A DNA stretch of 64,000 nt, taken from the NCBI GenBank assembly GCA_903878115.1, contig CAIRGO010000280.1:1-64000 (forward strand). Direction: 5' to 3'. Within the stretch, counting starts at the first letter, position 1; each line of letters starts with the position of its first letter. A program made the position numbers and the translations under genes. The stretch comes from Akkermansiaceae bacterium (GTDB lineage: Bacteria > Verrucomicrobiota > Verrucomicrobiia > Verrucomicrobiales > Akkermansiaceae). Below, piece after piece: positions 1 to 64,000 of the stretch. The notes under the pieces were generated by a model. It had not been told where the DNA came from, made no database searches, and saw nothing but the letters and a program-made list of their open reading frames with translations.

Positions 1-1
1 C

Positions 2-382
2 ACACTGATTTCAGGAAATCAAGCAACCATCGATGCGCACAATGCAAAATTGTTAGATGATCCGATGACGGGGACCTTGGGTGAACTTGGTTTTGGTACG
101 CAGGTTCTGCCAGTCTCAGGTGCGGATATTCAGGATGAAAAGGTGCTTGGCACCTGCCACATGGCCACGGGACGTGATGACCATCTCGGCGGTGACATTT
201 TGCCATCGATGTTTAAAAAACATGAAAACTCGACGCATGATGACATCCTCTTTGCACCACATAAAACTCCCAATTTTAATATCAGCCAGGTGCGCATGAA
301 GCGTGGCGATCAGGAGGAGATTATCATCGAAAACTTCCGTCCCAGCCGCTATGTGATGAATGCTCTCACAGCAGAATCATAA
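2..382 (+). CDS. Partial CDS (5' end outside window); aminopeptidase M29/leucyl-aminopeptidase-like C-terminus
   Basis: Frame stays open upstream of the listed ORF to the window edge (..TLISGNQATIDAHNAKLLDDP..). GELGFGTQ..DEKVLGTCHMATGR..GGD..HDD resembles the M29 aminopeptidase metal-site region; by-eye only. Confidence 0.45.
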   Translation, partial: TLISGNQATIDAHNAKLLDDPMTGTLGELGFGTQVLPVSGADIQDEKVLGTCHMATGRDDHLGGDILPSMFKKHENSTHDDILFAPHKTPNFNISQVRMKRGDQEEIIIENFRPSRYVMNALTAES

Positions 383-417
383 TTGATACTAAACTCATAG
401 TAGTAAGAGAGAAATTC

Positions 418-1164
418 GTGCCATCATCTAACATTTACGAGTCACCACGGTTACTCGATGAATATCTTCTTTTTCATTATGCGAAAGAATCAGAGATCTT
501 GCCCACGAGTGAAATTCCTTACCCCTCTGCGATGCGCGAGGCACTGGGCTTTACGCAGCGCACGGTAGGGCATTTCGACAACAAGCCTGTGGCGCATGGG
601 CTCGACCTTGGATGTGCCGTGGGGGCATCGACATTTGCCATGGCAGAGAACTGTGCTGCTGTGATAGGGATAGATTTCTCCCATGCCTTCATCAACGCCG
701 CTGATCGACTGCGTTGTGGCGAAGTCATTTCATTTCATCGCCATGATGAAGCGATGCTGCAGAAAATTCTTTCGACAAATGTGATCGCTACGGAATTGCG
801 CGAAAAAGTAAATTTCGAGCAAGGTGACGCGATGAATCTACGTGCAGATCTCGGGGGATTTGACCGTGTTCATGCCGCAAATTTACTCTGTCGATTGACA
901 AACCCTAACGATTTGTTAGAAAAATTTCCCTCGTTAGTTAAACTAGGTGGGGAGCTCATCATCGCCACGCCGTGCACGTGGTTACAAGAATTTACCCCGC
1001 CGCAACATTGGCCTGCACCTGATACTTTTTCTTGGCTACGGAAACAGTTAGAAAAAAATTTCACCTTAGAGCTTTCTACCCACGAGCCATTTCTGATTCG
1101 CGAGACGGCAAGGAAATTTCAGTGGTCGCTCTCGCAACTTACTAAGTGGAGAAGGCATGCATAA
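418..1164 (+). CDS. SAM-dependent methyltransferase resembling the OvoA C-terminal (putative 4-mercaptohistidine N1-methyltransferase) domain
   Basis: LDLGCAVGASTF SAM motif, GIDFSHAFI, GDAMNLRADLGGFDRVHAANLLCRL, TPCTWLQEFTPPQHW; matches remembered OvoA C-terminal family pattern. GTG start. Confidence 0.6.
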   Translation: MPSSNIYESPRLLDEYLLFHYAKESEILPTSEIPYPSAMREALGFTQRTVGHFDNKPVAHGLDLGCAVGASTFAMAENCAAVIGIDFSHAFINAADRLRCGEVISFHRHDEAMLQKILSTNVIATELREKVNFEQGDAMNLRADLGGFDRVHAANLLCRLTNPNDLLEKFPSLVKLGGELIIATPCTWLQEFTPPQHWPAPDTFSWLRKQLEKNFTLELSTHEPFLIRETARKFQWSLSQLTKWRRHA

Positions 1165-1200
1165 AAAAAGGGTTTCGCACTGCCATGCGAAACCCTCTCG
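1163..1200 (-). terminator. Rho-independent terminator, mainly for the minus-strand ThuA gene
   Basis: Perfect 10-bp inverted repeat GGGTTTCGCA (1170-1179) / TGCGAAACCC (1185-1194) with A7 on + strand (T7 on - strand) at 1163-1169. Confidence 0.75.
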
Positions 1201-1223
1201 TAAATTTTGCTAGTAAAGCGCTA

Positions 1224-2225
1224 TTATTTTTTCGGCATGATTGGCGATTCGTAGCCTGAGACATCAGTAGGTTTTACCTGCTTCACAAAGCCCGCGAACG
1301 AAAACGTCGATGGCTGGTAAGGCCCCACGAAATCGATGTTGAGATCGGCTTTGATTTTATCTTCCATGCCCATGGTCCAGAGTGCTCCATTGATCACCAT
1401 ACGGCGATAATTTGCGTCTAACATATCTTCTGATGCCCCCTGGGTGCTGTGAAATACGCGTCCTTTTTTGCCGGAAGTAGAAGTGTATTCGCGCGTCCAA
1501 GTGCAAGGCATAGGTGGCTTGCTATCGACAACTTTCGAGCTGGGATCCATGGACTCCATCGGTTGGCTGTTAGCGATTACCGTGAAATCTGCTGCTGCTT
1601 CGCCGACATAACCACCAGCTTGCACGTAGGCATGATCATTGACTCCGCGCAGAATGGGGTTTTCTTTTTGCGCGGGGATCAGTTGAATTTGGGTGGCTTG
1701 TTTATGATTCGTCCCGTAATGCCCCACCCAAGTATTGCCGAGAATTTGATGGCCGAATCCCTTTTCATAACCAGCGACTTTTGAATCGAAGCTATATTTT
1801 GCCGTTGTTTTTTTGGCGTTAATTTTGAAAGCATGCGAGGAGGTGCGCAATCCGCAAACCGGACCACCGCGGTTAATGTAATCGATGATCGGTTGCATTT
1901 GTTCCTCGGATGGATCGAGAAAACGAGCGAAGATGAAAAATAAATCCGCATCCTTCAATGCTTCCATGCCCGGGATGTTCGATGATCCCGCTTCGATAAA
2001 TCCATCTTTGTCTACGCCAAAAATCACTGTGCATTTGAAGCCGTGAGTTTTTGATAAAATACGTGCCAACGCAGGGCAAACCTCCTCGCTACGGTATTCG
2101 TGATCCGAGGCTAAAAATACAATATGCTTACCCTCGCCGATGCCCTTACCCCCAGGATAAACCACCTGAGCGGAAAGAAGCGAACAAGCCATCAAAGAAA
2201 AAACAGATAACATTCGTTTGGTCAT
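1224..2225 (-). CDS. ThuA domain-containing secreted protein
   Basis: MTKRMLSVFSLMACSLLSAQ signal peptide; HIVFLASDHEYRSEE and Thr/His-rich ThuA-like core (CTWTREYTSTSGKKGRVFHSTQGASEDM). Start chosen at 2225 rather than ORF start 2297. Confidence 0.75.
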   Translation of the reverse strand: MTKRMLSVFSLMACSLLSAQVVYPGGKGIGEGKHIVFLASDHEYRSEEVCPALARILSKTHGFKCTVIFGVDKDGFIEAGSSNIPGMEALKDADLFFIFARFLDPSEEQMQPIIDYINRGGPVCGLRTSSHAFKINAKKTTAKYSFDSKVAGYEKGFGHQILGNTWVGHYGTNHKQATQIQLIPAQKENPILRGVNDHAYVQAGGYVGEAAADFTVIANSQPMESMDPSSKVVDSKPPMPCTWTREYTSTSGKKGRVFHSTQGASEDMLDANYRRMVINGALWTMGMEDKIKADLNIDFVGPYQPSTFSFAGFVKQVKPTDVSGYESPIMPKK

Positions 2226-2312
2226 AACGACATCATATTGGCTGTTTTTCAGAAGACGGCAATAGCAAAATTTATCAGGTTGCCACAGGGCGGTCAAGCC
2301 ATGAAAATGAAG

Positions 2313-2607
2313 ACCCTTGGGAGCGATTCATGCTTCACGCATGACGAGTGATGAGGTGTCCCCGAGGGCATACGGTTCCTGTTGGTGGCTCAACCCATGA
2401 CTGCGCTGACGCTTGTCATGGGCTTTTATGAGTTGTCCCTACTTCGCCCAAGGGCTGCGAAGGACAAGCCGCAAGGGACAACAGAGCGATGGAAAATCCG
2501 CTGCCAACACGTCCCTCGGGGACGATTGATAAAAGCCCACGACAAGCACGCTGCGTGCGCCGTCGTGGGGTTACGTCCACCATCCTCTTCTTCGTCCCTT
2601 GGGGACG
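2313..2607. repeat. BIME/REP-like palindromic intergenic region
   Basis: CGTCCCTCGGGGACG (2510-2524) and CGTCCCTTGGGGACG (2593-2607); related GACCCTTGGGAGCGATTCAT at 2313; inverted copies GCTTGTCATGGGCTTTTAT (2411-2429) versus ATAAAAGCCCACGACAAGC (2529-2547); 9-bp stem GTTGTCCCT/AGGGACAAC (2432-2440/2474-2482). Confidence 0.65.
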
Positions 2608-2675
2608 ATTCATTCGTAAAAGATCATTGCGTGTCAACTTTTTCCCTAGCTTGATCGCCGTTGCTTATCACCCAT

Positions 2676-3818
2676 TCACTGCGGCAAAACACTAACCAAT
2701 TTTTGCAACCCTGCCAGCATGACGGCGCGAGGGCAGGCGAAGTTGAAGCGGATGTGGCCTTTGCTGCCGAAGAATGCGCCGTCGGAGACAAAGATCCGTG
2801 CTTCTTTTTCAAAATGCTGCGCAGGATTTTCCCAATCGTAGGCGCGACAATCGATCCATGTGAGATAGGTGGCTTGGTTGTGATTGACATTCAGGCGGGG
2901 CGCGTGGGCGGCGAGGAATTGATGCATCACGGCTTGATTTTCGGCAAGATACGCGAGCATTTCCTGACGCCATGGTTCGCCACTGCGGTAGGCGGCTTCG
3001 CAGGCATAATAGCCAAAGGTATTGATCTCCGATTGCGTATGACCGCGGGCAGCGACGAAGCGACGTTTCAATGAGTCGTTGGTAATCACCGCATAGGCAA
3101 TACCAATGCCGGCGATGTTATAAGTCTTCGATGGCGATAGCAGGGTGATGATGCGATCATGAAAATTAGCAGGCAATGCATGACCACAGACGTGAGGCGT
3201 AGCGGTTTCATTGAAAATGATATCGCAGTGAATTTCATCAGAAATCATCACCAAGTCATGGCGTTCGCAAAAACCAGCGAGTTCAATCAATTCGGTGCGG
3301 GTGAAAACACGACCTAGCGGATTTTGCGGATTGCTGAGTAAAAATAGCCGGGTTTGCGGGGTGACCGCGGCTTCCATCGCAGCAAAATCGAAGGTCCATT
3401 GACCGTTGATTTTTCCATGAGGAATGCTGATCAGCTCGATGCTAGCGCCATCGTGGTGCACATTGAGAAATGGTGGGTAAGAGGGAGTGCAGGTCATGAC
3501 GGCCTCACCTGGACGGCAAAATGCTTTGACTGCGAGCGATAGCGCCGGCACCAGACCTCCGAGCCAGACGATCGCATCGGCATCGACTTCTACCTGATGT
3601 CTTTTGGCAAGGTAGTCTCGCGTGACATCGATCAAGCCTTGGTGCGCCTGGGCATAGCCGAAAACACCGTGCTCGGCACGTTTGATAATCGCTTGCGTGA
3701 TTTCAGGTGCGGTAAGGAAATCCATGTCGGCCACCCAAAAAGGATCGAGATCGGGACGGCGGTCGTATTTGATATTGCCGGTGCCACGGCGTGGAATGAT
3801 GGTATCGAAGTCGTACAT
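2676..3818 (-). CDS. PLP-dependent aminotransferase, MalY/PatB (cystathionine beta-lyase-like) family
   Basis: MYDFDTIIPRRGTGNIKYD..FWVADMDF, NPQNPLGRVFT, SDEIHCDI, SPSKTYNIAGI. Start at internal ATG 3818. Confidence 0.85.
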   Translation of the reverse strand: MYDFDTIIPRRGTGNIKYDRRPDLDPFWVADMDFLTAPEITQAIIKRAEHGVFGYAQAHQGLIDVTRDYLAKRHQVEVDADAIVWLGGLVPALSLAVKAFCRPGEAVMTCTPSYPPFLNVHHDGASIELISIPHGKINGQWTFDFAAMEAAVTPQTRLFLLSNPQNPLGRVFTRTELIELAGFCERHDLVMISDEIHCDIIFNETATPHVCGHALPANFHDRIITLLSPSKTYNIAGIGIAYAVITNDSLKRRFVAARGHTQSEINTFGYYACEAAYRSGEPWRQEMLAYLAENQAVMHQFLAAHAPRLNVNHNQATYLTWIDCRAYDWENPAQHFEKEARIFVSDGAFFGSKGHIRFNFACPRAVMLAGLQKLVSVLPQ

Positions 3819-3959
3819 AACTGCTTGCACGCAGATCATGGTGTGCCAAAGCAAGTTTATCCAGTCTATTCTGTCCGATGAAAAATTGACATTTTTTTTT
3901 CTCTCGCCAAGTGAAGATGGCCTGAGTATTCTGAGTCCACGTGCGCGAGCACTTTTGTT

Positions 3960-5033
3960 ATGCAACCGCAATTAAAACTCACTCGTACTTCTTCCAAGTT
4001 AGCGGATCGTCAAATGATGGTTGAGAATGCTCTCGCCGCGCAACACAAGAAAGAGTCGATACAATCGATGATCGTAGCATTGGTGATTGTGGCATTAATC
4101 GGTGCGATTCTGGCACTGATTGCTATTTTGCCATCATTTCGTGAAACACAAGTGATCGTTAGCTACACTCCAAAAGTGATCAAAGAAGAAGCGCCAGATC
4201 GTCCTGCTGATATGGCCAAAGGGATGAAGCCAAAGCCTGCAAGTTCTAGCTCTGGTATGGCGCGCGTGATCGCGGCAAATGTTGCGGCTTCGATATCGGT
4301 TCCTGTTCCTGAAAATGTGGATCCTACTCGTCCATTTGGTATCGACGATGATTTCAATGCTGGCTTTGGCGCGGGTGATGGCGACGGCGACGGCGGCGGT
4401 GGTAGTTCCTTCTTCGGCACCAAACGCAATGGAAAACGCGTTGTTTACATCGTCGATTTTTCCCTTTCCATGGAATCTGATTGTCCCGGTGGAACGCGTA
4501 TTGCTCTTCTCAAAAAAGAACTAATCAATTCGATCTCGGGTCTATCGGAAAATATGAATTTTAACGTGATTTATTTTTCGCATCATGCATGGACGGATGA
4601 AACCCCAGGTCCGAATCAAGCGGATCAAGGATGGAATGGCTTGGGAACTGTGCCGATCGTTTCATGGAAACCTGCTTCAAAAGATGTCAAAAACGAAAGT
4701 ATTGCCAAAGTCACTAGCACCGCTCCTCAGGGAAATACTGGTTGGTACGCGCCCTTGAAAATGGCGTTTTCGATGATTCCACCTCCCGATATTGTTTACT
4801 TACTCTCCGATGGAGAGGCGAATGATAGCAATATGGCAATGGATCAAATTGAAACCATGAATTCCACGGGTATTCCGATCGATACCATTGCCTTTGAACT
4901 ACCGGGAACACCAGCGTATGAGCTAAGTGAAATTGCCAAAAAAACCGGCGGTAGTTTTGTTCTCTATTACGAAGGAAAACGGATCGGTGGCGAAGCTGCG
5001 AAAAAATTCACTGGCTCTGAATACGATAAATAA
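3960..5033 (+). CDS. Membrane-anchored von Willebrand factor A domain protein
   Basis: N-terminal TM segment; Asp/Gly-rich linker GAGDGDGDGGGGSSF; VVYIVDFSLSM (DxSxS MIDAS) and YLLSDGEANDS. Confidence 0.75.
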   Translation: MQPQLKLTRTSSKLADRQMMVENALAAQHKKESIQSMIVALVIVALIGAILALIAILPSFRETQVIVSYTPKVIKEEAPDRPADMAKGMKPKPASSSSGMARVIAANVAASISVPVPENVDPTRPFGIDDDFNAGFGAGDGDGDGGGGSSFFGTKRNGKRVVYIVDFSLSMESDCPGGTRIALLKKELINSISGLSENMNFNVIYFSHHAWTDETPGPNQADQGWNGLGTVPIVSWKPASKDVKNESIAKVTSTAPQGNTGWYAPLKMAFSMIPPPDIVYLLSDGEANDSNMAMDQIETMNSTGIPIDTIAFELPGTPAYELSEIAKKTGGSFVLYYEGKRIGGEAAKKFTGSEYDK

Positions 5034-5047
5034 TTGTTGTTTCAGAA

Positions 5048-6040
5048 TCACTCACTGGACGCCATCGTCAGCACAATTTTTCCTAACGCTTTTCCAGATT
5101 CGATAAGTCCATGTGCGGCAGCCAGCGAGCTTGTCGATACGATACCCGCAGGCTGATGCATGGTGTGTTGAATTTTTCCTGCATCCACGAGCGCAGCGAG
5201 GTCTCGCAAAATTTCCCCTTGCCGATGCATGTCGGATGTTTGGTAGCGGGATCTGGCGAACATGAATTCCCAATGGATCGAAACACATTTCGCTTTTAAT
5301 GGATCGCCTAAGCGCAATTCTTTCCTCGGTTCGACAATCAACAGCATGGCCCCCTGTGGCGCGATCCATTCGCCCATCTTCTCCCAATAAGCTTCCGTAT
5401 TCACAAAATTGGCGATGTAGTCAAAGCTCACCGAGGCTACCATGTTTTGTGAATGATCGATCACTGCGTCTGCGCCCAAACGTCGGCACCAATCAGCCGA
5501 TTCTTTGCGCGATGCGGTGGCGGTAACATGAAGACCTGCGAGCTTGGCGAGTTGGATAGCGATAGATCCCACCCCGCCGGCACCGCCGATGATCAAGAGC
5601 GATTTGCCAGAGCTCACTCGCATGCGATCATGCAGTCCTTCCCAAGCAGTCAGTGCCGTTAGGGGAAGTGAAGCTGCTTCTGCAAAGCTGAGTGATTTGG
5701 GCTTGTGGGCGATGATGCGATGGTCAACGCATTGAAACTCTGCATAACATCCAGGGCGGGAAATGTCGCCTGCGTAATAGACTTCGTCTCCAATCTGAAA
5801 ACCTAACACATCTTTGCCGATCGCAGTGATGACTCCGCTGGCATCCCAACCGAGAATTTTTACGGGATCCTGCCAAGTGTGCTGCATGGCGCGTACTTTC
5901 GTATCCACGGGATTGATGGCAATGGCGCGGATCTGCACCAGCACATCGCGAGGTCCTGGTGTGGGTGTGGGCAGTTCTTCTTTAATAAAACAATCATCTG
6001 CCGTTACTTCAAGAAATTGTCTTACTCCATAAACATTCAT
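5048..6040 (-). CDS. Zinc-type alcohol dehydrogenase family / quinone oxidoreductase-like protein
   Basis: GWDASGVITAIGKDV, LLIIGGAGGVGSIAIQLAKL Rossmann motif. Start at internal ATG 6040. Confidence 0.8.
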   Translation of the reverse strand: MNVYGVRQFLEVTADDCFIKEELPTPTPGPRDVLVQIRAIAINPVDTKVRAMQHTWQDPVKILGWDASGVITAIGKDVLGFQIGDEVYYAGDISRPGCYAEFQCVDHRIIAHKPKSLSFAEAASLPLTALTAWEGLHDRMRVSSGKSLLIIGGAGGVGSIAIQLAKLAGLHVTATASRKESADWCRRLGADAVIDHSQNMVASVSFDYIANFVNTEAYWEKMGEWIAPQGAMLLIVEPRKELRLGDPLKAKCVSIHWEFMFARSRYQTSDMHRQGEILRDLAALVDAGKIQHTMHQPAGIVSTSSLAAAHGLIESGKALGKIVLTMASSE

Positions 6041-6102
6041 CGCCGTCCATGATTCACATGAACGGCGATAGAGCAATGATCAATTTTCTGGAATGAGTAA
6101 AA

Positions 6103-6558
6103 TCAATCCATGTCTTTCTTTTCCAAGGCAGCCTTCAGATGCGCCAAAAACTTCTCCGTACTAGGATGTTCTGAGGCAAAAAAACGATTGAACTCTTTGC
6201 CTTCTGAATTGAGTAAAATCACGGTAGGATATCCTGTGATTTTAAATTTCTCTGCGGTTGGTTGATTTTTTTTCGCCAATTCTTTGTCTGCTTTAGGGAA
6301 GTCCAGTTCCACAAGGATGTAGTCTTTCGATGCGGCATCAACGAATTCTTTTTTTGAGAAAACATTCTTGCGCATCATCATGCAAGGTGGGCACCAATCG
6401 GAACCGGTGAATTCTACAAGTATTGCTTTCTTTTCTTTTTTCGCCTGCTCCATGGCTTTGTCCAAGTCAGTGGACCAGCCCTCGAGTTCAGCGGAAGCAA
6501 TGCCTACAACGGCAAGAGCGGAAACAACGGTAACGAACAATTTACGAAATGTTTTCAT
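6103..6558 (-). CDS. Secreted thioredoxin-fold protein
   Basis: Signal peptide MKTFRKLFVTVVSALAVVGIASA; ILVEFTGSDWCPPCMMM active site; GYPTVILL cis-Pro. Confidence 0.85.
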   Translation of the reverse strand: MKTFRKLFVTVVSALAVVGIASAELEGWSTDLDKAMEQAKKEKKAILVEFTGSDWCPPCMMMRKNVFSKKEFVDAASKDYILVELDFPKADKELAKKNQPTAEKFKITGYPTVILLNSEGKEFNRFFASEHPSTEKFLAHLKAALEKKDMD

Positions 6559-6636
6559 CGTCTGGTGAGCGAAAGCGTCGCAGAATTTTGTGTAAAAATA
6601 TTCGCCAATGTCAATTTGCGATGACAATCTCCCCGC

Positions 6637-7242
6637 ATGCAAGCACTCACACCATTGATCATCGCCACCCGCAATCCACATAAAACCATGGAAATTCGTG
6701 AAATGATTGCGACGCAATACGAGGTGCTCGATGCCACGAATTTTTCCGATTGGCCGGAAGTGGAGGAAACGGGTACGACATTTCTCGAAAACGCCACCCT
6801 GAAGGCCGTGGCGATTAGCCAGTGTGTCGATGGTATCGTGCTGGCCGATGATTCGGGATTGATCGTGGATGGGCTCGATGGTGCTCCTGGTGTGTGGTCA
6901 TCTAGTTACGGCGGCGAAGAAGGCAATCATGCCAAAAACAATCAACGCTTGTTGTTAGAAATGACGGATGTGCCCGAAGCAAAACGCAGTGCTAGGTTTG
7001 CCTGCACCATGGTGTTGGCGCAGGGTGGTCGCGTATTGGCGGATTTTCAGGGGATGGTAGAAGGTCGTATTTTGCATGATCTATCCGGGGTGGAGGGCTT
7101 TGGTTACGATCCACTATTTGCTCCGCTCGGTTATGATCGGTCATTCGCGGAACTGGGCAGCGAAATCAAAAATACACTCAGTCATCGCGCCGCAGCATTG
7201 CAGCAAGTCATCGCTTGGCTTTCTTCTGGAAATCCTTTATAA
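6637..7242 (+). CDS. rdgB: RdgB/HAM1 family XTP/dITP diphosphatase
   Basis: LIIATRNPHKTMEI, VLADDSGLIVDGLDGAPGVWSS, GYDPLF, SHRAAAL. Confidence 0.92.
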   Translation: MQALTPLIIATRNPHKTMEIREMIATQYEVLDATNFSDWPEVEETGTTFLENATLKAVAISQCVDGIVLADDSGLIVDGLDGAPGVWSSSYGGEEGNHAKNNQRLLLEMTDVPEAKRSARFACTMVLAQGGRVLADFQGMVEGRILHDLSGVEGFGYDPLFAPLGYDRSFAELGSEIKNTLSHRAAALQQVIAWLSSGNPL

Positions 7243-7251
7243 TCACCGCCT

Positions 7252-7764
7252 ATGCGTATTGTGACATTTTTTTGCTTAGTAATTTTTTCTTTGTGCCAAA
7301 GCGCGTGCTTCCAAGTGAAAGCGAAAGAGCCTGTCGTCTATAAATTTGAACATGGACGCACAGCACTATTGCGTGATGGTCTCGCCTATGCTCCGAAAAA
7401 CGCGCCAAAGGCTGTGATCAAGGCAATCGCTGCAGGCAATCGACTGCAGGGAAAACCATACAAATGGGGCGGTGGACATGCCTGTTTTAATGATACGGGC
7501 TATGATTGCTCGGGGACCTGCTCGTATGTGCTGCGCGAGGCTGGGTTGATCAATGGTTGCCTTACTTCGCGTGGATTTCTCGACTTTGGAAAACGTGGCG
7601 AAGGAAAATGGATCACGCTATATTCGCGTAACGGTCATGTTTTCATGACTGTCGCTGGACTGCGTTTAGATACTGGTGGTGATGGTTCACACTCGGGACC
7701 CAAGTGGAAGCCGTGGCGTCGTGGCGTGGGCGGTTATATCATGCGTCATCCATCTGGATACTAA
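7252..7764 (+). CDS. NlpC/P60-like peptidoglycan hydrolase
   Basis: Lipoprotein-like N-terminus; GKPYKWGGGHACFNDTGYDCSGTCSYVLREAG; GHVFMTVAGL. Confidence 0.7.
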   Translation: MRIVTFFCLVIFSLCQSACFQVKAKEPVVYKFEHGRTALLRDGLAYAPKNAPKAVIKAIAAGNRLQGKPYKWGGGHACFNDTGYDCSGTCSYVLREAGLINGCLTSRGFLDFGKRGEGKWITLYSRNGHVFMTVAGLRLDTGGDGSHSGPKWKPWRRGVGGYIMRHPSGY

Positions 7765-8443
7765 ACTCCGCGACGACTTCTGCGAGTGATCCCCAGATGC
7801 GGTCAGCTTGGGAGAAATCCAAGCAGTTAGTCACACGATTTGGCACCGCCCACACTGGCATCGATGCCGCATGGGCGGAAATCACGCCATTGAGTGAATC
7901 TTCGATCACTAAGCAATGAGCAGGATTGAGGGAAAATCTATGCGCGGCAGCAAGATAGAGATCAGGTGCTGGTTTGATGTGAGGTGCATCACCTCGACAA
8001 ATCACATGGTCAAAATACCGAGTGAGATGCAGTTTGTCTAACCAGCCGTCCACCCAATGATGTGAGGAACTCGATACCACCGCGCAGGGGATTTGATGAG
8101 CCGTAAGCAAATCTAACAAATCAATCACGCCAGGCATGGCTCCCTCTTCCGATAACTCGGCGACGATTTCTTGTTGTCGCAGTTTGTCTAACATATTCCA
8201 ATCGAATTGTTTTCCCGTCAATTCTTCCAAGTAGGTTTTCGGCGACCACGTGGCAAAATCACTGCCGATACAGCGGGTGTAGATCGATAGCGGCAATTCC
8301 TGTCCCTCATGGGTAAAGCAATTTTTCCATGACTGGTAGATCGCCCACTCGGTATCCACCAAGATGCCATCAAAATCAAATAATACCGCGCTGACGTTCT
8401 TCACTCGCTCCGTGTGCCAAGATATGTCGCCCTTGGCAAACAA
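7739..8443 (-). CDS. HAD superfamily hydrolase (beta-phosphoglucomutase-like)
   Basis: AVLFDFDGILVDTE, VVSSSSHHW, KPAPDLYLAAA, VIEDSLNGV. True start may be internal. Confidence 0.85.
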   Translation of the reverse strand: MFAKGDISWHTERVKNVSAVLFDFDGILVDTEWAIYQSWKNCFTHEGQELPLSIYTRCIGSDFATWSPKTYLEELTGKQFDWNMLDKLRQQEIVAELSEEGAMPGVIDLLDLLTAHQIPCAVVSSSSHHWVDGWLDKLHLTRYFDHVICRGDAPHIKPAPDLYLAAAHRFSLNPAHCLVIEDSLNGVISAHAASMPVWAVPNRVTNCLDFSQADRIWGSLAEVVAEFSIQMDDA

Positions 8444-8512
8444 AACATTTCTCGCGCTCTGGTCTTGCTAAATGAATCATCGGTGTTCAGAGTGCTGCTA
8501 CGATCGATCGCA

Positions 8513-9457
8513 ATGGAAAATCAACCTACCCATGACCAAAAGTCCTACCGCGAACAAATGAACGTGATGTGGATCTCGTTAGTCGTGGCATTTGTGCTGT
8601 TAGTTCTAAAAGTCTGGGCGGCAGAGGTGACAAATTCGTCGTCGCTCTATGCAGATGCCGCAGAGTCTGCGGTGCATTTCATCGCGGTTTGCATTGCGGT
8701 GCGTGCACTGCAATTGGCTCACAAACCTGCGGACGACGAGCACCACTTCGGGCATGATAAAGCAGCCTATCTTTCGGCGGGATTCGAAGGGGCGATGATC
8801 TCTACCGCTGCGCTGTTGATTTTCTATGAAGCGTCTCACCAATTCCACACGGGGGCAAAAATGGAAAGAATTGGCATCGGTGCCTCGATTGCTGGAGGTG
8901 CCGCATTCGTCAATGTGATTTTAGGACTAGCCTTGCTGCATATTGGTAAAAAACGTCAATCTCCGGTGCTGCGAGCGAATGGGCACCACGTGATGACAGA
9001 TGTGTACACCAGCGTTGCGGTGTTGGTGGCATTAGCGCTGGTTCATTTCACGCAGTGGCATTGGTGGGATCCGCTCGTGGCGATTCTTGCTGCTGCTAAC
9101 ATTCTTTATACTGGCATTAAGTTGATCAAAGAAAGTCTCGGCGGGCTGATGGATGCTGCCGAGCCTCAGACGGAGGCGAAAATCCGCACTTTGTTAGATT
9201 CTCTCGTCACAGAGCATCCGTTTACGTATCACCACCTTCGCCATCGCCACTCGGGTCACACCCATTGGGTCGAGTTGCATCTGGTCGTTGAAGATGAAAT
9301 GTCGGTGCTCCGCGCCCATGAAATCGCCACTTTGGTAGAGGAAAAAATTTCCGCACTGCTTGCTCCCTATGGTCGCATCATTACCCATCTAGAACCGCTT
9401 TCTGCGGAAGAGCATGATGAAGTGTGGGAAGGCCCGCGCATGCAGAGAAAAGAGTGA
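8513..9457 (+). CDS. Cation diffusion facilitator family transporter
   Basis: SSSLYADAAESAVHF, FGHDKAAYLSAGFEG, HHVMTDVYTSVAV, HxLxHRHSGH.WVELHLVV C-terminal domain. Confidence 0.85.
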   Translation: MENQPTHDQKSYREQMNVMWISLVVAFVLLVLKVWAAEVTNSSSLYADAAESAVHFIAVCIAVRALQLAHKPADDEHHFGHDKAAYLSAGFEGAMISTAALLIFYEASHQFHTGAKMERIGIGASIAGGAAFVNVILGLALLHIGKKRQSPVLRANGHHVMTDVYTSVAVLVALALVHFTQWHWWDPLVAILAAANILYTGIKLIKESLGGLMDAAEPQTEAKIRTLLDSLVTEHPFTYHHLRHRHSGHTHWVELHLVVEDEMSVLRAHEIATLVEEKISALLAPYGRIITHLEPLSAEEHDEVWEGPRMQRKE

Positions 9458-9482
9458 TACTAATAATTTTGTTAATCGACCG

Positions 9483-9944
9483 ATGCAACGAGAAGCCTGT
9501 CATCGAATCTTATTTGCTGCTGTAGCATCGATTCTCACCATCATCTATAGCGTTTATTTCTTCCAAGATCAGGCGCGTTGGTACCGCTTGTGGTATTATA
9601 CTCCTGCTGCCGCCACGGCTGGCGCGGTCGTTTTTTCGCGAATCCGTGAGTTCCGCAGAGGATGGCGCGCGTGGTTGATTGACCTAACGATTGTAGTCAT
9701 TTGTCTGTTGCGACCGCTCACCGGAGAACCACCAGTTTCAGGTCACGCATTATTTTCGATCTATGCCTTGCTCACCACTCATGATCGGGTCAGTCAAATA
9801 CTAAGTGTATTTCTGTTAGGTGTTACTTGTTATGCGAAAATCGTTCTGTGGCATGGCGATGAGACTCTGTGGTCGGGATTATTGCTGGGCTTTCTTGCTG
9901 GCATGATTTGCAAGCGAGTGACTGCGAAGTTGTTAGTGAAATGA
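9483..9944 (+). CDS. Small integral membrane protein, possibly PAP2-like
   Basis: Several hydrophobic segments; PPVSGHALF..H..LW..LLLGFLAG weakly PAP2-like. Confidence 0.4.
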   Translation: MQREACHRILFAAVASILTIIYSVYFFQDQARWYRLWYYTPAAATAGAVVFSRIREFRRGWRAWLIDLTIVVICLLRPLTGEPPVSGHALFSIYALLTTHDRVSQILSVFLLGVTCYAKIVLWHGDETLWSGLLLGFLAGMICKRVTAKLLVK

Positions 9945-10038
9945 TGCATGTGTTAGTTTTTCGCACTTGTGTGGTGGAGTTGGCAATTTGCTGAAATATA
10001 TCTCTGAGTTTTTCGGTATATGCACTTTCAAATGATTT

Positions 10039-10758
10039 ATGGACTCACGCGCTTTTGAAATGTTCGGCCTACCGCACTGCTCTGCTATGGCGGTGTCTGT
10101 GATTGCATCGATATACATGATACGGTTGAATCGCTCACCCGATGTATCGACTGAGCGCAAACATCGCGCCAATGTGATTCTTGGTGTGATCCTCGTCATT
10201 GCGGTCACCCTTGATCCTATTCTCACATGGCTGCGCTACCACCATTTGCCTGACGTGGCACCTCGACTTGTGCGCGAGACGGCACTCCCTCTTTACTTGT
10301 GCGATGTCGTTTCCTTGGTTCTCGCCTATGCTCTCATTACTAGGCGACAACGGTTTGCAGAAATTGGCTACCTCTGGGGTATTGCTGGCACTGTGCAAGG
10401 ATTGATCACGCCAACCCTCTATTTCTCTTGGGACACGCCAGAATATTACGCTTTTTTCGCACAACATGGCGGTGTGCCCGTCGCCGCACTAGCACTCGCT
10501 TTTGGCACGCCGCTACGCCCGCAGTCGGGCGCTTTTAGACGCGCGATTTTCTGGAGTTGGGTTTATATATTGGTTGTTTATAGTTTGAACTGGTTGTTTA
10601 GCGCCAACTACGGATTCTTAAATGCGAAGCCTGCTGTGAACACTCTTTTCGATTACATGGGGCCATATCCTTATTATCTGATTACGCTCCAGCTCGTTGC
10701 TTTCACTTTTTACTTCTTGTTACTTCTCCCATTTCGTCGTGAAAAACTATATTTATAG
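10039..10758 (+). CDS. YwaF/TIGR02206-like integral membrane protein
   Basis: LPLYLCDV..., GTVQGLITP, NWLFSANYGFLNAKP, YPYYLITLQL; several TM segments. Confidence 0.7.
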   Translation: MDSRAFEMFGLPHCSAMAVSVIASIYMIRLNRSPDVSTERKHRANVILGVILVIAVTLDPILTWLRYHHLPDVAPRLVRETALPLYLCDVVSLVLAYALITRRQRFAEIGYLWGIAGTVQGLITPTLYFSWDTPEYYAFFAQHGGVPVAALALAFGTPLRPQSGAFRRAIFWSWVYILVVYSLNWLFSANYGFLNAKPAVNTLFDYMGPYPYYLITLQLVAFTFYFLLLLPFRREKLYL

Positions 10759-10824
10759 TATTTATGGAGATTTCACACATTGTCCTCGACCCAATCGCAT
10801 AATACATCTTCATTGATAACTACC

Positions 10825-12492
10825 ATGAGTCAAAAATTCCGCCTCTTTCGTGCATGCGTGCTATTCGTTTCTCTTGTTTTTACCACGTCGTTGCGCGCGC
10901 AGGAGAAAAATCCCGATGACAAAACGCTGCGCGTCTTCATCTTCGCTGGCCAGTCGAACATGGTCGGCTCGGATTCTAAAGCAGCGGACATTGTAAAATT
11001 CCCGCCATTTGCCGGCTTGGATGAACCGCAAAAAAAGGTGAAGTTTTCCTACAGTATCGGGCGTGAAGAGATGAATAATTCTAACGGTTGGGTGGATCTT
11101 CAACCGGTGGATAATGTGGTCGGGCCAGAACTCAGTTTTGCGAGAAAAGTTTCGCAAGAAATCAAAGCTCCCATTGCGATCATTAAGTGCGCTTCGGGCG
11201 GTACTACCCTCGGTGCTGACTGGAATCCGGATGAGCCGAGTGGATTCAGTTTGTATCCATTAACATTGAAATTGATCCAATCGTCTTTGGCGGAATTGGA
11301 CAAAAAAAGGATCCCCTATCGGATTGAGGGATTTATGTGGCATCAGGGCGAGAATGATATGTTCGATGAAAAATTTAAGGCGAACTACGGCGCAAACTTG
11401 CAGAATTTTCTCACGAAGTGGCGTCTTGATCTGAAGACTCCGAATTTGAAATTTTACATCGGTGAGCTGTGCACAAAATCGGTGTGGGGCATGGATAATC
11501 GCGACAACATGTATGCAATTCGTGCGGGGCAGAAATTCGTTACCACCAGTGATAAACTAGCAGAATATATTCCTACGTCGCACGATGCGATGGAAATTGG
11601 CGGTGGTGCAGGATTGCATTATCACTACGGCACGCTTGGTCAATTGGAGCATGGTGAAAACTATGCCGATGCCTACCTGCGAACGATTGGCATCAATACC
11701 ACGGTTGCTCGTCCGTTCAAGGTTCGTCCTTTTCCGCAAGGAGCTCCAGTGAAATTATTTATCCTCGCGGGACATCGTAACATGGAAGGTGAGCGTGCCT
11801 TTACCGGCGATCTCAGTAAACTGAAGGGCTATGAATCTCTGGCGAACGATAATCAAAAAATTGCCTACAAATATAACATCGGTGGCGGCTTTAAAGTATC
11901 TAATGGCTGGGAGCCACTAGGGCCAGCGGGGTTCTATGGAACGTTTGGTCCCGAACTCAGTTTTGGAGCGACCTTGCAAAGCAAACCTCCCGGCAACATT
12001 GCCATCGCAAAATTCACCCATAGTGGTTCACAAATGAACGATTGGACACCTGAGGGCACGGAGGCCAAAGATCGCAATCTTTATCCGCAGTTCATCGCTT
12101 TTATCAAAGAGTCGATCAAGGAGCTTGAGGGGAAAGGCCAGAAAGTCGAGTTGGCAGGGATTTTTTATCACGTGGGGGAAAACGATATGGCGATGGGTGG
12201 TTACCGCAATCAAGCGGCAAAATGGTTGCAATCCACCGTGGCAAAAAGCCGAGAGGACTTATCTCTGCCGGGCTTGAAATGGTTTGTCAGTCAGCAGCCT
12301 CCGACGGATCAAGAGGGACTGAATAAAATCGATGTGACTTCAAACATCGCCGCTCTTGCTACCGATGATCCAAATTTTATCCATATCAAGGCGTTCGATC
12401 TGCCGAAACAGGATGCGGAATTGGTGATCACCACCGCGGGTATTGTAAAACTTGGTGAAGTCATCGCCCGCAGTTATCTTGAGCATAAGTGA
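10825..12492 (+). CDS. Secreted protein with two sialate O-acetylesterase-like (SASA/CE6) domains
   Basis: Signal peptide; VFIFAGQSNMVGSD (domain 1) and VKLFILAGHRNMEGER (domain 2); HQGEND and HVGEND in both. Start at internal ATG 10825. Confidence 0.8.
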   Translation: MSQKFRLFRACVLFVSLVFTTSLRAQEKNPDDKTLRVFIFAGQSNMVGSDSKAADIVKFPPFAGLDEPQKKVKFSYSIGREEMNNSNGWVDLQPVDNVVGPELSFARKVSQEIKAPIAIIKCASGGTTLGADWNPDEPSGFSLYPLTLKLIQSSLAELDKKRIPYRIEGFMWHQGENDMFDEKFKANYGANLQNFLTKWRLDLKTPNLKFYIGELCTKSVWGMDNRDNMYAIRAGQKFVTTSDKLAEYIPTSHDAMEIGGGAGLHYHYGTLGQLEHGENYADAYLRTIGINTTVARPFKVRPFPQGAPVKLFILAGHRNMEGERAFTGDLSKLKGYESLANDNQKIAYKYNIGGGFKVSNGWEPLGPAGFYGTFGPELSFGATLQSKPPGNIAIAKFTHSGSQMNDWTPEGTEAKDRNLYPQFIAFIKESIKELEGKGQKVELAGIFYHVGENDMAMGGYRNQAAKWLQSTVAKSREDLSLPGLKWFVSQQPPTDQEGLNKIDVTSNIAALATDDPNFIHIKAFDLPKQDAELVITTAGIVKLGEVIARSYLEHK

Positions 12493-12503
12493 TCGTGGTC
12501 AAA

Positions 12504-14054
12504 ATGAATGCGTTCTCGCTCATGTTGGTGCTGCTGTCTTTGGTTTCTTTTCGACCACTGCGCGCAGCCGAAAACACAACGAATATTCTGTTTATTTACG
12601 TGGAGGATCTTGGTTACTATACCAGTGAACGATCTGCCCGAGAAAGTAATGCCCAGATTGCAGGGCTCGCAACGCCACACATGGATAGTTTCGCCGCTCA
12701 GAGTGTAAATTTTACCCGAGCTTTTTGTGGGCAAAGTGTTTGTTCGCCTAGCAAGGGTGCGGTGTTATCGGGATTACTTCCTCATGCGAATGGGATTTGG
12801 CGCAATGTGCACAATGACCATCCTAAGCTCGGTGGACCGGATAAATGGATTCCTTTGCCGCAGCCACTGATTACGCAAAATGATCCAACTTTTCTTGCCG
12901 CAGGCGGCATGCATGAAGACATTCCAAATCTTATTCAGCGTCTCAAGGCTGGGGGAGTTTATTGCGCTTTATCTGGCAAACTACACGTCCAGCCCGCCCG
13001 GAATTTTCCCTATGATGCCTTCGTGAAAGATGATGATCTCGACTCTGTAATCAAAGCGGCCGGGACCAAGCCGTGGTTCTTTTGGTGCAATCCTGGTGCG
13101 ACCCACGCCCCGTGGTGGCAGCATGTGAAAGGGAAACTCACCGATCCCAAAAATCGCAATTCAGCGCCGAAAGATGTGGACCCTGCGGCTCTGCACATGC
13201 CACGGTGGTTGCCGGATACTCCTGCGGCACGCATCGATCTCGCCCACTATTACTCTTGCGTGCGCACGGTCGATGAATTTCTTGGTATGATGTTAGCCAA
13301 GCTAGAAGCGAGTGGCCAAGCGGAGCGTACGATCGTGGTGTTCACGGGTGATCACGGGATAGGATACGCTCGTGGCAAAACGAGCATTTACCCTGCTGGC
13401 ACCCATGTCCCATTGTTTATCAAAGGACCGGGAGTGAAAGTTGGGCGGACGATTGGCACCCCAGTTTCGCAGATGGATCTGAATCCTACTTTTTTGGAAG
13501 CATTCGGGCTGACCGCCATAAAAAATACTCACGCGAAGTCTCTCTGGCCGATTTTATCTGGAAAAGTTGATGCCGTGCCCGGTCGTCGCACGATCATGAC
13601 CGAGACCAATAATAGCCTCATGTCGGCTCCGCCAAATAAGGGCGACGGAACGGCTGCACGCGCGGTGTGCGATGGGCGTTTTTATTTTATTCGTAATATC
13701 GTCCAACAAAAAACCACGCTGCCTGAGAGTCAAGCAATCAACATCGGCACTGGCAATGGCGAGTATGGCGACCCTGGGCCGCTTTATGCCATTGATCTGC
13801 ACGACGAGGCCGTGCGGCATAAAAGCGATCAACCGCTTCCCTACGAACTGCTCAGGCAACTATGCATGGGCGATGCGCCACCTGAGGAGCTTTACGATCT
13901 CGATGCCGATCCTTGGGCCGTGAAAAATCTTATCAATGATCCCGCGCACGCTGCCACGCTCGGCCTGATGCGCAAGGAGTTCGCTGACTGGCAACAATTT
14001 TCCCATGACTCAGGAATCCATCCGAAACAAATTCCTCGTCGCACTAAAAAATAA
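12504..14054 (+). CDS. Secreted sulfatase (alkaline phosphatase superfamily) with atypical CSPSK motif
   Basis: NILFIYVEDLGYY, FCGQSVCSPSKGAVLSGLLPH, VVFTGDHG, ELYDLDADPWAVKNL. Confidence 0.85.
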   Translation: MNAFSLMLVLLSLVSFRPLRAAENTTNILFIYVEDLGYYTSERSARESNAQIAGLATPHMDSFAAQSVNFTRAFCGQSVCSPSKGAVLSGLLPHANGIWRNVHNDHPKLGGPDKWIPLPQPLITQNDPTFLAAGGMHEDIPNLIQRLKAGGVYCALSGKLHVQPARNFPYDAFVKDDDLDSVIKAAGTKPWFFWCNPGATHAPWWQHVKGKLTDPKNRNSAPKDVDPAALHMPRWLPDTPAARIDLAHYYSCVRTVDEFLGMMLAKLEASGQAERTIVVFTGDHGIGYARGKTSIYPAGTHVPLFIKGPGVKVGRTIGTPVSQMDLNPTFLEAFGLTAIKNTHAKSLWPILSGKVDAVPGRRTIMTETNNSLMSAPPNKGDGTAARAVCDGRFYFIRNIVQQKTTLPESQAINIGTGNGEYGDPGPLYAIDLHDEAVRHKSDQPLPYELLRQLCMGDAPPEELYDLDADPWAVKNLINDPAHAATLGLMRKEFADWQQFSHDSGIHPKQIPRRTKK

Positions 14055-14077
14055 CTGATAATTCTCTTCTTGCACAT

Positions 14078-15370
14078 ATGAAAAAATCGATACTATTTAT
14101 CGCCACATTCTTCTTCACCCAGTTGGTATTCTGTGAGGAAAACGCCAAGCCGAATGTGATCCTTATCTTATCCGATGATCAGGGCTTTACCGATTATGGA
14201 TTCATGGGACACAAGATTGTCAAAACGCCAAATATCGACCGCATGGCATCGCAAAGCATGCTCTACACCCGCGGTTACGTCATGCCTGTGTGTTCGCCAT
14301 CCCTGGCGATTTTACTAACGGGGAAAATGCCTCACGTGAATGGGATTACGGGAAATGATTTGAGTAAAAAAACTACGGGTGCAGAGAAGCCCAAAGGCCC
14401 TGGTGATCGCTCGCCGCTAGCACATCAACTATTAGGCAACTCGATGATTTTGCCCAAGGCTTTAACGGCGAATGGCTATCTAACATTTCAAAGCGGCAAG
14501 TTATGGAATGTCACGGCCACAGAGGTTGGCTTCACGACTGGTATGACCAATAAAGAAGGTCGCCATGGCGGTGATGGTCTCGATATTGGACGTAAAACAA
14601 TGAAGCCGATGTTCGATTTTATGGACAACGCGCAATCTCAGAAAAAACCATTTTTCGTCTGGTATGCGCCGATGTTGCCACACCAACCGCACAATCCACC
14701 GCAGGAATTGTTAGCCCATTACCAAGGCAAAGGGCTAAGCGTTAAAGCGGCTACTTACTATGCGATGGTCGAGTGGTTTGATCAAACCTGCGGTCAACTC
14801 GATGACTATCTAACGAAAAATAAACTCGCCGATAATACTGTGATCATCTACATGGCCGATAACGGATGGGACGCAGAAGAGGGCAATCGCGCCAAACTTT
14901 CCCCCTACGAACTAGGCATCCGTACACCGATGTTTGTGCGCTGGCCGAAAAAGGTAAAACCAATGCGCGATGAGGAAACACTCGCCTCGATCATCGACTT
15001 CGTGCCGACGGTGCTCAACGCATGCGGCATGAAAGTCCCCAGCGATCTTCCTGGGATTGATCTAACAAATCGCCAAGCAATGACCGCTCGGAAATCTGTC
15101 TTCGTCGAATCCTACACCCACGACATCGCCGCCCTCGGTCAGCCTGAAAAAAGCCTAGTAGCACGAGTCGTCATCAACGGTTGGTCGAAGCTGCTCATTC
15201 CCGGACAAGTCAACCTCGATAAAACTTTCTCATCTTCCCCATCAGCCATCGAGTTATTTGATCTGAAATCTGACCCGATGGAAAAAAACGATCTTTCAGC
15301 CAAGAATCCAGAGGAAGTCACGCGACTCAAAGCTCTGCAAAATGCTCAATGGGATGCGCAGAAAAAATGA
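14078..15370 (+). CDS. Secreted sulfatase with atypical CSPSL motif
   Basis: NVILILSDDQGFTDYGFMGH, MPVCSPSLAILLTGKMPH, YMADNGWD, ELFDLKSDPMEKNDL. Confidence 0.85.
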   Translation: MKKSILFIATFFFTQLVFCEENAKPNVILILSDDQGFTDYGFMGHKIVKTPNIDRMASQSMLYTRGYVMPVCSPSLAILLTGKMPHVNGITGNDLSKKTTGAEKPKGPGDRSPLAHQLLGNSMILPKALTANGYLTFQSGKLWNVTATEVGFTTGMTNKEGRHGGDGLDIGRKTMKPMFDFMDNAQSQKKPFFVWYAPMLPHQPHNPPQELLAHYQGKGLSVKAATYYAMVEWFDQTCGQLDDYLTKNKLADNTVIIYMADNGWDAEEGNRAKLSPYELGIRTPMFVRWPKKVKPMRDEETLASIIDFVPTVLNACGMKVPSDLPGIDLTNRQAMTARKSVFVESYTHDIAALGQPEKSLVARVVINGWSKLLIPGQVNLDKTFSSSPSAIELFDLKSDPMEKNDLSAKNPEEVTRLKALQNAQWDAQKK

Positions 15371-15427
15371 GGATACAATTTTAGATTTAACAACGAGTGA
15401 TTGCAGCGAGAACCGTTGCCAAACATG

Positions 15428-15889
15428 ATGCCATCCTATTTCCACACCAATACTCCGCTCAGTGCTAGCGCCGAGGTCATGTTTGCTTTCCATAGCGATC
15501 CCGCAAATCTAACACAAGTCATGCCTCCTACCTTGACGTTGGTTTGCTTGAAAACTGATGGCCCCGCACAAGAGGGACGTCTTATTGAGTTGCATTGCCG
15601 AGATTGGGGTATCATCCCGATGCACTGGACGTGTCGCTGGAAGACCGTGCAAGCGCCGAATCTGTTAGTGGATGAGATGGTGAAAGGCCCGTTCGCTGTT
15701 TTTATACACGAACATCGATTTGAAAAACAAGCAGCAGACAGTTGCGTTATGCATGATGCCATCACTTACCAATGGGGACGATCCTGGTGGGGGAAACTTG
15801 TTTCTGCGACTGCGGTGAAAATTTATCTGATCATACTTTTCAAGTACCGGCACTACCGCACACGCAAATGGGCGCAATCAGTGAAATAG
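15428..15889 (+). CDS. SRPBCC family (START/Bet v1-like) protein
   Basis: ASAEVMFAFHSDPANLTQVMP, W.CRWK, FIHEHRFE...V.HDAITYQ. Start could be 15425 or 15428. Confidence 0.6.
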   Translation: MPSYFHTNTPLSASAEVMFAFHSDPANLTQVMPPTLTLVCLKTDGPAQEGRLIELHCRDWGIIPMHWTCRWKTVQAPNLLVDEMVKGPFAVFIHEHRFEKQAADSCVMHDAITYQWGRSWWGKLVSATAVKIYLIILFKYRHYRTRKWAQSVK

Positions 15890-16013
15890 AAAACTGTTGC
15901 CGTTCAAATGACGAATCAGCAAATTAGCAGCAGGGAACGCGTGTTCGGCCGTTTTTGCATCAATATCCCAAACTTGACAGGTTCTCCCACATCGCTAGGA
16001 TTCGCCTCCCGCT

Positions 16014-17699
16014 ATGAAGCAAAGTTCTATTTCTAAGTATCGTCCATTTCCGCCGGTTGAGTTGCCGGATCGGACGTGGCCTGATCAATCGATCACTCAA
16101 GCACCGATTTGGTGCTCGGTGGATCTACGCGATGGCAATCAAGCATTGCCGACCCCGATGTCGATTGATGAAAAACTAGAATACTTTGATTTGCTCGTAC
16201 GGGTGGGATTTACTCAAATTGAGGTCGGTTTCCCTTCGGCTTCTGACACCGAATTTCTTTTTGTGCGTCGATTGATCGAAGAAAATCGCATTCCAGAAAA
16301 TGTTGCCATCCAGGTGTTGGTGCAAGCACGTGAGCATTTGATCGAGAAAAGTTACGCCAGTCTTAAAGGGGCTAAGCAGGCGATTGTACATTTATACAAT
16401 CCTACCAGCACGCTGCAACGGCGGATTACTTTTGGCAATGCTTCGCGCGAGGATACGAAAGCGATTGCGATTCAAGGGGCAACATGGGTCGCCGAGTATG
16501 CCGCGCGTGCGCCGGAAACAAATTGGACTTTTCAGTATTCGCCCGAGAGTTTTAGCGATACCGAACTGGATTTCGCACTCGAATGTTGTCACGCGGTGAT
16601 GGATGTTTGGAAGCCGACACCAGAGAAAAAAATCATTCTCAATCTGCCTAACACCGTGGAATGGTGCTTGCCGAATGTGCACGCCGATCAGATTGAATGG
16701 ATGTGTCGAAACATTCGCCAACGCGATAGTGTGATCATTTCGCTGCACACGCACAATGATCGCGGCACTGGCACTGCCGCCACCGAGCTTGGCTTGCTGG
16801 CCGGTGCGGATCGGGTGGAGGGCACCTTGTTTGGCAATGGCGAACGCACAGGCAATCTGGATATTGTCACCGTGGCATTGAATATGAATAGCCACGGCAT
16901 TGCTACGGGGCTTGATTTTTCTGATCTCGCCTCGGTGAGAAATGTGTATGAACGTTGCTGCCGATTGATCGTGCCCGAGCGCCAACCTTATGCGGGTGAG
17001 TTGGTGTTCACCGCTTTCTCTGGCTCGCATCAAGACGCGATTAAAAAAGGTCTCGATGTGCGCACGAAAGAAACCGCGACAAACGATTACGTGCCATGGG
17101 GTGTGCCCTATCTCACCATCGATCCGCAAGACATCGGTCGTAGTTATGAAGCGATCATTCGCATCAATTCGCAATCGGGCAAAGGTGGTGTGGCTTACAT
17201 TCTCGATCGTGAACACGGACTCGATTTGCCGAAAACCATGCATCCACAGGTGGGCAAATTTATTTACGACCTTGCAGATCGACTTGGCAGGGAAATGTCC
17301 GCTGATGAAATTGGCGAGGCATTTCACCAACATTTTGCCAATCTTTCGCGCCCCTTGGAAGTCACTGACTATGACCTCAACCATCATACCAGTGAGCGTG
17401 GACAGGTGGAGTGCACCACCACGATTATTTACCAAGACGAGGAGAGAAAAATCAGCGGTCGCGGCAATGGCCCGATCAATGCGTTTGTCAATGCGCTAGA
17501 AGGGATTGGTCTGAAGGACTTCAAAGTCACGGATTACCGCTCTCATGCGGTGCGGGGTGGCTCTGATGCCAGTGCGGCGGCTTATGTGCAATTGCAAGCG
17601 GATGACGGGCGTTTGCTGTGGGGCGCAGGCATTGATCCTTCGATCGAAATGGCTGGTCTGCGAGCTTTGGTAAGCGCATGGAATCTGTTGCATGATTGA
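16014..17699 (+). CDS. leuA: 2-isopropylmalate synthase (long form)
   Basis: WCSVDLRDGNQALPTPM, HNDRGTGTAATELGLLAGADRVEGTLFGNGERTGN, C-terminal LeuA dimer domain; ~561 aa. Confidence 0.95.
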   Translation: MKQSSISKYRPFPPVELPDRTWPDQSITQAPIWCSVDLRDGNQALPTPMSIDEKLEYFDLLVRVGFTQIEVGFPSASDTEFLFVRRLIEENRIPENVAIQVLVQAREHLIEKSYASLKGAKQAIVHLYNPTSTLQRRITFGNASREDTKAIAIQGATWVAEYAARAPETNWTFQYSPESFSDTELDFALECCHAVMDVWKPTPEKKIILNLPNTVEWCLPNVHADQIEWMCRNIRQRDSVIISLHTHNDRGTGTAATELGLLAGADRVEGTLFGNGERTGNLDIVTVALNMNSHGIATGLDFSDLASVRNVYERCCRLIVPERQPYAGELVFTAFSGSHQDAIKKGLDVRTKETATNDYVPWGVPYLTIDPQDIGRSYEAIIRINSQSGKGGVAYILDREHGLDLPKTMHPQVGKFIYDLADRLGREMSADEIGEAFHQHFANLSRPLEVTDYDLNHHTSERGQVECTTTIIYQDEERKISGRGNGPINAFVNALEGIGLKDFKVTDYRSHAVRGGSDASAAAYVQLQADDGRLLWGAGIDPSIEMAGLRALVSAWNLLHD

Positions 17700-17753
17700 A
17701 AAAATACACTCAAGGGTTGACGAAACAAGAACTACGAGTAGAGGTATGGGCGT

Positions 17754-18287
17754 ATGAGTGATAAAGAACGAACACCAGAAGCAGATGCGGAGACTGACGA
17801 AGTCCTCGACGCATGTGAACTAGAGACCGGCGATCAAGCGCAGGCCATGGCAGAAGAAGTAGCGCGTTGGCGTGAGTTAGCGGTTCGAACCGCAGCAGAT
17901 TTTGATAATTTTCGCAAACGTGTGGCTCGTGAGCGCGAAGAAGCGGTTCGTTACGGAACGCAGGATATGTTAGAGCAATTATTGCCTATTTTTGACAATT
18001 TTGAAATGGGCATGCAAGCAGCCTCTAACGAGTCTGGCTCGATGATTTACATCGGCATGGATATGGTGCGGAAACAATTTGCTGATTTTCTATCGCAACA
18101 AGGCGTGGAAGAAGTCGCGGCATTGAATGTCCCCTTCGATCCCAATATGCACGAGGCGATTAGCGAAGAATTCAGTGATACGATCGCGCCGGGCAATACA
18201 CTGCGCGTCACACGTCGTGGATTTCGTTTAAAAGATCGACTCTTGCGCCCAGCAAATGTCATTGTAGCAAAAGCAACGGAAAAGTAA
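17754..18287 (+). CDS. grpE: GrpE nucleotide exchange factor
   Basis: [40 protein letters not shown]; followed directly by dnaJ. Confidence 0.93.
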
Positions 18288-18291
18288 TTTC

Positions 18292-19434
18292 ATGGCGAAC
18301 AAACGAGACTATTATGAAGTGTTAGGCGTTGCAAAAAATGCCGGCGCAGACGAAATCAAGAAGGCTTATCGCAAATTAGCGATGCAATTCCACCCTGATA
18401 AAAATCAAGGTGACAAAGCAGCAGAAGAAAAATTCAAAGAGTTAGGTGAAGCCTATGATGTGATTAGCGACGCCGACAAGCGTGCTGCCTACGATCGATA
18501 TGGGCATCAAGCATTTGCCGGTGGCAATGGTGGTGGCGGCGGTGGCGGCGGCTTCCATGACCCGATGGATCTTTTCCGCGAAGTCTTTGGTGGTGCCTTC
18601 GGTGGCGGTTTTGAAGACATGTTTGGCGGAGGTGGTGGTCGTAAAAAAAGCGCTAAACAACGTGGTAGTGATTTGCGCTACGATTTAGAAATTTCTCTCG
18701 AAGAAGCGGCAAAAGGAGTAGAGAAAGAATTACTCATCGAGCGCTCCGTGGGCTGCGCAACCTGCAATAGCAGCGGTTCGAAAAGCGGCACCGGCACGAA
18801 GAAATGCAACACTTGTGGCGGTCGTGGCGTAGTCACTCGATCGGCGGGGATTTTCGTGCAACAAAGTGAGTGCCCATCGTGCCATGGCACAGGCGAACTG
18901 ATTTCTGACCCGTGCGATAGTTGCCGTGGTGAAGGAAGAGTGCAAAAAGAAACTAGCCTCAAAATACGTATCCCTGCAGGAGTCGATACGGGCAATCGTC
19001 TGCGCTCTTCGGGCAATGGCGATGGCGGACTGCGCGGCGGTCCGGCAGGGGATCTGTATGTCTTTTTGATCATCAAAAAACACGATGTGTTCGAGCGCGA
19101 AGGAAACGATTTGTTTTGTGATATTCCGGTCTCATTTGCTACTGCAACATTGGGCGGTGAAAAAAAAGTGCCTACGCTCGGTGGTAACTCTTCGATCAAA
19201 ATCCCTGCGGGAACGCAGGGCGGCACGGTATTTCGCCTCAAGGAAAAAGGCATGCCAAATCTCAGCGGTGGTCGCAGTGGCGATCTTCACGTTACCATCC
19301 AAGTAGAAATTCCTACGAAGCTTAACACGGAGCAGCAAGATAAATTGCGGGCGTTTGCGGAATCCATCGGCGAGAAAAATAGCCCGATGGAGGAATCATT
19401 TTTTGCGAAGGCAAAACGATTTTTAGATTTGTGA
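18292..19434 (+). CDS. dnaJ: Chaperone DnaJ
   Basis: [11 protein letters not shown]-domain with HPD, Gly-rich region, CxxCxGxG repeats. Confidence 0.96.
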
Positions 19435-19456
19435 ATCATTTCTAACATTTTTCATC

Positions 19457-20179
19457 ATGGCTCGATTTTTCCTCTCTGCGGATTCCTGGACACAGGGTTC
19501 CACACTCGACGAGGAGCAATCGCGCCATTGCTCGCAGGTGTTGCGAAAGCAAGCGGGTGATCCTGTCACAGTGTTTGATGGTCTGGGGCGTTTTGCCCAA
19601 GCGAGGATCACAGCAGTGAAAAAAAACGCTGTGTTATTGGAGATCGGTGAAATTCAATACGCAGAGAAATCCACGCCTGAGATCATTTTAGCACAAGCTA
19701 TTCCCAAGGGGAAAACCATGGATTGGATCGTGGAAAAAGCCGTAGAGTTGGGAGTGAGTCGCATCATCCCTCTGATTACTCGCTACACCGTCGTCAAATA
19801 TGATGCTAGCGAGGCTCCGCGCAAAGCCGAAAAGTGGCAGAAGATCGCGATGGAAGCTTGCAAACAGTGCGGTCAAAATTGGATGCCAATCGTGGAAACT
19901 CCTATCGACTGGAACTACTACATCAATCGTAGTAATGATGGATTAAAAATTATTGCATCTCTCGCTGACGGAGCAACTTCACTGCGAGAATTGTTAGAAA
20001 AAAATTTCACCCCACAACAAGCTACGATTTTGATCGGCCCAGAAGGTGATTTCACCAGCGAAGAAACCGCAGCAGCGATTAACCAAGGATTTCATCCCGT
20101 GACACTCGGCGATATTGTCCTGCGAACAGAGACAGCTTCCTTGTTTTGTTTGGCGGTGGTGCGTTGTCGTTATTTATGA
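19457..20179 (+). CDS. rsmE: 16S rRNA (uracil1498-N3)-methyltransferase
   Basis: HCSQVLRKQAGD, QAIPKGKTMDWIVEKAVELGVSRIIPL, IGPEGDFTSEE, LGDIVLRTETA. Confidence 0.93.
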   Translation: MARFFLSADSWTQGSTLDEEQSRHCSQVLRKQAGDPVTVFDGLGRFAQARITAVKKNAVLLEIGEIQYAEKSTPEIILAQAIPKGKTMDWIVEKAVELGVSRIIPLITRYTVVKYDASEAPRKAEKWQKIAMEACKQCGQNWMPIVETPIDWNYYINRSNDGLKIIASLADGATSLRELLEKNFTPQQATILIGPEGDFTSEETAAAINQGFHPVTLGDIVLRTETASLFCLAVVRCRYL

Positions 20180-20184
20180 ATTCC

Positions 20185-21921
20185 TCAGCGCTGCGCTTTG
20201 GGCGTGGCGAGAAACGCTGCCATTTTATCTAACGACATGGTGTTGACCACATCTTCTTTACGCAGCCAACCTTTGCGCGCTTGAATGGCTCCGTAATGAA
20301 GGAACTGTAGTTGATCTGCGTGATGCGCGTCAGGATTGATCGAGCATAACACTCCCTTGTCACGTGCACGGTGCCACCAACGCCAATCCATATCGAGTCG
20401 CTTGGGATTGCAATTGAGCTCGATAATCGTCCGAGTAGCCGCGGCGGCATCGATGATTTTTGCATGATTCACCGCGTAACCATTGCGTTTTAGTAGCAAT
20501 CTACCAGTGAGATGGCCGATCATGGTTACGTGTGGATTCTCCATCGCGCGGATTATACGCGCTGTCATCTCCTCTTCACTCAAAGTAAATGAGGCATGAA
20601 CGGACGCCACGCAGTAATCGAGTTGCGCCAGTATCTCGTCAGAAAAATCAAGAGTTCCATCTTTTAAAATATCGACTTCCGATCCTGCAAATAATCGGAA
20701 TGGCGTATATTCGACATTAAGCGCACGGATTTTTTCCACCTGTCTCAGTAAGCGATCTTCATGAAGACCATTGGCCTGAAACGATGATTTCGAGTGATCG
20801 GCGATTCCCAAATATTGTAAGCCCGCGTCCATCGCTGCTGCTGCCATTTCTTCTAATAAATTTTTCCCGTCCGATTCGGTGGTGTGGTTGTGAAACGTGC
20901 CGCGCAGGTTAGCTAGTTCGATCAAGCGTGGCAATTCCTGTTTGCTCGCCGCTTCTAATTCACCGCGATTTTCACGCAGTTCTGGTGGCACAAATTGCAG
21001 TCCAAGAGCCGTATAAATATCGCGCTCTTCATGAACGATGGGCAACGGTTCCGCATCATCGCGAACTTGCGTGAAGGCATATTCATTGAGCGACCAGCCT
21101 TTTTGCAAGGCTAGTTGTCGCAGTGCGACATTGTGCTCTTTCGAACCAGTGAAATATTGCAAAGCGAAAGGAAATTGTGTGTTCGCTACCGCGCGCATGT
21201 CGCATTGAAGACCGTCCGCGAGCATGACCGATGCTTTGGTGTCTCCCTGCGCTAGAATTTGCTCGATACCTGGGAAAGTGACAAAAAATTTCGTTAGATC
21301 AGCAGGAAAAGATGTGGCCACCAGAAAATCAAGATCGCCCACTGTTTCTTTACCGCGTCGATATGATCCACACACTGATACTTGATGAACATCTGGATGT
21401 TCGCGCAGCAAGTGGGTGAAATGTGCGACGATGGACGCGACTGCGCTGAGGCGAAACACGCCAGCGGATTGTTCGCGTTGAGCGATTGATAGCAGAATGT
21501 TCTCTTGCGTCTTTTTTCCGAAACCTGCCAAATCAGCGATTTTTCCTTCGGTGCATGCTTTTTTTAAATCCTCGATGGAATTAATTCCGAGATCACGATG
21601 TAAGATTTTAACTTTTTTGGGACCTAGCCCTTGAAGGTCGAATATGGCAAACAATGTCGATGGAAATTCGGCGCGCAATTTTTCATAGAACTCTAATTTT
21701 CCAGTTGTCACGAGCTCGTGCAACTTTTCTTGCAATGCTTCACCGATACCTTTGATTCCTTTTAATTGCTGATCCCTAGCCAACTGGATGATGTCGTCAG
21801 GATAATTGCTTACCGTTTCTGCCCCGCCGCGGTAGGCTTTGATTTTGAAAGGATTCTCGTCCTTTAATTCTAACAATAAAGCGATTTCCTCTAGGATTCT
21901 GCATATTTCCTCACGCGACAT
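20185..21921 (-). CDS. polX: DNA polymerase/3'-5' exonuclease PolX (Pol beta + PHP)
   Basis: KAYRGGAETV, GIKGIGEALQEKL, VCGSYRRGKETVGDLDFL, GTFHNHTTESDGKN, PHP motifs. Confidence 0.93.
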   Translation of the reverse strand: MSREEICRILEEIALLLELKDENPFKIKAYRGGAETVSNYPDDIIQLARDQQLKGIKGIGEALQEKLHELVTTGKLEFYEKLRAEFPSTLFAIFDLQGLGPKKVKILHRDLGINSIEDLKKACTEGKIADLAGFGKKTQENILLSIAQREQSAGVFRLSAVASIVAHFTHLLREHPDVHQVSVCGSYRRGKETVGDLDFLVATSFPADLTKFFVTFPGIEQILAQGDTKASVMLADGLQCDMRAVANTQFPFALQYFTGSKEHNVALRQLALQKGWSLNEYAFTQVRDDAEPLPIVHEERDIYTALGLQFVPPELRENRGELEAASKQELPRLIELANLRGTFHNHTTESDGKNLLEEMAAAAMDAGLQYLGIADHSKSSFQANGLHEDRLLRQVEKIRALNVEYTPFRLFAGSEVDILKDGTLDFSDEILAQLDYCVASVHASFTLSEEEMTARIIRAMENPHVTMIGHLTGRLLLKRNGYAVNHAKIIDAAAATRTIIELNCNPKRLDMDWRWWHRARDKGVLCSINPDAHHADQLQFLHYGAIQARKGWLRKEDVVNTMSLDKMAAFLATPKAQR

Positions 21922-21963
21922 AGCGAGATAATAATGTGATCGATGAAAAAGAAAAGTCTGATC

Positions 21964-23262
21964 TCAAATTGCCAATTTTCCTGTCGAGTCTCCGACGCGC
22001 TCCGCGTTCACACCCATTCGATCGAGTAGCGAAAGGTGCAAATTGGTCATCGGGGTATTGTCGTCAGCTTGCCATAATCTACCCGTTTTCAAGCTGCCAT
22101 TTCCATGACCTGCAAGAATGAGGGGAAGATCTTCATGGTTATGGCGATCACCGTCGCTAATGCCGCTGCCAAATACAATCATGGAATGATCCAACAAATT
22201 ACCATTGCCCTCACGGGTGTTTTTTAGTTTATCCAGAAATCGTGCAAATTCAGCTGCGTAGTAGCGATCAATTTTCGCGATCAATTCCAAACGCCGCGCA
22301 TCACGTTGGTGATGAGAAATGTTATGATGCGCTTCATTCACACCAATCTCAGGGAAAGTTCTGTTAGAGCCATCGTGAGCTAGGAGGAAAGTCGATACTC
22401 TCGTAGTGTCAGTCTGGAAAGCAACGGTCATTAAATCGAACATTGTGCGAATGTGCTCCTGATACGTCTCCGGAACGCCATTTGGTTTATCAATTTCAGG
22501 AACCGATTTGCGATGTTTTTCCGCCATTTCGATGCGTTGTTCAATTTCGCGAACCGCGGTAAAATATTCATCAAGTTTATTTCGATCGGCCCCGCTAGCT
22601 CGATTTTGCAAGCGTTTTGTGTCCTCCATAACGAAGTCCAACACAGATTGTTTACGTTGCTGACGTTCTAGGTTACCCTTGCCATCGGCAGACCCAAAAA
22701 GTGCCTCGAATACGGCGCGCGGATCGCGCATCGGTGGAGCAGGTGTGGTTTCTGAACGCCAAGCGAGATTGTATTGGTAAGCGCAAGAGTATCCAGAATC
22801 GCAATTCCCCGAGCGCCTAGGTTCGTCGGTAGAAAGCTCTAGCGAAGGTAAACGTGTCGTCTGTCCTAATTGTTTGGCGACTAGTTGATCTGCGGAAACG
22901 CCGATGCGAATGTCTGCGCCAGCTGTTTTGCGAGCTTGGCATCCGGTGAGAAATGTGGCATTGGCCCGAGCATGATCTCCAGGACCGTCACCATTGGCGC
23001 GTGCTTTATCAAGGGCTAGACCACGAATAATTTGCAAGTGATCTCGCAGGCCTTCCAGTGGTTCTAGTGATGGCGAAAGTTTATAATTTGTGCCAGATCC
23101 CTGAGGGAACCACATCTTGGTGTTAACCCCATTCGGTAAGTAAATGTATGCCAAGCGCAGTGGCGCCGCCGCCGTGCCAACCGCTGCCGCGCGAAGCGGT
23201 TGCAGCAATGGCAGCGCAATCGTCGATGCCAAGCTTTTCAAAAACATTCTGCGCGTGTTCAT
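21964..23262 (-). CDS. DUF1552 domain-containing protein
   Basis: MNTRRMFLKSL Tat-like N-terminus; YLPNGVNTKMWFPQG, RLPSLELSTDE, VFGSGISDGDRHNHEDLPLILAG. Confidence 0.85.
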   Translation of the reverse strand: MNTRRMFLKSLASTIALPLLQPLRAAAVGTAAAPLRLAYIYLPNGVNTKMWFPQGSGTNYKLSPSLEPLEGLRDHLQIIRGLALDKARANGDGPGDHARANATFLTGCQARKTAGADIRIGVSADQLVAKQLGQTTRLPSLELSTDEPRRSGNCDSGYSCAYQYNLAWRSETTPAPPMRDPRAVFEALFGSADGKGNLERQQRKQSVLDFVMEDTKRLQNRASGADRNKLDEYFTAVREIEQRIEMAEKHRKSVPEIDKPNGVPETYQEHIRTMFDLMTVAFQTDTTRVSTFLLAHDGSNRTFPEIGVNEAHHNISHHQRDARRLELIAKIDRYYAAEFARFLDKLKNTREGNGNLLDHSMIVFGSGISDGDRHNHEDLPLILAGHGNGSLKTGRLWQADDNTPMTNLHLSLLDRMGVNAERVGDSTGKLAI

Positions 23263-23397
23263 ATTGCTTTTGGTAATACGCACTAGGTTGGAGTATTTGT
23301 CAAAAATATTCCATCAATTCAGGCGTGAGCTGGCAAACTAAGACAATTGTCAGAATCAATTCTTGATCAATCGATCAAGTTAGGATTGCCTTGATGC

Positions 23398-23823
23398 ATG
23401 GATCAATCTCTCACACTGCTCGGCAATTCACAGACTTCGTGGCCGTCCTCTCCGACCGAGGCGACTCTGGAAACATTTCCGAATCGTGCCCCGCAGAATC
23501 ACTACTGGGTTCATCTAGACTTCCCGGAGTTCTCCTCGCTATGTCCCGTCACAGGTCAACCCGATACCGCGCGCATCCAAATCCGTTATATTCCTAGTGA
23601 AACTTGCATCGAGACAAAGTCCCTAAAATTTTATCTCACATCATTTCGGAATTTCCAGGCATTCAACGAAGAAATCGTGAATCGAATTCTCCAAGACGTG
23701 TTAGCGGCCTGTCAACCAAAAGAAATGATCGTGCGCGGTGATTTCTCACCACGTGGCGGCATTAGCCTCACTGCTCAGGCAAGTTATCCTGACGCTCGGC
23801 ATGTTGCTTTGACCATAGAGTGA
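23398..23823 (+). CDS. queF: NADPH-dependent 7-cyano-7-deazaguanine reductase (QueF, short form)
   Basis: LCPVTGQPDTARIQIRYIP, CIETKSLKFYLTSFRN, VRGDFSPRGG. Confidence 0.92.
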   Translation: MDQSLTLLGNSQTSWPSSPTEATLETFPNRAPQNHYWVHLDFPEFSSLCPVTGQPDTARIQIRYIPSETCIETKSLKFYLTSFRNFQAFNEEIVNRILQDVLAACQPKEMIVRGDFSPRGGISLTAQASYPDARHVALTIE

Positions 23824-23921
23824 ATCGTTGATCATTTCTCCCAGCGTCACTTATTGGATTTCTCTTTGTCTCATTTTCCTGCTTGCGATCGTGGCATTTG
23901 CGAGTAATCTCCGCGCGTAAC

Positions 23922-25205
23922 ATGCACGCATTCTCTTATAAAAACGGACAACTTCACTGCGAAGACGTTGCTTTGCAAGGTCTCGCTGACACTTACGGCA
24001 CTCCTACGTATGTCTATTCGGCGAATACCATTCTTGATCATTTTCGTCGTCTGCACCTTGCGCTAGGCGACTTGGATCATGAAATCGCCTTCGCCGTTAA
24101 AGCGAATTCAAATCTTTCGGTGTTGCGAATTTTGGCGGACGAAGGTGCGGGGTTTGATATTGTTTCCGGCGGCGAGCTTTTCCGAGTGATCAAAGCGGGA
24201 GGAAATCCCCAGCAATGCACGTTTGCCGGTGTTGGCAAAACGCGCGAGGAAATCATTTATGCCCTGCAACATCAGATCTATTCGTTCAATGTCGAATCAG
24301 AATCGGAACTACGTTACCTTAACGAAGTCGCCGGCGAGCTTGGAGTGATCGCCCCTGCTGCAGTCCGTGTGAATCCTAACATTGATGCCAAAACCCACAA
24401 ATACATTTCCACTGGCAAATCAGAAAATAAATTTGGTATCGATTTCGAGGCAATCATTGATCTTTATGATCGTGCGTCGCGTGAGTTGCCTAACATTCGT
24501 CTGCGTGGCTTGCAAATGCACATTGGTTCACAATTGACTTCGGTGAAGCCATTCATGGAAGCTGTTGAAAAAGTAAAACCATTGGCGCTAGCGCTGAAGG
24601 AAAAACACAACATTGAGTTTTGGTCGATCGGTGGCGGTATAGGCATTGTTTATCATGATTCACTGGCCTCTGGTGCTGTCTCATGGTGGGATGGGCAAGA
24701 TGCGGAAAGTAAGCCGTTGACGATCGAAGAATACGGCGCTGCGGTGGTGCCGCTACTGCAGGATGTTGGTCTGAAAATATTGTTAGAGCCAGGACGTTAC
24801 ATTGTTGGCAATGCTGGTGTGCTATTGACAAAATGTCTTTATGAAAAAAAGGGTAGTGCCAAGACCTTTAAAATTGTCGATGCTGGGATGAACGATTTGA
24901 TTCGTCCTGCTTTGTATGAAGGTCATCATGAGATTGCGCCGTTGCAAGAGCATAAAGGTGATCTCGTGAAGGCTGATGTGGTGGGCCCCATCTGCGAGAG
25001 TGGCGATTTCTTTTGCCAAGATCGGGAAATGCCAGACTTTCAACCGGGAGAAAGCATCGCTTTACTCTCTGCGGGTGCTTATGGATTTGTGATGGCTAGC
25101 AATTATAATTCCCGGCCGCTGCCTGCGGAAATACTTGTCGATGGTGCCACGCATCGCGTTGTGAGGAAACGTCAAACCTTAGAGGATATTATCGCCGGGG
25201 AGTAA
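23922..25205 (+). CDS. lysA: Diaminopimelate decarboxylase
   Basis: TYVYSANTI, FAVKANSNLSVLRIL, SGGELFRV, GGGIGI, LEPGRYIV, CESGDFF. Start at ATG 23922. Confidence 0.94.
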   Translation: MHAFSYKNGQLHCEDVALQGLADTYGTPTYVYSANTILDHFRRLHLALGDLDHEIAFAVKANSNLSVLRILADEGAGFDIVSGGELFRVIKAGGNPQQCTFAGVGKTREEIIYALQHQIYSFNVESESELRYLNEVAGELGVIAPAAVRVNPNIDAKTHKYISTGKSENKFGIDFEAIIDLYDRASRELPNIRLRGLQMHIGSQLTSVKPFMEAVEKVKPLALALKEKHNIEFWSIGGGIGIVYHDSLASGAVSWWDGQDAESKPLTIEEYGAAVVPLLQDVGLKILLEPGRYIVGNAGVLLTKCLYEKKGSAKTFKIVDAGMNDLIRPALYEGHHEIAPLQEHKGDLVKADVVGPICESGDFFCQDREMPDFQPGESIALLSAGAYGFVMASNYNSRPLPAEILVDGATHRVVRKRQTLEDIIAGE

Positions 25206-25210
25206 ATGAC

Positions 25211-25749
25211 TCATGCGAGATTGCTTAGTTGAGAAATCGTTGCCTTCACAAGCAGATCAAAGCCAGTGAAAGAGCCTTCGGCAAAATTACTGGCACTAAA
25301 GTAACGCGGAACTGCCGTTGTTTGCAGATCTAACAATTCATCCCATTGTTGTACGATTTGTGGCGAGGCGAGTTCTGCACGATGATACTGAAACATCATC
25401 GGCACATCGCGAATATCGAGGCCGCGTTTTTGCAGCGCATCGGCTGTTTTGATCATGGCCTCTAGGCTATCCTGTATGCGTGTAGGGTTAATATCGATCA
25501 TCATCAATACCGCATCGGCATTGCTGAGTAACATTTCATATATTCCCCCGTATTGCACTTTTCCGGTTAACGTATGAACACTCAGATCATAAGGTTCTTC
25601 TTCGGCATTGTTCGCGGGAACAACATAGTCAAGAGGTAATACATCTAACCAGCCGACCTTGTAATCACGCAGCTGTGCTTGCGGATTGCTGGAGCGAGTG
25701 CTCTAGTAAACTCAGCCTTGCCACAATTCGCAGGGCCTGCAATCACCAT
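25211..25749 (-). pseudogene. Frameshifted MglA-like small GTPase
   Basis: N-terminal P-loop segment MVIAGPANCGKAEFTRALAP.. (25749-25645, one frame) and C-terminal part QLRDYKVGWLDVLPLDYVV..SVHTLTGKVQYGGIYEMLLSNADAVLMMID..VPMMFQYHRAEL (open 25702-25211, another frame). The second half aligns by eye to MglA (H.YTVPGQ.FY...ADGVVFVAD...PYVVQYNKRDL). Confidence 0.6.
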
Positions 25750-25808
25750 TTTTAATATGACGGTCGCGTCCCGTTTTAGGGTGTCGCTTCATGGAGTGAG
25801 ATTCAAGA

Positions 25809-26732
25809 TCAGGCCATCTTCTCGAGTTCACGAGCGACAATCATGATTGCTTCTTTTACACCAGGAGCAAAACCGCCGTCAGTTTGTATGGCAAGCATGG
25901 TATTTCCATCGCGCACAAATTCGATCGGTGCATTACCGCTATACAAGCGGATATTTCCTCCGTCAAATCCCAGTGAAGAAAGAGTATATTTTAAATTTTC
26001 TAACGCCGAGACATCTCCTGTGCCAATGCGTGCCACATGCTTGATACCCGGAAGGGCGCGTGTGCGTTGTAAAATTTCTTCTCCACTCATCTCGCGATCA
26101 ACACCAAAAATAGCGCGAAGCTCGAGTTGGGTTATCACTTGAGGCATCTCGATAGGCAGAGGCGCAATCGGTGCAGCGGGAGTATACTCGTAACTTGGAA
26201 GAGGAGTAGTTTGATGCACGGGGGCTTGAGGAGCCTGGTAGGTTTGAGGCGCTGGTGCAGCAGGGATCGCTGATACTACGTGTTTTGCAAATGAAGCAGC
26301 CTCTTGATGATGTGGCCAAGCGCCAAAACTTTGTTGTGGAGTAGCCGCAGCAGGCTCGCGGCGCACGGAAAAAGGACTGGGAGCAGGGGTTGCTGGCGCT
26401 TGTGTGGGAGCGGTAGCAAAGGGTGCCGCTTGGATGTTATTTACTTGCGGCGCTTCGTAGCCGTAGGAAGATCCGTTTTCTGGTGCGATCTGGAACGGAC
26501 TTTCGATGGGCTTAATTCTCCGATCAGGAATTTTGGCCGGTTTTCCAGGTTCAGGAACAAGGCGCTCAGGTGGGGCATCAGCAGCACTAGCAAAGGGGGA
26601 TTCACTCATGGTCGGAGCGCTTGCAAATGGATTGGTAAGGGCAGGTGCTTCAACAGCAAAAGAAAATGGATTCACTCCTCCATTTGATCCATACGAAGGC
26701 AACGATTCAAAAATTCCGCGATTAGTGCTCAT
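25809..26732 (-). CDS. Pro/Ala-rich protein with C-terminal roadblock/LC7-like domain
   Basis: ~200-aa low-complexity N-terminus with repeated xPF(A/S)xA motifs; C-terminus LPGIKHVARIGTGDVSALENL...GGFAPGVKEAIMIVARELEKM weakly roadblock-like; directly upstream of the MglA-like remnant. Confidence 0.5.
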   Translation of the reverse strand: MSTNRGIFESLPSYGSNGGVNPFSFAVEAPALTNPFASAPTMSESPFASAADAPPERLVPEPGKPAKIPDRRIKPIESPFQIAPENGSSYGYEAPQVNNIQAAPFATAPTQAPATPAPSPFSVRREPAAATPQQSFGAWPHHQEAASFAKHVVSAIPAAPAPQTYQAPQAPVHQTTPLPSYEYTPAAPIAPLPIEMPQVITQLELRAIFGVDREMSGEEILQRTRALPGIKHVARIGTGDVSALENLKYTLSSLGFDGGNIRLYSGNAPIEFVRDGNTMLAIQTDGGFAPGVKEAIMIVARELEKMA

Positions 26733-26844
26733 AATTGTTCAATGGAATATTAATGGGTGAAATCTTATAAAGCAATACTAAATCTCAAACCTTTAGACAA
26801 TAAATTTGGCAAAAATGTGCAAAAATAATTATCAAATGACTATA

Positions 26845-27384
26845 TTATTCAAAAGTTTTTAATTGTTTACGAATGGCCATCTTGGCTGCGGGAGATAAAC
26901 GATCTAGGAATAACACTCCATCCAAGTGATCGATCTCATGCTGAAAGGCCCGAGCTAGCAGTCCGTCTGTCTCCAACGTGACTGTCTGCCCATCGAGTTG
27001 CTGAAAGCTGACGCGGACGATCGATGGACGACCGACCGGAGCACGCACGCCGAGAATACTAAGGCATCCTTCTGTTTCGATGGTGCGCGGACCATCCAAC
27101 TCCAGAACTGGATTGATAAATACCAACGGCATGTGATCCATCATATCCTCTTCCTTGCCATTGATTTTGAGAAAAGTAATGCATTCAGGATCGTGCGATA
27201 CGTCGATGCAAGCGATACGTAGCGGCACGCCGATTTGTGGTGCTGCTAGCCCTACGCCGTGCGCGGCATACATCGTCTCGATCATGCTTTCGGCAAGACG
27301 CATGATGTTTTCATCAATTTTCTCAATGCTTGCGCATTTTTCCCGCAACACAGGGTTGCCTAATTGCACTATATCTAACAACAT
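26845..27384 (-). CDS. def: Peptide deformylase
   Basis: GVGLAAPQIGVPLRI, EGCLSILGV, FQHEIDHLDGVLFLDRL. Confidence 0.95.
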   Translation of the reverse strand: MLLDIVQLGNPVLREKCASIEKIDENIMRLAESMIETMYAAHGVGLAAPQIGVPLRIACIDVSHDPECITFLKINGKEEDMMDHMPLVFINPVLELDGPRTIETEGCLSILGVRAPVGRPSIVRVSFQQLDGQTVTLETDGLLARAFQHEIDHLDGVLFLDRLSPAAKMAIRKQLKTFE

Positions 27385-27405
27385 TTTTCTAACAATTTAA
27401 TTGAT

Positions 27406-27831
27406 TTATGGTGGTGATGAATCCGTGGACATTTTTGCTCGCGTTGGCATGGCTTCGATCCCTAAGCGTTTGAGGGCACCCCAGATCTCGATCATTTTTC
27501 CAAATGGTGCTTTTTCATCAGCTTCGATTTCTAATTGCCGATTGGGATTGAGTTTTCTCCAAGCTTCCAAGTAAGAATCTAACAAATCATCTGGTACGGA
27601 TGCGCCTTCGAGGGCGATTTTCCCTATTCCATCGACAGCGAGAACAGACATCTCTTCGACGATCGTATCAGTAGGCACATCTTTTGCTGTGGGCAAGGTG
27701 ATCTGCATGACATGGCGCGGACGTTTGAAATTGGTGGAGACAATAAAAAAGATCAGCAAAATAAATAGAATGTCGATCATGGGAACGATCGGCACTCCTG
27801 AAGATTTACGGGCTGGTCGGGCGAATTGCAT
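27406..27831 (-). CDS. exbD: ExbD/TolR family biopolymer transport protein
   Basis: VPMIDILFILLIFFIVSTNF; adjacent to ExbB-like gene. Confidence 0.88.
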   Translation of the reverse strand: MQFARPARKSSGVPIVPMIDILFILLIFFIVSTNFKRPRHVMQITLPTAKDVPTDTIVEEMSVLAVDGIGKIALEGASVPDDLLDSYLEAWRKLNPNRQLEIEADEKAPFGKMIEIWGALKRLGIEAMPTRAKMSTDSSPP

Positions 27832-27843
27832 ATAAGTAATCGG

Positions 27844-28539
27844 TTAGTTACGCGGAGCGCGCGCTTTTTGGCAGACATGCACCAACTTGCCTAACAACAT
27901 TTCTAACTCGGTAGTAAAACTTTCGATTTTCCGATTAAAGAAACTCTGCGCGATGACACAAGGAACAGTAATCGCTAGTCCAAAAATGGTGGTGTTGAGC
28001 GCGATTGCGATTCCTTTCGTAATCACTTGCGTATTGCTCATGTCGCCCGTTTCACCCATACGTTGAAAAAGGTATGCCAGTCCGCTCGCCGTGCCTAACA
28101 ATCCCAGCAATGGTGAAATGGTGATGACTACATCGAGTGCAGTCATTCCTGCATTCAGCATCAGAACTTCATGGCGGGCAACAGTCTGCACGGCATCGCT
28201 AATATCGGTTTGTGATTTGCCACGGTTTTTCACCGCGACCGCTGCGAGACGAGCGAGTGCAGTATTGCCTTTTTCAAATTCGGCCAACAAATTTTCCACC
28301 GAACCAGCTTCTACGCTTTTTTCAAAGTCATCCACTTCGCGAGCGAGAGCAGCAGGTATAATCAATGAGCGACGCAATGATAGCATTTTGAAAATGATCA
28401 CTGTGACGCCTACGACTAGACAAAACAACAGAGGCCACATGAAATTGCCACCCGCATGAAAATAGGTCCACACCACATCGACCACATTGGAACTGCTTGG
28501 GGTCGCGACATCGGCAAATATAAATATTGAATGATACAT
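27844..28539 (-). CDS. exbB: MotA/TolQ/ExbB proton channel family protein
   Basis: ISPLLGLLGTASGLAYLFQ, IAIALNTTIFGLAITVPCVIAQSFF. Start at ATG 28539. Confidence 0.88.
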   Translation of the reverse strand: MYHSIFIFADVATPSSSNVVDVVWTYFHAGGNFMWPLLFCLVVGVTVIIFKMLSLRRSLIIPAALAREVDDFEKSVEAGSVENLLAEFEKGNTALARLAAVAVKNRGKSQTDISDAVQTVARHEVLMLNAGMTALDVVITISPLLGLLGTASGLAYLFQRMGETGDMSNTQVITKGIAIALNTTIFGLAITVPCVIAQSFFNRKIESFTTELEMLLGKLVHVCQKARAPRN

Positions 28540-28540
28540 G

Positions 28541-29686
28541 CTAAAAATAAAAATTGTATAAGAGTTCGATTGGTTCGCCGTCGAGTTCTTTTTTGAGATC
28601 GTTAGGAATACTTGGAAGTTTGGCTTGGCGGATCGAGTTGAGGGTGAAGCCTTTTTGTATCTCACCCGCGTCCACCATCTCGACTACGTTTACCGAGCGG
28701 ACTTTGCCGTTTTCATCGATCACAAAACGTAAGGTTATAATTCCCGGTGAGATCAAATCACGGTACTTGGTGCAGTTCGCATTCCATTCAGCTTCGATGG
28801 CACGACTGAGTGCCGCATGATAGCGCCCCATCGCAGTATTCGCGACATTCAAGGCTGATTTTCCTTTGCGAGAAATCGAGCCACTGAGTTTGGTTTTTTC
28901 TTGATTGCCACGGAAGCCTGGCTCCTTGGCCGCAGCATCTGGTGAGTCTGGTTTCGGCTTCGGTAACTCGGCAGTTTCTTGTTTTTCTTTAGGTTTGATT
29001 TCCTCTTTTGGTAAATTGCGTTCGATGGGTTGATCGCCTGTAAGCATTTTTTGGTCGGGGATTTTGACTTGTTCTTTTTGCGTTATGTCATCGGCGATCG
29101 GCTTGGGCAATGTTTCAAGTGGAGTTGTTACGGTAGGGGGCACGGGCTGCGTAGGTGCTGGCGGAGTAGGGGGCTTTTTCGCCAGTGACTGATGTTCTAG
29201 GTCTCCAGGTTGAATGCGGCTTTGTGTGGTTTCGATGTCATTAGGTTTTCGTGGATCACGTCCTGATTGACTGGGCATTTCTGGCGCGCCAGGGATGGGG
29301 TTGGCATCGCTGGTGGCAATGGTGTCACGATCTCCGATGAATGGAGTATCAATCGGCGGAGCAGATTCTTGGTCGGCACTGGTGCGAGCGAATTGTTTTT
29401 TAGCAGGTGGTGTGGGTGCGGTAGGTGCAACGGCAGGACGCGCATTGACCTTCGGAGTCAAGAGAATCACGATCTGCTCCTCCACAGCGCGCTTGATCGG
29501 AGTGGAGTGACTCAATACTAGCGAGCTAAGAGAAAGAAAGCCAAAGAGCAAAAATCCTAGTAAGCAAATCACCAAAGATACCAGAAAGGAAATCAACCAT
29601 AGTCGTCCTTGATTCGGTGTCATTGATGGAGCATAGCTCGCCATACGCATTGATTGTAGCTCACTAGTATAGCACTTCACAAGCAT
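28541..29686 (-). CDS. tonB: TonB-like energy transducer with Pro-rich linker
   Basis: Single N-terminal TM, Pro-rich region, C-terminal GIITLRFVIDENGKVRSVNVVEMVDAGE; operonic with exbB/exbD. Confidence 0.7.
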   Translation of the reverse strand: MLVKCYTSELQSMRMASYAPSMTPNQGRLWLISFLVSLVICLLGFLLFGFLSLSSLVLSHSTPIKRAVEEQIVILLTPKVNARPAVAPTAPTPPAKKQFARTSADQESAPPIDTPFIGDRDTIATSDANPIPGAPEMPSQSGRDPRKPNDIETTQSRIQPGDLEHQSLAKKPPTPPAPTQPVPPTVTTPLETLPKPIADDITQKEQVKIPDQKMLTGDQPIERNLPKEEIKPKEKQETAELPKPKPDSPDAAAKEPGFRGNQEKTKLSGSISRKGKSALNVANTAMGRYHAALSRAIEAEWNANCTKYRDLISPGIITLRFVIDENGKVRSVNVVEMVDAGEIQKGFTLNSIRQAKLPSIPNDLKKELDGEPIELLYNFYF

Positions 29687-29691
29687 TTAGC

Positions 29692-30147
29692 ATGCAATCT
29701 TGGCATTTCTTTCTTTTCATTTTAGGTTCTTTCGTTTTGAATCCCTCCGTGAGTCGCCATTTCGCACTACTAGCTATTTTTTCGCTCTGCTTCTTTTCGT
29801 GTGCTAAAAAAGAACCCGAACCGGCAGCGATCAGCGCTCCTGTAAAAAAAATTACCCAATCTCATGGCGATACACTGCCACAGGCGAACTCAGATCAAGA
29901 GCTGGCTAACGAATTACGTGAACCCGATATGCTCAATCAATTGGATTCATCATTACTGCAAAATGATAGACGTACCGTGAGCAATCCAACGCGAACAAAC
30001 AATCATCCGGTGGTGATTAAGGGTTCTGACAAAGCCCCTGAAATGGTCGAGCCCAAAACGCCTGCCCCAGCCCCTCCAGTGCCTGCTCCTTCAGTGCCAA
30101 AGGCTAGCGACACCACTGCAAAGAAAATCCCGGGCGCTGGTAATTAA
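29692..30147 (+). CDS. Putative lipoprotein, function unknown
   Basis: LLAIFSLCFFSCAKKEPEP lipobox-like; Pro/Ala-rich C-terminus. Confidence 0.5.
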   Translation: MQSWHFFLFILGSFVLNPSVSRHFALLAIFSLCFFSCAKKEPEPAAISAPVKKITQSHGDTLPQANSDQELANELREPDMLNQLDSSLLQNDRRTVSNPTRTNNHPVVIKGSDKAPEMVEPKTPAPAPPVPAPSVPKASDTTAKKIPGAGN

Positions 30148-30499
30148 TGCCCCATTGACCGTTTGATTGATACCATCCATTTAACCCACAGCCGCGTGGC
30201 GTGTTAAATTGACGATAACAATCATTGAAAAACCAACCAAATTGCTGATTAAAGCCAAAAATGTCGCGTGATGAGTTGCTGCGATAACGTGTGGAACGCG
30301 ACCACGGCATCGGCGCTATTTTTTGCAAATTTACAGGTTGCGCAGAGACAAGATCCTTCGGTTGAGTGGTTAGATCGCTGCTTGCGTTCTTGTCTGTTTG
30401 TATAACTGGCTTACCTTGGTGGTCATACCAAATTTCTTTTTCGGCTGCTCCGAGAAACAGGGATGAAATTGAAATGAGGGGAAAGACGATCGTTTTCAT
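30104..30499 (-). CDS. Small secreted protein of unknown function
   Basis: N-terminal signal peptide; ends convergently over the preceding ORF. Confidence 0.4.
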   Translation of the reverse strand: MKTIVFPLISISSLFLGAAEKEIWYDHQGKPVIQTDKNASSDLTTQPKDLVSAQPVNLQKIAPMPWSRSTRYRSNSSRDIFGFNQQFGWFFNDCYRQFNTPRGCGLNGWYQSNGQWGINYQRPGFSLQWCR

Positions 30500-30549
30500 T
30501 GCCTTAAAATAGTAGTTTTTTTTCAGAATGCGAGGAAAAAAGTCTTTCT

Positions 30550-31434
30550 CTACTTCTGTGGCATTACATCCACAGCTATCAAAATGCTTTGGTTGCCGGC
30601 TCCCAGTGTGACTCCACGCAGTGGGCTAACATCACTGAAATCTCTGCCCCATGCAAGGGTGACATGACGGGTGGATGGCATGATGTCATTGGTCGGGTCC
30701 ATATCGATCCAGCCGAGATCTTCACCACACCAAACCGATAGCCAAGCATGGGAGGCATCTGCGCCGATGAGTTTTTCTTTGCCTGGCGGCGGCTGTGTTT
30801 CTAAGTATCCGCTGACATAGCGGGCGGGTAAACCGAGGCTTCGTAAGCAGGCAATCATCACCTGTGCGTAATCTTGACAGACGCCACGTTTTTTCTCCCA
30901 AGCTTCTTCGATTTTTGTCGCAACATTGGTAGCCGTCGGATCAAAGGTGAAATCGTTGTAGATCCGATGGTTCAAATCCAACGCGCCCTGAAGAATGGGC
31001 ATTTCTGCGGGAAAACTATCGCGCGCATAGGTGCGCAGTTCTTCATTGGTGCGGATCAATGGCGAAGGGCAGACATATTCGCTAGCAGAAGATCCTGCTG
31101 TCCAGCGCTCGGCATCACATTGATCACGGATCTGTTTCCAAGTGGGCGATTTTTCACTGGCAGGCAGCACAAATTCTTCGAGTTCTACAAAGCTGCTAGA
31201 AATTACTTCGAGTTCTTCATGAGCACCTTCAATCTCAAAATAGATGGTGGCATTTCCATATGCGTCTTGGCGCACAAATCGTTGCAGTGGTTCTGGTCGA
31301 ATCGTCATTTCATGCCATGGACAATTCTGAAACGGCAAGCGCCGCGGGATCAGTTTGGCATGGTAGTGGCAAACGGTTACCGGGCTGTCGTATCGGCATA
31401 TCGTGCTATGAATGATTTGGTAACGCATGGTCAA
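30550..31434 (-). CDS. Transglutaminase family protein (bacterial transglutaminase-like N-terminal + core)
   Basis: KKRGVCQDYAQVMIACLRSLGLPARYVSGYL, DASHAWLSVW..LGWIDMDPTND (Cys-His-Asp). Confidence 0.9.
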   Translation of the reverse strand: MTMRYQIIHSTICRYDSPVTVCHYHAKLIPRRLPFQNCPWHEMTIRPEPLQRFVRQDAYGNATIYFEIEGAHEELEVISSSFVELEEFVLPASEKSPTWKQIRDQCDAERWTAGSSASEYVCPSPLIRTNEELRTYARDSFPAEMPILQGALDLNHRIYNDFTFDPTATNVATKIEEAWEKKRGVCQDYAQVMIACLRSLGLPARYVSGYLETQPPPGKEKLIGADASHAWLSVWCGEDLGWIDMDPTNDIMPSTRHVTLAWGRDFSDVSPLRGVTLGAGNQSILIAVDVMPQK

Positions 31435-33959
31435 CGTGATCGACGGGTAGTGTGGCTGAAATAATCTTCAGTGAGGTGATCGGAAAATTTTTCCAATTGT
31501 GCCGAAAAATACTCGCAAAATTCTAACAATATCGTGGTTTTGCGCGCATTGTTTTCAATGGATTTTAAATCAATTTTGTTAACGGCCGCGATCATGCCTT
31601 CGATTTCTTCGCGCGCTTTAAGCTCTCCACCGAGAGAAGATTCATCCGGTAATAACTTAACTTGGCGATGCATGGCTTCTAACTGATAGTGCAAGGAACG
31701 TGGGTTTGCGGCATTCAAAATTAACAAATCCAAAACTAGCAGAAGTTTGGGACGAGCAAAATGATGGCGCCGATAGGTCATGGTGCTATCAAAAATTTCC
31801 AACATCGGCCCGAGAACAGCATCATCGTCTGTGGATATTTCAATCGCGGCATGATTGAATGAGGCACTCGCCATGCCACGTTCGATTCGACGTCCAATCT
31901 CCAAAAAGCGCCATCCGTGACCTTGCACCATGTTTTCTAGCTGCATACCACTAAATGCCGCCATGTCTAAAATAATGCGATCCAATTTCGCGATCATATC
32001 AGGCAGTGCATAAGGTGAAATTTTAACCAACGTTTCATCCATCAAGCGATTGAACAGACGCCAGGTATCATCAGATAAACGGTCTCTCGCTGAGGCCGCA
32101 TTAAAACGCAATCTTCCTAACAAATCAGCGATGCCTCCCTCGCGCTTGGGGTCTTCTAATAGGGCATGAATTTCCTCTTGGATGGTGAGAATTTGAGCAT
32201 TATTATCAAACGCAGTATCTAATAATTTGATTTCTTTAGCCAAGCGTAAGCCGACTGCGATTTCTCGCATTTGATCCTCGCTGCCTTCCCCGGTAAGCCG
32301 CTGTGAGAGCATCCGTAGCACGCGTGAGGTCTGTTCTAAACGCTCAGCGTAGCGACCTAACCAAAACAAATGATCGGCAATACGGCTGGGCACGTCGCCA
32401 GGAGGTCGAGCGATGCGGAGCACTTCTTGATGTCCTCCCAATAAGGTTTTTTGATCTACTTCTCCATCTGCTTGCACCCACACATCTTTGCTAATTGCGC
32501 CGGCATTGATTGTTACGAGAAAGCCAGCCTTTTCAGGACTTACTCGACCTAAGCCGCCGGGCATCACGAAGCAATCACGCATGGTTCCTAGGGCAAATGT
32601 TCGCAGCACAAATGGTCTCGGTTGCAATGCTCCGTCCACCCACATCGGAGCCGTCGATAATGTTCGTGATTGTTGGGCCACCCACTGTTCAGGATCTGCT
32701 TGGATGCTAGCAAGGAGTTGTTTTAAGTCACCCTCAGTCATTGATGAGGCGGACTGTGCTGGTCGATCGGTGTCGTAGAAGGCACGTTTGAAAACCCATT
32801 TCCGCGGGTCATTCATTACCATTTCACATTCATTTTTCTGACCGCACCACCATGTGGGCACTGCGGGTATGAGTAGATCCTCACCTAACAAACTCTGACA
32901 AATACTTGGCAGAAATGGCAGCCACGCCGGGGCTTCTAATAAGCCCGAGCCAATGCCGTTGGTGATGCTTACTTTTCCAGCTCGCCATGACTCTAACAAT
33001 CCTGGGATGCCAGACCATGAGTCAGCCTCTAGCTCTAACGAATCACATGAATGATCTTCCATACGTCGAACCAAAACATCCACCTGGCGTAATCCTTCTA
33101 AGGTTTTTACATACAGGCGTCGATCGCGCACGGTGAGATCAGCGCCTTCTACGAGCGGGAATCCAAGGTAGCGCGCTTTAAATGCGTGCTCAAAATAACT
33201 TCGATGTTGCGGACCTGGTGTGACCATGACCACATTGAGTTGCCTGCGGTAAGCTGGGGCTAATTCACGAAAGTGATCGCGCTCACGTTCAAAAAATGCA
33301 GCAAGTCGCTGAATGCGGCAATTTTTAAATTCACGCGGATATGCTTGCGAGAGCACAATGCGATTCTCTAACGAGTAGCCCAATCCACTTGGCATCTGCG
33401 TGCGGTCTGCCAAGGCCAACCATGAGCCGTCCTCAGCGCGAATGAGATCAGTCGCGATGGTGCTCATTAGTCCAGATTCCACTTCGATGTCTTTTGCTGC
33501 CCTTAAATAACCAGGATTCGCAAACAGCATCCGTGGGGGGATGAGCCCGTCATGCAAAATACGCTGAGGTCCGTAAATGTCTGCTAAAATAGCGCGAAAT
33601 AATCTCACGCGTTGCTGCATGCCTTTTTCGATTTCTGAGAAATCGTTAGCAGAAAGCAGCACGGGGATTACGTCTAGATTCCAAGGTCGACCCGCCGCTC
33701 CTGTGTCTTGATAGGCATTATAGGTCACTCCATGGTCGCGTAACAATCGCGCCACGGTTCGCTCGTGAATATCCATGCTTTGCACGCCATCGTTTTGCAA
33801 CATGCTATGAAATTTCTTCCAATGTGGGCGGATGGCGCCATGTTGATCGATCATTTCATCCCATGTGCCCGCAGCGGGGGAATAGAGAAAAGGCAGACTC
33901 TTATCCAGCGCTGGCGCTTGGCTAGGAATCATGCCTTGGGAAAGAAATTGTTGCTGCAT
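31431..33959 (-). CDS. Fusion of circularly permuted ATP-grasp type 2 domain and Alpha-E domain
   Basis: N-terminal half GTWDEMIDQHGAIRPHWKK..ILADIYGPQRILHDGLIPP; C-terminal half VPSRIADHLFWLGRYAERLEQTSRVLR. ATGA overlap with the downstream gene. Confidence 0.88.
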   Translation of the reverse strand: MQQQFLSQGMIPSQAPALDKSLPFLYSPAAGTWDEMIDQHGAIRPHWKKFHSMLQNDGVQSMDIHERTVARLLRDHGVTYNAYQDTGAAGRPWNLDVIPVLLSANDFSEIEKGMQQRVRLFRAILADIYGPQRILHDGLIPPRMLFANPGYLRAAKDIEVESGLMSTIATDLIRAEDGSWLALADRTQMPSGLGYSLENRIVLSQAYPREFKNCRIQRLAAFFERERDHFRELAPAYRRQLNVVMVTPGPQHRSYFEHAFKARYLGFPLVEGADLTVRDRRLYVKTLEGLRQVDVLVRRMEDHSCDSLELEADSWSGIPGLLESWRAGKVSITNGIGSGLLEAPAWLPFLPSICQSLLGEDLLIPAVPTWWCGQKNECEMVMNDPRKWVFKRAFYDTDRPAQSASSMTEGDLKQLLASIQADPEQWVAQQSRTLSTAPMWVDGALQPRPFVLRTFALGTMRDCFVMPGGLGRVSPEKAGFLVTINAGAISKDVWVQADGEVDQKTLLGGHQEVLRIARPPGDVPSRIADHLFWLGRYAERLEQTSRVLRMLSQRLTGEGSEDQMREIAVGLRLAKEIKLLDTAFDNNAQILTIQEEIHALLEDPKREGGIADLLGRLRFNAASARDRLSDDTWRLFNRLMDETLVKISPYALPDMIAKLDRIILDMAAFSGMQLENMVQGHGWRFLEIGRRIERGMASASFNHAAIEISTDDDAVLGPMLEIFDSTMTYRRHHFARPKLLLVLDLLILNAANPRSLHYQLEAMHRQVKLLPDESSLGGELKAREEIEGMIAAVNKIDLKSIENNARKTTILLEFCEYFSAQLEKFSDHLTEDYFSHTTRRSR

Positions 33960-34028
33960 TGTATGGAGATTATGACGCGAACATTAGTGCGCCAATTCTC
34001 GCATTTTCGCAATCAATATTAATCAAAT

Positions 34029-37000
34029 TCATGGGGCAGTGCGTAAATCTAAGGTGAAGGGAAAGACTGGATTTCTGAGCTCTTCGCTAGGATTCATCAT
34101 GCCAGGTGTGTGACCGAAGGCAAAAAAGCGTGCCATCCGGCGGCTCTCTGCTTCTGCGGCATTGACGGGAAAACGTTCATGGCTTAAGCCACCTTGGTGG
34201 GTGACATGATAGACGCAGCCTCCCATGCTGCGTTGTGTCCAGGTGTCGATGAGGTCAAATGTCAACGGCGCGTGAACCCCAATCATGGGTTGCAAACAGC
34301 TTGGCGGCTGCCAAGCACGGTAGCGCACTCCGGCGACGTATTCACCAGCGACGCCTGTTGGTTGAAATGGCAAACGCCGACTATTACAAGTGATCACGTA
34401 ACGGCGGTCAACCCAGCCAGTCACTTTCACCTGCATGCGTTCCAGTGAGCTGTCGACATAGCGCGCCGTGCCACCAGCGCTGGTCTCTTCGCCGAGCACA
34501 TGCCACGGTTCTAAGGCGGTGCGCAGTTCTACGTGAATGCCTTGTTGATCAAAACTACCAATCAACGGGAATCGGAATTCGGCGTGTGGGGCGAACCACT
34601 CTGCATTCATTTCATAGCCATCGCGTTTTAAGTCGTCGATCACATCGGAAAAATCCTGCCAAACAAAATGCGGCAGCATGAAGCGGTCATGCAGTTCCGT
34701 GCCCCATCGTGCCAATGGCAAATGGTTAGGTTTTTTCCAAAATCTCGCCACCGAAGCTCGGATGAGCAGTTGCTGTGCTAAGCTCATGCGCTCATGAGGC
34801 GGCATTTCAAAGGAACGCAATTCCACTAATCCGTGTCGTCCAGTGCTGCTGTCTGGGGAAAACATTTTATCGATACAAAATTCCGCGCGGTGTGTGTTTC
34901 CTGTTAGATCGACTAGCAAGTGGCGGAAGACGCGATCGACCATCCATGGCGGCACGGGTTCATGATCGGGAATTTGACTAAAGGCGATTTCCATTTCGTA
35001 AAGCGCATCATCACGCGCTTCATCCACACGCGGATGCTGGCTGGTCGGACCAATGAATAGTCCGCTGAATAAGTAGCTCAGTGATGGATGATTGTGCCAA
35101 TATCCGAGTATGGAACGAAGCACATCGGGACGTCGTAAAAATGGCGAATCTGCAGGAGTAACACCGCCGAGGACGATGTGATTGCCTCCACCAGTTCCAG
35201 TATGGCGTCCATCTAACAAAAACTTCTCTGTGCCCAGTCGGCAGGCGCGCGCTTCATCATAGAGGGTTGTGGTATTACTCACCAATTCTTTCCAATTGGC
35301 TGCAGGTTGTAAATTTACTTCGATCACACCAGGGTCTGGCGTGATTTTGAAATATTGCAATCGGGTGTCGAATGGTGGTGCCTCGCCCTCGATCACTACG
35401 GGTATTTGCAGTGCCTTAGCAACTTCTTCGATCGCGTGAGAAAGTTCTAAAAATTCTTCCGCAGATTGCAGCGGTGGTAGGAATAAATGTAGTCGTCCTT
35501 CGCGTGGTTCGAAGCACATGGCGCGACGAACGATCCACGGCGCTGACTCGCCCGCTTGCGGAACACGCGCTACGGTTTCGGGCAAATACTCTGCCATTTT
35601 TTCGATCCATTGATCAAGAGCTGTCGAGGTTTTTTCACCCTGTGGCGATAGTGTTGCGGGGATATAAGATATCGATGACGCTAACGATTTTAGCATCTGT
35701 TGACGAGGCGCGGGGCGGCTTGGCAACTTTGCGCGATCTACCATCGGATCATCGGGAACATAGAAGGGGAATTCTTCTTCCTTCACCCACGGCAGAGAAT
35801 CTAACGGCAATCGATAACCCATCGGTGAGTCTCCCGGCACCAGAAACATGTGCTCATCGCGCAGGAACCAACGACCAGTTTTCCATGAGACTTTTCCTTT
35901 TTCCGTGGTGGCTTGCAAGGGCAGTGCATAACCGATGCATGATCCTAGACCGTCGTGAAAAACTCTCGCCAATTGTGCCCGCTCTAGTGGGTCTTTGAGG
36001 TTGTTTTTTAACGGGTCAACATTTGCCGGAAGTCGTTTTTCTCGCCATAGATAGTAATAAATATCTTCGTAGGCGGGGATGAGGCAACTAGGTTCGATAC
36101 CTAGATAATGCGCTAATAAAAGTGCGAATTTTTGCGCATCTTTTTCGCTGTGTTGATAGGATTTTTGCTCGTCAGCGATCAGCGAATCGTCATGCCAAAT
36201 GGGGACGCCATCTTTTCGCCACCAGCAGCCCAGTGCCCAGCGCGGTAGTGGTTCACCCGGATACCATTTGCCCTGACCGTAATGCAGAAAACCTCCGGGA
36301 GAAAATTTGTGTCGCAGTTTTTTGATCAACTGACCAGACAGCAATCGTTTTGTGGGTCCCATGGCCGCGGTGTTCCATTCGTCGCCGTCCATGTCATCAA
36401 TGCTCACAAAGGTAGGCTCGCCACCCATCGTTAAGCGCACATCGTTTTTCGTTAGCTCACCATCAATCGCGATGCCTAATTTTTCGATCGCTTGCCATTG
36501 ATCTTCTGTGTAGGGGAGTGAAACGCGAGGTGTCTCTTTCGCGCGCACGACTTTCATGTCGAAAGAAAACTCGCATTCGCAGGGCTCTAGTCCGCCGTCG
36601 ATGGGCGATGCACTCGATGGATCAGGCGTCGCTGCTAACGGAATATGTCCTTCACTGGCAAACAAGCCAGAAGTAGGATCCAGACCTACCCAGCCAGCAC
36701 CAGGTAGGAAAACTTCGCACCACGCATGCAAATCGGTGAAGTCTTCCTCGGGACCATTCGGACCATCTAACGATTTTTGGTCAGATTTTAGTTGAATCAA
36801 ATACCCACTAACAAAACGTGCGGCATAGCCAAGATTGCGGAACACTTGGCACATGAGCCAAGCCGTATCCCGACACGAACCAGTGCCTTTTTCTAACGTT
36901 TCTTCAGGTTCTTGCACGCCTGGTTCCATGCGAATCATGTACTTGATATCGCTGAATAATCGCGAGTTCAGCGATACCAGAAAATCAATCGTGCGGAAAG

Positions 37001-37484
37001 CAGTTGGCTTATCTTCTTCTCCTTTTACAGCAGGTTTTTGATTCAGTCGGGCAAGGTAATCTTTTTTGTGAATTTCTGAAGCCACTACCTGCACATAGCG
37101 GGTGAGCAGGGGAGTGGGTGGTAATGTTTTGCGAAATGGCTCCAGTTCACGGTCCAATCCTTGGTCGTAACGAAATGGAACATGCTCGGCTTCTGGTTCC
37201 AGAAAAAAATCAAAGGGATTGAATACCGCCATTTCGACCACAAGATCGACTTCCACCCGGAATTCGGTCGTTTTTTCAGGGAAAACAAGCCGCGCTAGGT
37301 AGTTTGCCTGCGGGTCTTGCTGCCAATTGAGGAAATGCTCACCTGGAGTAACCCTGAGTGAATAGCCCACGATTTTGCTCCGGCAATGAGGCGCGGGCCG
37401 CAAGCGAATCGTTTGTGGTCCTAAGGAAATCACCTTATCGTAGCGATAATGCGTGACGTGGTGCAGTGAGGCGTGAATGGGCAT
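34029..37484 (-). CDS. Large transglutaminase-like protein with DUF2126 C-terminus
   Basis: GTGSCRDTAWLMCQVFRNLGYAARFVSGYLIQL..DLHAWCEVFLPGAGWVGLDPTSG; TMGGEPTFVSIDDMDGDEWN; GTGGGNHIVLGG; ~1151 aa. Confidence 0.9.
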   Translation of the reverse strand: MPIHASLHHVTHYRYDKVISLGPQTIRLRPAPHCRSKIVGYSLRVTPGEHFLNWQQDPQANYLARLVFPEKTTEFRVEVDLVVEMAVFNPFDFFLEPEAEHVPFRYDQGLDRELEPFRKTLPPTPLLTRYVQVVASEIHKKDYLARLNQKPAVKGEEDKPTAFRTIDFLVSLNSRLFSDIKYMIRMEPGVQEPEETLEKGTGSCRDTAWLMCQVFRNLGYAARFVSGYLIQLKSDQKSLDGPNGPEEDFTDLHAWCEVFLPGAGWVGLDPTSGLFASEGHIPLAATPDPSSASPIDGGLEPCECEFSFDMKVVRAKETPRVSLPYTEDQWQAIEKLGIAIDGELTKNDVRLTMGGEPTFVSIDDMDGDEWNTAAMGPTKRLLSGQLIKKLRHKFSPGGFLHYGQGKWYPGEPLPRWALGCWWRKDGVPIWHDDSLIADEQKSYQHSEKDAQKFALLLAHYLGIEPSCLIPAYEDIYYYLWREKRLPANVDPLKNNLKDPLERAQLARVFHDGLGSCIGYALPLQATTEKGKVSWKTGRWFLRDEHMFLVPGDSPMGYRLPLDSLPWVKEEEFPFYVPDDPMVDRAKLPSRPAPRQQMLKSLASSISYIPATLSPQGEKTSTALDQWIEKMAEYLPETVARVPQAGESAPWIVRRAMCFEPREGRLHLFLPPLQSAEEFLELSHAIEEVAKALQIPVVIEGEAPPFDTRLQYFKITPDPGVIEVNLQPAANWKELVSNTTTLYDEARACRLGTEKFLLDGRHTGTGGGNHIVLGGVTPADSPFLRRPDVLRSILGYWHNHPSLSYLFSGLFIGPTSQHPRVDEARDDALYEMEIAFSQIPDHEPVPPWMVDRVFRHLLVDLTGNTHRAEFCIDKMFSPDSSTGRHGLVELRSFEMPPHERMSLAQQLLIRASVARFWKKPNHLPLARWGTELHDRFMLPHFVWQDFSDVIDDLKRDGYEMNAEWFAPHAEFRFPLIGSFDQQGIHVELRTALEPWHVLGEETSAGGTARYVDSSLERMQVKVTGWVDRRYVITCNSRRLPFQPTGVAGEYVAGVRYRAWQPPSCLQPMIGVHAPLTFDLIDTWTQRSMGGCVYHVTHQGGLSHERFPVNAAEAESRRMARFFAFGHTPGMMNPSEELRNPVFPFTLDLRTAP

Positions 37485-37633
37485 GTGCGGTGGGCGTATA
37501 ACTTTAAAGCAACGCGCGTGCCAGTCTGGTATTAATTATGAATAATATTCACATATGTTGATAATATGCTATTTATTGCTCGTTTGTAGGCTTTGCCATT
37601 GACGAACTCGGGCTTCTGAGTGTTGATGCGCAA

Positions 37634-38296
37634 GTGAAACAATCTCTGCAGCACGCACGCTTTTATGGCATTCTTGACTTGGGCTACGTGACGCCAGATA
37701 AAGTCATCTCGACGGCGCGTGCGCTCTGTGCAGGAGGTGCTGACCTTGTGCAATTAAGGGCTAAGGGATATACTCCGGAGCAAATTCTTACCTTGGCGCA
37801 ATCCGTCAGACCGATTTTTGCTGATGCCGGCATTCCCTTTGTCATCAACGACTTCGCTGAGATCGCCGTCTCGGTAGCCGCGGATGGATTGCACCTTGGT
37901 CAAGAGGATGGATCATTGGCTGAAGCGCGTGCTATCGTCGGTAGTAGCATGCTGATTGGTCGATCGACCCATTCGCTGGAGCAGGCAAAAGCTGCCGCTC
38001 AGGAAGGGTTCGATTACTTAGGCTTCGGCCCTCTATTTACTACTCCTACCAAACTCGGGCGACCGGGCATCGGACTAGAAAACGTGAAATTTGCGCAACA
38101 ACAAGTGGGCGAAAAAATTCCGTTGTTTTGCATCGGCGGCATTACACCTAACAATCTAACAGAAGTGCTCAGAGCTGGTGCAAAGCGCGTGGTCATCGTT
38201 TCGGCCATTTTACGCGCCCCAGATATCGCCACCGCCATTCGCGAGGTGAAAGCGCAGTTCGATGCGCAGGTTGAAAATGCGTTAGACGCGTTCTAA
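37634..38296 (+). CDS. thiE: Thiamine phosphate synthase
   Basis: LVQLRAKGYT, FVINDFAEIAVSVAADGLHLGQED, GRSTHSLEQA, YLGFGPLFTTPTK, CIGGI. GTG start. Confidence 0.85.
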   Translation: MKQSLQHARFYGILDLGYVTPDKVISTARALCAGGADLVQLRAKGYTPEQILTLAQSVRPIFADAGIPFVINDFAEIAVSVAADGLHLGQEDGSLAEARAIVGSSMLIGRSTHSLEQAKAAAQEGFDYLGFGPLFTTPTKLGRPGIGLENVKFAQQQVGEKIPLFCIGGITPNNLTEVLRAGAKRVVIVSAILRAPDIATAIREVKAQFDAQVENALDAF

Positions 38297-39301
38297 CTTG
38301 ATCGGGTAAGTTCGACTGGAATTAAATTGCGCCACGTAAAGATTTTCCTGCGGATCAACGACGAGATCATGTGGATGCTGGAAAATTTCTTCTTGGTGAC
38401 ACATCGTTTGTAGTATGCCTTTGTCATCGTAGAGGGGAGGGCTACCAGCAATGTTAGAGATCACGCGTAGTTCCGCATCTAGCACTGATATAAAGCCACG
38501 GCAGTGAGGGTCGGCAGGCCAATGATCACCAAGATGAGCAACAAAAAAATGATCTTTGTGCAAACGAATTTGTCGCGGGTTGCCACCCGGCATAGCGATT
38601 GTCTCGCGCTTGTTGCCAACCAAATCAAGACGCAGCAAGTGCTGCTTATCACTCATGGCAACAAGCATGGTGACATCATCCATTTTTCTGGTGTCCATCA
38701 CTCCTCCATGAGGCCCCCAATGCGCAATTCCGCCTTCCTTCCCACCGAAAATTTTTACAAATTTTCCCTCGGTATCATGTTGTGAGATGTAGTCTTTGCC
38801 GTAGCCATCGAGGATGAAGAAACTACCATCTGGATGATGTAGCGTCCACGATGGGCGATATTCATCTTCTTTTTCGTATTTGCCTGTTGATTGTGGCCAT
38901 CCCCACTCATTGAGTATTTCACCACTAGTGCTGGTTTTGAAAACCTTGTGGCGTTTAAGATCGGTGATGTAAAGAACCTCACGACCATTTTCCATCACTA
39001 ACGAAAGTCCATGTGCTCCCGGGAAAGTAGTGCCCCACTTGTGAACGAGTTTGCCCGCTGCATCATAAATGATCACATTGTTTTTGATCTGGTCTGTTAG
39101 TAAAATGATATGTCCTTCACGATCACAGACGATGCCATGGCAATTTTCTACAGGAGTTTCATCTCCTAGTTGTCCCCAGCTAGGAACCACGCGATAGCGG
39201 AAATCACCTTGGCCGAGTATCAACGACGCACTGTCACTTTTGCCAAAAACGGGAACTGCTATGGCGCCTGATGCTAGCCCTAAGAATGTGCGCCGTGTCA
39301 T
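38282..39301 (-). CDS. NHL-repeat / six-bladed beta-propeller secreted protein
   Basis: MTRRTFLGLASGAIAVPVFG Tat-like signal; repeated HGxxxD blades; HPHDLVVDPQENLYVAQFN. Confidence 0.75.
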   Translation of the reverse strand: MTRRTFLGLASGAIAVPVFGKSDSASLILGQGDFRYRVVPSWGQLGDETPVENCHGIVCDREGHIILLTDQIKNNVIIYDAAGKLVHKWGTTFPGAHGLSLVMENGREVLYITDLKRHKVFKTSTSGEILNEWGWPQSTGKYEKEDEYRPSWTLHHPDGSFFILDGYGKDYISQHDTEGKFVKIFGGKEGGIAHWGPHGGVMDTRKMDDVTMLVAMSDKQHLLRLDLVGNKRETIAMPGGNPRQIRLHKDHFFVAHLGDHWPADPHCRGFISVLDAELRVISNIAGSPPLYDDKGILQTMCHQEEIFQHPHDLVVDPQENLYVAQFNSSRTYPIKLERV

Positions 39302-39459
39302 TTGGTTGGTGCGTGAAGTGAGCATTTTAGTAGCAGTTGATTGATGTCCTTTTATAACTCGTCAGCATAGAAGTGGAAGCAGTAAGTGAATATCTACTCA
39401 TTTTCGAGTGCAATGAGGAAAAGAATTGCGCTTATACCCGATCCGATGCATCATAATTC

Positions 39460-40287
39460 ATGGCTCAACTCGGTGATTATACCTCATTACCCATTCTTAA
39501 ATTCCGCAGCACAGGCTTGTATCTGGATGCTGGGGATCTTGGGGAGATTTTACTGCCGGGAAATGAAGTGACACCTGACCTGCAAGTGGGCGGTGAAGTG
39601 GAGGTATTTCTCTATCTTGATTCTGCCGATCGCCCCATCGCCACTCGCCGCAAACCGATTGCCATGCCAAGTGAGATCGCGCGACTCGACTGCGTGGCGA
39701 TCAATGACATCGGCGCGTTTCTGAACTGGGGACTCGCCAAAGAATTGTTAGTGCCTTTCCGTGAGCAGAGCAAGCCGATGATCGTGGGGCGCCATTATGT
39801 GGTGAAAATTCTCATCGATGAAAAAAGTGGCCGATTCGTGGGTAGTCAGCGCATCAATCGTTTCCTCACGAGTGCCGCCGCAATTTACCGTGATGGTGAT
39901 CGCGTGCAGGCCTTGCCTTGGGGGAAAACCGAACTTGGTTACAAAGTCGTGGTCGATGGCAAGTACAACGGCCTCATTTTTGCTAGTGAAGTTTTTCAGC
40001 CCGTCAACTACGGCGAAATGATCACTGGTTACGTGCGTGAAACTCGCAACGATGGCAAACTAGACATCACGCTCACTCTGCAAGGACGCAAAAAAATCTC
40101 GCCGATGGCGGATCAATTGTTAGAAAAAATCCAACAAGATGGTGTAATCAAGCTCACCGATAACAGCCCCGCCGAGGCGATCAAAAAACAGCTCAATATG
40201 AGCAAAAAATCCTTTAAACAAGCCGTCGGATTGCTCTATAAGCAAAAGAAAATCGTTATCGAGGCCGATCACATTCGCATTGCTTGA
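39460..40287 (+). CDS. cvfB: CvfB/YitL-like S1 RNA-binding protein
   Basis: EILLPGNEV..L.VGGEVEVFLYLDSADRPIATRRKP, INDIGAFLNWGLAKELLVPF, winged-helix C-terminus. Confidence 0.85.
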   Translation: MAQLGDYTSLPILKFRSTGLYLDAGDLGEILLPGNEVTPDLQVGGEVEVFLYLDSADRPIATRRKPIAMPSEIARLDCVAINDIGAFLNWGLAKELLVPFREQSKPMIVGRHYVVKILIDEKSGRFVGSQRINRFLTSAAAIYRDGDRVQALPWGKTELGYKVVVDGKYNGLIFASEVFQPVNYGEMITGYVRETRNDGKLDITLTLQGRKKISPMADQLLEKIQQDGVIKLTDNSPAEAIKKQLNMSKKSFKQAVGLLYKQKKIVIEADHIRIA

Positions 40288-40430
40288 TGTTTGGTGTGTG
40301 AATCTAACAATTCAAAGGAAGCGATATTTTGACAGGATGACTGAATTTTTAAGATTTACAGAATTAGCATGTAAATCATGAGCAGTGGGTTCAGTGGTCA
40401 AAAGTGGTTCATGGGATTTTACCCACTCGC

Positions 40431-42566
40431 CTACTTTCCCTTAGGGATCGGGTTTGGCTTGGTTTTGCCGGTGGTCCACTTTGGTGATTTTAGGGTAGTG
40501 AATTCAGGGGAGCGTTCTTGCACAGTAGGGCGCAACTCGTTGGTGTAAAGCCCGATCCTTTCAAAAGGAATTGGTTTAAATCCGGGGACTTTAGCGAAGA
40601 CGGGTGCGTCAGGCTTCATTCTGAAATCCAGTTTGGCAGCGTTAAAAAATCCCATGTCTTCGATGGTTAGCTCGAAGTTGTTCTGCAAGGTGGCCGCGGC
40701 CAGTTCCTCCTTTTTGCCGCTGAAGTGGAGGACGCTTTCGCAGTTCACCGCGACGGTGCTTTCGATGGCTGATCCAGTTGGTAGCTCTGGTTTTCCTCCA
40801 AAGATCGTGGCCAAGTTCGGGAAACGTATGCTCCAAGTCGGACTTTTGGCATCAATGCTTTCCAACCCTTTGTATAGGGCCTTGTCTTTGTCATAGCCTC
40901 GGGCGACACCGCGGGTGTCGAGGTGGGCGCCGCGACCGCAGTCCACGGAGAGGTTGCCCTTTGCGATGTTGTCGTGACCTCCGCCGATGAAGGGGCCGCA
41001 GCCGACTCGGTAGGCGATATTGCCCTCGACTAGGTCGCCGCTGTCACCGTCGTCTAGGTAGAAGCCGGTTGCCTCGGGCGCGTGGTGGACGAAGTTATGG
41101 CGTAGGATATTGCCGCCACTAATCCACTCATGGGTCGTGTAGAACGCGCCCATATCGAAGGTCTTCTTTACTACGTCGTAAACCTCGTTCAACTCGAAGA
41201 GGTTGTCGTTACCGCCGTAAAGGATACCGGCATGGGGCGAGTCGTGAATGCGGTTGTGGGTGATCCGGCAACCGACCGCGAACATACCCGTCGGAGAGAA
41301 TCCAACGCCGATTCCGGGAGAGTAATTGAGCTTGGCGAGGGCGTAGTTGCTGATGTGGTTGTTGTCCACGACATGCCCACAGGGTGTAAGGGTTTTGCGG
41401 TCGCCACCGCTAACGATAACCCCGCCGTGTCCGAGGATGGTAAGGTCGTTGCTGAGCGCCTGGTGGTGCAGTCCCTCCTTGAGAACGACGGCGTTTCGAC
41501 CCACGCGGGAGATACGGCAGCCAGCCACTACGCAGTCTTTCCCTCCGGAAATTTCCACACCATCGCCGAGCCCTCCCTCGATGCTGAGGGCTCGCAGAGT
41601 AATGCTACTTGAGTCCTTCATACGCACCATGGAGGTTTCAAGATCGGAGATGGCGATAGAGGCGCCCGTGAGTTCGGCAGGAGGCCAAAAATATAACGTC
41701 CGTGTGGTGAAGTCCACGCTCCATTCTCCGGGGATGTCTATCTCCTCCAAGAGGTTAAGGGCGTGCCAAGGCTCGTTTCCGGCACCTTCCGGACCCGCAT
41801 ATTTGGAGCCGATGCCGAGGGTGACTGGCTCAGCCATGGAGATGGTTCGCTTTTCGGTGTCTAAGGTTTTGACCCTGACTGACTGAAAGTCCCAAGGCAC
41901 GCGCCAGAAGCCGGCCACCCAGAGTTGGCCCGCGTCGGAAGCTGTTTTCCAGCGCAGCGGACGGTCGCCCGCATACTCAAAAACACCTCCGCGTTTGTCT
42001 TTTGGCTGACCGCTCCAAATTCCTTTGTCGAGGACCCGTACCATCTTGGTGTCCAAGGTGTTGGGCCAGCGAGAGATTTGCTGTTTTTCGCCACCGTAGT
42101 AAAGGTCGAACAGACCTCCGCCATCGTTGAAACGATCTGGAAACGGCTTGTCGTGCTTCACGCCCAGAAGGTCGAGGCTGAGTTGAAATACCTTCCCGCG
42201 TGCGGCCGGATCGAGACGGGGGGAGTCCGTGGGAACAGGCTTCCAAGCAGAGGTCGGAACCACAATGGCGGCGTTCAAGACGGCCTTGCCCAGTTCCTTC
42301 GCTCGGTAGGTCGTAAGTGTGTCGGCGGAGGTGAGATCGAAGGTTGTTTTTCGCTGATGGACACCAGTCATCAACCAGACGGTGGCCACTTCGTCCGGAG
42401 ATTTTTGATGCAGGCTACGAATCGCATCTCGGGCCTTTTCTAGGCTGGCAAAGGGTTGGATTTCGGTGCCGGGCTGGTCGTCGTTTCCCGACGGAGATAC
42501 AAAAAACTCCACCGCGGGCAAAGCTGCTGGGATCAGGGCAAAAAGGGTGAGTAGAAGCAATCTCAT
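40431..42566 (-). CDS. Secreted right-handed parallel beta-helix protein
   Basis: Signal peptide; FFVSPSGNDDQPGTEIQPFASLEKARDAIRSL; ALSIEGGLGDGVEISGGKDCVVAGCRISRVGRNAVVL repeats. Confidence 0.82.
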   Translation of the reverse strand: MRLLLLTLFALIPAALPAVEFFVSPSGNDDQPGTEIQPFASLEKARDAIRSLHQKSPDEVATVWLMTGVHQRKTTFDLTSADTLTTYRAKELGKAVLNAAIVVPTSAWKPVPTDSPRLDPAARGKVFQLSLDLLGVKHDKPFPDRFNDGGGLFDLYYGGEKQQISRWPNTLDTKMVRVLDKGIWSGQPKDKRGGVFEYAGDRPLRWKTASDAGQLWVAGFWRVPWDFQSVRVKTLDTEKRTISMAEPVTLGIGSKYAGPEGAGNEPWHALNLLEEIDIPGEWSVDFTTRTLYFWPPAELTGASIAISDLETSMVRMKDSSSITLRALSIEGGLGDGVEISGGKDCVVAGCRISRVGRNAVVLKEGLHHQALSNDLTILGHGGVIVSGGDRKTLTPCGHVVDNNHISNYALAKLNYSPGIGVGFSPTGMFAVGCRITHNRIHDSPHAGILYGGNDNLFELNEVYDVVKKTFDMGAFYTTHEWISGGNILRHNFVHHAPEATGFYLDDGDSGDLVEGNIAYRVGCGPFIGGGHDNIAKGNLSVDCGRGAHLDTRGVARGYDKDKALYKGLESIDAKSPTWSIRFPNLATIFGGKPELPTGSAIESTVAVNCESVLHFSGKKEELAAATLQNNFELTIEDMGFFNAAKLDFRMKPDAPVFAKVPGFKPIPFERIGLYTNELRPTVQERSPEFTTLKSPKWTTGKTKPNPIPKGK

Positions 42567-42828
42567 GGATGAATCAAAGCACAGCGAAATTCCTTTTACT
42601 CGTCAAGCATATGGACAGAAAGCGATATAGTTGTTCTAGAAATTTGGTTATATGGTCGATGTATATGAGAAAGAAAATGAGAACCCCATCGCCGCCGCGA
42701 CTCTTTCTCGCATTATCCGTCTGCATTTGAAATCATAACTGTCGATTTCAGAGATTTAATAAAATGCGTTTGCCCTGATGTGAATCTTGCCAATGTAGCA
42801 AATTCATGATTGTTTCCGTGCCGCATAT

Positions 42829-45552
42829 ATGAAAGCCGCCGAGATTCGCCAAAGTTTCCTTAATTTTTTCCAACAGCAAGGTCATACGATTGTGCCATCG
42901 GCGTCGTTGATGCCGCAGTCGCCCGGTTTGCTATTTACGAATGCGGGGATGAATCAATTTGTGCCGTATTTTCTCGGGACGGATGTGGCTCCTTACAGTC
43001 CACCACGCGCTACGGATACGCAGAAATGCATTCGCGCTGGCGGAAAGCATAATGACCTCGAGGATGTGGGCTATGATACCTATCACCACACGATGTTTGA
43101 GATGCTGGGCAACTGGTCGTTTGGCGATTATTTTAAAAAGGAGGCCATTTTATGGGCGTGGAATTTGGTGGTGGAAACGTGGGGTTTGCCGGCGAATCGC
43201 CTCTATGCCAGCGTTTATGCGCCGACGCCAAAAGACCCCGGTGAGTTCGATCAAGAGGCGTGGGATATTTGGGCGGAACTTTTTCGCTCCAAGGGACTGG
43301 ATCCTGCGATACAGATCGTCAATGGCAACGTGAAGGATAACTTCTGGATGATGGGTGAGACGGGTCCTTGCGGTCCTTGCTCGGAACTGCACGTGGATCT
43401 TACTCCGCTCGGCGATACCAAGGGCGCGCTGGTGAACGGCACATCTGATCAATGCATCGAAATCTGGAATTTGGTATTCATTCAATACAACGCAGAAGCG
43501 GATGGCACTTTCCGCGAGCTTCCAGCGAAGCATGTGGATACGGGCATGGGCTTTGAGCGGGCTTGCTCGATCATCCAAGGGACCAAGGGGTTTACGGATT
43601 TCTCTCGCCGACCATCGAACTATAATACCGATGTTTTTTTGCCATTGTTCGCGACATTGGAAAAGATGAGCGGAAAAGTTTACGAAGATATTTATCCAGC
43701 GGATGGACAAGCGAAATCGACGATTTCTGCGGCGGTGAAAACGGCGGTGGCATTTCGGGTGATCGCTGACCACATTCGCACGCTATCGTTCTCGATTGCT
43801 GATGGCATTTTGCCAGGAAATAATGGCCGGAATTACGTGCTGCGGAGGATTTTGCGTCGGGCAGTGCGCTATGGACGTCAACTCGGATTCACTGGCGATG
43901 TCGCATTTTTGCCTGAACTGGCCGCGACTCTTGCCGCTGAAATGGGAGATGTTTTCCCTGAATTGCGTGCACGGTTGACGGTGATTCAGGAAACTTTAGG
44001 TCGCGAAGAGGCATCATTTAATGAAACGTTAGATCGTGGCTTGGGATTGTTTGAAAAAGAATTAGCAAAATCCACCTCGACCATTTCTGGCGAATTTGCG
44101 TTTCAACTCTACGATACGTTTGGCTTCCCGATCGATCTAACACAATTGCTGTGCGAGGAGCGTAACGTTGCGATTGATATGCCAAAATTCGAGGCGCTGA
44201 TGGAACAGCAGCGCGAAGATTCTCGCGGCGCACGAGTGAAAACTGTGGTGCGTGCATTAGACCTTGCCACCGATGCGGTGACCGAATTTGTGGGGCATGA
44301 TGCCGATGAAACAGAGGCGACAATTTTAGAGATTCATCGCCAAGACGGTGTGACTTATGTGATCACAGATCGCACGCCATTTTATGCAGAAATGGGTGGG
44401 CAGATAGGCGACTTGGGACGTTGTAATGGCGATGAGATCGTATATGTACAACAAATTGGCAAGGCTCGCGCCCACGTGATCGAAGGTGAACCGTCCTTGC
44501 AGGCTGGTCAGGTGGTAACATTGGCTGTTGATGCTACTCGTCGCCGTCCCATAGAGGCGCATCATACTGCTACGCATTTATTGCACTGGGCATTGCATGA
44601 AGTAGTGGGCATGGATGCTGTGCAGCAAGGTTCATTGGTGGATACGGAGCGTCTGCGCTTCGATTTTTCTTCCGGACCTGTGAGTGCCGAGCAAGTTGCG
44701 AAAATTGAAGCACTAGTGAACGACAAAATTTCCTCTGCTGATCAAGTCAGTGGTGGCGAGGTGACCCACGCAAGTGTGAAAGGTCGCGCTGATGTGATGC
44801 AATTTTTCGGTGATAAATACGGAGAAATGGTGCGCGTGGTGCAGGTCGGTGGTTCAGCTCATCAACTCAATGGATATAGCATGGAGCTCTGTGGTGGCAC
44901 TCATGTGCGCAATACCAGTGAGATCGGACTTTTTAAAATCAAGAGTGAAGGAGCCATCGCGGCCGGTGTGAGACGCATCGAGGCATCATGTGGTAATGCT
45001 GCCGAAAAATGGATCGCCGTACAGATTGAAAACTACCGTCAGGAGATTGTCAAAGAGCTAGCAAAAATGAATCCTGCCACGGCGGTGGATCTCTCGGCTG
45101 TGCGTGATCTTAGCGCGTGGAAAACTCTCAGCGAACAGATTCATGAGCAGCGGGTGGAGCAAGATAAAGAGGCGAAAAAACAAGCCGCGAAAGCTGCTGC
45201 CATTGCCGCTGATGCGGCGCTGAGTGAGTTGATCGCGGCGGGGCCGGCTTCGATCACTTACGCCACCGATGGCGATGCCAGCATGCTGCAAGAATTGCTG
45301 AATGGACTCAAGAAGCGCCAGTTCTCTGGTGCCGCTGCATTACTCGTCGATGACGGTGAAAAACTTCATCTTGGCACCTATTGCGGCGATGCTGCGAAAT
45401 CTTCTGGCAAAGCTGCCGGCATCATGCTGCAACAACTCGCGGCCCTCGGCGGTGGCAAGGGTGGTGGCAATGCCGAGATGGCGCGCGGCGCGGCACCGGA
45501 TCGCAGCAAACGTTTGGAAATTGAAACTACGATGAATATAGTAGTAGGCTAA
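42829..45552 (+). CDS. alaS: Alanyl-tRNA synthetase
   Basis: IRQSFLNFFQQQGHTIVPSASLMP, FTNAGMNQF, HHTMFEMLGNWSFGDYFKKEAI, HTATHLLHWAL, CGGTHV. Confidence 0.97.
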   Translation: MKAAEIRQSFLNFFQQQGHTIVPSASLMPQSPGLLFTNAGMNQFVPYFLGTDVAPYSPPRATDTQKCIRAGGKHNDLEDVGYDTYHHTMFEMLGNWSFGDYFKKEAILWAWNLVVETWGLPANRLYASVYAPTPKDPGEFDQEAWDIWAELFRSKGLDPAIQIVNGNVKDNFWMMGETGPCGPCSELHVDLTPLGDTKGALVNGTSDQCIEIWNLVFIQYNAEADGTFRELPAKHVDTGMGFERACSIIQGTKGFTDFSRRPSNYNTDVFLPLFATLEKMSGKVYEDIYPADGQAKSTISAAVKTAVAFRVIADHIRTLSFSIADGILPGNNGRNYVLRRILRRAVRYGRQLGFTGDVAFLPELAATLAAEMGDVFPELRARLTVIQETLGREEASFNETLDRGLGLFEKELAKSTSTISGEFAFQLYDTFGFPIDLTQLLCEERNVAIDMPKFEALMEQQREDSRGARVKTVVRALDLATDAVTEFVGHDADETEATILEIHRQDGVTYVITDRTPFYAEMGGQIGDLGRCNGDEIVYVQQIGKARAHVIEGEPSLQAGQVVTLAVDATRRRPIEAHHTATHLLHWALHEVVGMDAVQQGSLVDTERLRFDFSSGPVSAEQVAKIEALVNDKISSADQVSGGEVTHASVKGRADVMQFFGDKYGEMVRVVQVGGSAHQLNGYSMELCGGTHVRNTSEIGLFKIKSEGAIAAGVRRIEASCGNAAEKWIAVQIENYRQEIVKELAKMNPATAVDLSAVRDLSAWKTLSEQIHEQRVEQDKEAKKQAAKAAAIAADAALSELIAAGPASITYATDGDASMLQELLNGLKKRQFSGAAALLVDDGEKLHLGTYCGDAAKSSGKAAGIMLQQLAALGGGKGGGNAEMARGAAPDRSKRLEIETTMNIVVG

Positions 45553-45559
45553 CGCATTT

Positions 45560-46306
45560 ATGAATCTCGCCAATATCGTTGCCTTTCTCGATCGTGAACT
45601 CCGCATCGCTGAGATTCCTGACTATGCTGGCGCGATGAATGGGCTACAGCTTCAAAACAATGGCAAGGTCAGTAAAGTGGCTGCCGCAGTGGATGCTTCA
45701 TTGCCAGTGGTGAAAAAAGCCATCGATGCTGGGGCTGATCTGTTAGTGGTTCATCATGGCATGTTTTGGCAAGGAGCGCAGCCATTGACAGCTGCCTTTT
45801 ACGAAAAAATCAAATGCGCCATGGACGCAAATCTGGCGATCTACAGCTCGCATCTTCCGCTCGATGTGCATCAGTTATGGGGAAACAATGTCTCCTTAGC
45901 GCGGGCGATTGGTCTTGATCTGCGGGGGACATTTTTACCCTACAAAGGCATGGATGTGGGCTTGGTCGGTGAATTGGAAATCAGTCGGGATGAGTTGCAA
46001 CAGCGCTTGACCTCCGCAGTGGGTGGTGTTGTGCACGTTTGCCCCGCCGGGCCGGAGAAAATTCGCTCAATCGGACTTTGCACAGGCGGTGCAGGTGCCG
46101 AGGTGGCAGCAGCTAAAGGCTTGGATGCCTTCATCACTGGTGAGGGGCCTCATTGGAGTTTTCCTCTAGCGGAAGAGCTTGGGATCAATGTTTTTTATGC
46201 TGGCCATTATGCCACGGAGACTTTTGGGGTGAAATTAATCAGCACGGAATTAGCAACTGCTTTTGGACTAGATATGACATTTATTGATCATCCGACGGGT
46301 TTATGA
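45560..46306 (+). CDS. Nif3-like dinuclear metal center protein
   Basis: LLVVHHGMFW, IYSSHLPLDVH, FITGEGPHW, GHYATETFGVK. Confidence 0.9.
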   Translation: MNLANIVAFLDRELRIAEIPDYAGAMNGLQLQNNGKVSKVAAAVDASLPVVKKAIDAGADLLVVHHGMFWQGAQPLTAAFYEKIKCAMDANLAIYSSHLPLDVHQLWGNNVSLARAIGLDLRGTFLPYKGMDVGLVGELEISRDELQQRLTSAVGGVVHVCPAGPEKIRSIGLCTGGAGAEVAAAKGLDAFITGEGPHWSFPLAEELGINVFYAGHYATETFGVKLISTELATAFGLDMTFIDHPTGL

Positions 46307-46395
46307 TGCCAATAATGTTCTTTTTATCAGCCTTGCCTGCGCCGACTGGCTCAGAATCAGAGAGAATATTTTTTTCATTTTCACGAAAAAAAAGC

Positions 46396-46424
46396 TTGCG
46401 ATTTCTTAATTCGGGCTGTAATTC
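46396..46424 (+). promoter_or_regulatory. Candidate sigma70-type promoter for tRNA-Gly
   Basis: TTGCGA (46396-46401), 17-bp spacer, TAATTC (46419-46424), about 12 bp upstream of the tRNA 5' end. Confidence 0.45.
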
Positions 46425-46436
46425 TCGCATGTGTTT

Positions 46437-46510
46437 GCGGGCATAGCTTAGTGGTAAAGCGCTATCCTTCCAAGTTAGACATGAGGGTTCGATTCCCTCT
46501 GCCCGCTCCA
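46437..46510 (+). tRNA. tRNA-Gly(TCC), CCA encoded
   Basis: Acceptor GCGGGCA/TGCCCGC, D-arm AGCTTAGTGGTAAAGC, anticodon loop CTTCCAA, T-arm GAGGGTTCGATTCCCTC, 3' TCCA. Confidence 0.95.
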
Positions 46511-46559
46511 GATTCATTATATTCACAATAAAAAACAATCCTCTCACTTACCAAGCATC

Positions 46560-47168
46560 ATGAAAACAACAATTAAATTTTCTCTGACAGCGTCGCTTTT
46601 TTGCTTCGCTACAGTTGCCTCCCATGCAGCGGAAGTCGACTGCGTTAAACTCTCCTTTGCGATCAAACAAGAAGTGGCAGCCAATCATTCGATGGTTCTG
46701 CAGATTGTAGAAAAAGCAGTTTTCGCCAATCCAAGTTGTGCCTGTGAAATCGTGAAAGCGTCGATCACCGAAACGCAAGCCGATGCTAAAATGATCGCTT
46801 CGATTGTTGAGGTTGCCGCGACCGCTGCTCCTGAGCAAATGCGTTTGATCGCCCAGTGCGCCGTTGCGGTGGCTCCCGATGCTCTTGAGGATGTGCAAGC
46901 AGTTCTGGCGAAGCTCGACCCAGGCACGGGTGATTCTACAATTGCCTCTGATGAAGAAGAAGGGTCGGACAAGGGTGGCGATGTAAAACCCAAGAACCAA
47001 CAGAACGTTCTCGATTTCCCGACGAATGGCGAAGAAGTAGTAGTTGGTCCTACAGTTGGTGGTCCTGGCGGTTCTATCTATACTCCTGAGTATTTTGCAT
47101 TCCTAATTCCTGGTAACAATATAGTTTCTAATCCAGCCACTGATAATAACCTTCAAAGTCGTCGGTAA
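46560..47168 (+). CDS. Secreted protein of unknown function
   Basis: MKTTIKFSLTASLFCFATVASHA signal peptide; Ala-rich helical region with several Cys residues, acidic then Gly-rich tail. Confidence 0.6.
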   Translation: MKTTIKFSLTASLFCFATVASHAAEVDCVKLSFAIKQEVAANHSMVLQIVEKAVFANPSCACEIVKASITETQADAKMIASIVEVAATAAPEQMRLIAQCAVAVAPDALEDVQAVLAKLDPGTGDSTIASDEEEGSDKGGDVKPKNQQNVLDFPTNGEEVVVGPTVGGPGGSIYTPEYFAFLIPGNNIVSNPATDNNLQSRR

Positions 47169-47221
47169 TACGAGCTTTCCTACTATTTATTCATTTTCAA
47201 ATCACACTGACACTCTAGCAT

Positions 47222-48442
47222 ATGAAAAAATCATCCGCATTCACATTGGCAGCCATGGCTGCGATCAGCGCTGCCTCAGCACAGAGCCTCTATTATGTAG
47301 GCGATGAAGCGCAGGAAAGTATTCCGCTTAAATGGTCCGTTGGCATGACTGCCATCTACGACAGTAATATGACCCCCGGCACTCAACTTGGACAACCGGG
47401 CTTTGAAGATGATGCATGGAGTCTAAATCCCTATGCGGCAGCTACATTTACCTCAATCACTCCGCAAACCACCATCGATCTTTACGCTCGTGCAGGTGTG
47501 AACTACTACCTGACATCATCTGAAATTGATGGGGCGGACGATACGACATTCAACGGTCGCTTAGGATTCGATTTGACACATCGTTTCAGCGAACGTCTGC
47601 GCTTCTCGAGCCGTAACTTTGCTGCTCAGGAAATGGAACCAGAATATGCTTATGGACAATCCGCTCAGCGTGGTGTTGATCCATACACGTTGTGGAGTTC
47701 CGATAACTCGGTTGGCTATCGTTGGACGGAGCGTTTAGGTTCATACACCGGTATTAATTTGACTGGTTTCTTGGGTGATGGCGTTAATTCGGATCGTTCT
47801 TCCTTTTCTCTTTATCAACAAATGCGCTATCAGCTGGCTCCACGCACGGTGGCGACTGCTGAATACCGTTATACTGCATGGACGGGTGACGCAAGTGATT
47901 CGACGAACCATTTCATTACTGGTGGATTTGAGCATCGCCTGAGCCCAACTTCAATTTTCGTGGTAAGCGCTGGTGCTCAGCTTCGTGAAGTTGACGGTGG
48001 CGACAGTTCTACTTCACCTTTCTTTGAAGCTGCATTGAGTTCGCAAATCAACACACGTTTCAGCGTGCGTGGATTCGCTCGTTACAGCATTGAAGATTTC
48101 GACACCGTTCAACAATTAGGTGCTTTTGTTTTCGAATATCAAGATCAACGCGTGCTTCGTATTGGTTTGAATGGCAGTTACAGTTTGACTCCTCGCCTCT
48201 CAGGTTTCGGTGGTGTGGATTTGGTTTCTACTGGTTATGGCAGCGGCATTACCGTAGATGGTGCAAATGAAACTGATGGTGAGTCAGAAGATGTCATCAA
48301 CGCCTACATTGGTCTGCGTGCTAAAATTTCAGACTCCCTTACTACTGAGTGCAGCATCAACTGCACAGATTCAGTTTCAGACTTCGAAGGTCGGGAATAT
48401 GATCGTCTCCGTCTTAGTGCAGGAGTGAGCTACTCGTTCTAA
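47222..48442 (+). CDS. Outer membrane beta-barrel protein
   Basis: Signal peptide; alternating-hydrophobicity strands; ends LRLSAGVSYSF with C-terminal Phe. Confidence 0.7.
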   Translation: MKKSSAFTLAAMAAISAASAQSLYYVGDEAQESIPLKWSVGMTAIYDSNMTPGTQLGQPGFEDDAWSLNPYAAATFTSITPQTTIDLYARAGVNYYLTSSEIDGADDTTFNGRLGFDLTHRFSERLRFSSRNFAAQEMEPEYAYGQSAQRGVDPYTLWSSDNSVGYRWTERLGSYTGINLTGFLGDGVNSDRSSFSLYQQMRYQLAPRTVATAEYRYTAWTGDASDSTNHFITGGFEHRLSPTSIFVVSAGAQLREVDGGDSSTSPFFEAALSSQINTRFSVRGFARYSIEDFDTVQQLGAFVFEYQDQRVLRIGLNGSYSLTPRLSGFGGVDLVSTGYGSGITVDGANETDGESEDVINAYIGLRAKISDSLTTECSINCTDSVSDFEGREYDRLRLSAGVSYSF

Positions 48443-48486
48443 TTCATCGATCATCTAACAACTTTTTTTATTTAGATAATTTCCTA

Positions 48487-48522
48487 CTCCCGCAGTGATT
48501 TTCATTGTGGGAGTTTTTTTTT
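48487..48522 (+). terminator. Rho-independent terminator
   Basis: 12-bp stem CTCCCGCAGTGA/TCATTGTGGGAG (with G-U pairs), TTT loop, followed by T9. Confidence 0.9.
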
Positions 48523-48601
48523 GTGTTACATTATCCCTACGCTTTAGCCCAAACTTTAAATCACCTCATTTCCTCCCACTACGCTACTCTAACTCTTTAT
48601 T

Positions 48602-50758
48602 ATGCAACCACAAAATTCACAAAGCGAAGCCGCTCTCCATGCTGTCGATTACTGGCAGGTAGTTAAAAATCGTTATGGAGTTATTCTGATGACTTTGCTG
48701 TTGGTTTTTATGACCGCTGCCGTGATCACTTATGTGATGCCGAAAAAATACGAAAGCACTGCCGTCGTGCAGGTGAAGCCATCAACGAAAACAATCCAAG
48801 TATTTGGAAATGAAACAGTTGGCGCTGCGCAAATGACACCACAGTTTTTTGCCACAGAATTTGAGGTCATTCGTTCACAGTTAACGCTTAAAGTTGTAGT
48901 GCAGCAGTTAGGTCTTGTTTCTCGCTGGGGCATGACAGAAGAGGAAGCACTGGGCACTCTGAGAGCAATTGTTGACGCACAAAATATTCGTGGCACAGAT
49001 TTGATTACGATCAGTGTCAAGCATACAGGCCCAGTTGATGCGCGTGATGTGGCCAAGGAAGTTTACGAGGCCTACAAAACACGTCGTGAATCGAAAGAAT
49101 CAGAAGCGGCAGAATCGGGTTTGAAAGAATTAGAAAAAGCTTTGCAATCGCAATCGGATGTGGTGGAGGAAAAACGCAAACAACGCGACAACTTGCTACG
49201 TCGTGCTCCTCAGACGATCGTCGATAACTATTTGAAAATGAATGCAGTTGGAGGAACGGAATCCATGAAAGCCAAGTTGGAAGGCGAATTGCAAGAGGCT
49301 CAATCTGCGATCGGAATGATTGACGCTAAAATTGCTTCGATTTCGCCTCTGACATCAGAGGAATTGATACGTCAAGCTGCGAATGATGAACTCGCGGGTG
49401 GGGATCTGAAAACACTTTATCCAGAATACCAAGAGCAACAGCGTTTGTTAGATGGAATGAAGGTACAGGGTTTGGGGCGCAACCATCCTACGGTGAAAGC
49501 TCAAGCTCAGTCTGTTGAAAGTATCTACAAACAGTTATTGGCGAGCTGCATTTCCTTTAAGGATTCGTTAAAATTGAAACGTGAGCAGCGTGTCGCGGAA
49601 CATGCAGAGTTGAAAAAACGCCTGAGTGAACTTACCGAGTTATCTGTCAACGAGCGGGTTCTTCTTTACGGCTTAACAGCGGCGCAAAATGATTTTGAAA
49701 CAACACAAGGGATGCTCGATAAAATGAAAGAGCGTCTGAGCACGGAGCGCATCAATATCAAGCAACCTAAAAATTTGATCGAACTTCATGAAGAACCTTT
49801 GGTCTCACAGTATCCAGTGAGCCCAAATGTTACCCTCAACTTAATTTTAGGAGCAGTCGTAGGTCTGATCTTTGGCATTGGCATCGCGTTCTTCCTTGAA
49901 TACCTCGATACCTCGGTGAAAACGCTTGAGGATGTGGAGCGTTATTTGCAAGTTCCTGTGCTTGCCGTGATTCCGAAAGAAGTGGGTATCTTGCATAAAC
50001 AAAGTGGCATGAGTCCTGATGCTGAGGCCTATCGAATTCTGCGAACCAACATTGAGTTCAATCGGAAAAATCCGGAGGATAACTCCCTTACCGTTGTTTC
50101 CGGCGGTGCTGGTGAAGGAAAATCTACGACTCTCGTTAACCTTGCCTACATTTGTGCGCAAGGTGGTTACACGACGCTGATGATCGATGCCGACTTACGC
50201 CGCCCTCGTTTGCACACTTTCTTCGATATCAATAACTCGGTGGGACTCACGAATTATCTCACTACCGAGTTGATGTTAGAAGACGTAATTCTGCAAACTC
50301 CTGTGGATAACTTGTTCTTCATGCCATCGGGTATTTTGCCCGCAGATGCCGCGGGTATCTTGAACTCACGCCGGATGTCAGAGCTCATTCAAGATGTGAA
50401 ACAGCGCTTCGACCTAGTTCTCGTTGACTCACCGCCGATCCTAGGTGTGAGCGATGCCTCTGTGCTTGCAAGTGAAGTAGATCTAACCATGATCGTGGTG
50501 CAACATCGCAAACTTCCTCGTAACATGCTCCTGCGCGTGAAACAATCTGTTGAAAACGTTGGTGGCAACGTTATTGGCGTGGTGCTCAACAACGTTGATG
50601 TTCGCAGTGATAGTCAGTATCAATACTACACTAGCTATTATACCTACTATGCACCTGCGGAAAGCCAAATGTCTGCTCCACAGGCACCTACACCCAGTCG
50701 TGTATCAACTCCAACACCTAACACTAAACCTTCAGGATCTAACGATCAATTGTACTAA
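48602..50758 (+). CDS. Wzz-type chain-length regulator fused to BY-kinase (polysaccharide biosynthesis tyrosine autokinase)
   Basis: Wzz N-terminus; VVSGGAGEGKSTTLVNLA (Walker A), LMIDADLRRPRLH (Walker A'), LVLVDSPPI (Walker B); Tyr-rich tail YQYYTSYYTYY. Confidence 0.93.
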   Translation: MQPQNSQSEAALHAVDYWQVVKNRYGVILMTLLLVFMTAAVITYVMPKKYESTAVVQVKPSTKTIQVFGNETVGAAQMTPQFFATEFEVIRSQLTLKVVVQQLGLVSRWGMTEEEALGTLRAIVDAQNIRGTDLITISVKHTGPVDARDVAKEVYEAYKTRRESKESEAAESGLKELEKALQSQSDVVEEKRKQRDNLLRRAPQTIVDNYLKMNAVGGTESMKAKLEGELQEAQSAIGMIDAKIASISPLTSEELIRQAANDELAGGDLKTLYPEYQEQQRLLDGMKVQGLGRNHPTVKAQAQSVESIYKQLLASCISFKDSLKLKREQRVAEHAELKKRLSELTELSVNERVLLYGLTAAQNDFETTQGMLDKMKERLSTERINIKQPKNLIELHEEPLVSQYPVSPNVTLNLILGAVVGLIFGIGIAFFLEYLDTSVKTLEDVERYLQVPVLAVIPKEVGILHKQSGMSPDAEAYRILRTNIEFNRKNPEDNSLTVVSGGAGEGKSTTLVNLAYICAQGGYTTLMIDADLRRPRLHTFFDINNSVGLTNYLTTELMLEDVILQTPVDNLFFMPSGILPADAAGILNSRRMSELIQDVKQRFDLVLVDSPPILGVSDASVLASEVDLTMIVVQHRKLPRNMLLRVKQSVENVGGNVIGVVLNNVDVRSDSQYQYYTSYYTYYAPAESQMSAPQAPTPSRVSTPTPNTKPSGSNDQLY

Positions 50759-50776
50759 TTCTAACAAAAAAACATT

Positions 50777-51346
50777 ATGAAAAATCGTATTCTATTATTG
50801 ATGATGTCGTTGCTTATGATTCTTAGCAGCTCAGTCCAAGCTGAAATCAAAGCAGGACAAGGTATTGTAATTCGCGTGACAGGTGTTCCTGCGGAAGAAT
50901 CCGCCAGAATTTCTGGTCCTTGCACTGTAAGTGATGCAGGAACAGTTCGTATGGCATTGGTGGGTGAAGTAAGCATCGCTGGCATGAGCGCCAACGCAGC
51001 AGCGGCAAAACTCGAGGCCATATATAAAAGTAACGAAATTTATACCAATCCGACGTTTCAAATTTCTACGACAATGACAGATAGCGGCGTGCTTCAAGAA
51101 ATGGTAACCATCAGCGGCTTCGTGCGTGCACCTGGTGCCAAACCGATGAGCCCTGGACTTACTTTGTTCCAAGCAGTTGCAAATGGCGGCGGCGCTACCG
51201 AATTTGGTGATATCAAGCGCGTAATGCTAATGCGAGGTAAAACCAGTCGAGTTTACAACTTGAACAACATGCAAGATCGCAATATTCCCTTGCAGGCTGG
51301 TGATACGATCGATGTTCCTGAGAAAAGTTTGAATCCGTTTCGCTAA
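50777..51346 (+). CDS. Polysaccharide export (Wza-like / SLBB) protein
   Basis: Signal peptide; DAGTVRMALVGEVSIAGMSANAAAAKLEAIY; VTISGFVRAPGAKPMSPGLTLFQAVANGGG; LQAGDTIDVPE. Confidence 0.8.
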   Translation: MKNRILLLMMSLLMILSSSVQAEIKAGQGIVIRVTGVPAEESARISGPCTVSDAGTVRMALVGEVSIAGMSANAAAAKLEAIYKSNEIYTNPTFQISTTMTDSGVLQEMVTISGFVRAPGAKPMSPGLTLFQAVANGGGATEFGDIKRVMLMRGKTSRVYNLNNMQDRNIPLQAGDTIDVPEKSLNPFR

Positions 51347-51367
51347 GTAACTGTTCCACCGCTCAAG

Positions 51368-52240
51368 ATGAATCATCAATCCACAGGCCATGGTTTTTCT
51401 TTTGCAACTTACGTTCTGTGGATTTCTCTATCCATCAATCACCTAGTTTTCGCTGAGCCAGAGCCCAGTCCCGCGCCAGTGCCAGTGCCAGCGCTAGTTG
51501 CGCCTGTGGATATGAGCGACGCCAAGATTGAAGAGAATATCACTGGCTTGATTTCGCCAAAACGCGAACAACGCCAGCAATCAGCGCAATGGTTGGAAGC
51601 CTGGGCGACAAAGGAATCGGCGAAAGCGAAGCAGAAGTTTTTGTTCTTGCTTCGTGATTCATCGGAGCCTGAGATCCGTGAGCGTTCCATGAAGTTGTTG
51701 CGGGCTTTGTCGATTGTTGACTACGAGAACACGGGTGAAGGATACATAGGCATCACGATGGGTATAGAAGCCGCCGTGACTCTTCCCGGTGACGACAAGC
51801 CATGTTATGGCGTGCCTGTGAGCATGGTGACAAACGGTGGTCCAGCTGAACTCAGCGGGATCAAAGCTGGCGACATGATCGTGACTTTCGACGGTCGAAA
51901 ATGGCGCAATCAAGGTGAAATTATGCCGCTTGATGCCAATGGCGGTCTTCGCGGAGAAATCAGAGCTAAGGGCGCCGGGAAAAAAGTCACGTTAGGAATC
52001 TGGAGAGACAATGCGCTGATTTCTGTCGATGCCGTGCTCGGTCGACGCCCTGCGAATTTAGATCAATTCGTCGGTGGTGGCATTGTCATCCGCGGCGGTG
52101 GTGTGTTTCTCAATGGTGGCGCGATCCAGCAATTTAATCAACCCGATGTAACCGCGCTAATCGAAGAAGATAAAAACAGCGATGCATTTTTTAAGGAGTG
52201 GCTTTTCAATCAGATGAAATCGCTACCTCCAAAAAATTAA
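51368..52240 (+). CDS. Secreted PDZ domain protein
   Basis: GYIGITMG...VPVSMVTNGGPAELSGIKAGDMIVTFDGRKWRN PDZ core. Confidence 0.75.
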   Translation: MNHQSTGHGFSFATYVLWISLSINHLVFAEPEPSPAPVPVPALVAPVDMSDAKIEENITGLISPKREQRQQSAQWLEAWATKESAKAKQKFLFLLRDSSEPEIRERSMKLLRALSIVDYENTGEGYIGITMGIEAAVTLPGDDKPCYGVPVSMVTNGGPAELSGIKAGDMIVTFDGRKWRNQGEIMPLDANGGLRGEIRAKGAGKKVTLGIWRDNALISVDAVLGRRPANLDQFVGGGIVIRGGGVFLNGGAIQQFNQPDVTALIEEDKNSDAFFKEWLFNQMKSLPPKN

Positions 52241-52334
52241 GACAAATCGCAGGTTCTGCTTAGTTTACTCTCTGGACATTTCCAAGAAAGATGCAATCTT
52301 CTGGCACGTAAACATTCCAGCATTCTCCCGCATT

Positions 52335-54590
52335 ATGACATACAAACGCATTCGCCAAGCTCTGGCATACACTTCTCTCGCACTTGCTACCAGTTGTTCT
52401 GTTCTGGCGGAGCAACCCACCGATTTTAATGAAGTAGGCAAACAGGTTTCTATTCTTTTGCAAAATACTCATTTTTCTCGCGCTAAGTGGAATGAAGAAC
52501 TTAGCAAAAAATTCCTCGAAACCTATCTCCGTGATCTTGATTATGGCAGAATGTATTTCACTCAAGAAGACGTTGATCGTTTTCAGAAAGAATATGGCAC
52601 ACGCTTGCATGAAATGTTGCTTCAAAAGAATTGCATCGTGCCCGCTAACGACATTTACAAAACTTTCAAAGAGCGTGTGACGGAAAGAGCAGAATTTGTG
52701 AAATCCGTGCTCAAAGATGATCCATTTGATTTTACAAAAGATGAGTCATTGCAACGCTCGCGCAAAGATGCCGCATGGGCAAAAAACCGTGCTGAAGCAG
52801 AACAGTTATGGCGCGCCACGATCAAAGAGGCCGTGCTTTCCGAAACGTTGCGCCGTGAAACGGTAGCTCGTCTCGCCAAAGAGCAAGGCAAACCAGATCC
52901 TCTGGTGAAAGAAAAAAGCCCTAAAGAAAAGGTAGCGATGCGTTATGATCGCCTCACACACAGCGTGGCTGAGGCAGATGATGAAGATGTGGCAAACTAC
53001 TTCCTTACTGCTGTTACGAAAGCGTTTGATCCGCATACCGAGTACATGGGCTACCGCGAGATCGCTCGTTTCAAGGACAGCATGAAAAATCAATTGGTCG
53101 GTATCGGTGCACAGTTATTAGCCGAAGAAGACGGTGCCACCATCATCAAAGGTATTGTCGTGGGTGGTCCTGCTGACAAGCAAGGCCAGCTGAAACTAAA
53201 TGACCGCATTGTTGGTGTCGATAGTCTTAATGGCGGCACTGAGGTTACTGATATCATGTTCATGAAGATCGACAAAGTCGTAGATCTCATTCGCGGCGCG
53301 GAAAACACAGAAGTCCGTCTCAAGATTGAACCTGCGGGTGCCACACCAGGAGAAACTACATTCATAGTAATTAAGCGCGGCAAAGTGGAAATGAAGGACG
53401 AGCAAGCAAGCGCGCAAATCATTGAGAAAAAAGATGCCCAAGGTAAAGCTCAGAAAATTGGTTGGATTACACTTCCTTCATTTTACATGGATTTCGATAA
53501 CGGCGAAGCCAGTTGCGCGAACGATGTGCAGAAATTGCTAAATCGTCTCGTAGTAGAAAAAATCGACGGTCTTATCATTGATCTTCGCGGCAATGGCGGC
53601 GGTTCGCTTGACGAGGTGCGCAAAATGACAGGCTTTTTCATCAAGCGAGGACCTGTGGTACAGGTGAAAAACGAACTCGGCCAAGTCGAAGTGAAAGACT
53701 CAGAGCTAAAGAGTCCGATCTACGAAGGTCCGCTTGTGGTGCTCATCGATAAAAGTAGTGCTTCCGCAAGTGAAATCTTGGCTGGTGCACTCCAGGATCA
53801 CAATCGTGCGGTCATTGTGGGTGATACCTCTACGTTTGGAAAAGGCACGGTACAACAACTTATGGACGTTGGTCGTATGATGCCATTTTTTGCGCGACGT
53901 GACCGTGCCGGAACGGTGAAAGTTACATTGCAAAAATTCTATCGTCCCTCTGGTGATTCGACACAGTTAAAAGGTGTCGTTTCCGATATCGTTCTATCCA
54001 GCATTTACGATGGTCTTGAGGTCGGTGAAGCCTACTTGGAAAATAAGTTAGAGTTTGATCGCATACGTCAAGCTGGCGACTTTGAACCACTTGATCGTGC
54101 AAATTTATTCCTGCCACGTTTAAAGGAATTGAGCGAGAAGCGGACTTTGGAGTCAAAAGACTTCGCCTACACAGCAGAAGATATTGCAGAAGTCAAAAAG
54201 CGTAATGTTGAAAATAAAGTGACGCTCAACAAAGCATCACGCGATAAGGAAATTGCGGATGCTGACGTGAAACGTCATGAACGCAACAAGGAGCGCATAG
54301 CTCGATTCGCGGAAGTGGAAAAAGCTGACAAGGCGTCGACTAAGTTTTATAAACTATCACTCGCTGACATTGCCGATGACAAACCGCCGCATCTTTATGA
54401 TCCTGCTGCAGAAAACACGGATTACATGCGCAAAGCGAAAGATGAAACAGACGACTTAGATGATACCCCGAAATGGCCCAGTGGCATGGACTCGGTAAAG
54501 CGCGAGGGCATTTTAATCCTTTGTGATCTTGCTGAAATGGCCGCTGCGGCAAAAACTGCAGGTGTCCTCAAGAAAACCGCAGATCGTTAA
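52335..54590 (+). CDS. prc: Carboxy-terminal processing protease (S41, Prc/Tsp)
   Basis: DPHTEYMGYREIARFKDSMKNQLVGIGAQL, PDZ, LIIDLRGNGGGSLDEV, VLIDKSSASASEILAGALQDHNRAVIVGDTSTFGKGTVQ. Confidence 0.94.
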   Translation: MTYKRIRQALAYTSLALATSCSVLAEQPTDFNEVGKQVSILLQNTHFSRAKWNEELSKKFLETYLRDLDYGRMYFTQEDVDRFQKEYGTRLHEMLLQKNCIVPANDIYKTFKERVTERAEFVKSVLKDDPFDFTKDESLQRSRKDAAWAKNRAEAEQLWRATIKEAVLSETLRRETVARLAKEQGKPDPLVKEKSPKEKVAMRYDRLTHSVAEADDEDVANYFLTAVTKAFDPHTEYMGYREIARFKDSMKNQLVGIGAQLLAEEDGATIIKGIVVGGPADKQGQLKLNDRIVGVDSLNGGTEVTDIMFMKIDKVVDLIRGAENTEVRLKIEPAGATPGETTFIVIKRGKVEMKDEQASAQIIEKKDAQGKAQKIGWITLPSFYMDFDNGEASCANDVQKLLNRLVVEKIDGLIIDLRGNGGGSLDEVRKMTGFFIKRGPVVQVKNELGQVEVKDSELKSPIYEGPLVVLIDKSSASASEILAGALQDHNRAVIVGDTSTFGKGTVQQLMDVGRMMPFFARRDRAGTVKVTLQKFYRPSGDSTQLKGVVSDIVLSSIYDGLEVGEAYLENKLEFDRIRQAGDFEPLDRANLFLPRLKELSEKRTLESKDFAYTAEDIAEVKKRNVENKVTLNKASRDKEIADADVKRHERNKERIARFAEVEKADKASTKFYKLSLADIADDKPPHLYDPAAENTDYMRKAKDETDDLDDTPKWPSGMDSVKREGILILCDLAEMAAAAKTAGVLKKTADR

Positions 54591-55294
54591 TGTCTGACAT
54601 CGCGGTGAACTTGGCCGATGTGCATGCGCGCATCGGAGCGGCTTGTGAAAAATCAGGTAGTTCTGTTGAAGATGTGACATTAATCGCAGTTTCAAAAACA
54701 TTTTCTGCTGATCATGTGAATCAAGCATACGCAGCTGGACAATGCCATTTTGGTGAAAATAAACAGCAGGAGGCCGAGTGGAAAATACCGCTATGTCCTT
54801 CATCAGTGCAGTGGCATTTTATCGGTCAATTGCAACGCAATAAAGTGCGCAAAGTACTGCCGATGTTTTCGATGATCCACAGCATTGATTCCTTGCGCTT
54901 GGCGTCCTACACCAATGACCTTGCCCATGAACTAGGTATTTTCCCGAAAGTTTTTCTCCAAGTCAATCTGGCTGGTGAACTAAGTAAGGCTGGTTTCTCT
55001 GCCGAAGAGCTTTGGTCATCATGGGATTTGTTGATGGGCTTGGATCGACTAGAAATACAAGGACTGATGACAGTGCCTCCTGTTTCTGAGCAGCCTGAAA
55101 AATCGCGCCATTGGTTTGCTGGTTTGAGATTATTGCGCGATGAATTGCAGCAGAAAACAGACACGCGATTACCGTCTCTGAGCATGGGTATGAGTGGGGA
55201 TTATTCGATTGCGATCGAAGAAGGTGCCACTCATGTCCGTGTCGGTTCAGCAATTTTTGGGGGGCGCGATTATGGACTTACCAATTCGCCTTGA
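54590..55294 (+). CDS. YggS family PLP-binding protein
   Basis: LIAVSKTFSADHV, HFGENKQQEA, WHFIGQLQRNKV, LSMGMSGDYSIAIEEGATHVRVGSAIFG. Confidence 0.93.
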   Translation: MSDIAVNLADVHARIGAACEKSGSSVEDVTLIAVSKTFSADHVNQAYAAGQCHFGENKQQEAEWKIPLCPSSVQWHFIGQLQRNKVRKVLPMFSMIHSIDSLRLASYTNDLAHELGIFPKVFLQVNLAGELSKAGFSAEELWSSWDLLMGLDRLEIQGLMTVPPVSEQPEKSRHWFAGLRLLRDELQQKTDTRLPSLSMGMSGDYSIAIEEGATHVRVGSAIFGGRDYGLTNSP

Positions 55295-57398
55295 TGCCGA
55301 TAATGGCATTGAATCCTGGCTCGTTGTTTCCTGATCCGTGACTGCGATAATCGATGTTGCTGATGTTTTCCAAGCCTAGTGTTAGATCTAAGTTTTCGGT
55401 TGCTTTGCATCCTGCATACACCATGGGAACTACATAACCTGGTGTTCCATTGGTGGGGAAGCGCTGGTTGTCGCCCTTGTCGGCTAGACTGAGACGATCG
55501 GCTTCTTCTGCAGCCAGAACACGACCTTCGATCCAATATTTTTGTGAAGAATTTGTCCAGCGCAAAGAGATCGAGGCGGTTAGTGGTAGTGCCCGACTGT
55601 AGGGATCGGTAACTTGTGGTCCTCCCTCGTAGGCTAATGTTTCAGTCTCTCCTTCTTGCCATCCAGCAAAACCAGAGAGAGTCCATTGATCGTTGATTTG
55701 CCAAGCCGCTTCGATTTCAAATCCGTAAAGAAATCCATTGCGCCCGTTGTCCGCCTGGGTCGTGGTAGAGCCCATGCTAACAGGAACATCGGTAATAATA
55801 TTTTCAATGTCGGTGTAAAAAATGGCAGCATTGAACCAAGTGTTATCATCGGAGTGACGCGCACCAATTTCGTAAGTGACATAATCTTCTGGATTTAGGT
55901 TCACTGAGCCACCTGTTTCCACACCAGAACGACTGGTAGTGGAGCCTGATAGGTCCGCAAGGTTGGGTGCGCGGAAAGCCTGTGAAACTCCACCATACAA
56001 GGACCATGAATGTGGCAATTCTTGAATGGCTCTTACGGAAAATACTGTGTTATCCCACTCGCGCTCTGAGGAAACATCAGCAAGGATATTAGAGTCCCAG
56101 CGTTTGCCGATTTCGGCGCGAGCATGGGTGTAACGAGCTCCCGATTCAATGCGTAGTTTGTCGGTTGCCTGCCAATGATACTGAGAGTGAAGGCCGAAAA
56201 GTTGATAGGATGAATCATCAGCCACGGGACGAGAACCTGGTTGGAATACATAGCCGGCTCCTTTGTTGCGGATGGCATTGGTGTCAACTTCATCTTGGTA
56301 ATAGTCCATGCCGTAGATCCATTTGCCAGGTCCCATGGGTGATTCAAATTCCAGATCGATTCCGTAGGTATCGATGTCATTTAGCTGTAGTTGCTGATAT
56401 CTAGTGGAAGAAAGGGATTGGCTTGCCGCGCTACGACGATCTTGAAATTCACTTTCGGCAGTCTGCTGATAGGATAGCGTGGCTGACCAGCGTGACAACC
56501 AAGCGCCCACTTGTGGGTCTTCTGAACTGATTCTGATGTAGCCTAGCGAACGTTCTTGATCATACGAATTCTCAAGCCAAGTTCCGGCCGCCGAAACATG
56601 CCCGTCATGATTCCAACCAGGATTTAAGGTAGTGCGGTGCCAACGCCACACATCGTCCTGCTCAGTGGCCTGGTAGGCCATGGTCAATGTCGTGGATGGA
56701 TTCAGCAACATGTCAAATCGCAGATCCCAATCATTTTCTTCGTAACCTGTATTCTGCATGGTGCCTATCGCAGAATCATGAATGTCTCCGAAATCTTTCA
56801 TGGTGATGCCAGCCTTTAGTCCCCAGATGCCGCCTTGGCCAATGTCTCCTTCTATGCGGCCAATATGCGAGTCTTCACCGTTACTACGATATTCATAGTA
56901 TGTTGAGCCATGTGTGAAAAAAGCACCTTTTGCCTCATCACGGTAGTTGGATGATTTAGAAAATGCCGTCAACGTGCCGCCGATCGCATCGGATCCAAAA
57001 GGCACGCTGCCTTGGCTTTTGATCAACTCTAGGTGATCTACGGAATAGGAATCAAGGGTGTTCCAATACTGAACGGGGCCGCTGCGCCATGTGGAATTAT
57101 TCATGCGAACGCCGTCTAGTAGTAAAAGATTGCTGCGTCCTGTCATGCCACGAATGAATGGCGAGCCATGGCCGTAGGTTGTTTTCTGAGATAACACACC
57201 CGGCGTGAAGGTAAGGGCATCGGGGATATTGCGCCGGGTATATTCAGAAAAGAAATCGTTATCCAAGTAACTACTGGTGTAAGCGCTGTCTGAGAGTGGT
57301 AATTTGGAGCGATTGGCGGTGACAACTAGCGGTTCGAGTAAGTCCTGTGAATGGGCTAAAAATGGTGTGAGTGACGCTAGTACAATGACTTTTTTCAT
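55278..57398 (-). CDS. TonB-dependent receptor
   Basis: EPLVVTANRS TonB-box-like start; plug IRGMTGRSNLLLLDGVRMNNSTWRSGP, VPFGSDAIGGTL; beta-barrel ending in aromatic W. Confidence 0.92.
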   Translation of the reverse strand: MKKVIVLASLTPFLAHSQDLLEPLVVTANRSKLPLSDSAYTSSYLDNDFFSEYTRRNIPDALTFTPGVLSQKTTYGHGSPFIRGMTGRSNLLLLDGVRMNNSTWRSGPVQYWNTLDSYSVDHLELIKSQGSVPFGSDAIGGTLTAFSKSSNYRDEAKGAFFTHGSTYYEYRSNGEDSHIGRIEGDIGQGGIWGLKAGITMKDFGDIHDSAIGTMQNTGYEENDWDLRFDMLLNPSTTLTMAYQATEQDDVWRWHRTTLNPGWNHDGHVSAAGTWLENSYDQERSLGYIRISSEDPQVGAWLSRWSATLSYQQTAESEFQDRRSAASQSLSSTRYQQLQLNDIDTYGIDLEFESPMGPGKWIYGMDYYQDEVDTNAIRNKGAGYVFQPGSRPVADDSSYQLFGLHSQYHWQATDKLRIESGARYTHARAEIGKRWDSNILADVSSEREWDNTVFSVRAIQELPHSWSLYGGVSQAFRAPNLADLSGSTTSRSGVETGGSVNLNPEDYVTYEIGARHSDDNTWFNAAIFYTDIENIITDVPVSMGSTTTQADNGRNGFLYGFEIEAAWQINDQWTLSGFAGWQEGETETLAYEGGPQVTDPYSRALPLTASISLRWTNSSQKYWIEGRVLAAEEADRLSLADKGDNQRFPTNGTPGYVVPMVYAGCKATENLDLTLGLENISNIDYRSHGSGNNEPGFNAIIGIKANW

Positions 57399-57452
57399 GA
57401 TTTTTTTATGGTTTTATAATAACGTATGAACAATGATTTTATTAGAGTTTTT

Positions 57453-58826
57453 TTAAGACAAAAAATGGGTCAAGATTTCCTCGAAAATATCTTCTGCCGC
57501 AGAGATATTTATACGAGCTCCTAGAGCGATTGCTTGTTCTCCCGGTGGGACTTCACTGCGACCGTGTGAGCCTTTGACAGTCCTCGAATCTAATGGGATT
57601 ACTTCCATCAGCGCACGGAATCCGAGTTTTTTCTTAAGTAAAAACTGGGCGATTTTGATTTTGGGAAAAGCTATGGATGGATCAAGAAAAAGTTCGGCAG
57701 GATCGTAGCCTGGTTTGCGATGAATATCCACTGTGCGAGCGTAGTCAGGGGCACGTTCGTCATTCTCCCAGAAGTAATAGGTGAACCATGCGCCCGCTTT
57801 GGCAATGGCGATGAGATCACCTGCGCGTTCGGTAGCGATTCCTGGAGACCAGATTTCTTCGGCATGCAAAACTTTTTCTACCCCGGGAACATCTTCTAAC
57901 AATTTCTTTACTTCATCGATGCGATGTTTCTCGCGAACATAAACATGTGCAATTTGATGATCAGCTACGGCAAAAGCATCCGACATAAAGACATCCAATC
58001 CATCACGACCGAGTTCATCTTTGATTGATAGAAAACCTGCCGTACGCAAAGCGCGGTTGAGGTGAATTGGTTGATTGACCGCAGAAATTCCGTATTCGGA
58101 GACGATGATTACACGTACATTGTTTCGTTGATAAAAGTCTAACAACTCGCCAACAATGGCATCGATATCGCGCAATTCTTGAGCGATTTCAGGAGCCTCT
58201 GGACCGTATTTTTGGAGGCTGTAGTCAAGGTGTGGTAGATAAACGAGACTCAACTGTGGGGCATTGTGATTTTCGATCCACTGAGCGGAGCGTGAAATCC
58301 ATTGCGAGCAGCCAATGCCAGCGGCTGGCCCCCAAAAGCTAGGAAAGGGGAACTCACCCAGATCAGCTTTGATGGCTTCTCGTAAGTTCATCGGCTGCGT
58401 ATGAATATCGAACGATTTTTTGCCATCGGCCAAATATAAGGGGCGCGGTGTGATGGTGATGTCAGCGGTACTTTCCATGTTATACCACCAAAAAAGATTG
58501 GCGCACTTAAATCCGGTTATGCGTTGATGCAAAACATCCCAGATTTTTTCGCCATGGACCAAGCGATTGCTCTGTTTCCAAAATTTGACCTCGCAGGATT
58601 CCCGATCATGCCACCCGTTGGCTACGATGCCGTGGCCGCTGGGATTTTTTCCTGTTAGCATATTTGACTGCGCCGTGCACGTCACTGCCGGGAATGCTGG
58701 TGGGAATGATTGCACTCCTTGTTCCGTAGCAAATCGCGAGAGTCGCGGAGTCGCTTCTCCGAGCAATCCCGAAGATAGTCCGACCACATTGATGACTGCA
58801 AGACGCTGCACGGGGGCGACTGTCAT
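57453..58826 (-). CDS. Nucleotide pyrophosphatase/phosphodiesterase (alkaline phosphatase superfamily)
   Basis: INVVGLSSGLLG, FPAVTCTAQSNMLTGKNPSGHGIVANGW, YLPHLDYSLQKYGPE, VSEYGI, KGSHG. Confidence 0.85.
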   Translation of the reverse strand: MTVAPVQRLAVINVVGLSSGLLGEATPRLSRFATEQGVQSFPPAFPAVTCTAQSNMLTGKNPSGHGIVANGWHDRESCEVKFWKQSNRLVHGEKIWDVLHQRITGFKCANLFWWYNMESTADITITPRPLYLADGKKSFDIHTQPMNLREAIKADLGEFPFPSFWGPAAGIGCSQWISRSAQWIENHNAPQLSLVYLPHLDYSLQKYGPEAPEIAQELRDIDAIVGELLDFYQRNNVRVIIVSEYGISAVNQPIHLNRALRTAGFLSIKDELGRDGLDVFMSDAFAVADHQIAHVYVREKHRIDEVKKLLEDVPGVEKVLHAEEIWSPGIATERAGDLIAIAKAGAWFTYYFWENDERAPDYARTVDIHRKPGYDPAELFLDPSIAFPKIKIAQFLLKKKLGFRALMEVIPLDSRTVKGSHGRSEVPPGEQAIALGARINISAAEDIFEEILTHFLS

Positions 58827-58913
58827 GTATTTTTGGCATTTTAGCGATGGAAAAAATCAGAGAATCATCTGAAATCTGTGGCAATTTTTCCGCTGATTCA
58901 TTACTGTCCGCGC

Positions 58914-59207
58914 ATGTCGCACCCGCACATAGATGTTCGTCGTATCGCCACTCTTGCTCGTCTTGAGCTATCGGAAGAAGAAGTGGCTTCGTTTTCAGCA
59001 CCTCTGGATGGTGTTTTGGCACTGATGGAGAAGCTAGCGCAGGTTGATACTGCGGGGATCGAGCCGACATCATATCCCATGCCAATCGACGCACCGATGC
59101 GAGAAGATATAGCATGGCAAAGCATGCCGACCGATCTTTTTTTACAAAATGCTCCTGAACAAGCGCAGCAACAAATTCGAGTGCCCAAGGTGGTTGCTGA
59201 TGCTTAA
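58914..59207 (+). CDS. gatC: Asp-tRNA(Asn)/Glu-tRNA(Gln) amidotransferase subunit C
   Basis: VRRIATLARLELSEEEVASFSAPLDGVLALMEKLAQVDTAGIEPTSYP; adjacent to gatA. Start at ATG 58914. Confidence 0.92.
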   Translation: MSHPHIDVRRIATLARLELSEEEVASFSAPLDGVLALMEKLAQVDTAGIEPTSYPMPIDAPMREDIAWQSMPTDLFLQNAPEQAQQQIRVPKVVADA

Positions 59208-59226
59208 TTTTATCTAACTATTTTTT

Positions 59227-60630
59227 ATGAATCTTTCTTCTCAATCTATTGCATCTTTGCGTGCTATGCTCGTAAAAGGTGAAATTCAATCCACGGATAT
59301 TGTCGATGAATTGTTAGAAAATGTTACTCAACGCGATGCGGAAATTGGCGCGTTTTTATCGATTGATGCCGTCGCGATTCGTGCCGCTGCCGCAAAAGCA
59401 GATCTTTCCTTGCCACTGGGCGGGATACCGATTGCGATGAAAGATAACATAAATGTGCTAGGCGACCCTTGCACTTGTGGCTCTAAATTTCTCGCAGAAA
59501 ATTATCACTCTCCCTATGATGCCGGCGTCACTCGTCGATTACGTTCTGCGGGTGTTGTTTTTTTTGGACGCACGAACATGGATGAATTTGCCATGGGCTC
59601 AGCTACAGAAAACTCCGCTTTGCAACGGACAAATAACCCTGCTGCTCTGGGGCATATTCCTGGTGGGTCTTCTGGCGGTTCAGCTGCAGCAGTCGCGGCG
59701 CATTTTTCTCCTGCTGCCATAGGGTCAGATACTGGTGGTTCGATTCGTCAACCAGCTTCGCATTGCGGAGTGGTAGGGCTGAAGCCATCTTATGGTCGCG
59801 TTTCTCGTTATGGCTTGGTTGCTTTTGCTTCTTCGTTGGATCAGATCGGTCCGCTATCTCGAACTGTGGAAGATGCCGCGATCATCCTACAAGCAATTGC
59901 AGGACATGATCCGTTAGACTCGACTAGTCTGCCATTACCAGTGCCAAATTATCTTACGAATTTGCATCAAGGTGTGAAAGGGTTACGCATCGGTATTCCC
60001 AAAGAATATTTTGCAGCTGGCCTTGCTTCGGTTGTGCGTGAGGCAGTTGAAAAAGAAATTGTTCGATTGCAGGAACAGGGAGCTATACCCGTAGAAATTT
60101 CTTTGCCGCATACGGAATACGCAGTCGCGACTTATTACATCATCGCCCCTGCGGAGGCATCTTCCAATCTATCGCGCTTCGATGGTGTTCGCTATGGTCA
60201 TCGTGCCGCCAATCCTGCTGATATTTTGTCGCTATATCAACGATCGCGCGAAGAAGGTTTCGGACCTGAAGTGAAGCGGCGGATCATTTTGGGTACCTAT
60301 GTTTTATCCTCTGGTTACTATGACGCCTATTACAATAAAGCCCAAAAAGTACGCACATTGATTCGCAAAGATTTTGAAAATGCCTTCGCTTTCTGCGATG
60401 CCATCATTTCTCCCGTCGCGCCCACTGCTGCACGCAAAATTGGCGAATGCACAGATCCGGTGCAGGACTACTTGGCGGATGTTTGCACCATTCCTGTGAA
60501 TCTAGCAGGGCTTCCTGCGATCTCCGTTCCATTGCCGAGCGATGGGTTACCGATTGGATTGCAGATTATCACGCCGCATTTACAAGAATCACTATTATTG
60601 CAAATTGCACAGGCCGTAGAAAATCGTTAG
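59227..60630 (+). CDS. gatA: Asp-tRNA(Asn)/Glu-tRNA(Gln) amidotransferase subunit A
   Basis: IPIAMKDNINVLGDPCTCGSKFL, GGSSGGSAAAVAAHFSPAAIGSDTGGSIRQPASHCGVVGLKPSYGRVSRYG amidase signature. Confidence 0.96.
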   Translation: MNLSSQSIASLRAMLVKGEIQSTDIVDELLENVTQRDAEIGAFLSIDAVAIRAAAAKADLSLPLGGIPIAMKDNINVLGDPCTCGSKFLAENYHSPYDAGVTRRLRSAGVVFFGRTNMDEFAMGSATENSALQRTNNPAALGHIPGGSSGGSAAAVAAHFSPAAIGSDTGGSIRQPASHCGVVGLKPSYGRVSRYGLVAFASSLDQIGPLSRTVEDAAIILQAIAGHDPLDSTSLPLPVPNYLTNLHQGVKGLRIGIPKEYFAAGLASVVREAVEKEIVRLQEQGAIPVEISLPHTEYAVATYYIIAPAEASSNLSRFDGVRYGHRAANPADILSLYQRSREEGFGPEVKRRIILGTYVLSSGYYDAYYNKAQKVRTLIRKDFENAFAFCDAIISPVAPTAARKIGECTDPVQDYLADVCTIPVNLAGLPAISVPLPSDGLPIGLQIITPHLQESLLLQIAQAVENR

Positions 60631-60712
60631 GAGAAAAATCTCTTAACCAAATCTTTACAATTTTTACTCTAGCGGGAAGCAACTTCCGCAGAGAATGATT
60701 GTTTGTTTACTC

Positions 60713-62962
60713 GCTATGAAACGTAATTTTTTCCTTTTTCTTCTTTTATCCAGAATTGCTCATGGACATGATATTGGCAGCGAAGGACATACTCATAAGG
60801 ATCATTTGATCAAGCCATCTGAGACGGTTGTTCCAGAGTGGTATCTCATTCAGGAAAAAATTGAACCTGCAGCCGCTGCCGAACAGACAGCAAAAAATCC
60901 TCCTGCTTTAGCCTCGGTGTTTGCTGCTTTTGCTCCGCGGGTAAAAGTGCGTTGGGATGAAACATACTTATTTGTCGAAACGAGTGGTTTACCTGAACAT
61001 GGGTTGATGAAAGGAATCACGAATTGGCAGCAACAAGTGCCAGTCCCGCAGAGCTACTTAGGTGCGAACGCTTGGCAAATTCCTTTGGTGCCAGTTCCCG
61101 CAAAACTACCACTATCGATTAAGGGGCGTTTTCTTCGCGGCGCCATTGCGCTTGCCGCCAACGGAATCCCCATTTTTAATCCGCAAAACAATCGCGGAGA
61201 AGTATCTGCTGAAATTGGTGAACTCGATGAATGGGGCGGACATTGTGGGCGTGCAGATGATTACCATTATCATGCGGCTCCTTTGCATTTGCAGGACAAA
61301 GTAGGTAAGGGACGCCCCATCGCAGTTGCACTTGATGGCTATCCGATTTTTGGGTTAACAGAAGCCGATGGATCACAGCCGAATGATCTTGATGAGTTTC
61401 ATGGGCACAGCACAGCCGCATTAGGCTATCATTATCATGCATCTACTAAGTATCCATATGTGAATGGAGGGTTTCACGGTGAAGTCAAAGAACTCGGTGA
61501 ACAAGTTGATCCTCAGCCGAGTGCGCGTCCGGTTCGCGGTGCAGGCGCGCCTCTCCGTGGCGCTAAGATTACAGATTTCGCGAAAGCGGGCGATGCGAGT
61601 TATCGTCTCACTTATGAATTAGCATCAGAAAAATGTGCGATTCTTTATAACGTCAATGCGGATGGATCACTTGCGTTCGAATATCAAAATGGCAAAGCGG
61701 GAACGACCAAAGAAACCTATCAACGTCGTGATTCCGGTGGTGGGGATAGTCGTCCAAGACCAAGACCTGATCAACCAGAACAACAGAAACCGATGAGACG
61801 AGGAGAAGTATCACCTGCAGTCAAGCCTATTGGCAACGATACTATTGTGAGCGGATTGCAACTCAAAAGCCCTGCCATTGACGCATCGAGTGTTTTGCCG
61901 ATCGAGTTTACCGGCGATGGCGCTAGTATTTCGCCCCCCCTAGCATGGTCGGGTACTCCCTTAGCAACGAAGAGTTATGCGGTCATCATGCATCATATCG
62001 ATCCAGCAGGACAAACGAAACTTTATTGGACGCTGTATAATATTCCATCAAATGTGTTAGTATTGCCTAAGAATGCTAAGGGTGTTGGTATCGAAGGAAG
62101 CAATAGCATCAATCGTAATCTTGGTTATGCGCCGCCACATTCGAAAGGCCCAGGAGCGAAAACGTACATCATTACTCTCTATGCACTATCGGCTCCACTT
62201 GACCTCAGCGTTCCACCTGCAGAAGTCAATCGTGATGTGCTGCTTGCTGCAATGAAAGAAAAAATTCTTGGGACTAGCGAATTGAAAGTCACATATACCC
62301 GCGATGCCGTAGCGGTTGCAGCACCTGTTCAAGCACCAGTTCCCATACCGAAGGAGCCAATTGATCCCAGCATGATCAAGGCCGCGATGAGCGATACGAT
62401 CAAAGCGGAAGTATATGCAGACAATTGGTTTGCGCTATATATTAATGGTCGTTTGACGGTCGTAGATCCTATCGAATTTTTGCCACACAATGTTGTCAGC
62501 GTGGATATCTTACCCGAGTACCCAATGACCATCGCGGTAATAGCTCATGATAATGCCGATCCACAAACAGGGCTAGAATACGGCAACCATATCGGCGATG
62601 CAGGATTTATTTTGAAATTTGCTGATGGAACTGTGACCGATGGCACATGGAAAGTAAAAACCTTAGAGCGTGGCCCAATCAACGGTGATTTGAAAAATCC
62701 CACGGTAAAAAGTATCACTCGGCCAGAAAATTGGTACGCAATCAACTATGACGATAGTAAATGGGAAAATGCCACTGTCTACACTGAACAACAAGTGAAC
62801 CCTAAGCCGCCGTATTACGAGCATGATTTCAAGAGCGCCTCGTTCATTTGGAGTAAAGAACTAGCCTTGGACAATACAGTGCTATTTCGCAAGCGCATCG
62901 AGAAACCAGGTGCTGCTTCGCGATGGACGGCAAAACCCGCTGGTCCTGCTCCTCAACCGTGA
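60713..62962 (+). CDS. Secreted multidomain protein: YHYH domain + PEBP (YbhB/YbcL) domain + C-terminal beta-sandwich-like region
   Basis: CGRADDYHYHAAPLHL..ALDGYPIFG..GYHYHAS; LPIEFTGDGASISPPLAWSGTP..WTLYNIP..GPGAKTYIITLYAL; signal peptide MKRNFFLFLLLSRIAHG. Start uncertain (60695 or internal ATG). Confidence 0.82.
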   Translation, partial: AMKRNFFLFLLLSRIAHGHDIGSEGHTHKDHLIKPSETVVPEWYLIQEKIEPAAAAEQTAKNPPALASVFAAFAPRVKVRWDETYLFVETSGLPEHGLMKGITNWQQQVPVPQSYLGANAWQIPLVPVPAKLPLSIKGRFLRGAIALAANGIPIFNPQNNRGEVSAEIGELDEWGGHCGRADDYHYHAAPLHLQDKVGKGRPIAVALDGYPIFGLTEADGSQPNDLDEFHGHSTAALGYHYHASTKYPYVNGGFHGEVKELGEQVDPQPSARPVRGAGAPLRGAKITDFAKAGDASYRLTYELASEKCAILYNVNADGSLAFEYQNGKAGTTKETYQRRDSGGGDSRPRPRPDQPEQQKPMRRGEVSPAVKPIGNDTIVSGLQLKSPAIDASSVLPIEFTGDGASISPPLAWSGTPLATKSYAVIMHHIDPAGQTKLYWTLYNIPSNVLVLPKNAKGVGIEGSNSINRNLGYAPPHSKGPGAKTYIITLYALSAPLDLSVPPAEVNRDVLLAAMKEKILGTSELKVTYTRDAVAVAAPVQAPVPIPKEPIDPSMIKAAMSDTIKAEVYADNWFALYINGRLTVVDPIEFLPHNVVSVDILPEYPMTIAVIAHDNADPQTGLEYGNHIGDAGFILKFADGTVTDGTWKVKTLERGPINGDLKNPTVKSITRPENWYAINYDDSKWENATVYTEQQVNPKPPYYEHDFKSASFIWSKELALDNTVLFRKRIEKPGAASRWTAKPAGPAPQP

Positions 62963-63011
62963 CTTGTTCATATGATCCAATGTTGATTGAAATAACGTAT
63001 TAGTTGTTGTA

Positions 63012-63695
63012 ATGAAATATTCTTTGCTCACCTTTTTACTGGCTACAATTTCCCTTACCTTCACATCTGAAGCGGGCCTATCGCGCACTACGAGTGATCG
63101 AATTTTTGCACGATTGAATCAGAATACTGATGCTGTTCTTGATGTGGGAGAGTTTGCGAGAATGATGGGGGAGAAGTTCCCATCTCTTACAGGATTTTCT
63201 CTGCGCACTTATCGTGAATTCTTTCGTGTTGATGCGGATCAAATTAGCGGCATTAGCCAAGAAGATTTTTTTCGCTGGAATCGTGGTGACACCAGAGAAT
63301 TAGCAGGTGAGACTATCGAGCGTTTTATTCGAGCAGATCGCAATCATGACAAAGTTCTTGATGCGCGAGAGTTGCCCTGGGCTTACAAACAAAAATTGTC
63401 CAAAAGAAAAGTAGCTGCAGAGATCAAACGCCTCGATTTAGATGATGACGGGAAATTATCGCTAAAAGAATTTTTTCAGTTTCTGCCGATGGAATGCAAA
63501 ACCTTTCTTGGCATGAAAAAAAATGATGCCGATCTGTTAACGTCGGCATTAGGCATTAGCACTTTTGTCTGGCGTGAAGATGATATTGCATATCCTTACG
63601 ATCCTGTTTTCGGTGAGCCTCAGCCATTGTTTTTCTTTGGCTTAAATGGTGGAGTGATCACAAATTGCTCGATGAGGCTCACGATTCAGCAGTGA
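63012..63695 (+). CDS. Secreted EF-hand domain protein
   Basis: Signal peptide; EF loops DRNHDKVLDARE and DLDDDGKLSLKE plus more degenerate ones. Confidence 0.8.
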   Translation: MKYSLLTFLLATISLTFTSEAGLSRTTSDRIFARLNQNTDAVLDVGEFARMMGEKFPSLTGFSLRTYREFFRVDADQISGISQEDFFRWNRGDTRELAGETIERFIRADRNHDKVLDARELPWAYKQKLSKRKVAAEIKRLDLDDDGKLSLKEFFQFLPMECKTFLGMKKNDADLLTSALGISTFVWREDDIAYPYDPVFGEPQPLFFFGLNGGVITNCSMRLTIQQ

Positions 63696-63747
63696 TTGTA
63701 TTTGGTTTGTCTTCTCTGAACGCTTTGTATATCGTGACGAAGAGTTC

Positions 63748-64000
63748 ATGGACGAATCCGAATATAAAAAAAGAACCCGATTTGTCATTCAATTGGGTAA
63801 TGCTCTTCACGGTTGTGGTGCTTCAAGCCAACGAGTAGAAAAGCACTTAGGTAATGTAACAAGAATGCTGGAAATGAATGGGCATTTTATGTTTACGCCT
63901 ACAGGTCTTACTAGCGTATTTTGGTTAGATGATGAATTTGATCAGTATGTTCACATCGAGCGTGTGGAGCCTGGCGATATCAATTTAGGTCGTTTATGGA
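63748..64000 (+). CDS. Partial CDS (3' end outside window): threonine/serine exporter ThrE-like N-terminal domain
   Basis: MDESEYKKRTRFVIQLGNALHGCGASSQRVEKHLGNVTRMLEMNGHFMFTPTGLTSVFW..IERVEPGDINLGRLW, open to window end; absent from the supplied ORF list because no stop is reached. Confidence 0.65.
   Translation, partial: MDESEYKKRTRFVIQLGNALHGCGASSQRVEKHLGNVTRMLEMNGHFMFTPTGLTSVFWLDDEFDQYVHIERVEPGDINLGRLW

What the first reader, a model, noticed from the sequence alone, without database searches (positions are those of the whole stretch)
1..64000. Over-represented CTAAC/GTTAG word, strongest as octamer TCTAACAA/TTGTTAGA
Hand scan found 24 exact copies of the octamer: TTGTTAGA at 50, 913, 6952, 9191, 19991, 24781, 40117, 49445, 59311; TCTAACAA at 8112, 15061, 21879, 25329, 27374, 27388, 27578, 31522, 32992, 35212, 40303, 48454, 50760, 57895, 58138. 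A uniform-base model gives about 2 in 64 kb on both strands. Most coding copies encode Leu-Leu-Glu/Asp as TTG-TTA-GAN in the sense strand. The same CTAAC core also appears in other frames and the opposite orientation: Leu-Thr as CTA-AC(N) at 14479, 15061 and 44136; Pro-Asn as CCT-AAC at about 24366, 24485 and 38145; Ser-Asn as TCT-AAC at 50741. It is also intergenic (19441, 27388, 40303, 48454, 50760, 59215). Use in all three codon frames plus non-coding DNA argues for a DNA-level preference rather than codon choice alone. Candidate explanations are an uptake or segregation-type sequence, a methylation-linked site, a nucleoid or termination signal, or a context-specific mutation/repair bias.
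Basis: partly seen in the sequence, partly recalled or inferred. Interest (0 to 1): 0.72.

Follow-up and report, generated by a model that had tools for sequence, protein, structure and literature searches.

The report
Genome-wide TTGTTAGA word in Verrucomicrobia
A short DNA word, TTGTTAGA, occurs about 14-18 times more often than it should throughout the genome of this Verrucomicrobia bacterium and its genus, inside and outside genes, and it is kept during evolution, which suggests that something in the cell reads it, although what reads it is unknown.

Summary
The window has exactly 24 copies of TTGTTAGA/TCTAACAA (two coordinates misprinted). The whole 4.41-Mb draft genome has 1090, against 169 for the reversed word. 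It is the most over-represented octamer under Markov orders 2, 3 and 4 (O/E 18.7, 10.7, 3.4).

It is not codon bias. With proteins and codon usage fixed, in-frame TTG-TTA-GA occurs 104 times against 7. Antisense coding copies are 19 against 3. Strictly non-coding DNA pooled over the own genome and relatives has 24 against 2.5-2.9.

The motif is graded: a strict GTTAG core with soft flanks (YT- before, R after). Sites are randomly spaced and have no replication-strand polarity. The word is enriched throughout the genus, in some sister genera and in one genome of another family. It is at or below its control in most other genomes of the class.

In a sister-species pair, codon TTA is kept at 79% inside G-TTA-G but 32% elsewhere. 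No other leucine codon shows this effect.

Best reading: a chromosome-wide recognition word maintained by selection, of the general kind of HIP1, Chi or uptake sequences, with an unknown reader. Lack of polarity and the distribution of RecBCD/AddAB-like enzymes argue against a Chi site. A conserved ~430-aa methyltransferase-like ORF is an untested candidate reader.

The parts
50..57 (+). word copy TTGTTAGA, coding sense frame 0 (Leu-Leu-Asp)
913..920 (+). word copy, coding sense frame 0 in ORF 418-1164
6952..6959 (+). word copy, coding sense frame 0
8112..8119 (-). word copy, coding sense frame 0 in ORF 7739-8443(-)
9191..9198 (+). word copy, coding sense frame 0
15061..15068 (-). word copy, antisense in ORF 14078-15370(+), read there as xxT-CTA-ACA-Axx
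19991..19998 (+). word copy, coding sense frame 0
25329..25336 (-). word copy, coding sense frame 0
27374..27381 (-). word copy, coding sense frame 0 at the start of ORF 26845-27384(-)
27388..27395 (-). word copy, intergenic (21-bp gap between two minus-strand genes)
27578..27585 (-). word copy, coding sense frame 0
31522..31529 (-). word copy, coding sense frame 0
32992..32999 (-). word copy, coding sense frame 0
35212..35219 (-). word copy, coding sense frame 0
40117..40124 (+). word copy, coding sense frame 0
40303..40310 (-). word copy, intergenic
48454..48461 (-). word copy, intergenic
49445..49452 (+). word copy, coding sense frame 0 in a tyrosine-autokinase-like gene 48602-50758
50760..50767 (-). 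word copy, intergenic (18-bp gap)
57895..57902 (-). word copy, coding sense frame 0
58138..58145 (-). word copy, coding sense frame 0
59311..59318 (+). word copy, coding sense frame 0

Best explanation
TTGTTAGA (core GTTAG, preferred context YTGTTAGR with A/T neighbours) is a chromosome-wide DNA recognition word that is actively maintained in this clade of Verrucomicrobiales. SHOWN: DNA-level enrichment inside and outside genes, a graded core-plus-flank specificity, random spacing, no replication polarity, preferential retention between sister species, and patchy phylogenetic distribution. INFERRED: that a sequence-specific DNA-binding activity reads it in either orientation as an interchangeable mark of the native chromosome, that selection keeps a roughly constant density (about 1 per 3-4 kb in the host), and that individual sites turn over freely. 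The mechanism I commit to is a non-polar binding site used for chromosome organisation or self-recognition, working like cyanobacterial HIP1 or uptake words rather than like Chi or KOPS. The reader protein is not identified.
For: Genome-wide count 1090 against 169 for the reversed word. First-ranked 8-mer under Markov orders 2, 3 and 4 in 525 kb of the host, and under orders 2 and 3 in G005 and G003. Synonymous shuffle: sense frame 0 104 vs 7.1, antisense 19 vs 3.2; same trend in other genus members (58 vs 3.3; 8 vs 2.0) and in G020 (43 vs 1.5; 7 vs 1.6). Strict non-coding DNA, three genome sets pooled: 24 against 2.5-2.9, reversed word 5. Graded profile over NNGTTAGN from 17.7-fold for TTGTTAGA (296 vs 16.8 in 1.7 Mb) down to below 1. 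Over half of all Leu-Leu-Glu/Asp sites (104 of 200) use this one codon combination in the host, and the tripeptide itself is 1.23-fold (host) and 1.40-fold (G049) above dipeptide expectation. Sister pair G006/G002 (fourfold-site identity 0.66): TTA kept 22/28 in G_G context vs 20/62 elsewhere, p=7e-5; p=0.03 in the reverse direction; no other Leu codon shows a significant G_G effect in that pair. Poisson spacing and no paired sites. One 20-kb contig carrying a large DEAD-helicase/MZB gene and many small ORFs without Pfam matches has 0 words, and its TGTTAG count is near chance at 5 vs 3.8, as expected if acquired DNA lacks the word.
Against: No reader protein is demonstrated. Selection is not formally separated from a context-dependent mutation or repair bias. 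Sense coding copies are more enriched (14-30x) than antisense ones (4-6x) or intergenic ones (6-14x), which a strand-symmetric site does not explain. Word-level retention between distant relatives is not clearly above the base rate: 6 of 21 conserved LL(E/D) sites for the host against four relatives, with about 21-39% of such sites carrying the word in the comparison samples. Density is well below HIP1, which lies around 500-2500 per Mb in PMC4390886, against 247 per Mb here. Retention p-values rest on tens of codons.
Confidence: 0.42

Rival explanations
1. Methyltransferase-linked word, as proposed for HIP1. A clade-specific m6A/m4C methyltransferase modifies the GTTAG/CTAAC core, and the word accumulates through methyl-directed repair or because the mark is used.
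For: In a single PF01555 search of 21 chosen genomes, a ~425-480 aa ORF with the same two-part or partial methyltransferase match (C-terminal part of the model first) appears in all nine genus members tested and in G031 and G049, the latter from another family (both enriched). It is not found in the non-enriched same-family genomes G011, G016, G017, G022 and G024, nor in G037. HIP sequences co-occur with matching methyltransferases (PMC4390886).
Against: Enriched G020 and G033 show no such ORF at E<=0.001, and non-enriched G036 has a similar one. One family was tested, so the correlation is post hoc and weak by genus. The graded flank preference is unusual for an all-or-none methyltransferase site. 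Lake Biwa Verrucomicrobia methylomes (not this genus) show other motifs, ACGAG and AGGNNNNNRTTT (PMC6329791).
Confidence: 0.2
2. Context-dependent mutation or repair bias: replication or repair errors favour GTTAG in T/A-rich context, with no function for the word.
For: Enrichment in coding and non-coding DNA, random spacing and no polarity are all compatible. Higher retention could reflect low mutability.
Against: No 1-mismatch neighbour is strongly depleted, so there is no single source word. Sense coding, antisense coding and intergenic enrichments differ 3- to 6-fold, whereas a symmetric mutational process predicts equality. It must be specific to patches of the tree, including one genome of another family.
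Confidence: 0.16
3. DNA uptake (self-recognition) sequence for natural transformation.
For: Non-polar, genome-wide, single sites, dominant reading frame inside genes, absent from a likely acquired island.
Against: Enrichment (14-18x) and length (8 bp, graded) are far below the long near-perfect consensus of Neisseria or Haemophilus uptake sequences (own knowledge). No inverted pairs. No competence phenotype tested.
Confidence: 0.1
4. Chi-like recombination hotspot read by an AddAB- or RecBCD-type enzyme.
For: Octamer size, strict core with softer flanks and about 1 per 4 kb density resemble E. coli Chi (own knowledge). AddB-like PD-(D/E)XK proteins of ~930 aa occur in the genus.
Against: No leading-strand bias: 43 plus against 57 minus on two contigs whose + strand is leading by fourfold skew in every sampled segment. 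RecC is absent from the host and present in only two of 57 relatives, one enriched (G049) and one not (G022). The same word is enriched in G049, where RecC but no ~930-aa AddB-like hit was seen, so two different enzymes would have to share a site. AddB-like proteins also occur in non-enriched genomes.
Confidence: 0.08
5. Codon-pair or translational preference for TTG-TTA-GAN only.
For: 19 of 24 window copies and most genomic copies are sense frame 0.
Against: Antisense coding copies 19 vs 3.2, strict non-coding copies 24 vs 2.5-2.9, and the first-order codon-pair expectation is 42 against 104 observed.
Confidence: 0.04

Closest known systems
HIP1 (GCGATCGC) of cyanobacteria (PMC4390886)
   Same: Genome-wide over-represented octamer in coding and non-coding DNA, clade-specific, occasional related genomes without it, possible methyltransferase link.
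   Different: Here non-palindromic, AT-rich, graded flanks, roughly 2-10 times rarer, and in Verrucomicrobiales.
Chi sites (E. coli GCTGGTGG and AddAB/RecBCD equivalents)
   Same: Octamer with strict core, about 1 per 4 kb, frequent in coding strands.
   Different: No replication-strand polarity. RecC absent from the host. Word shared by AddB-like and RecC-bearing genomes.
DNA uptake sequences (Neisseria DUS, Haemophilus USS)
   Same: Non-polar, genome-wide, one dominant reading frame in genes, seemingly missing from an acquired island.
   Different: Much lower enrichment, short graded motif, no inverted terminator pairs.
KOPS / architecture-imparting sequences
   Same: Short chromosome-wide over-represented words.
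   Different: Those are strongly strand-polar; this one is not.

Membership tests
HIP1-class highly iterated word | Gross DNA-level over-representation genome-wide, coding and non-coding | tested here: met
HIP1-class highly iterated word | Palindromic | tested here: not met
   TTGTTAGA is not its own reverse complement and no paired inverted copies occur
HIP1-class highly iterated word | Cognate methyltransferase recognising the core | tested here: inconclusive
   ~430-aa PF01555-like ORF correlates partly, with exceptions G020, G033 and G036; no methylation data
Chi site | Leading-strand orientation bias | tested here: not met
   43+/57- on contigs with + leading strand; pooled 20-kb fragments 113 leading vs 82 lagging, small enough for base-composition skew to account for (inference)
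Chi site | Cognate RecBCD/AddAB present in step with the word | tested here: inconclusive
   RecC only in G022 and G049; ADDB_N model found in none of 57 genomes; AddB-like PDDEXK_1 proteins in enriched and non-enriched genomes
Chi site | Modulates the nuclease in vitro | not testable with these tools
   needs biochemistry
DNA uptake sequence | Very high enrichment of an extended (9-12 bp) consensus | tested here: not met
   8-bp graded motif, 14-18x; only weak A/T preference beyond 8 bp
DNA uptake sequence | Promotes uptake of DNA | not testable with these tools
   needs a culturable competent strain
KOPS / AIMS | Strand polarity toward the terminus | tested here: not met
VSP-type repair artefact | One source word depleted as the product word is enriched | tested here: not met
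   no 1-mismatch neighbour strongly depleted in seven genome samples

The most novel reading that the evidence does not exclude
A previously undescribed class of chromosome-wide mark: a non-palindromic, non-polar, graded 8-bp recognition word kept by selection in a clade of Verrucomicrobiales and shared patchily with another family, implying a dedicated and possibly horizontally transferable reader (DNA-binding protein or methyltransferase) unlike Chi, uptake or HIP systems.
Probability: 0.35. Interest if true: 0.78.

Novelty: new variant of a known kind. Interest (0 to 1): 0.6.

Why it matters
Only a few kinds of bacterial genome-wide words have known functions (recombination, uptake, segregation), and HIP1 has stayed unexplained for decades. 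A second, independent HIP1-like word in an unrelated phylum, with natural on/off contrasts between close relatives and a candidate methyltransferase gene to test, makes the question of why genomes accumulate such words directly testable. It also gives a simple marker of native versus acquired DNA in these uncultivated bacteria. It explains why leucine codon TTA persists in G-TTA-G context in genomes that otherwise use it little.

Tried and rejected
Codon-pair bias alone: rejected by antisense and strict non-coding counts. Replication polarity: rejected on G020 contigs. Clustering, inverted pairs or fixed spacing: none. Longer repeat or mobile element carrying the word: the repeat search of the window gave only one two-copy 35-nt direct match (one of whose copies holds a window word) and two imperfect inverted pairs, and flanks beyond 1-2 A/T-rich positions carry almost no information. 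Position within genes: roughly uniform, KS p=0.08. RecC and the AddB N-domain as tracking genes: no correlation. VSP-like single-source conversion: no depleted neighbour. Site-by-site retention at conserved Leu-Leu-Glu/Asp positions: too few sites, inconclusive. Literature search for a Verrucomicrobia uptake or over-represented word, or a GTTAG/CTAAC methylation motif: nothing found in the held library. A scan of loci already held found no copy of it. My gene calls are heuristic. At least one copy first classed as intergenic (window 913) lies in ORF 418-1164, which is why the strict non-coding count is the one to trust.

Full report
WHAT WAS CHECKED. The window is positions 1-64000 of contig C280 of a 4.41-Mb, 331-contig draft genome. 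Protein matches place it in Verrucomicrobiota, order Verrucomicrobiales, near MAGs labelled Akkermansiaceae (its alanyl-tRNA synthetase is up to 78% identical to theirs in the best segment). In the whole genome there are 1090 copies against 169 for the same letters read backwards.

STATISTICS. In 525 kb of the genome, TCTAACAA/TTGTTAGA is the most over-represented 8-mer under Markov order 2 (152 vs 8.1), order 3 (152 vs 14.2) and order 4 (152 vs 44.6). CTAAC/GTTAG is the top 5-mer (1024 vs 595) and CTAACA and TCTAAC are the top two 6-mers. Under the maximal order-6 model the octamer is only 1.14 times expectation (152 vs 133), because its 7-mers already carry the signal. The same octamer ranks first under orders 2 and 3 in two other members of the genus (G005, G003) and at or near the top in G020 and G049, while G031 prefers the variant CTGTTAGA.

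NOT CODON USAGE. Shuffling synonymous codons (proteins and codon usage kept) gives 7.1 in-frame TTG-TTA-GA; 104 are found. Antisense coding copies are 19 vs 3.2. A first-order codon-pair model gives 42. More than half of all Leu-Leu-Glu/Asp sites in the sample (104 of 200) use this single codon combination, and the tripeptide itself is in mild excess. In strictly non-coding DNA (no ORF of 70 aa on either strand) pooled over the host, four other genus members and G020 there are 24 copies against 2.5-2.9 expected and 5 of the reversed word. The preference therefore acts on DNA. An unexplained part remains: sense coding copies are more enriched than antisense or intergenic ones.

SHAPE OF THE MOTIF. 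Substitutions inside GTTAG abolish the excess; substitutions at the flanks weaken it by degrees (TTGTTAGA 17.7-fold, TTGTTAGG 8.7, GTGTTAGA 6.0, TTGTTAGT 5.7, CTGTTAGA and ATGTTAGA 5.3, TCGTTAGA 4.6). The pattern is repeated in seven genome samples. No 1-mismatch neighbour is strongly depleted, so the word is not made at the expense of one source word. Outside the octamer there is only a weak A/T preference.

ARRANGEMENT. Spacing is indistinguishable from random and there is no excess of inverted or direct pairs. Copies are spread over gene length. In G020, two long contigs have leading-strand skew on + in all sampled segments, yet the first 100 sites are 43 plus and 57 minus: no replication polarity. 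One 20-kb contig with a large DEAD-helicase/MZB gene and many small unmatched ORFs, plausibly an acquired defence-type island, has no copy and a near-chance TGTTAG count.

EVOLUTION. The word is enriched over its reversed control in all ten genus members and, among the relatives, in genera g10-g13 and more weakly g7 of the same family, plus one genome of another family (G049). In most other genomes of the class it is rarer than the control. Between the sister species G006 and G002 (fourfold-site identity 0.66), codon TTA is kept in 22 of 28 cases when flanked G-TTA-G but in 20 of 62 elsewhere (p=7e-5). The effect is present in the reverse direction (p=0.03) and for host versus G005 (p=0.003 and 0.007), is weaker and not significant for host versus G006, and no other leucine codon shows it in the sister pair. 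Sites are thus preferentially kept, though individual sites turn over.

MECHANISM. These properties describe an interchangeable, orientation-independent chromosome-wide mark with graded affinity, kept by selection: that is my best explanation (0.42). Chi is disfavoured (no polarity; RecC in only two relatives, one enriched and one not; the same word in genomes with different candidate enzymes). Uptake sequences are normally far stronger and longer (own knowledge). A methyltransferase link, the model proposed for HIP1 (PMC4390886), has a concrete but weak lead. A ~425-480 aa ORF with a consistent two-part or partial PF01555 match is present in all nine genus members tested and in the enriched outsiders G031 and G049, and not found in five non-enriched same-family genomes. 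Exceptions are G020 and G033 (enriched, not found) and G036 (not enriched, found). Its sequence could not be fetched. A context-dependent mutational bias is not excluded.

NOVELTY. No report of this word was found in the held literature. The Lake Biwa methylome study lists other motifs for its Verrucomicrobia (PMC6329791). The phenomenon belongs to the known kind 'functional or unexplained genome-wide oligomer', but differs from each described class in palindromy, polarity, strength or host, so I rate it a new variant of a known kind.

LIMITS. Gene calls are my own heuristics; the host is a draft MAG; about 0.5 Mb of it was examined base by base and the rest only by counting; retention tests rest on tens of codons; the taxonomic names of the comparison genomes are hidden.

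Noticed in passing
L056:10001-13657, L058:10001-13396 (also G007:C19 and alaS matches of similar extra length in L060, L061): Alanyl-tRNA synthetase genes of relatives carry an in-frame insert after about residue 415. In L058 it matches an IS200-like Y1 transposase (PF01797), and in L056 the insert contains an HFHLL motif flanked by repeated peptides containing DSGILPESSEK, as if a REP-associated transposase had been built into an essential enzyme without breaking the frame. The window's own alaS lacks it.
   Followed up: partly
G000:C100 near 42558-42770 and counterparts in G001-G007, G009, G031, G036, G049: Conserved ~430-aa methyltransferase-like ORF with permuted PF01555 match whose presence partly tracks the word.
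   Followed up: partly
L102 (G000:C23:1-20000): Word-free contig with a 1977-aa DEAD-helicase/MZB protein and many small ORFs without Pfam matches, looks like a defence-type genomic island.
   Followed up: partly
L115 (G000:C55) and L117 (G000:C65): Short contigs of higher GC (54-56%) with no word copies; L115 has almost no long ORFs. Possibly acquired or misbinned DNA.
   Followed up: no
L140-L146 (G049): Besides TGTTAG this genome is also enriched in TGTCAG and TGCTAG, as if the motif were TGYYAG there, and in AATGTCAG and CAGGGTCA.
   Followed up: no
window:1-64000: Several other frame-0 8-mers (GTGCCGAT, GCACTGCG, TTGCTGCG) exceed the synonymous shuffle 6- to 7-fold in the host sample and are unrelated to the word.
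   Followed up: no
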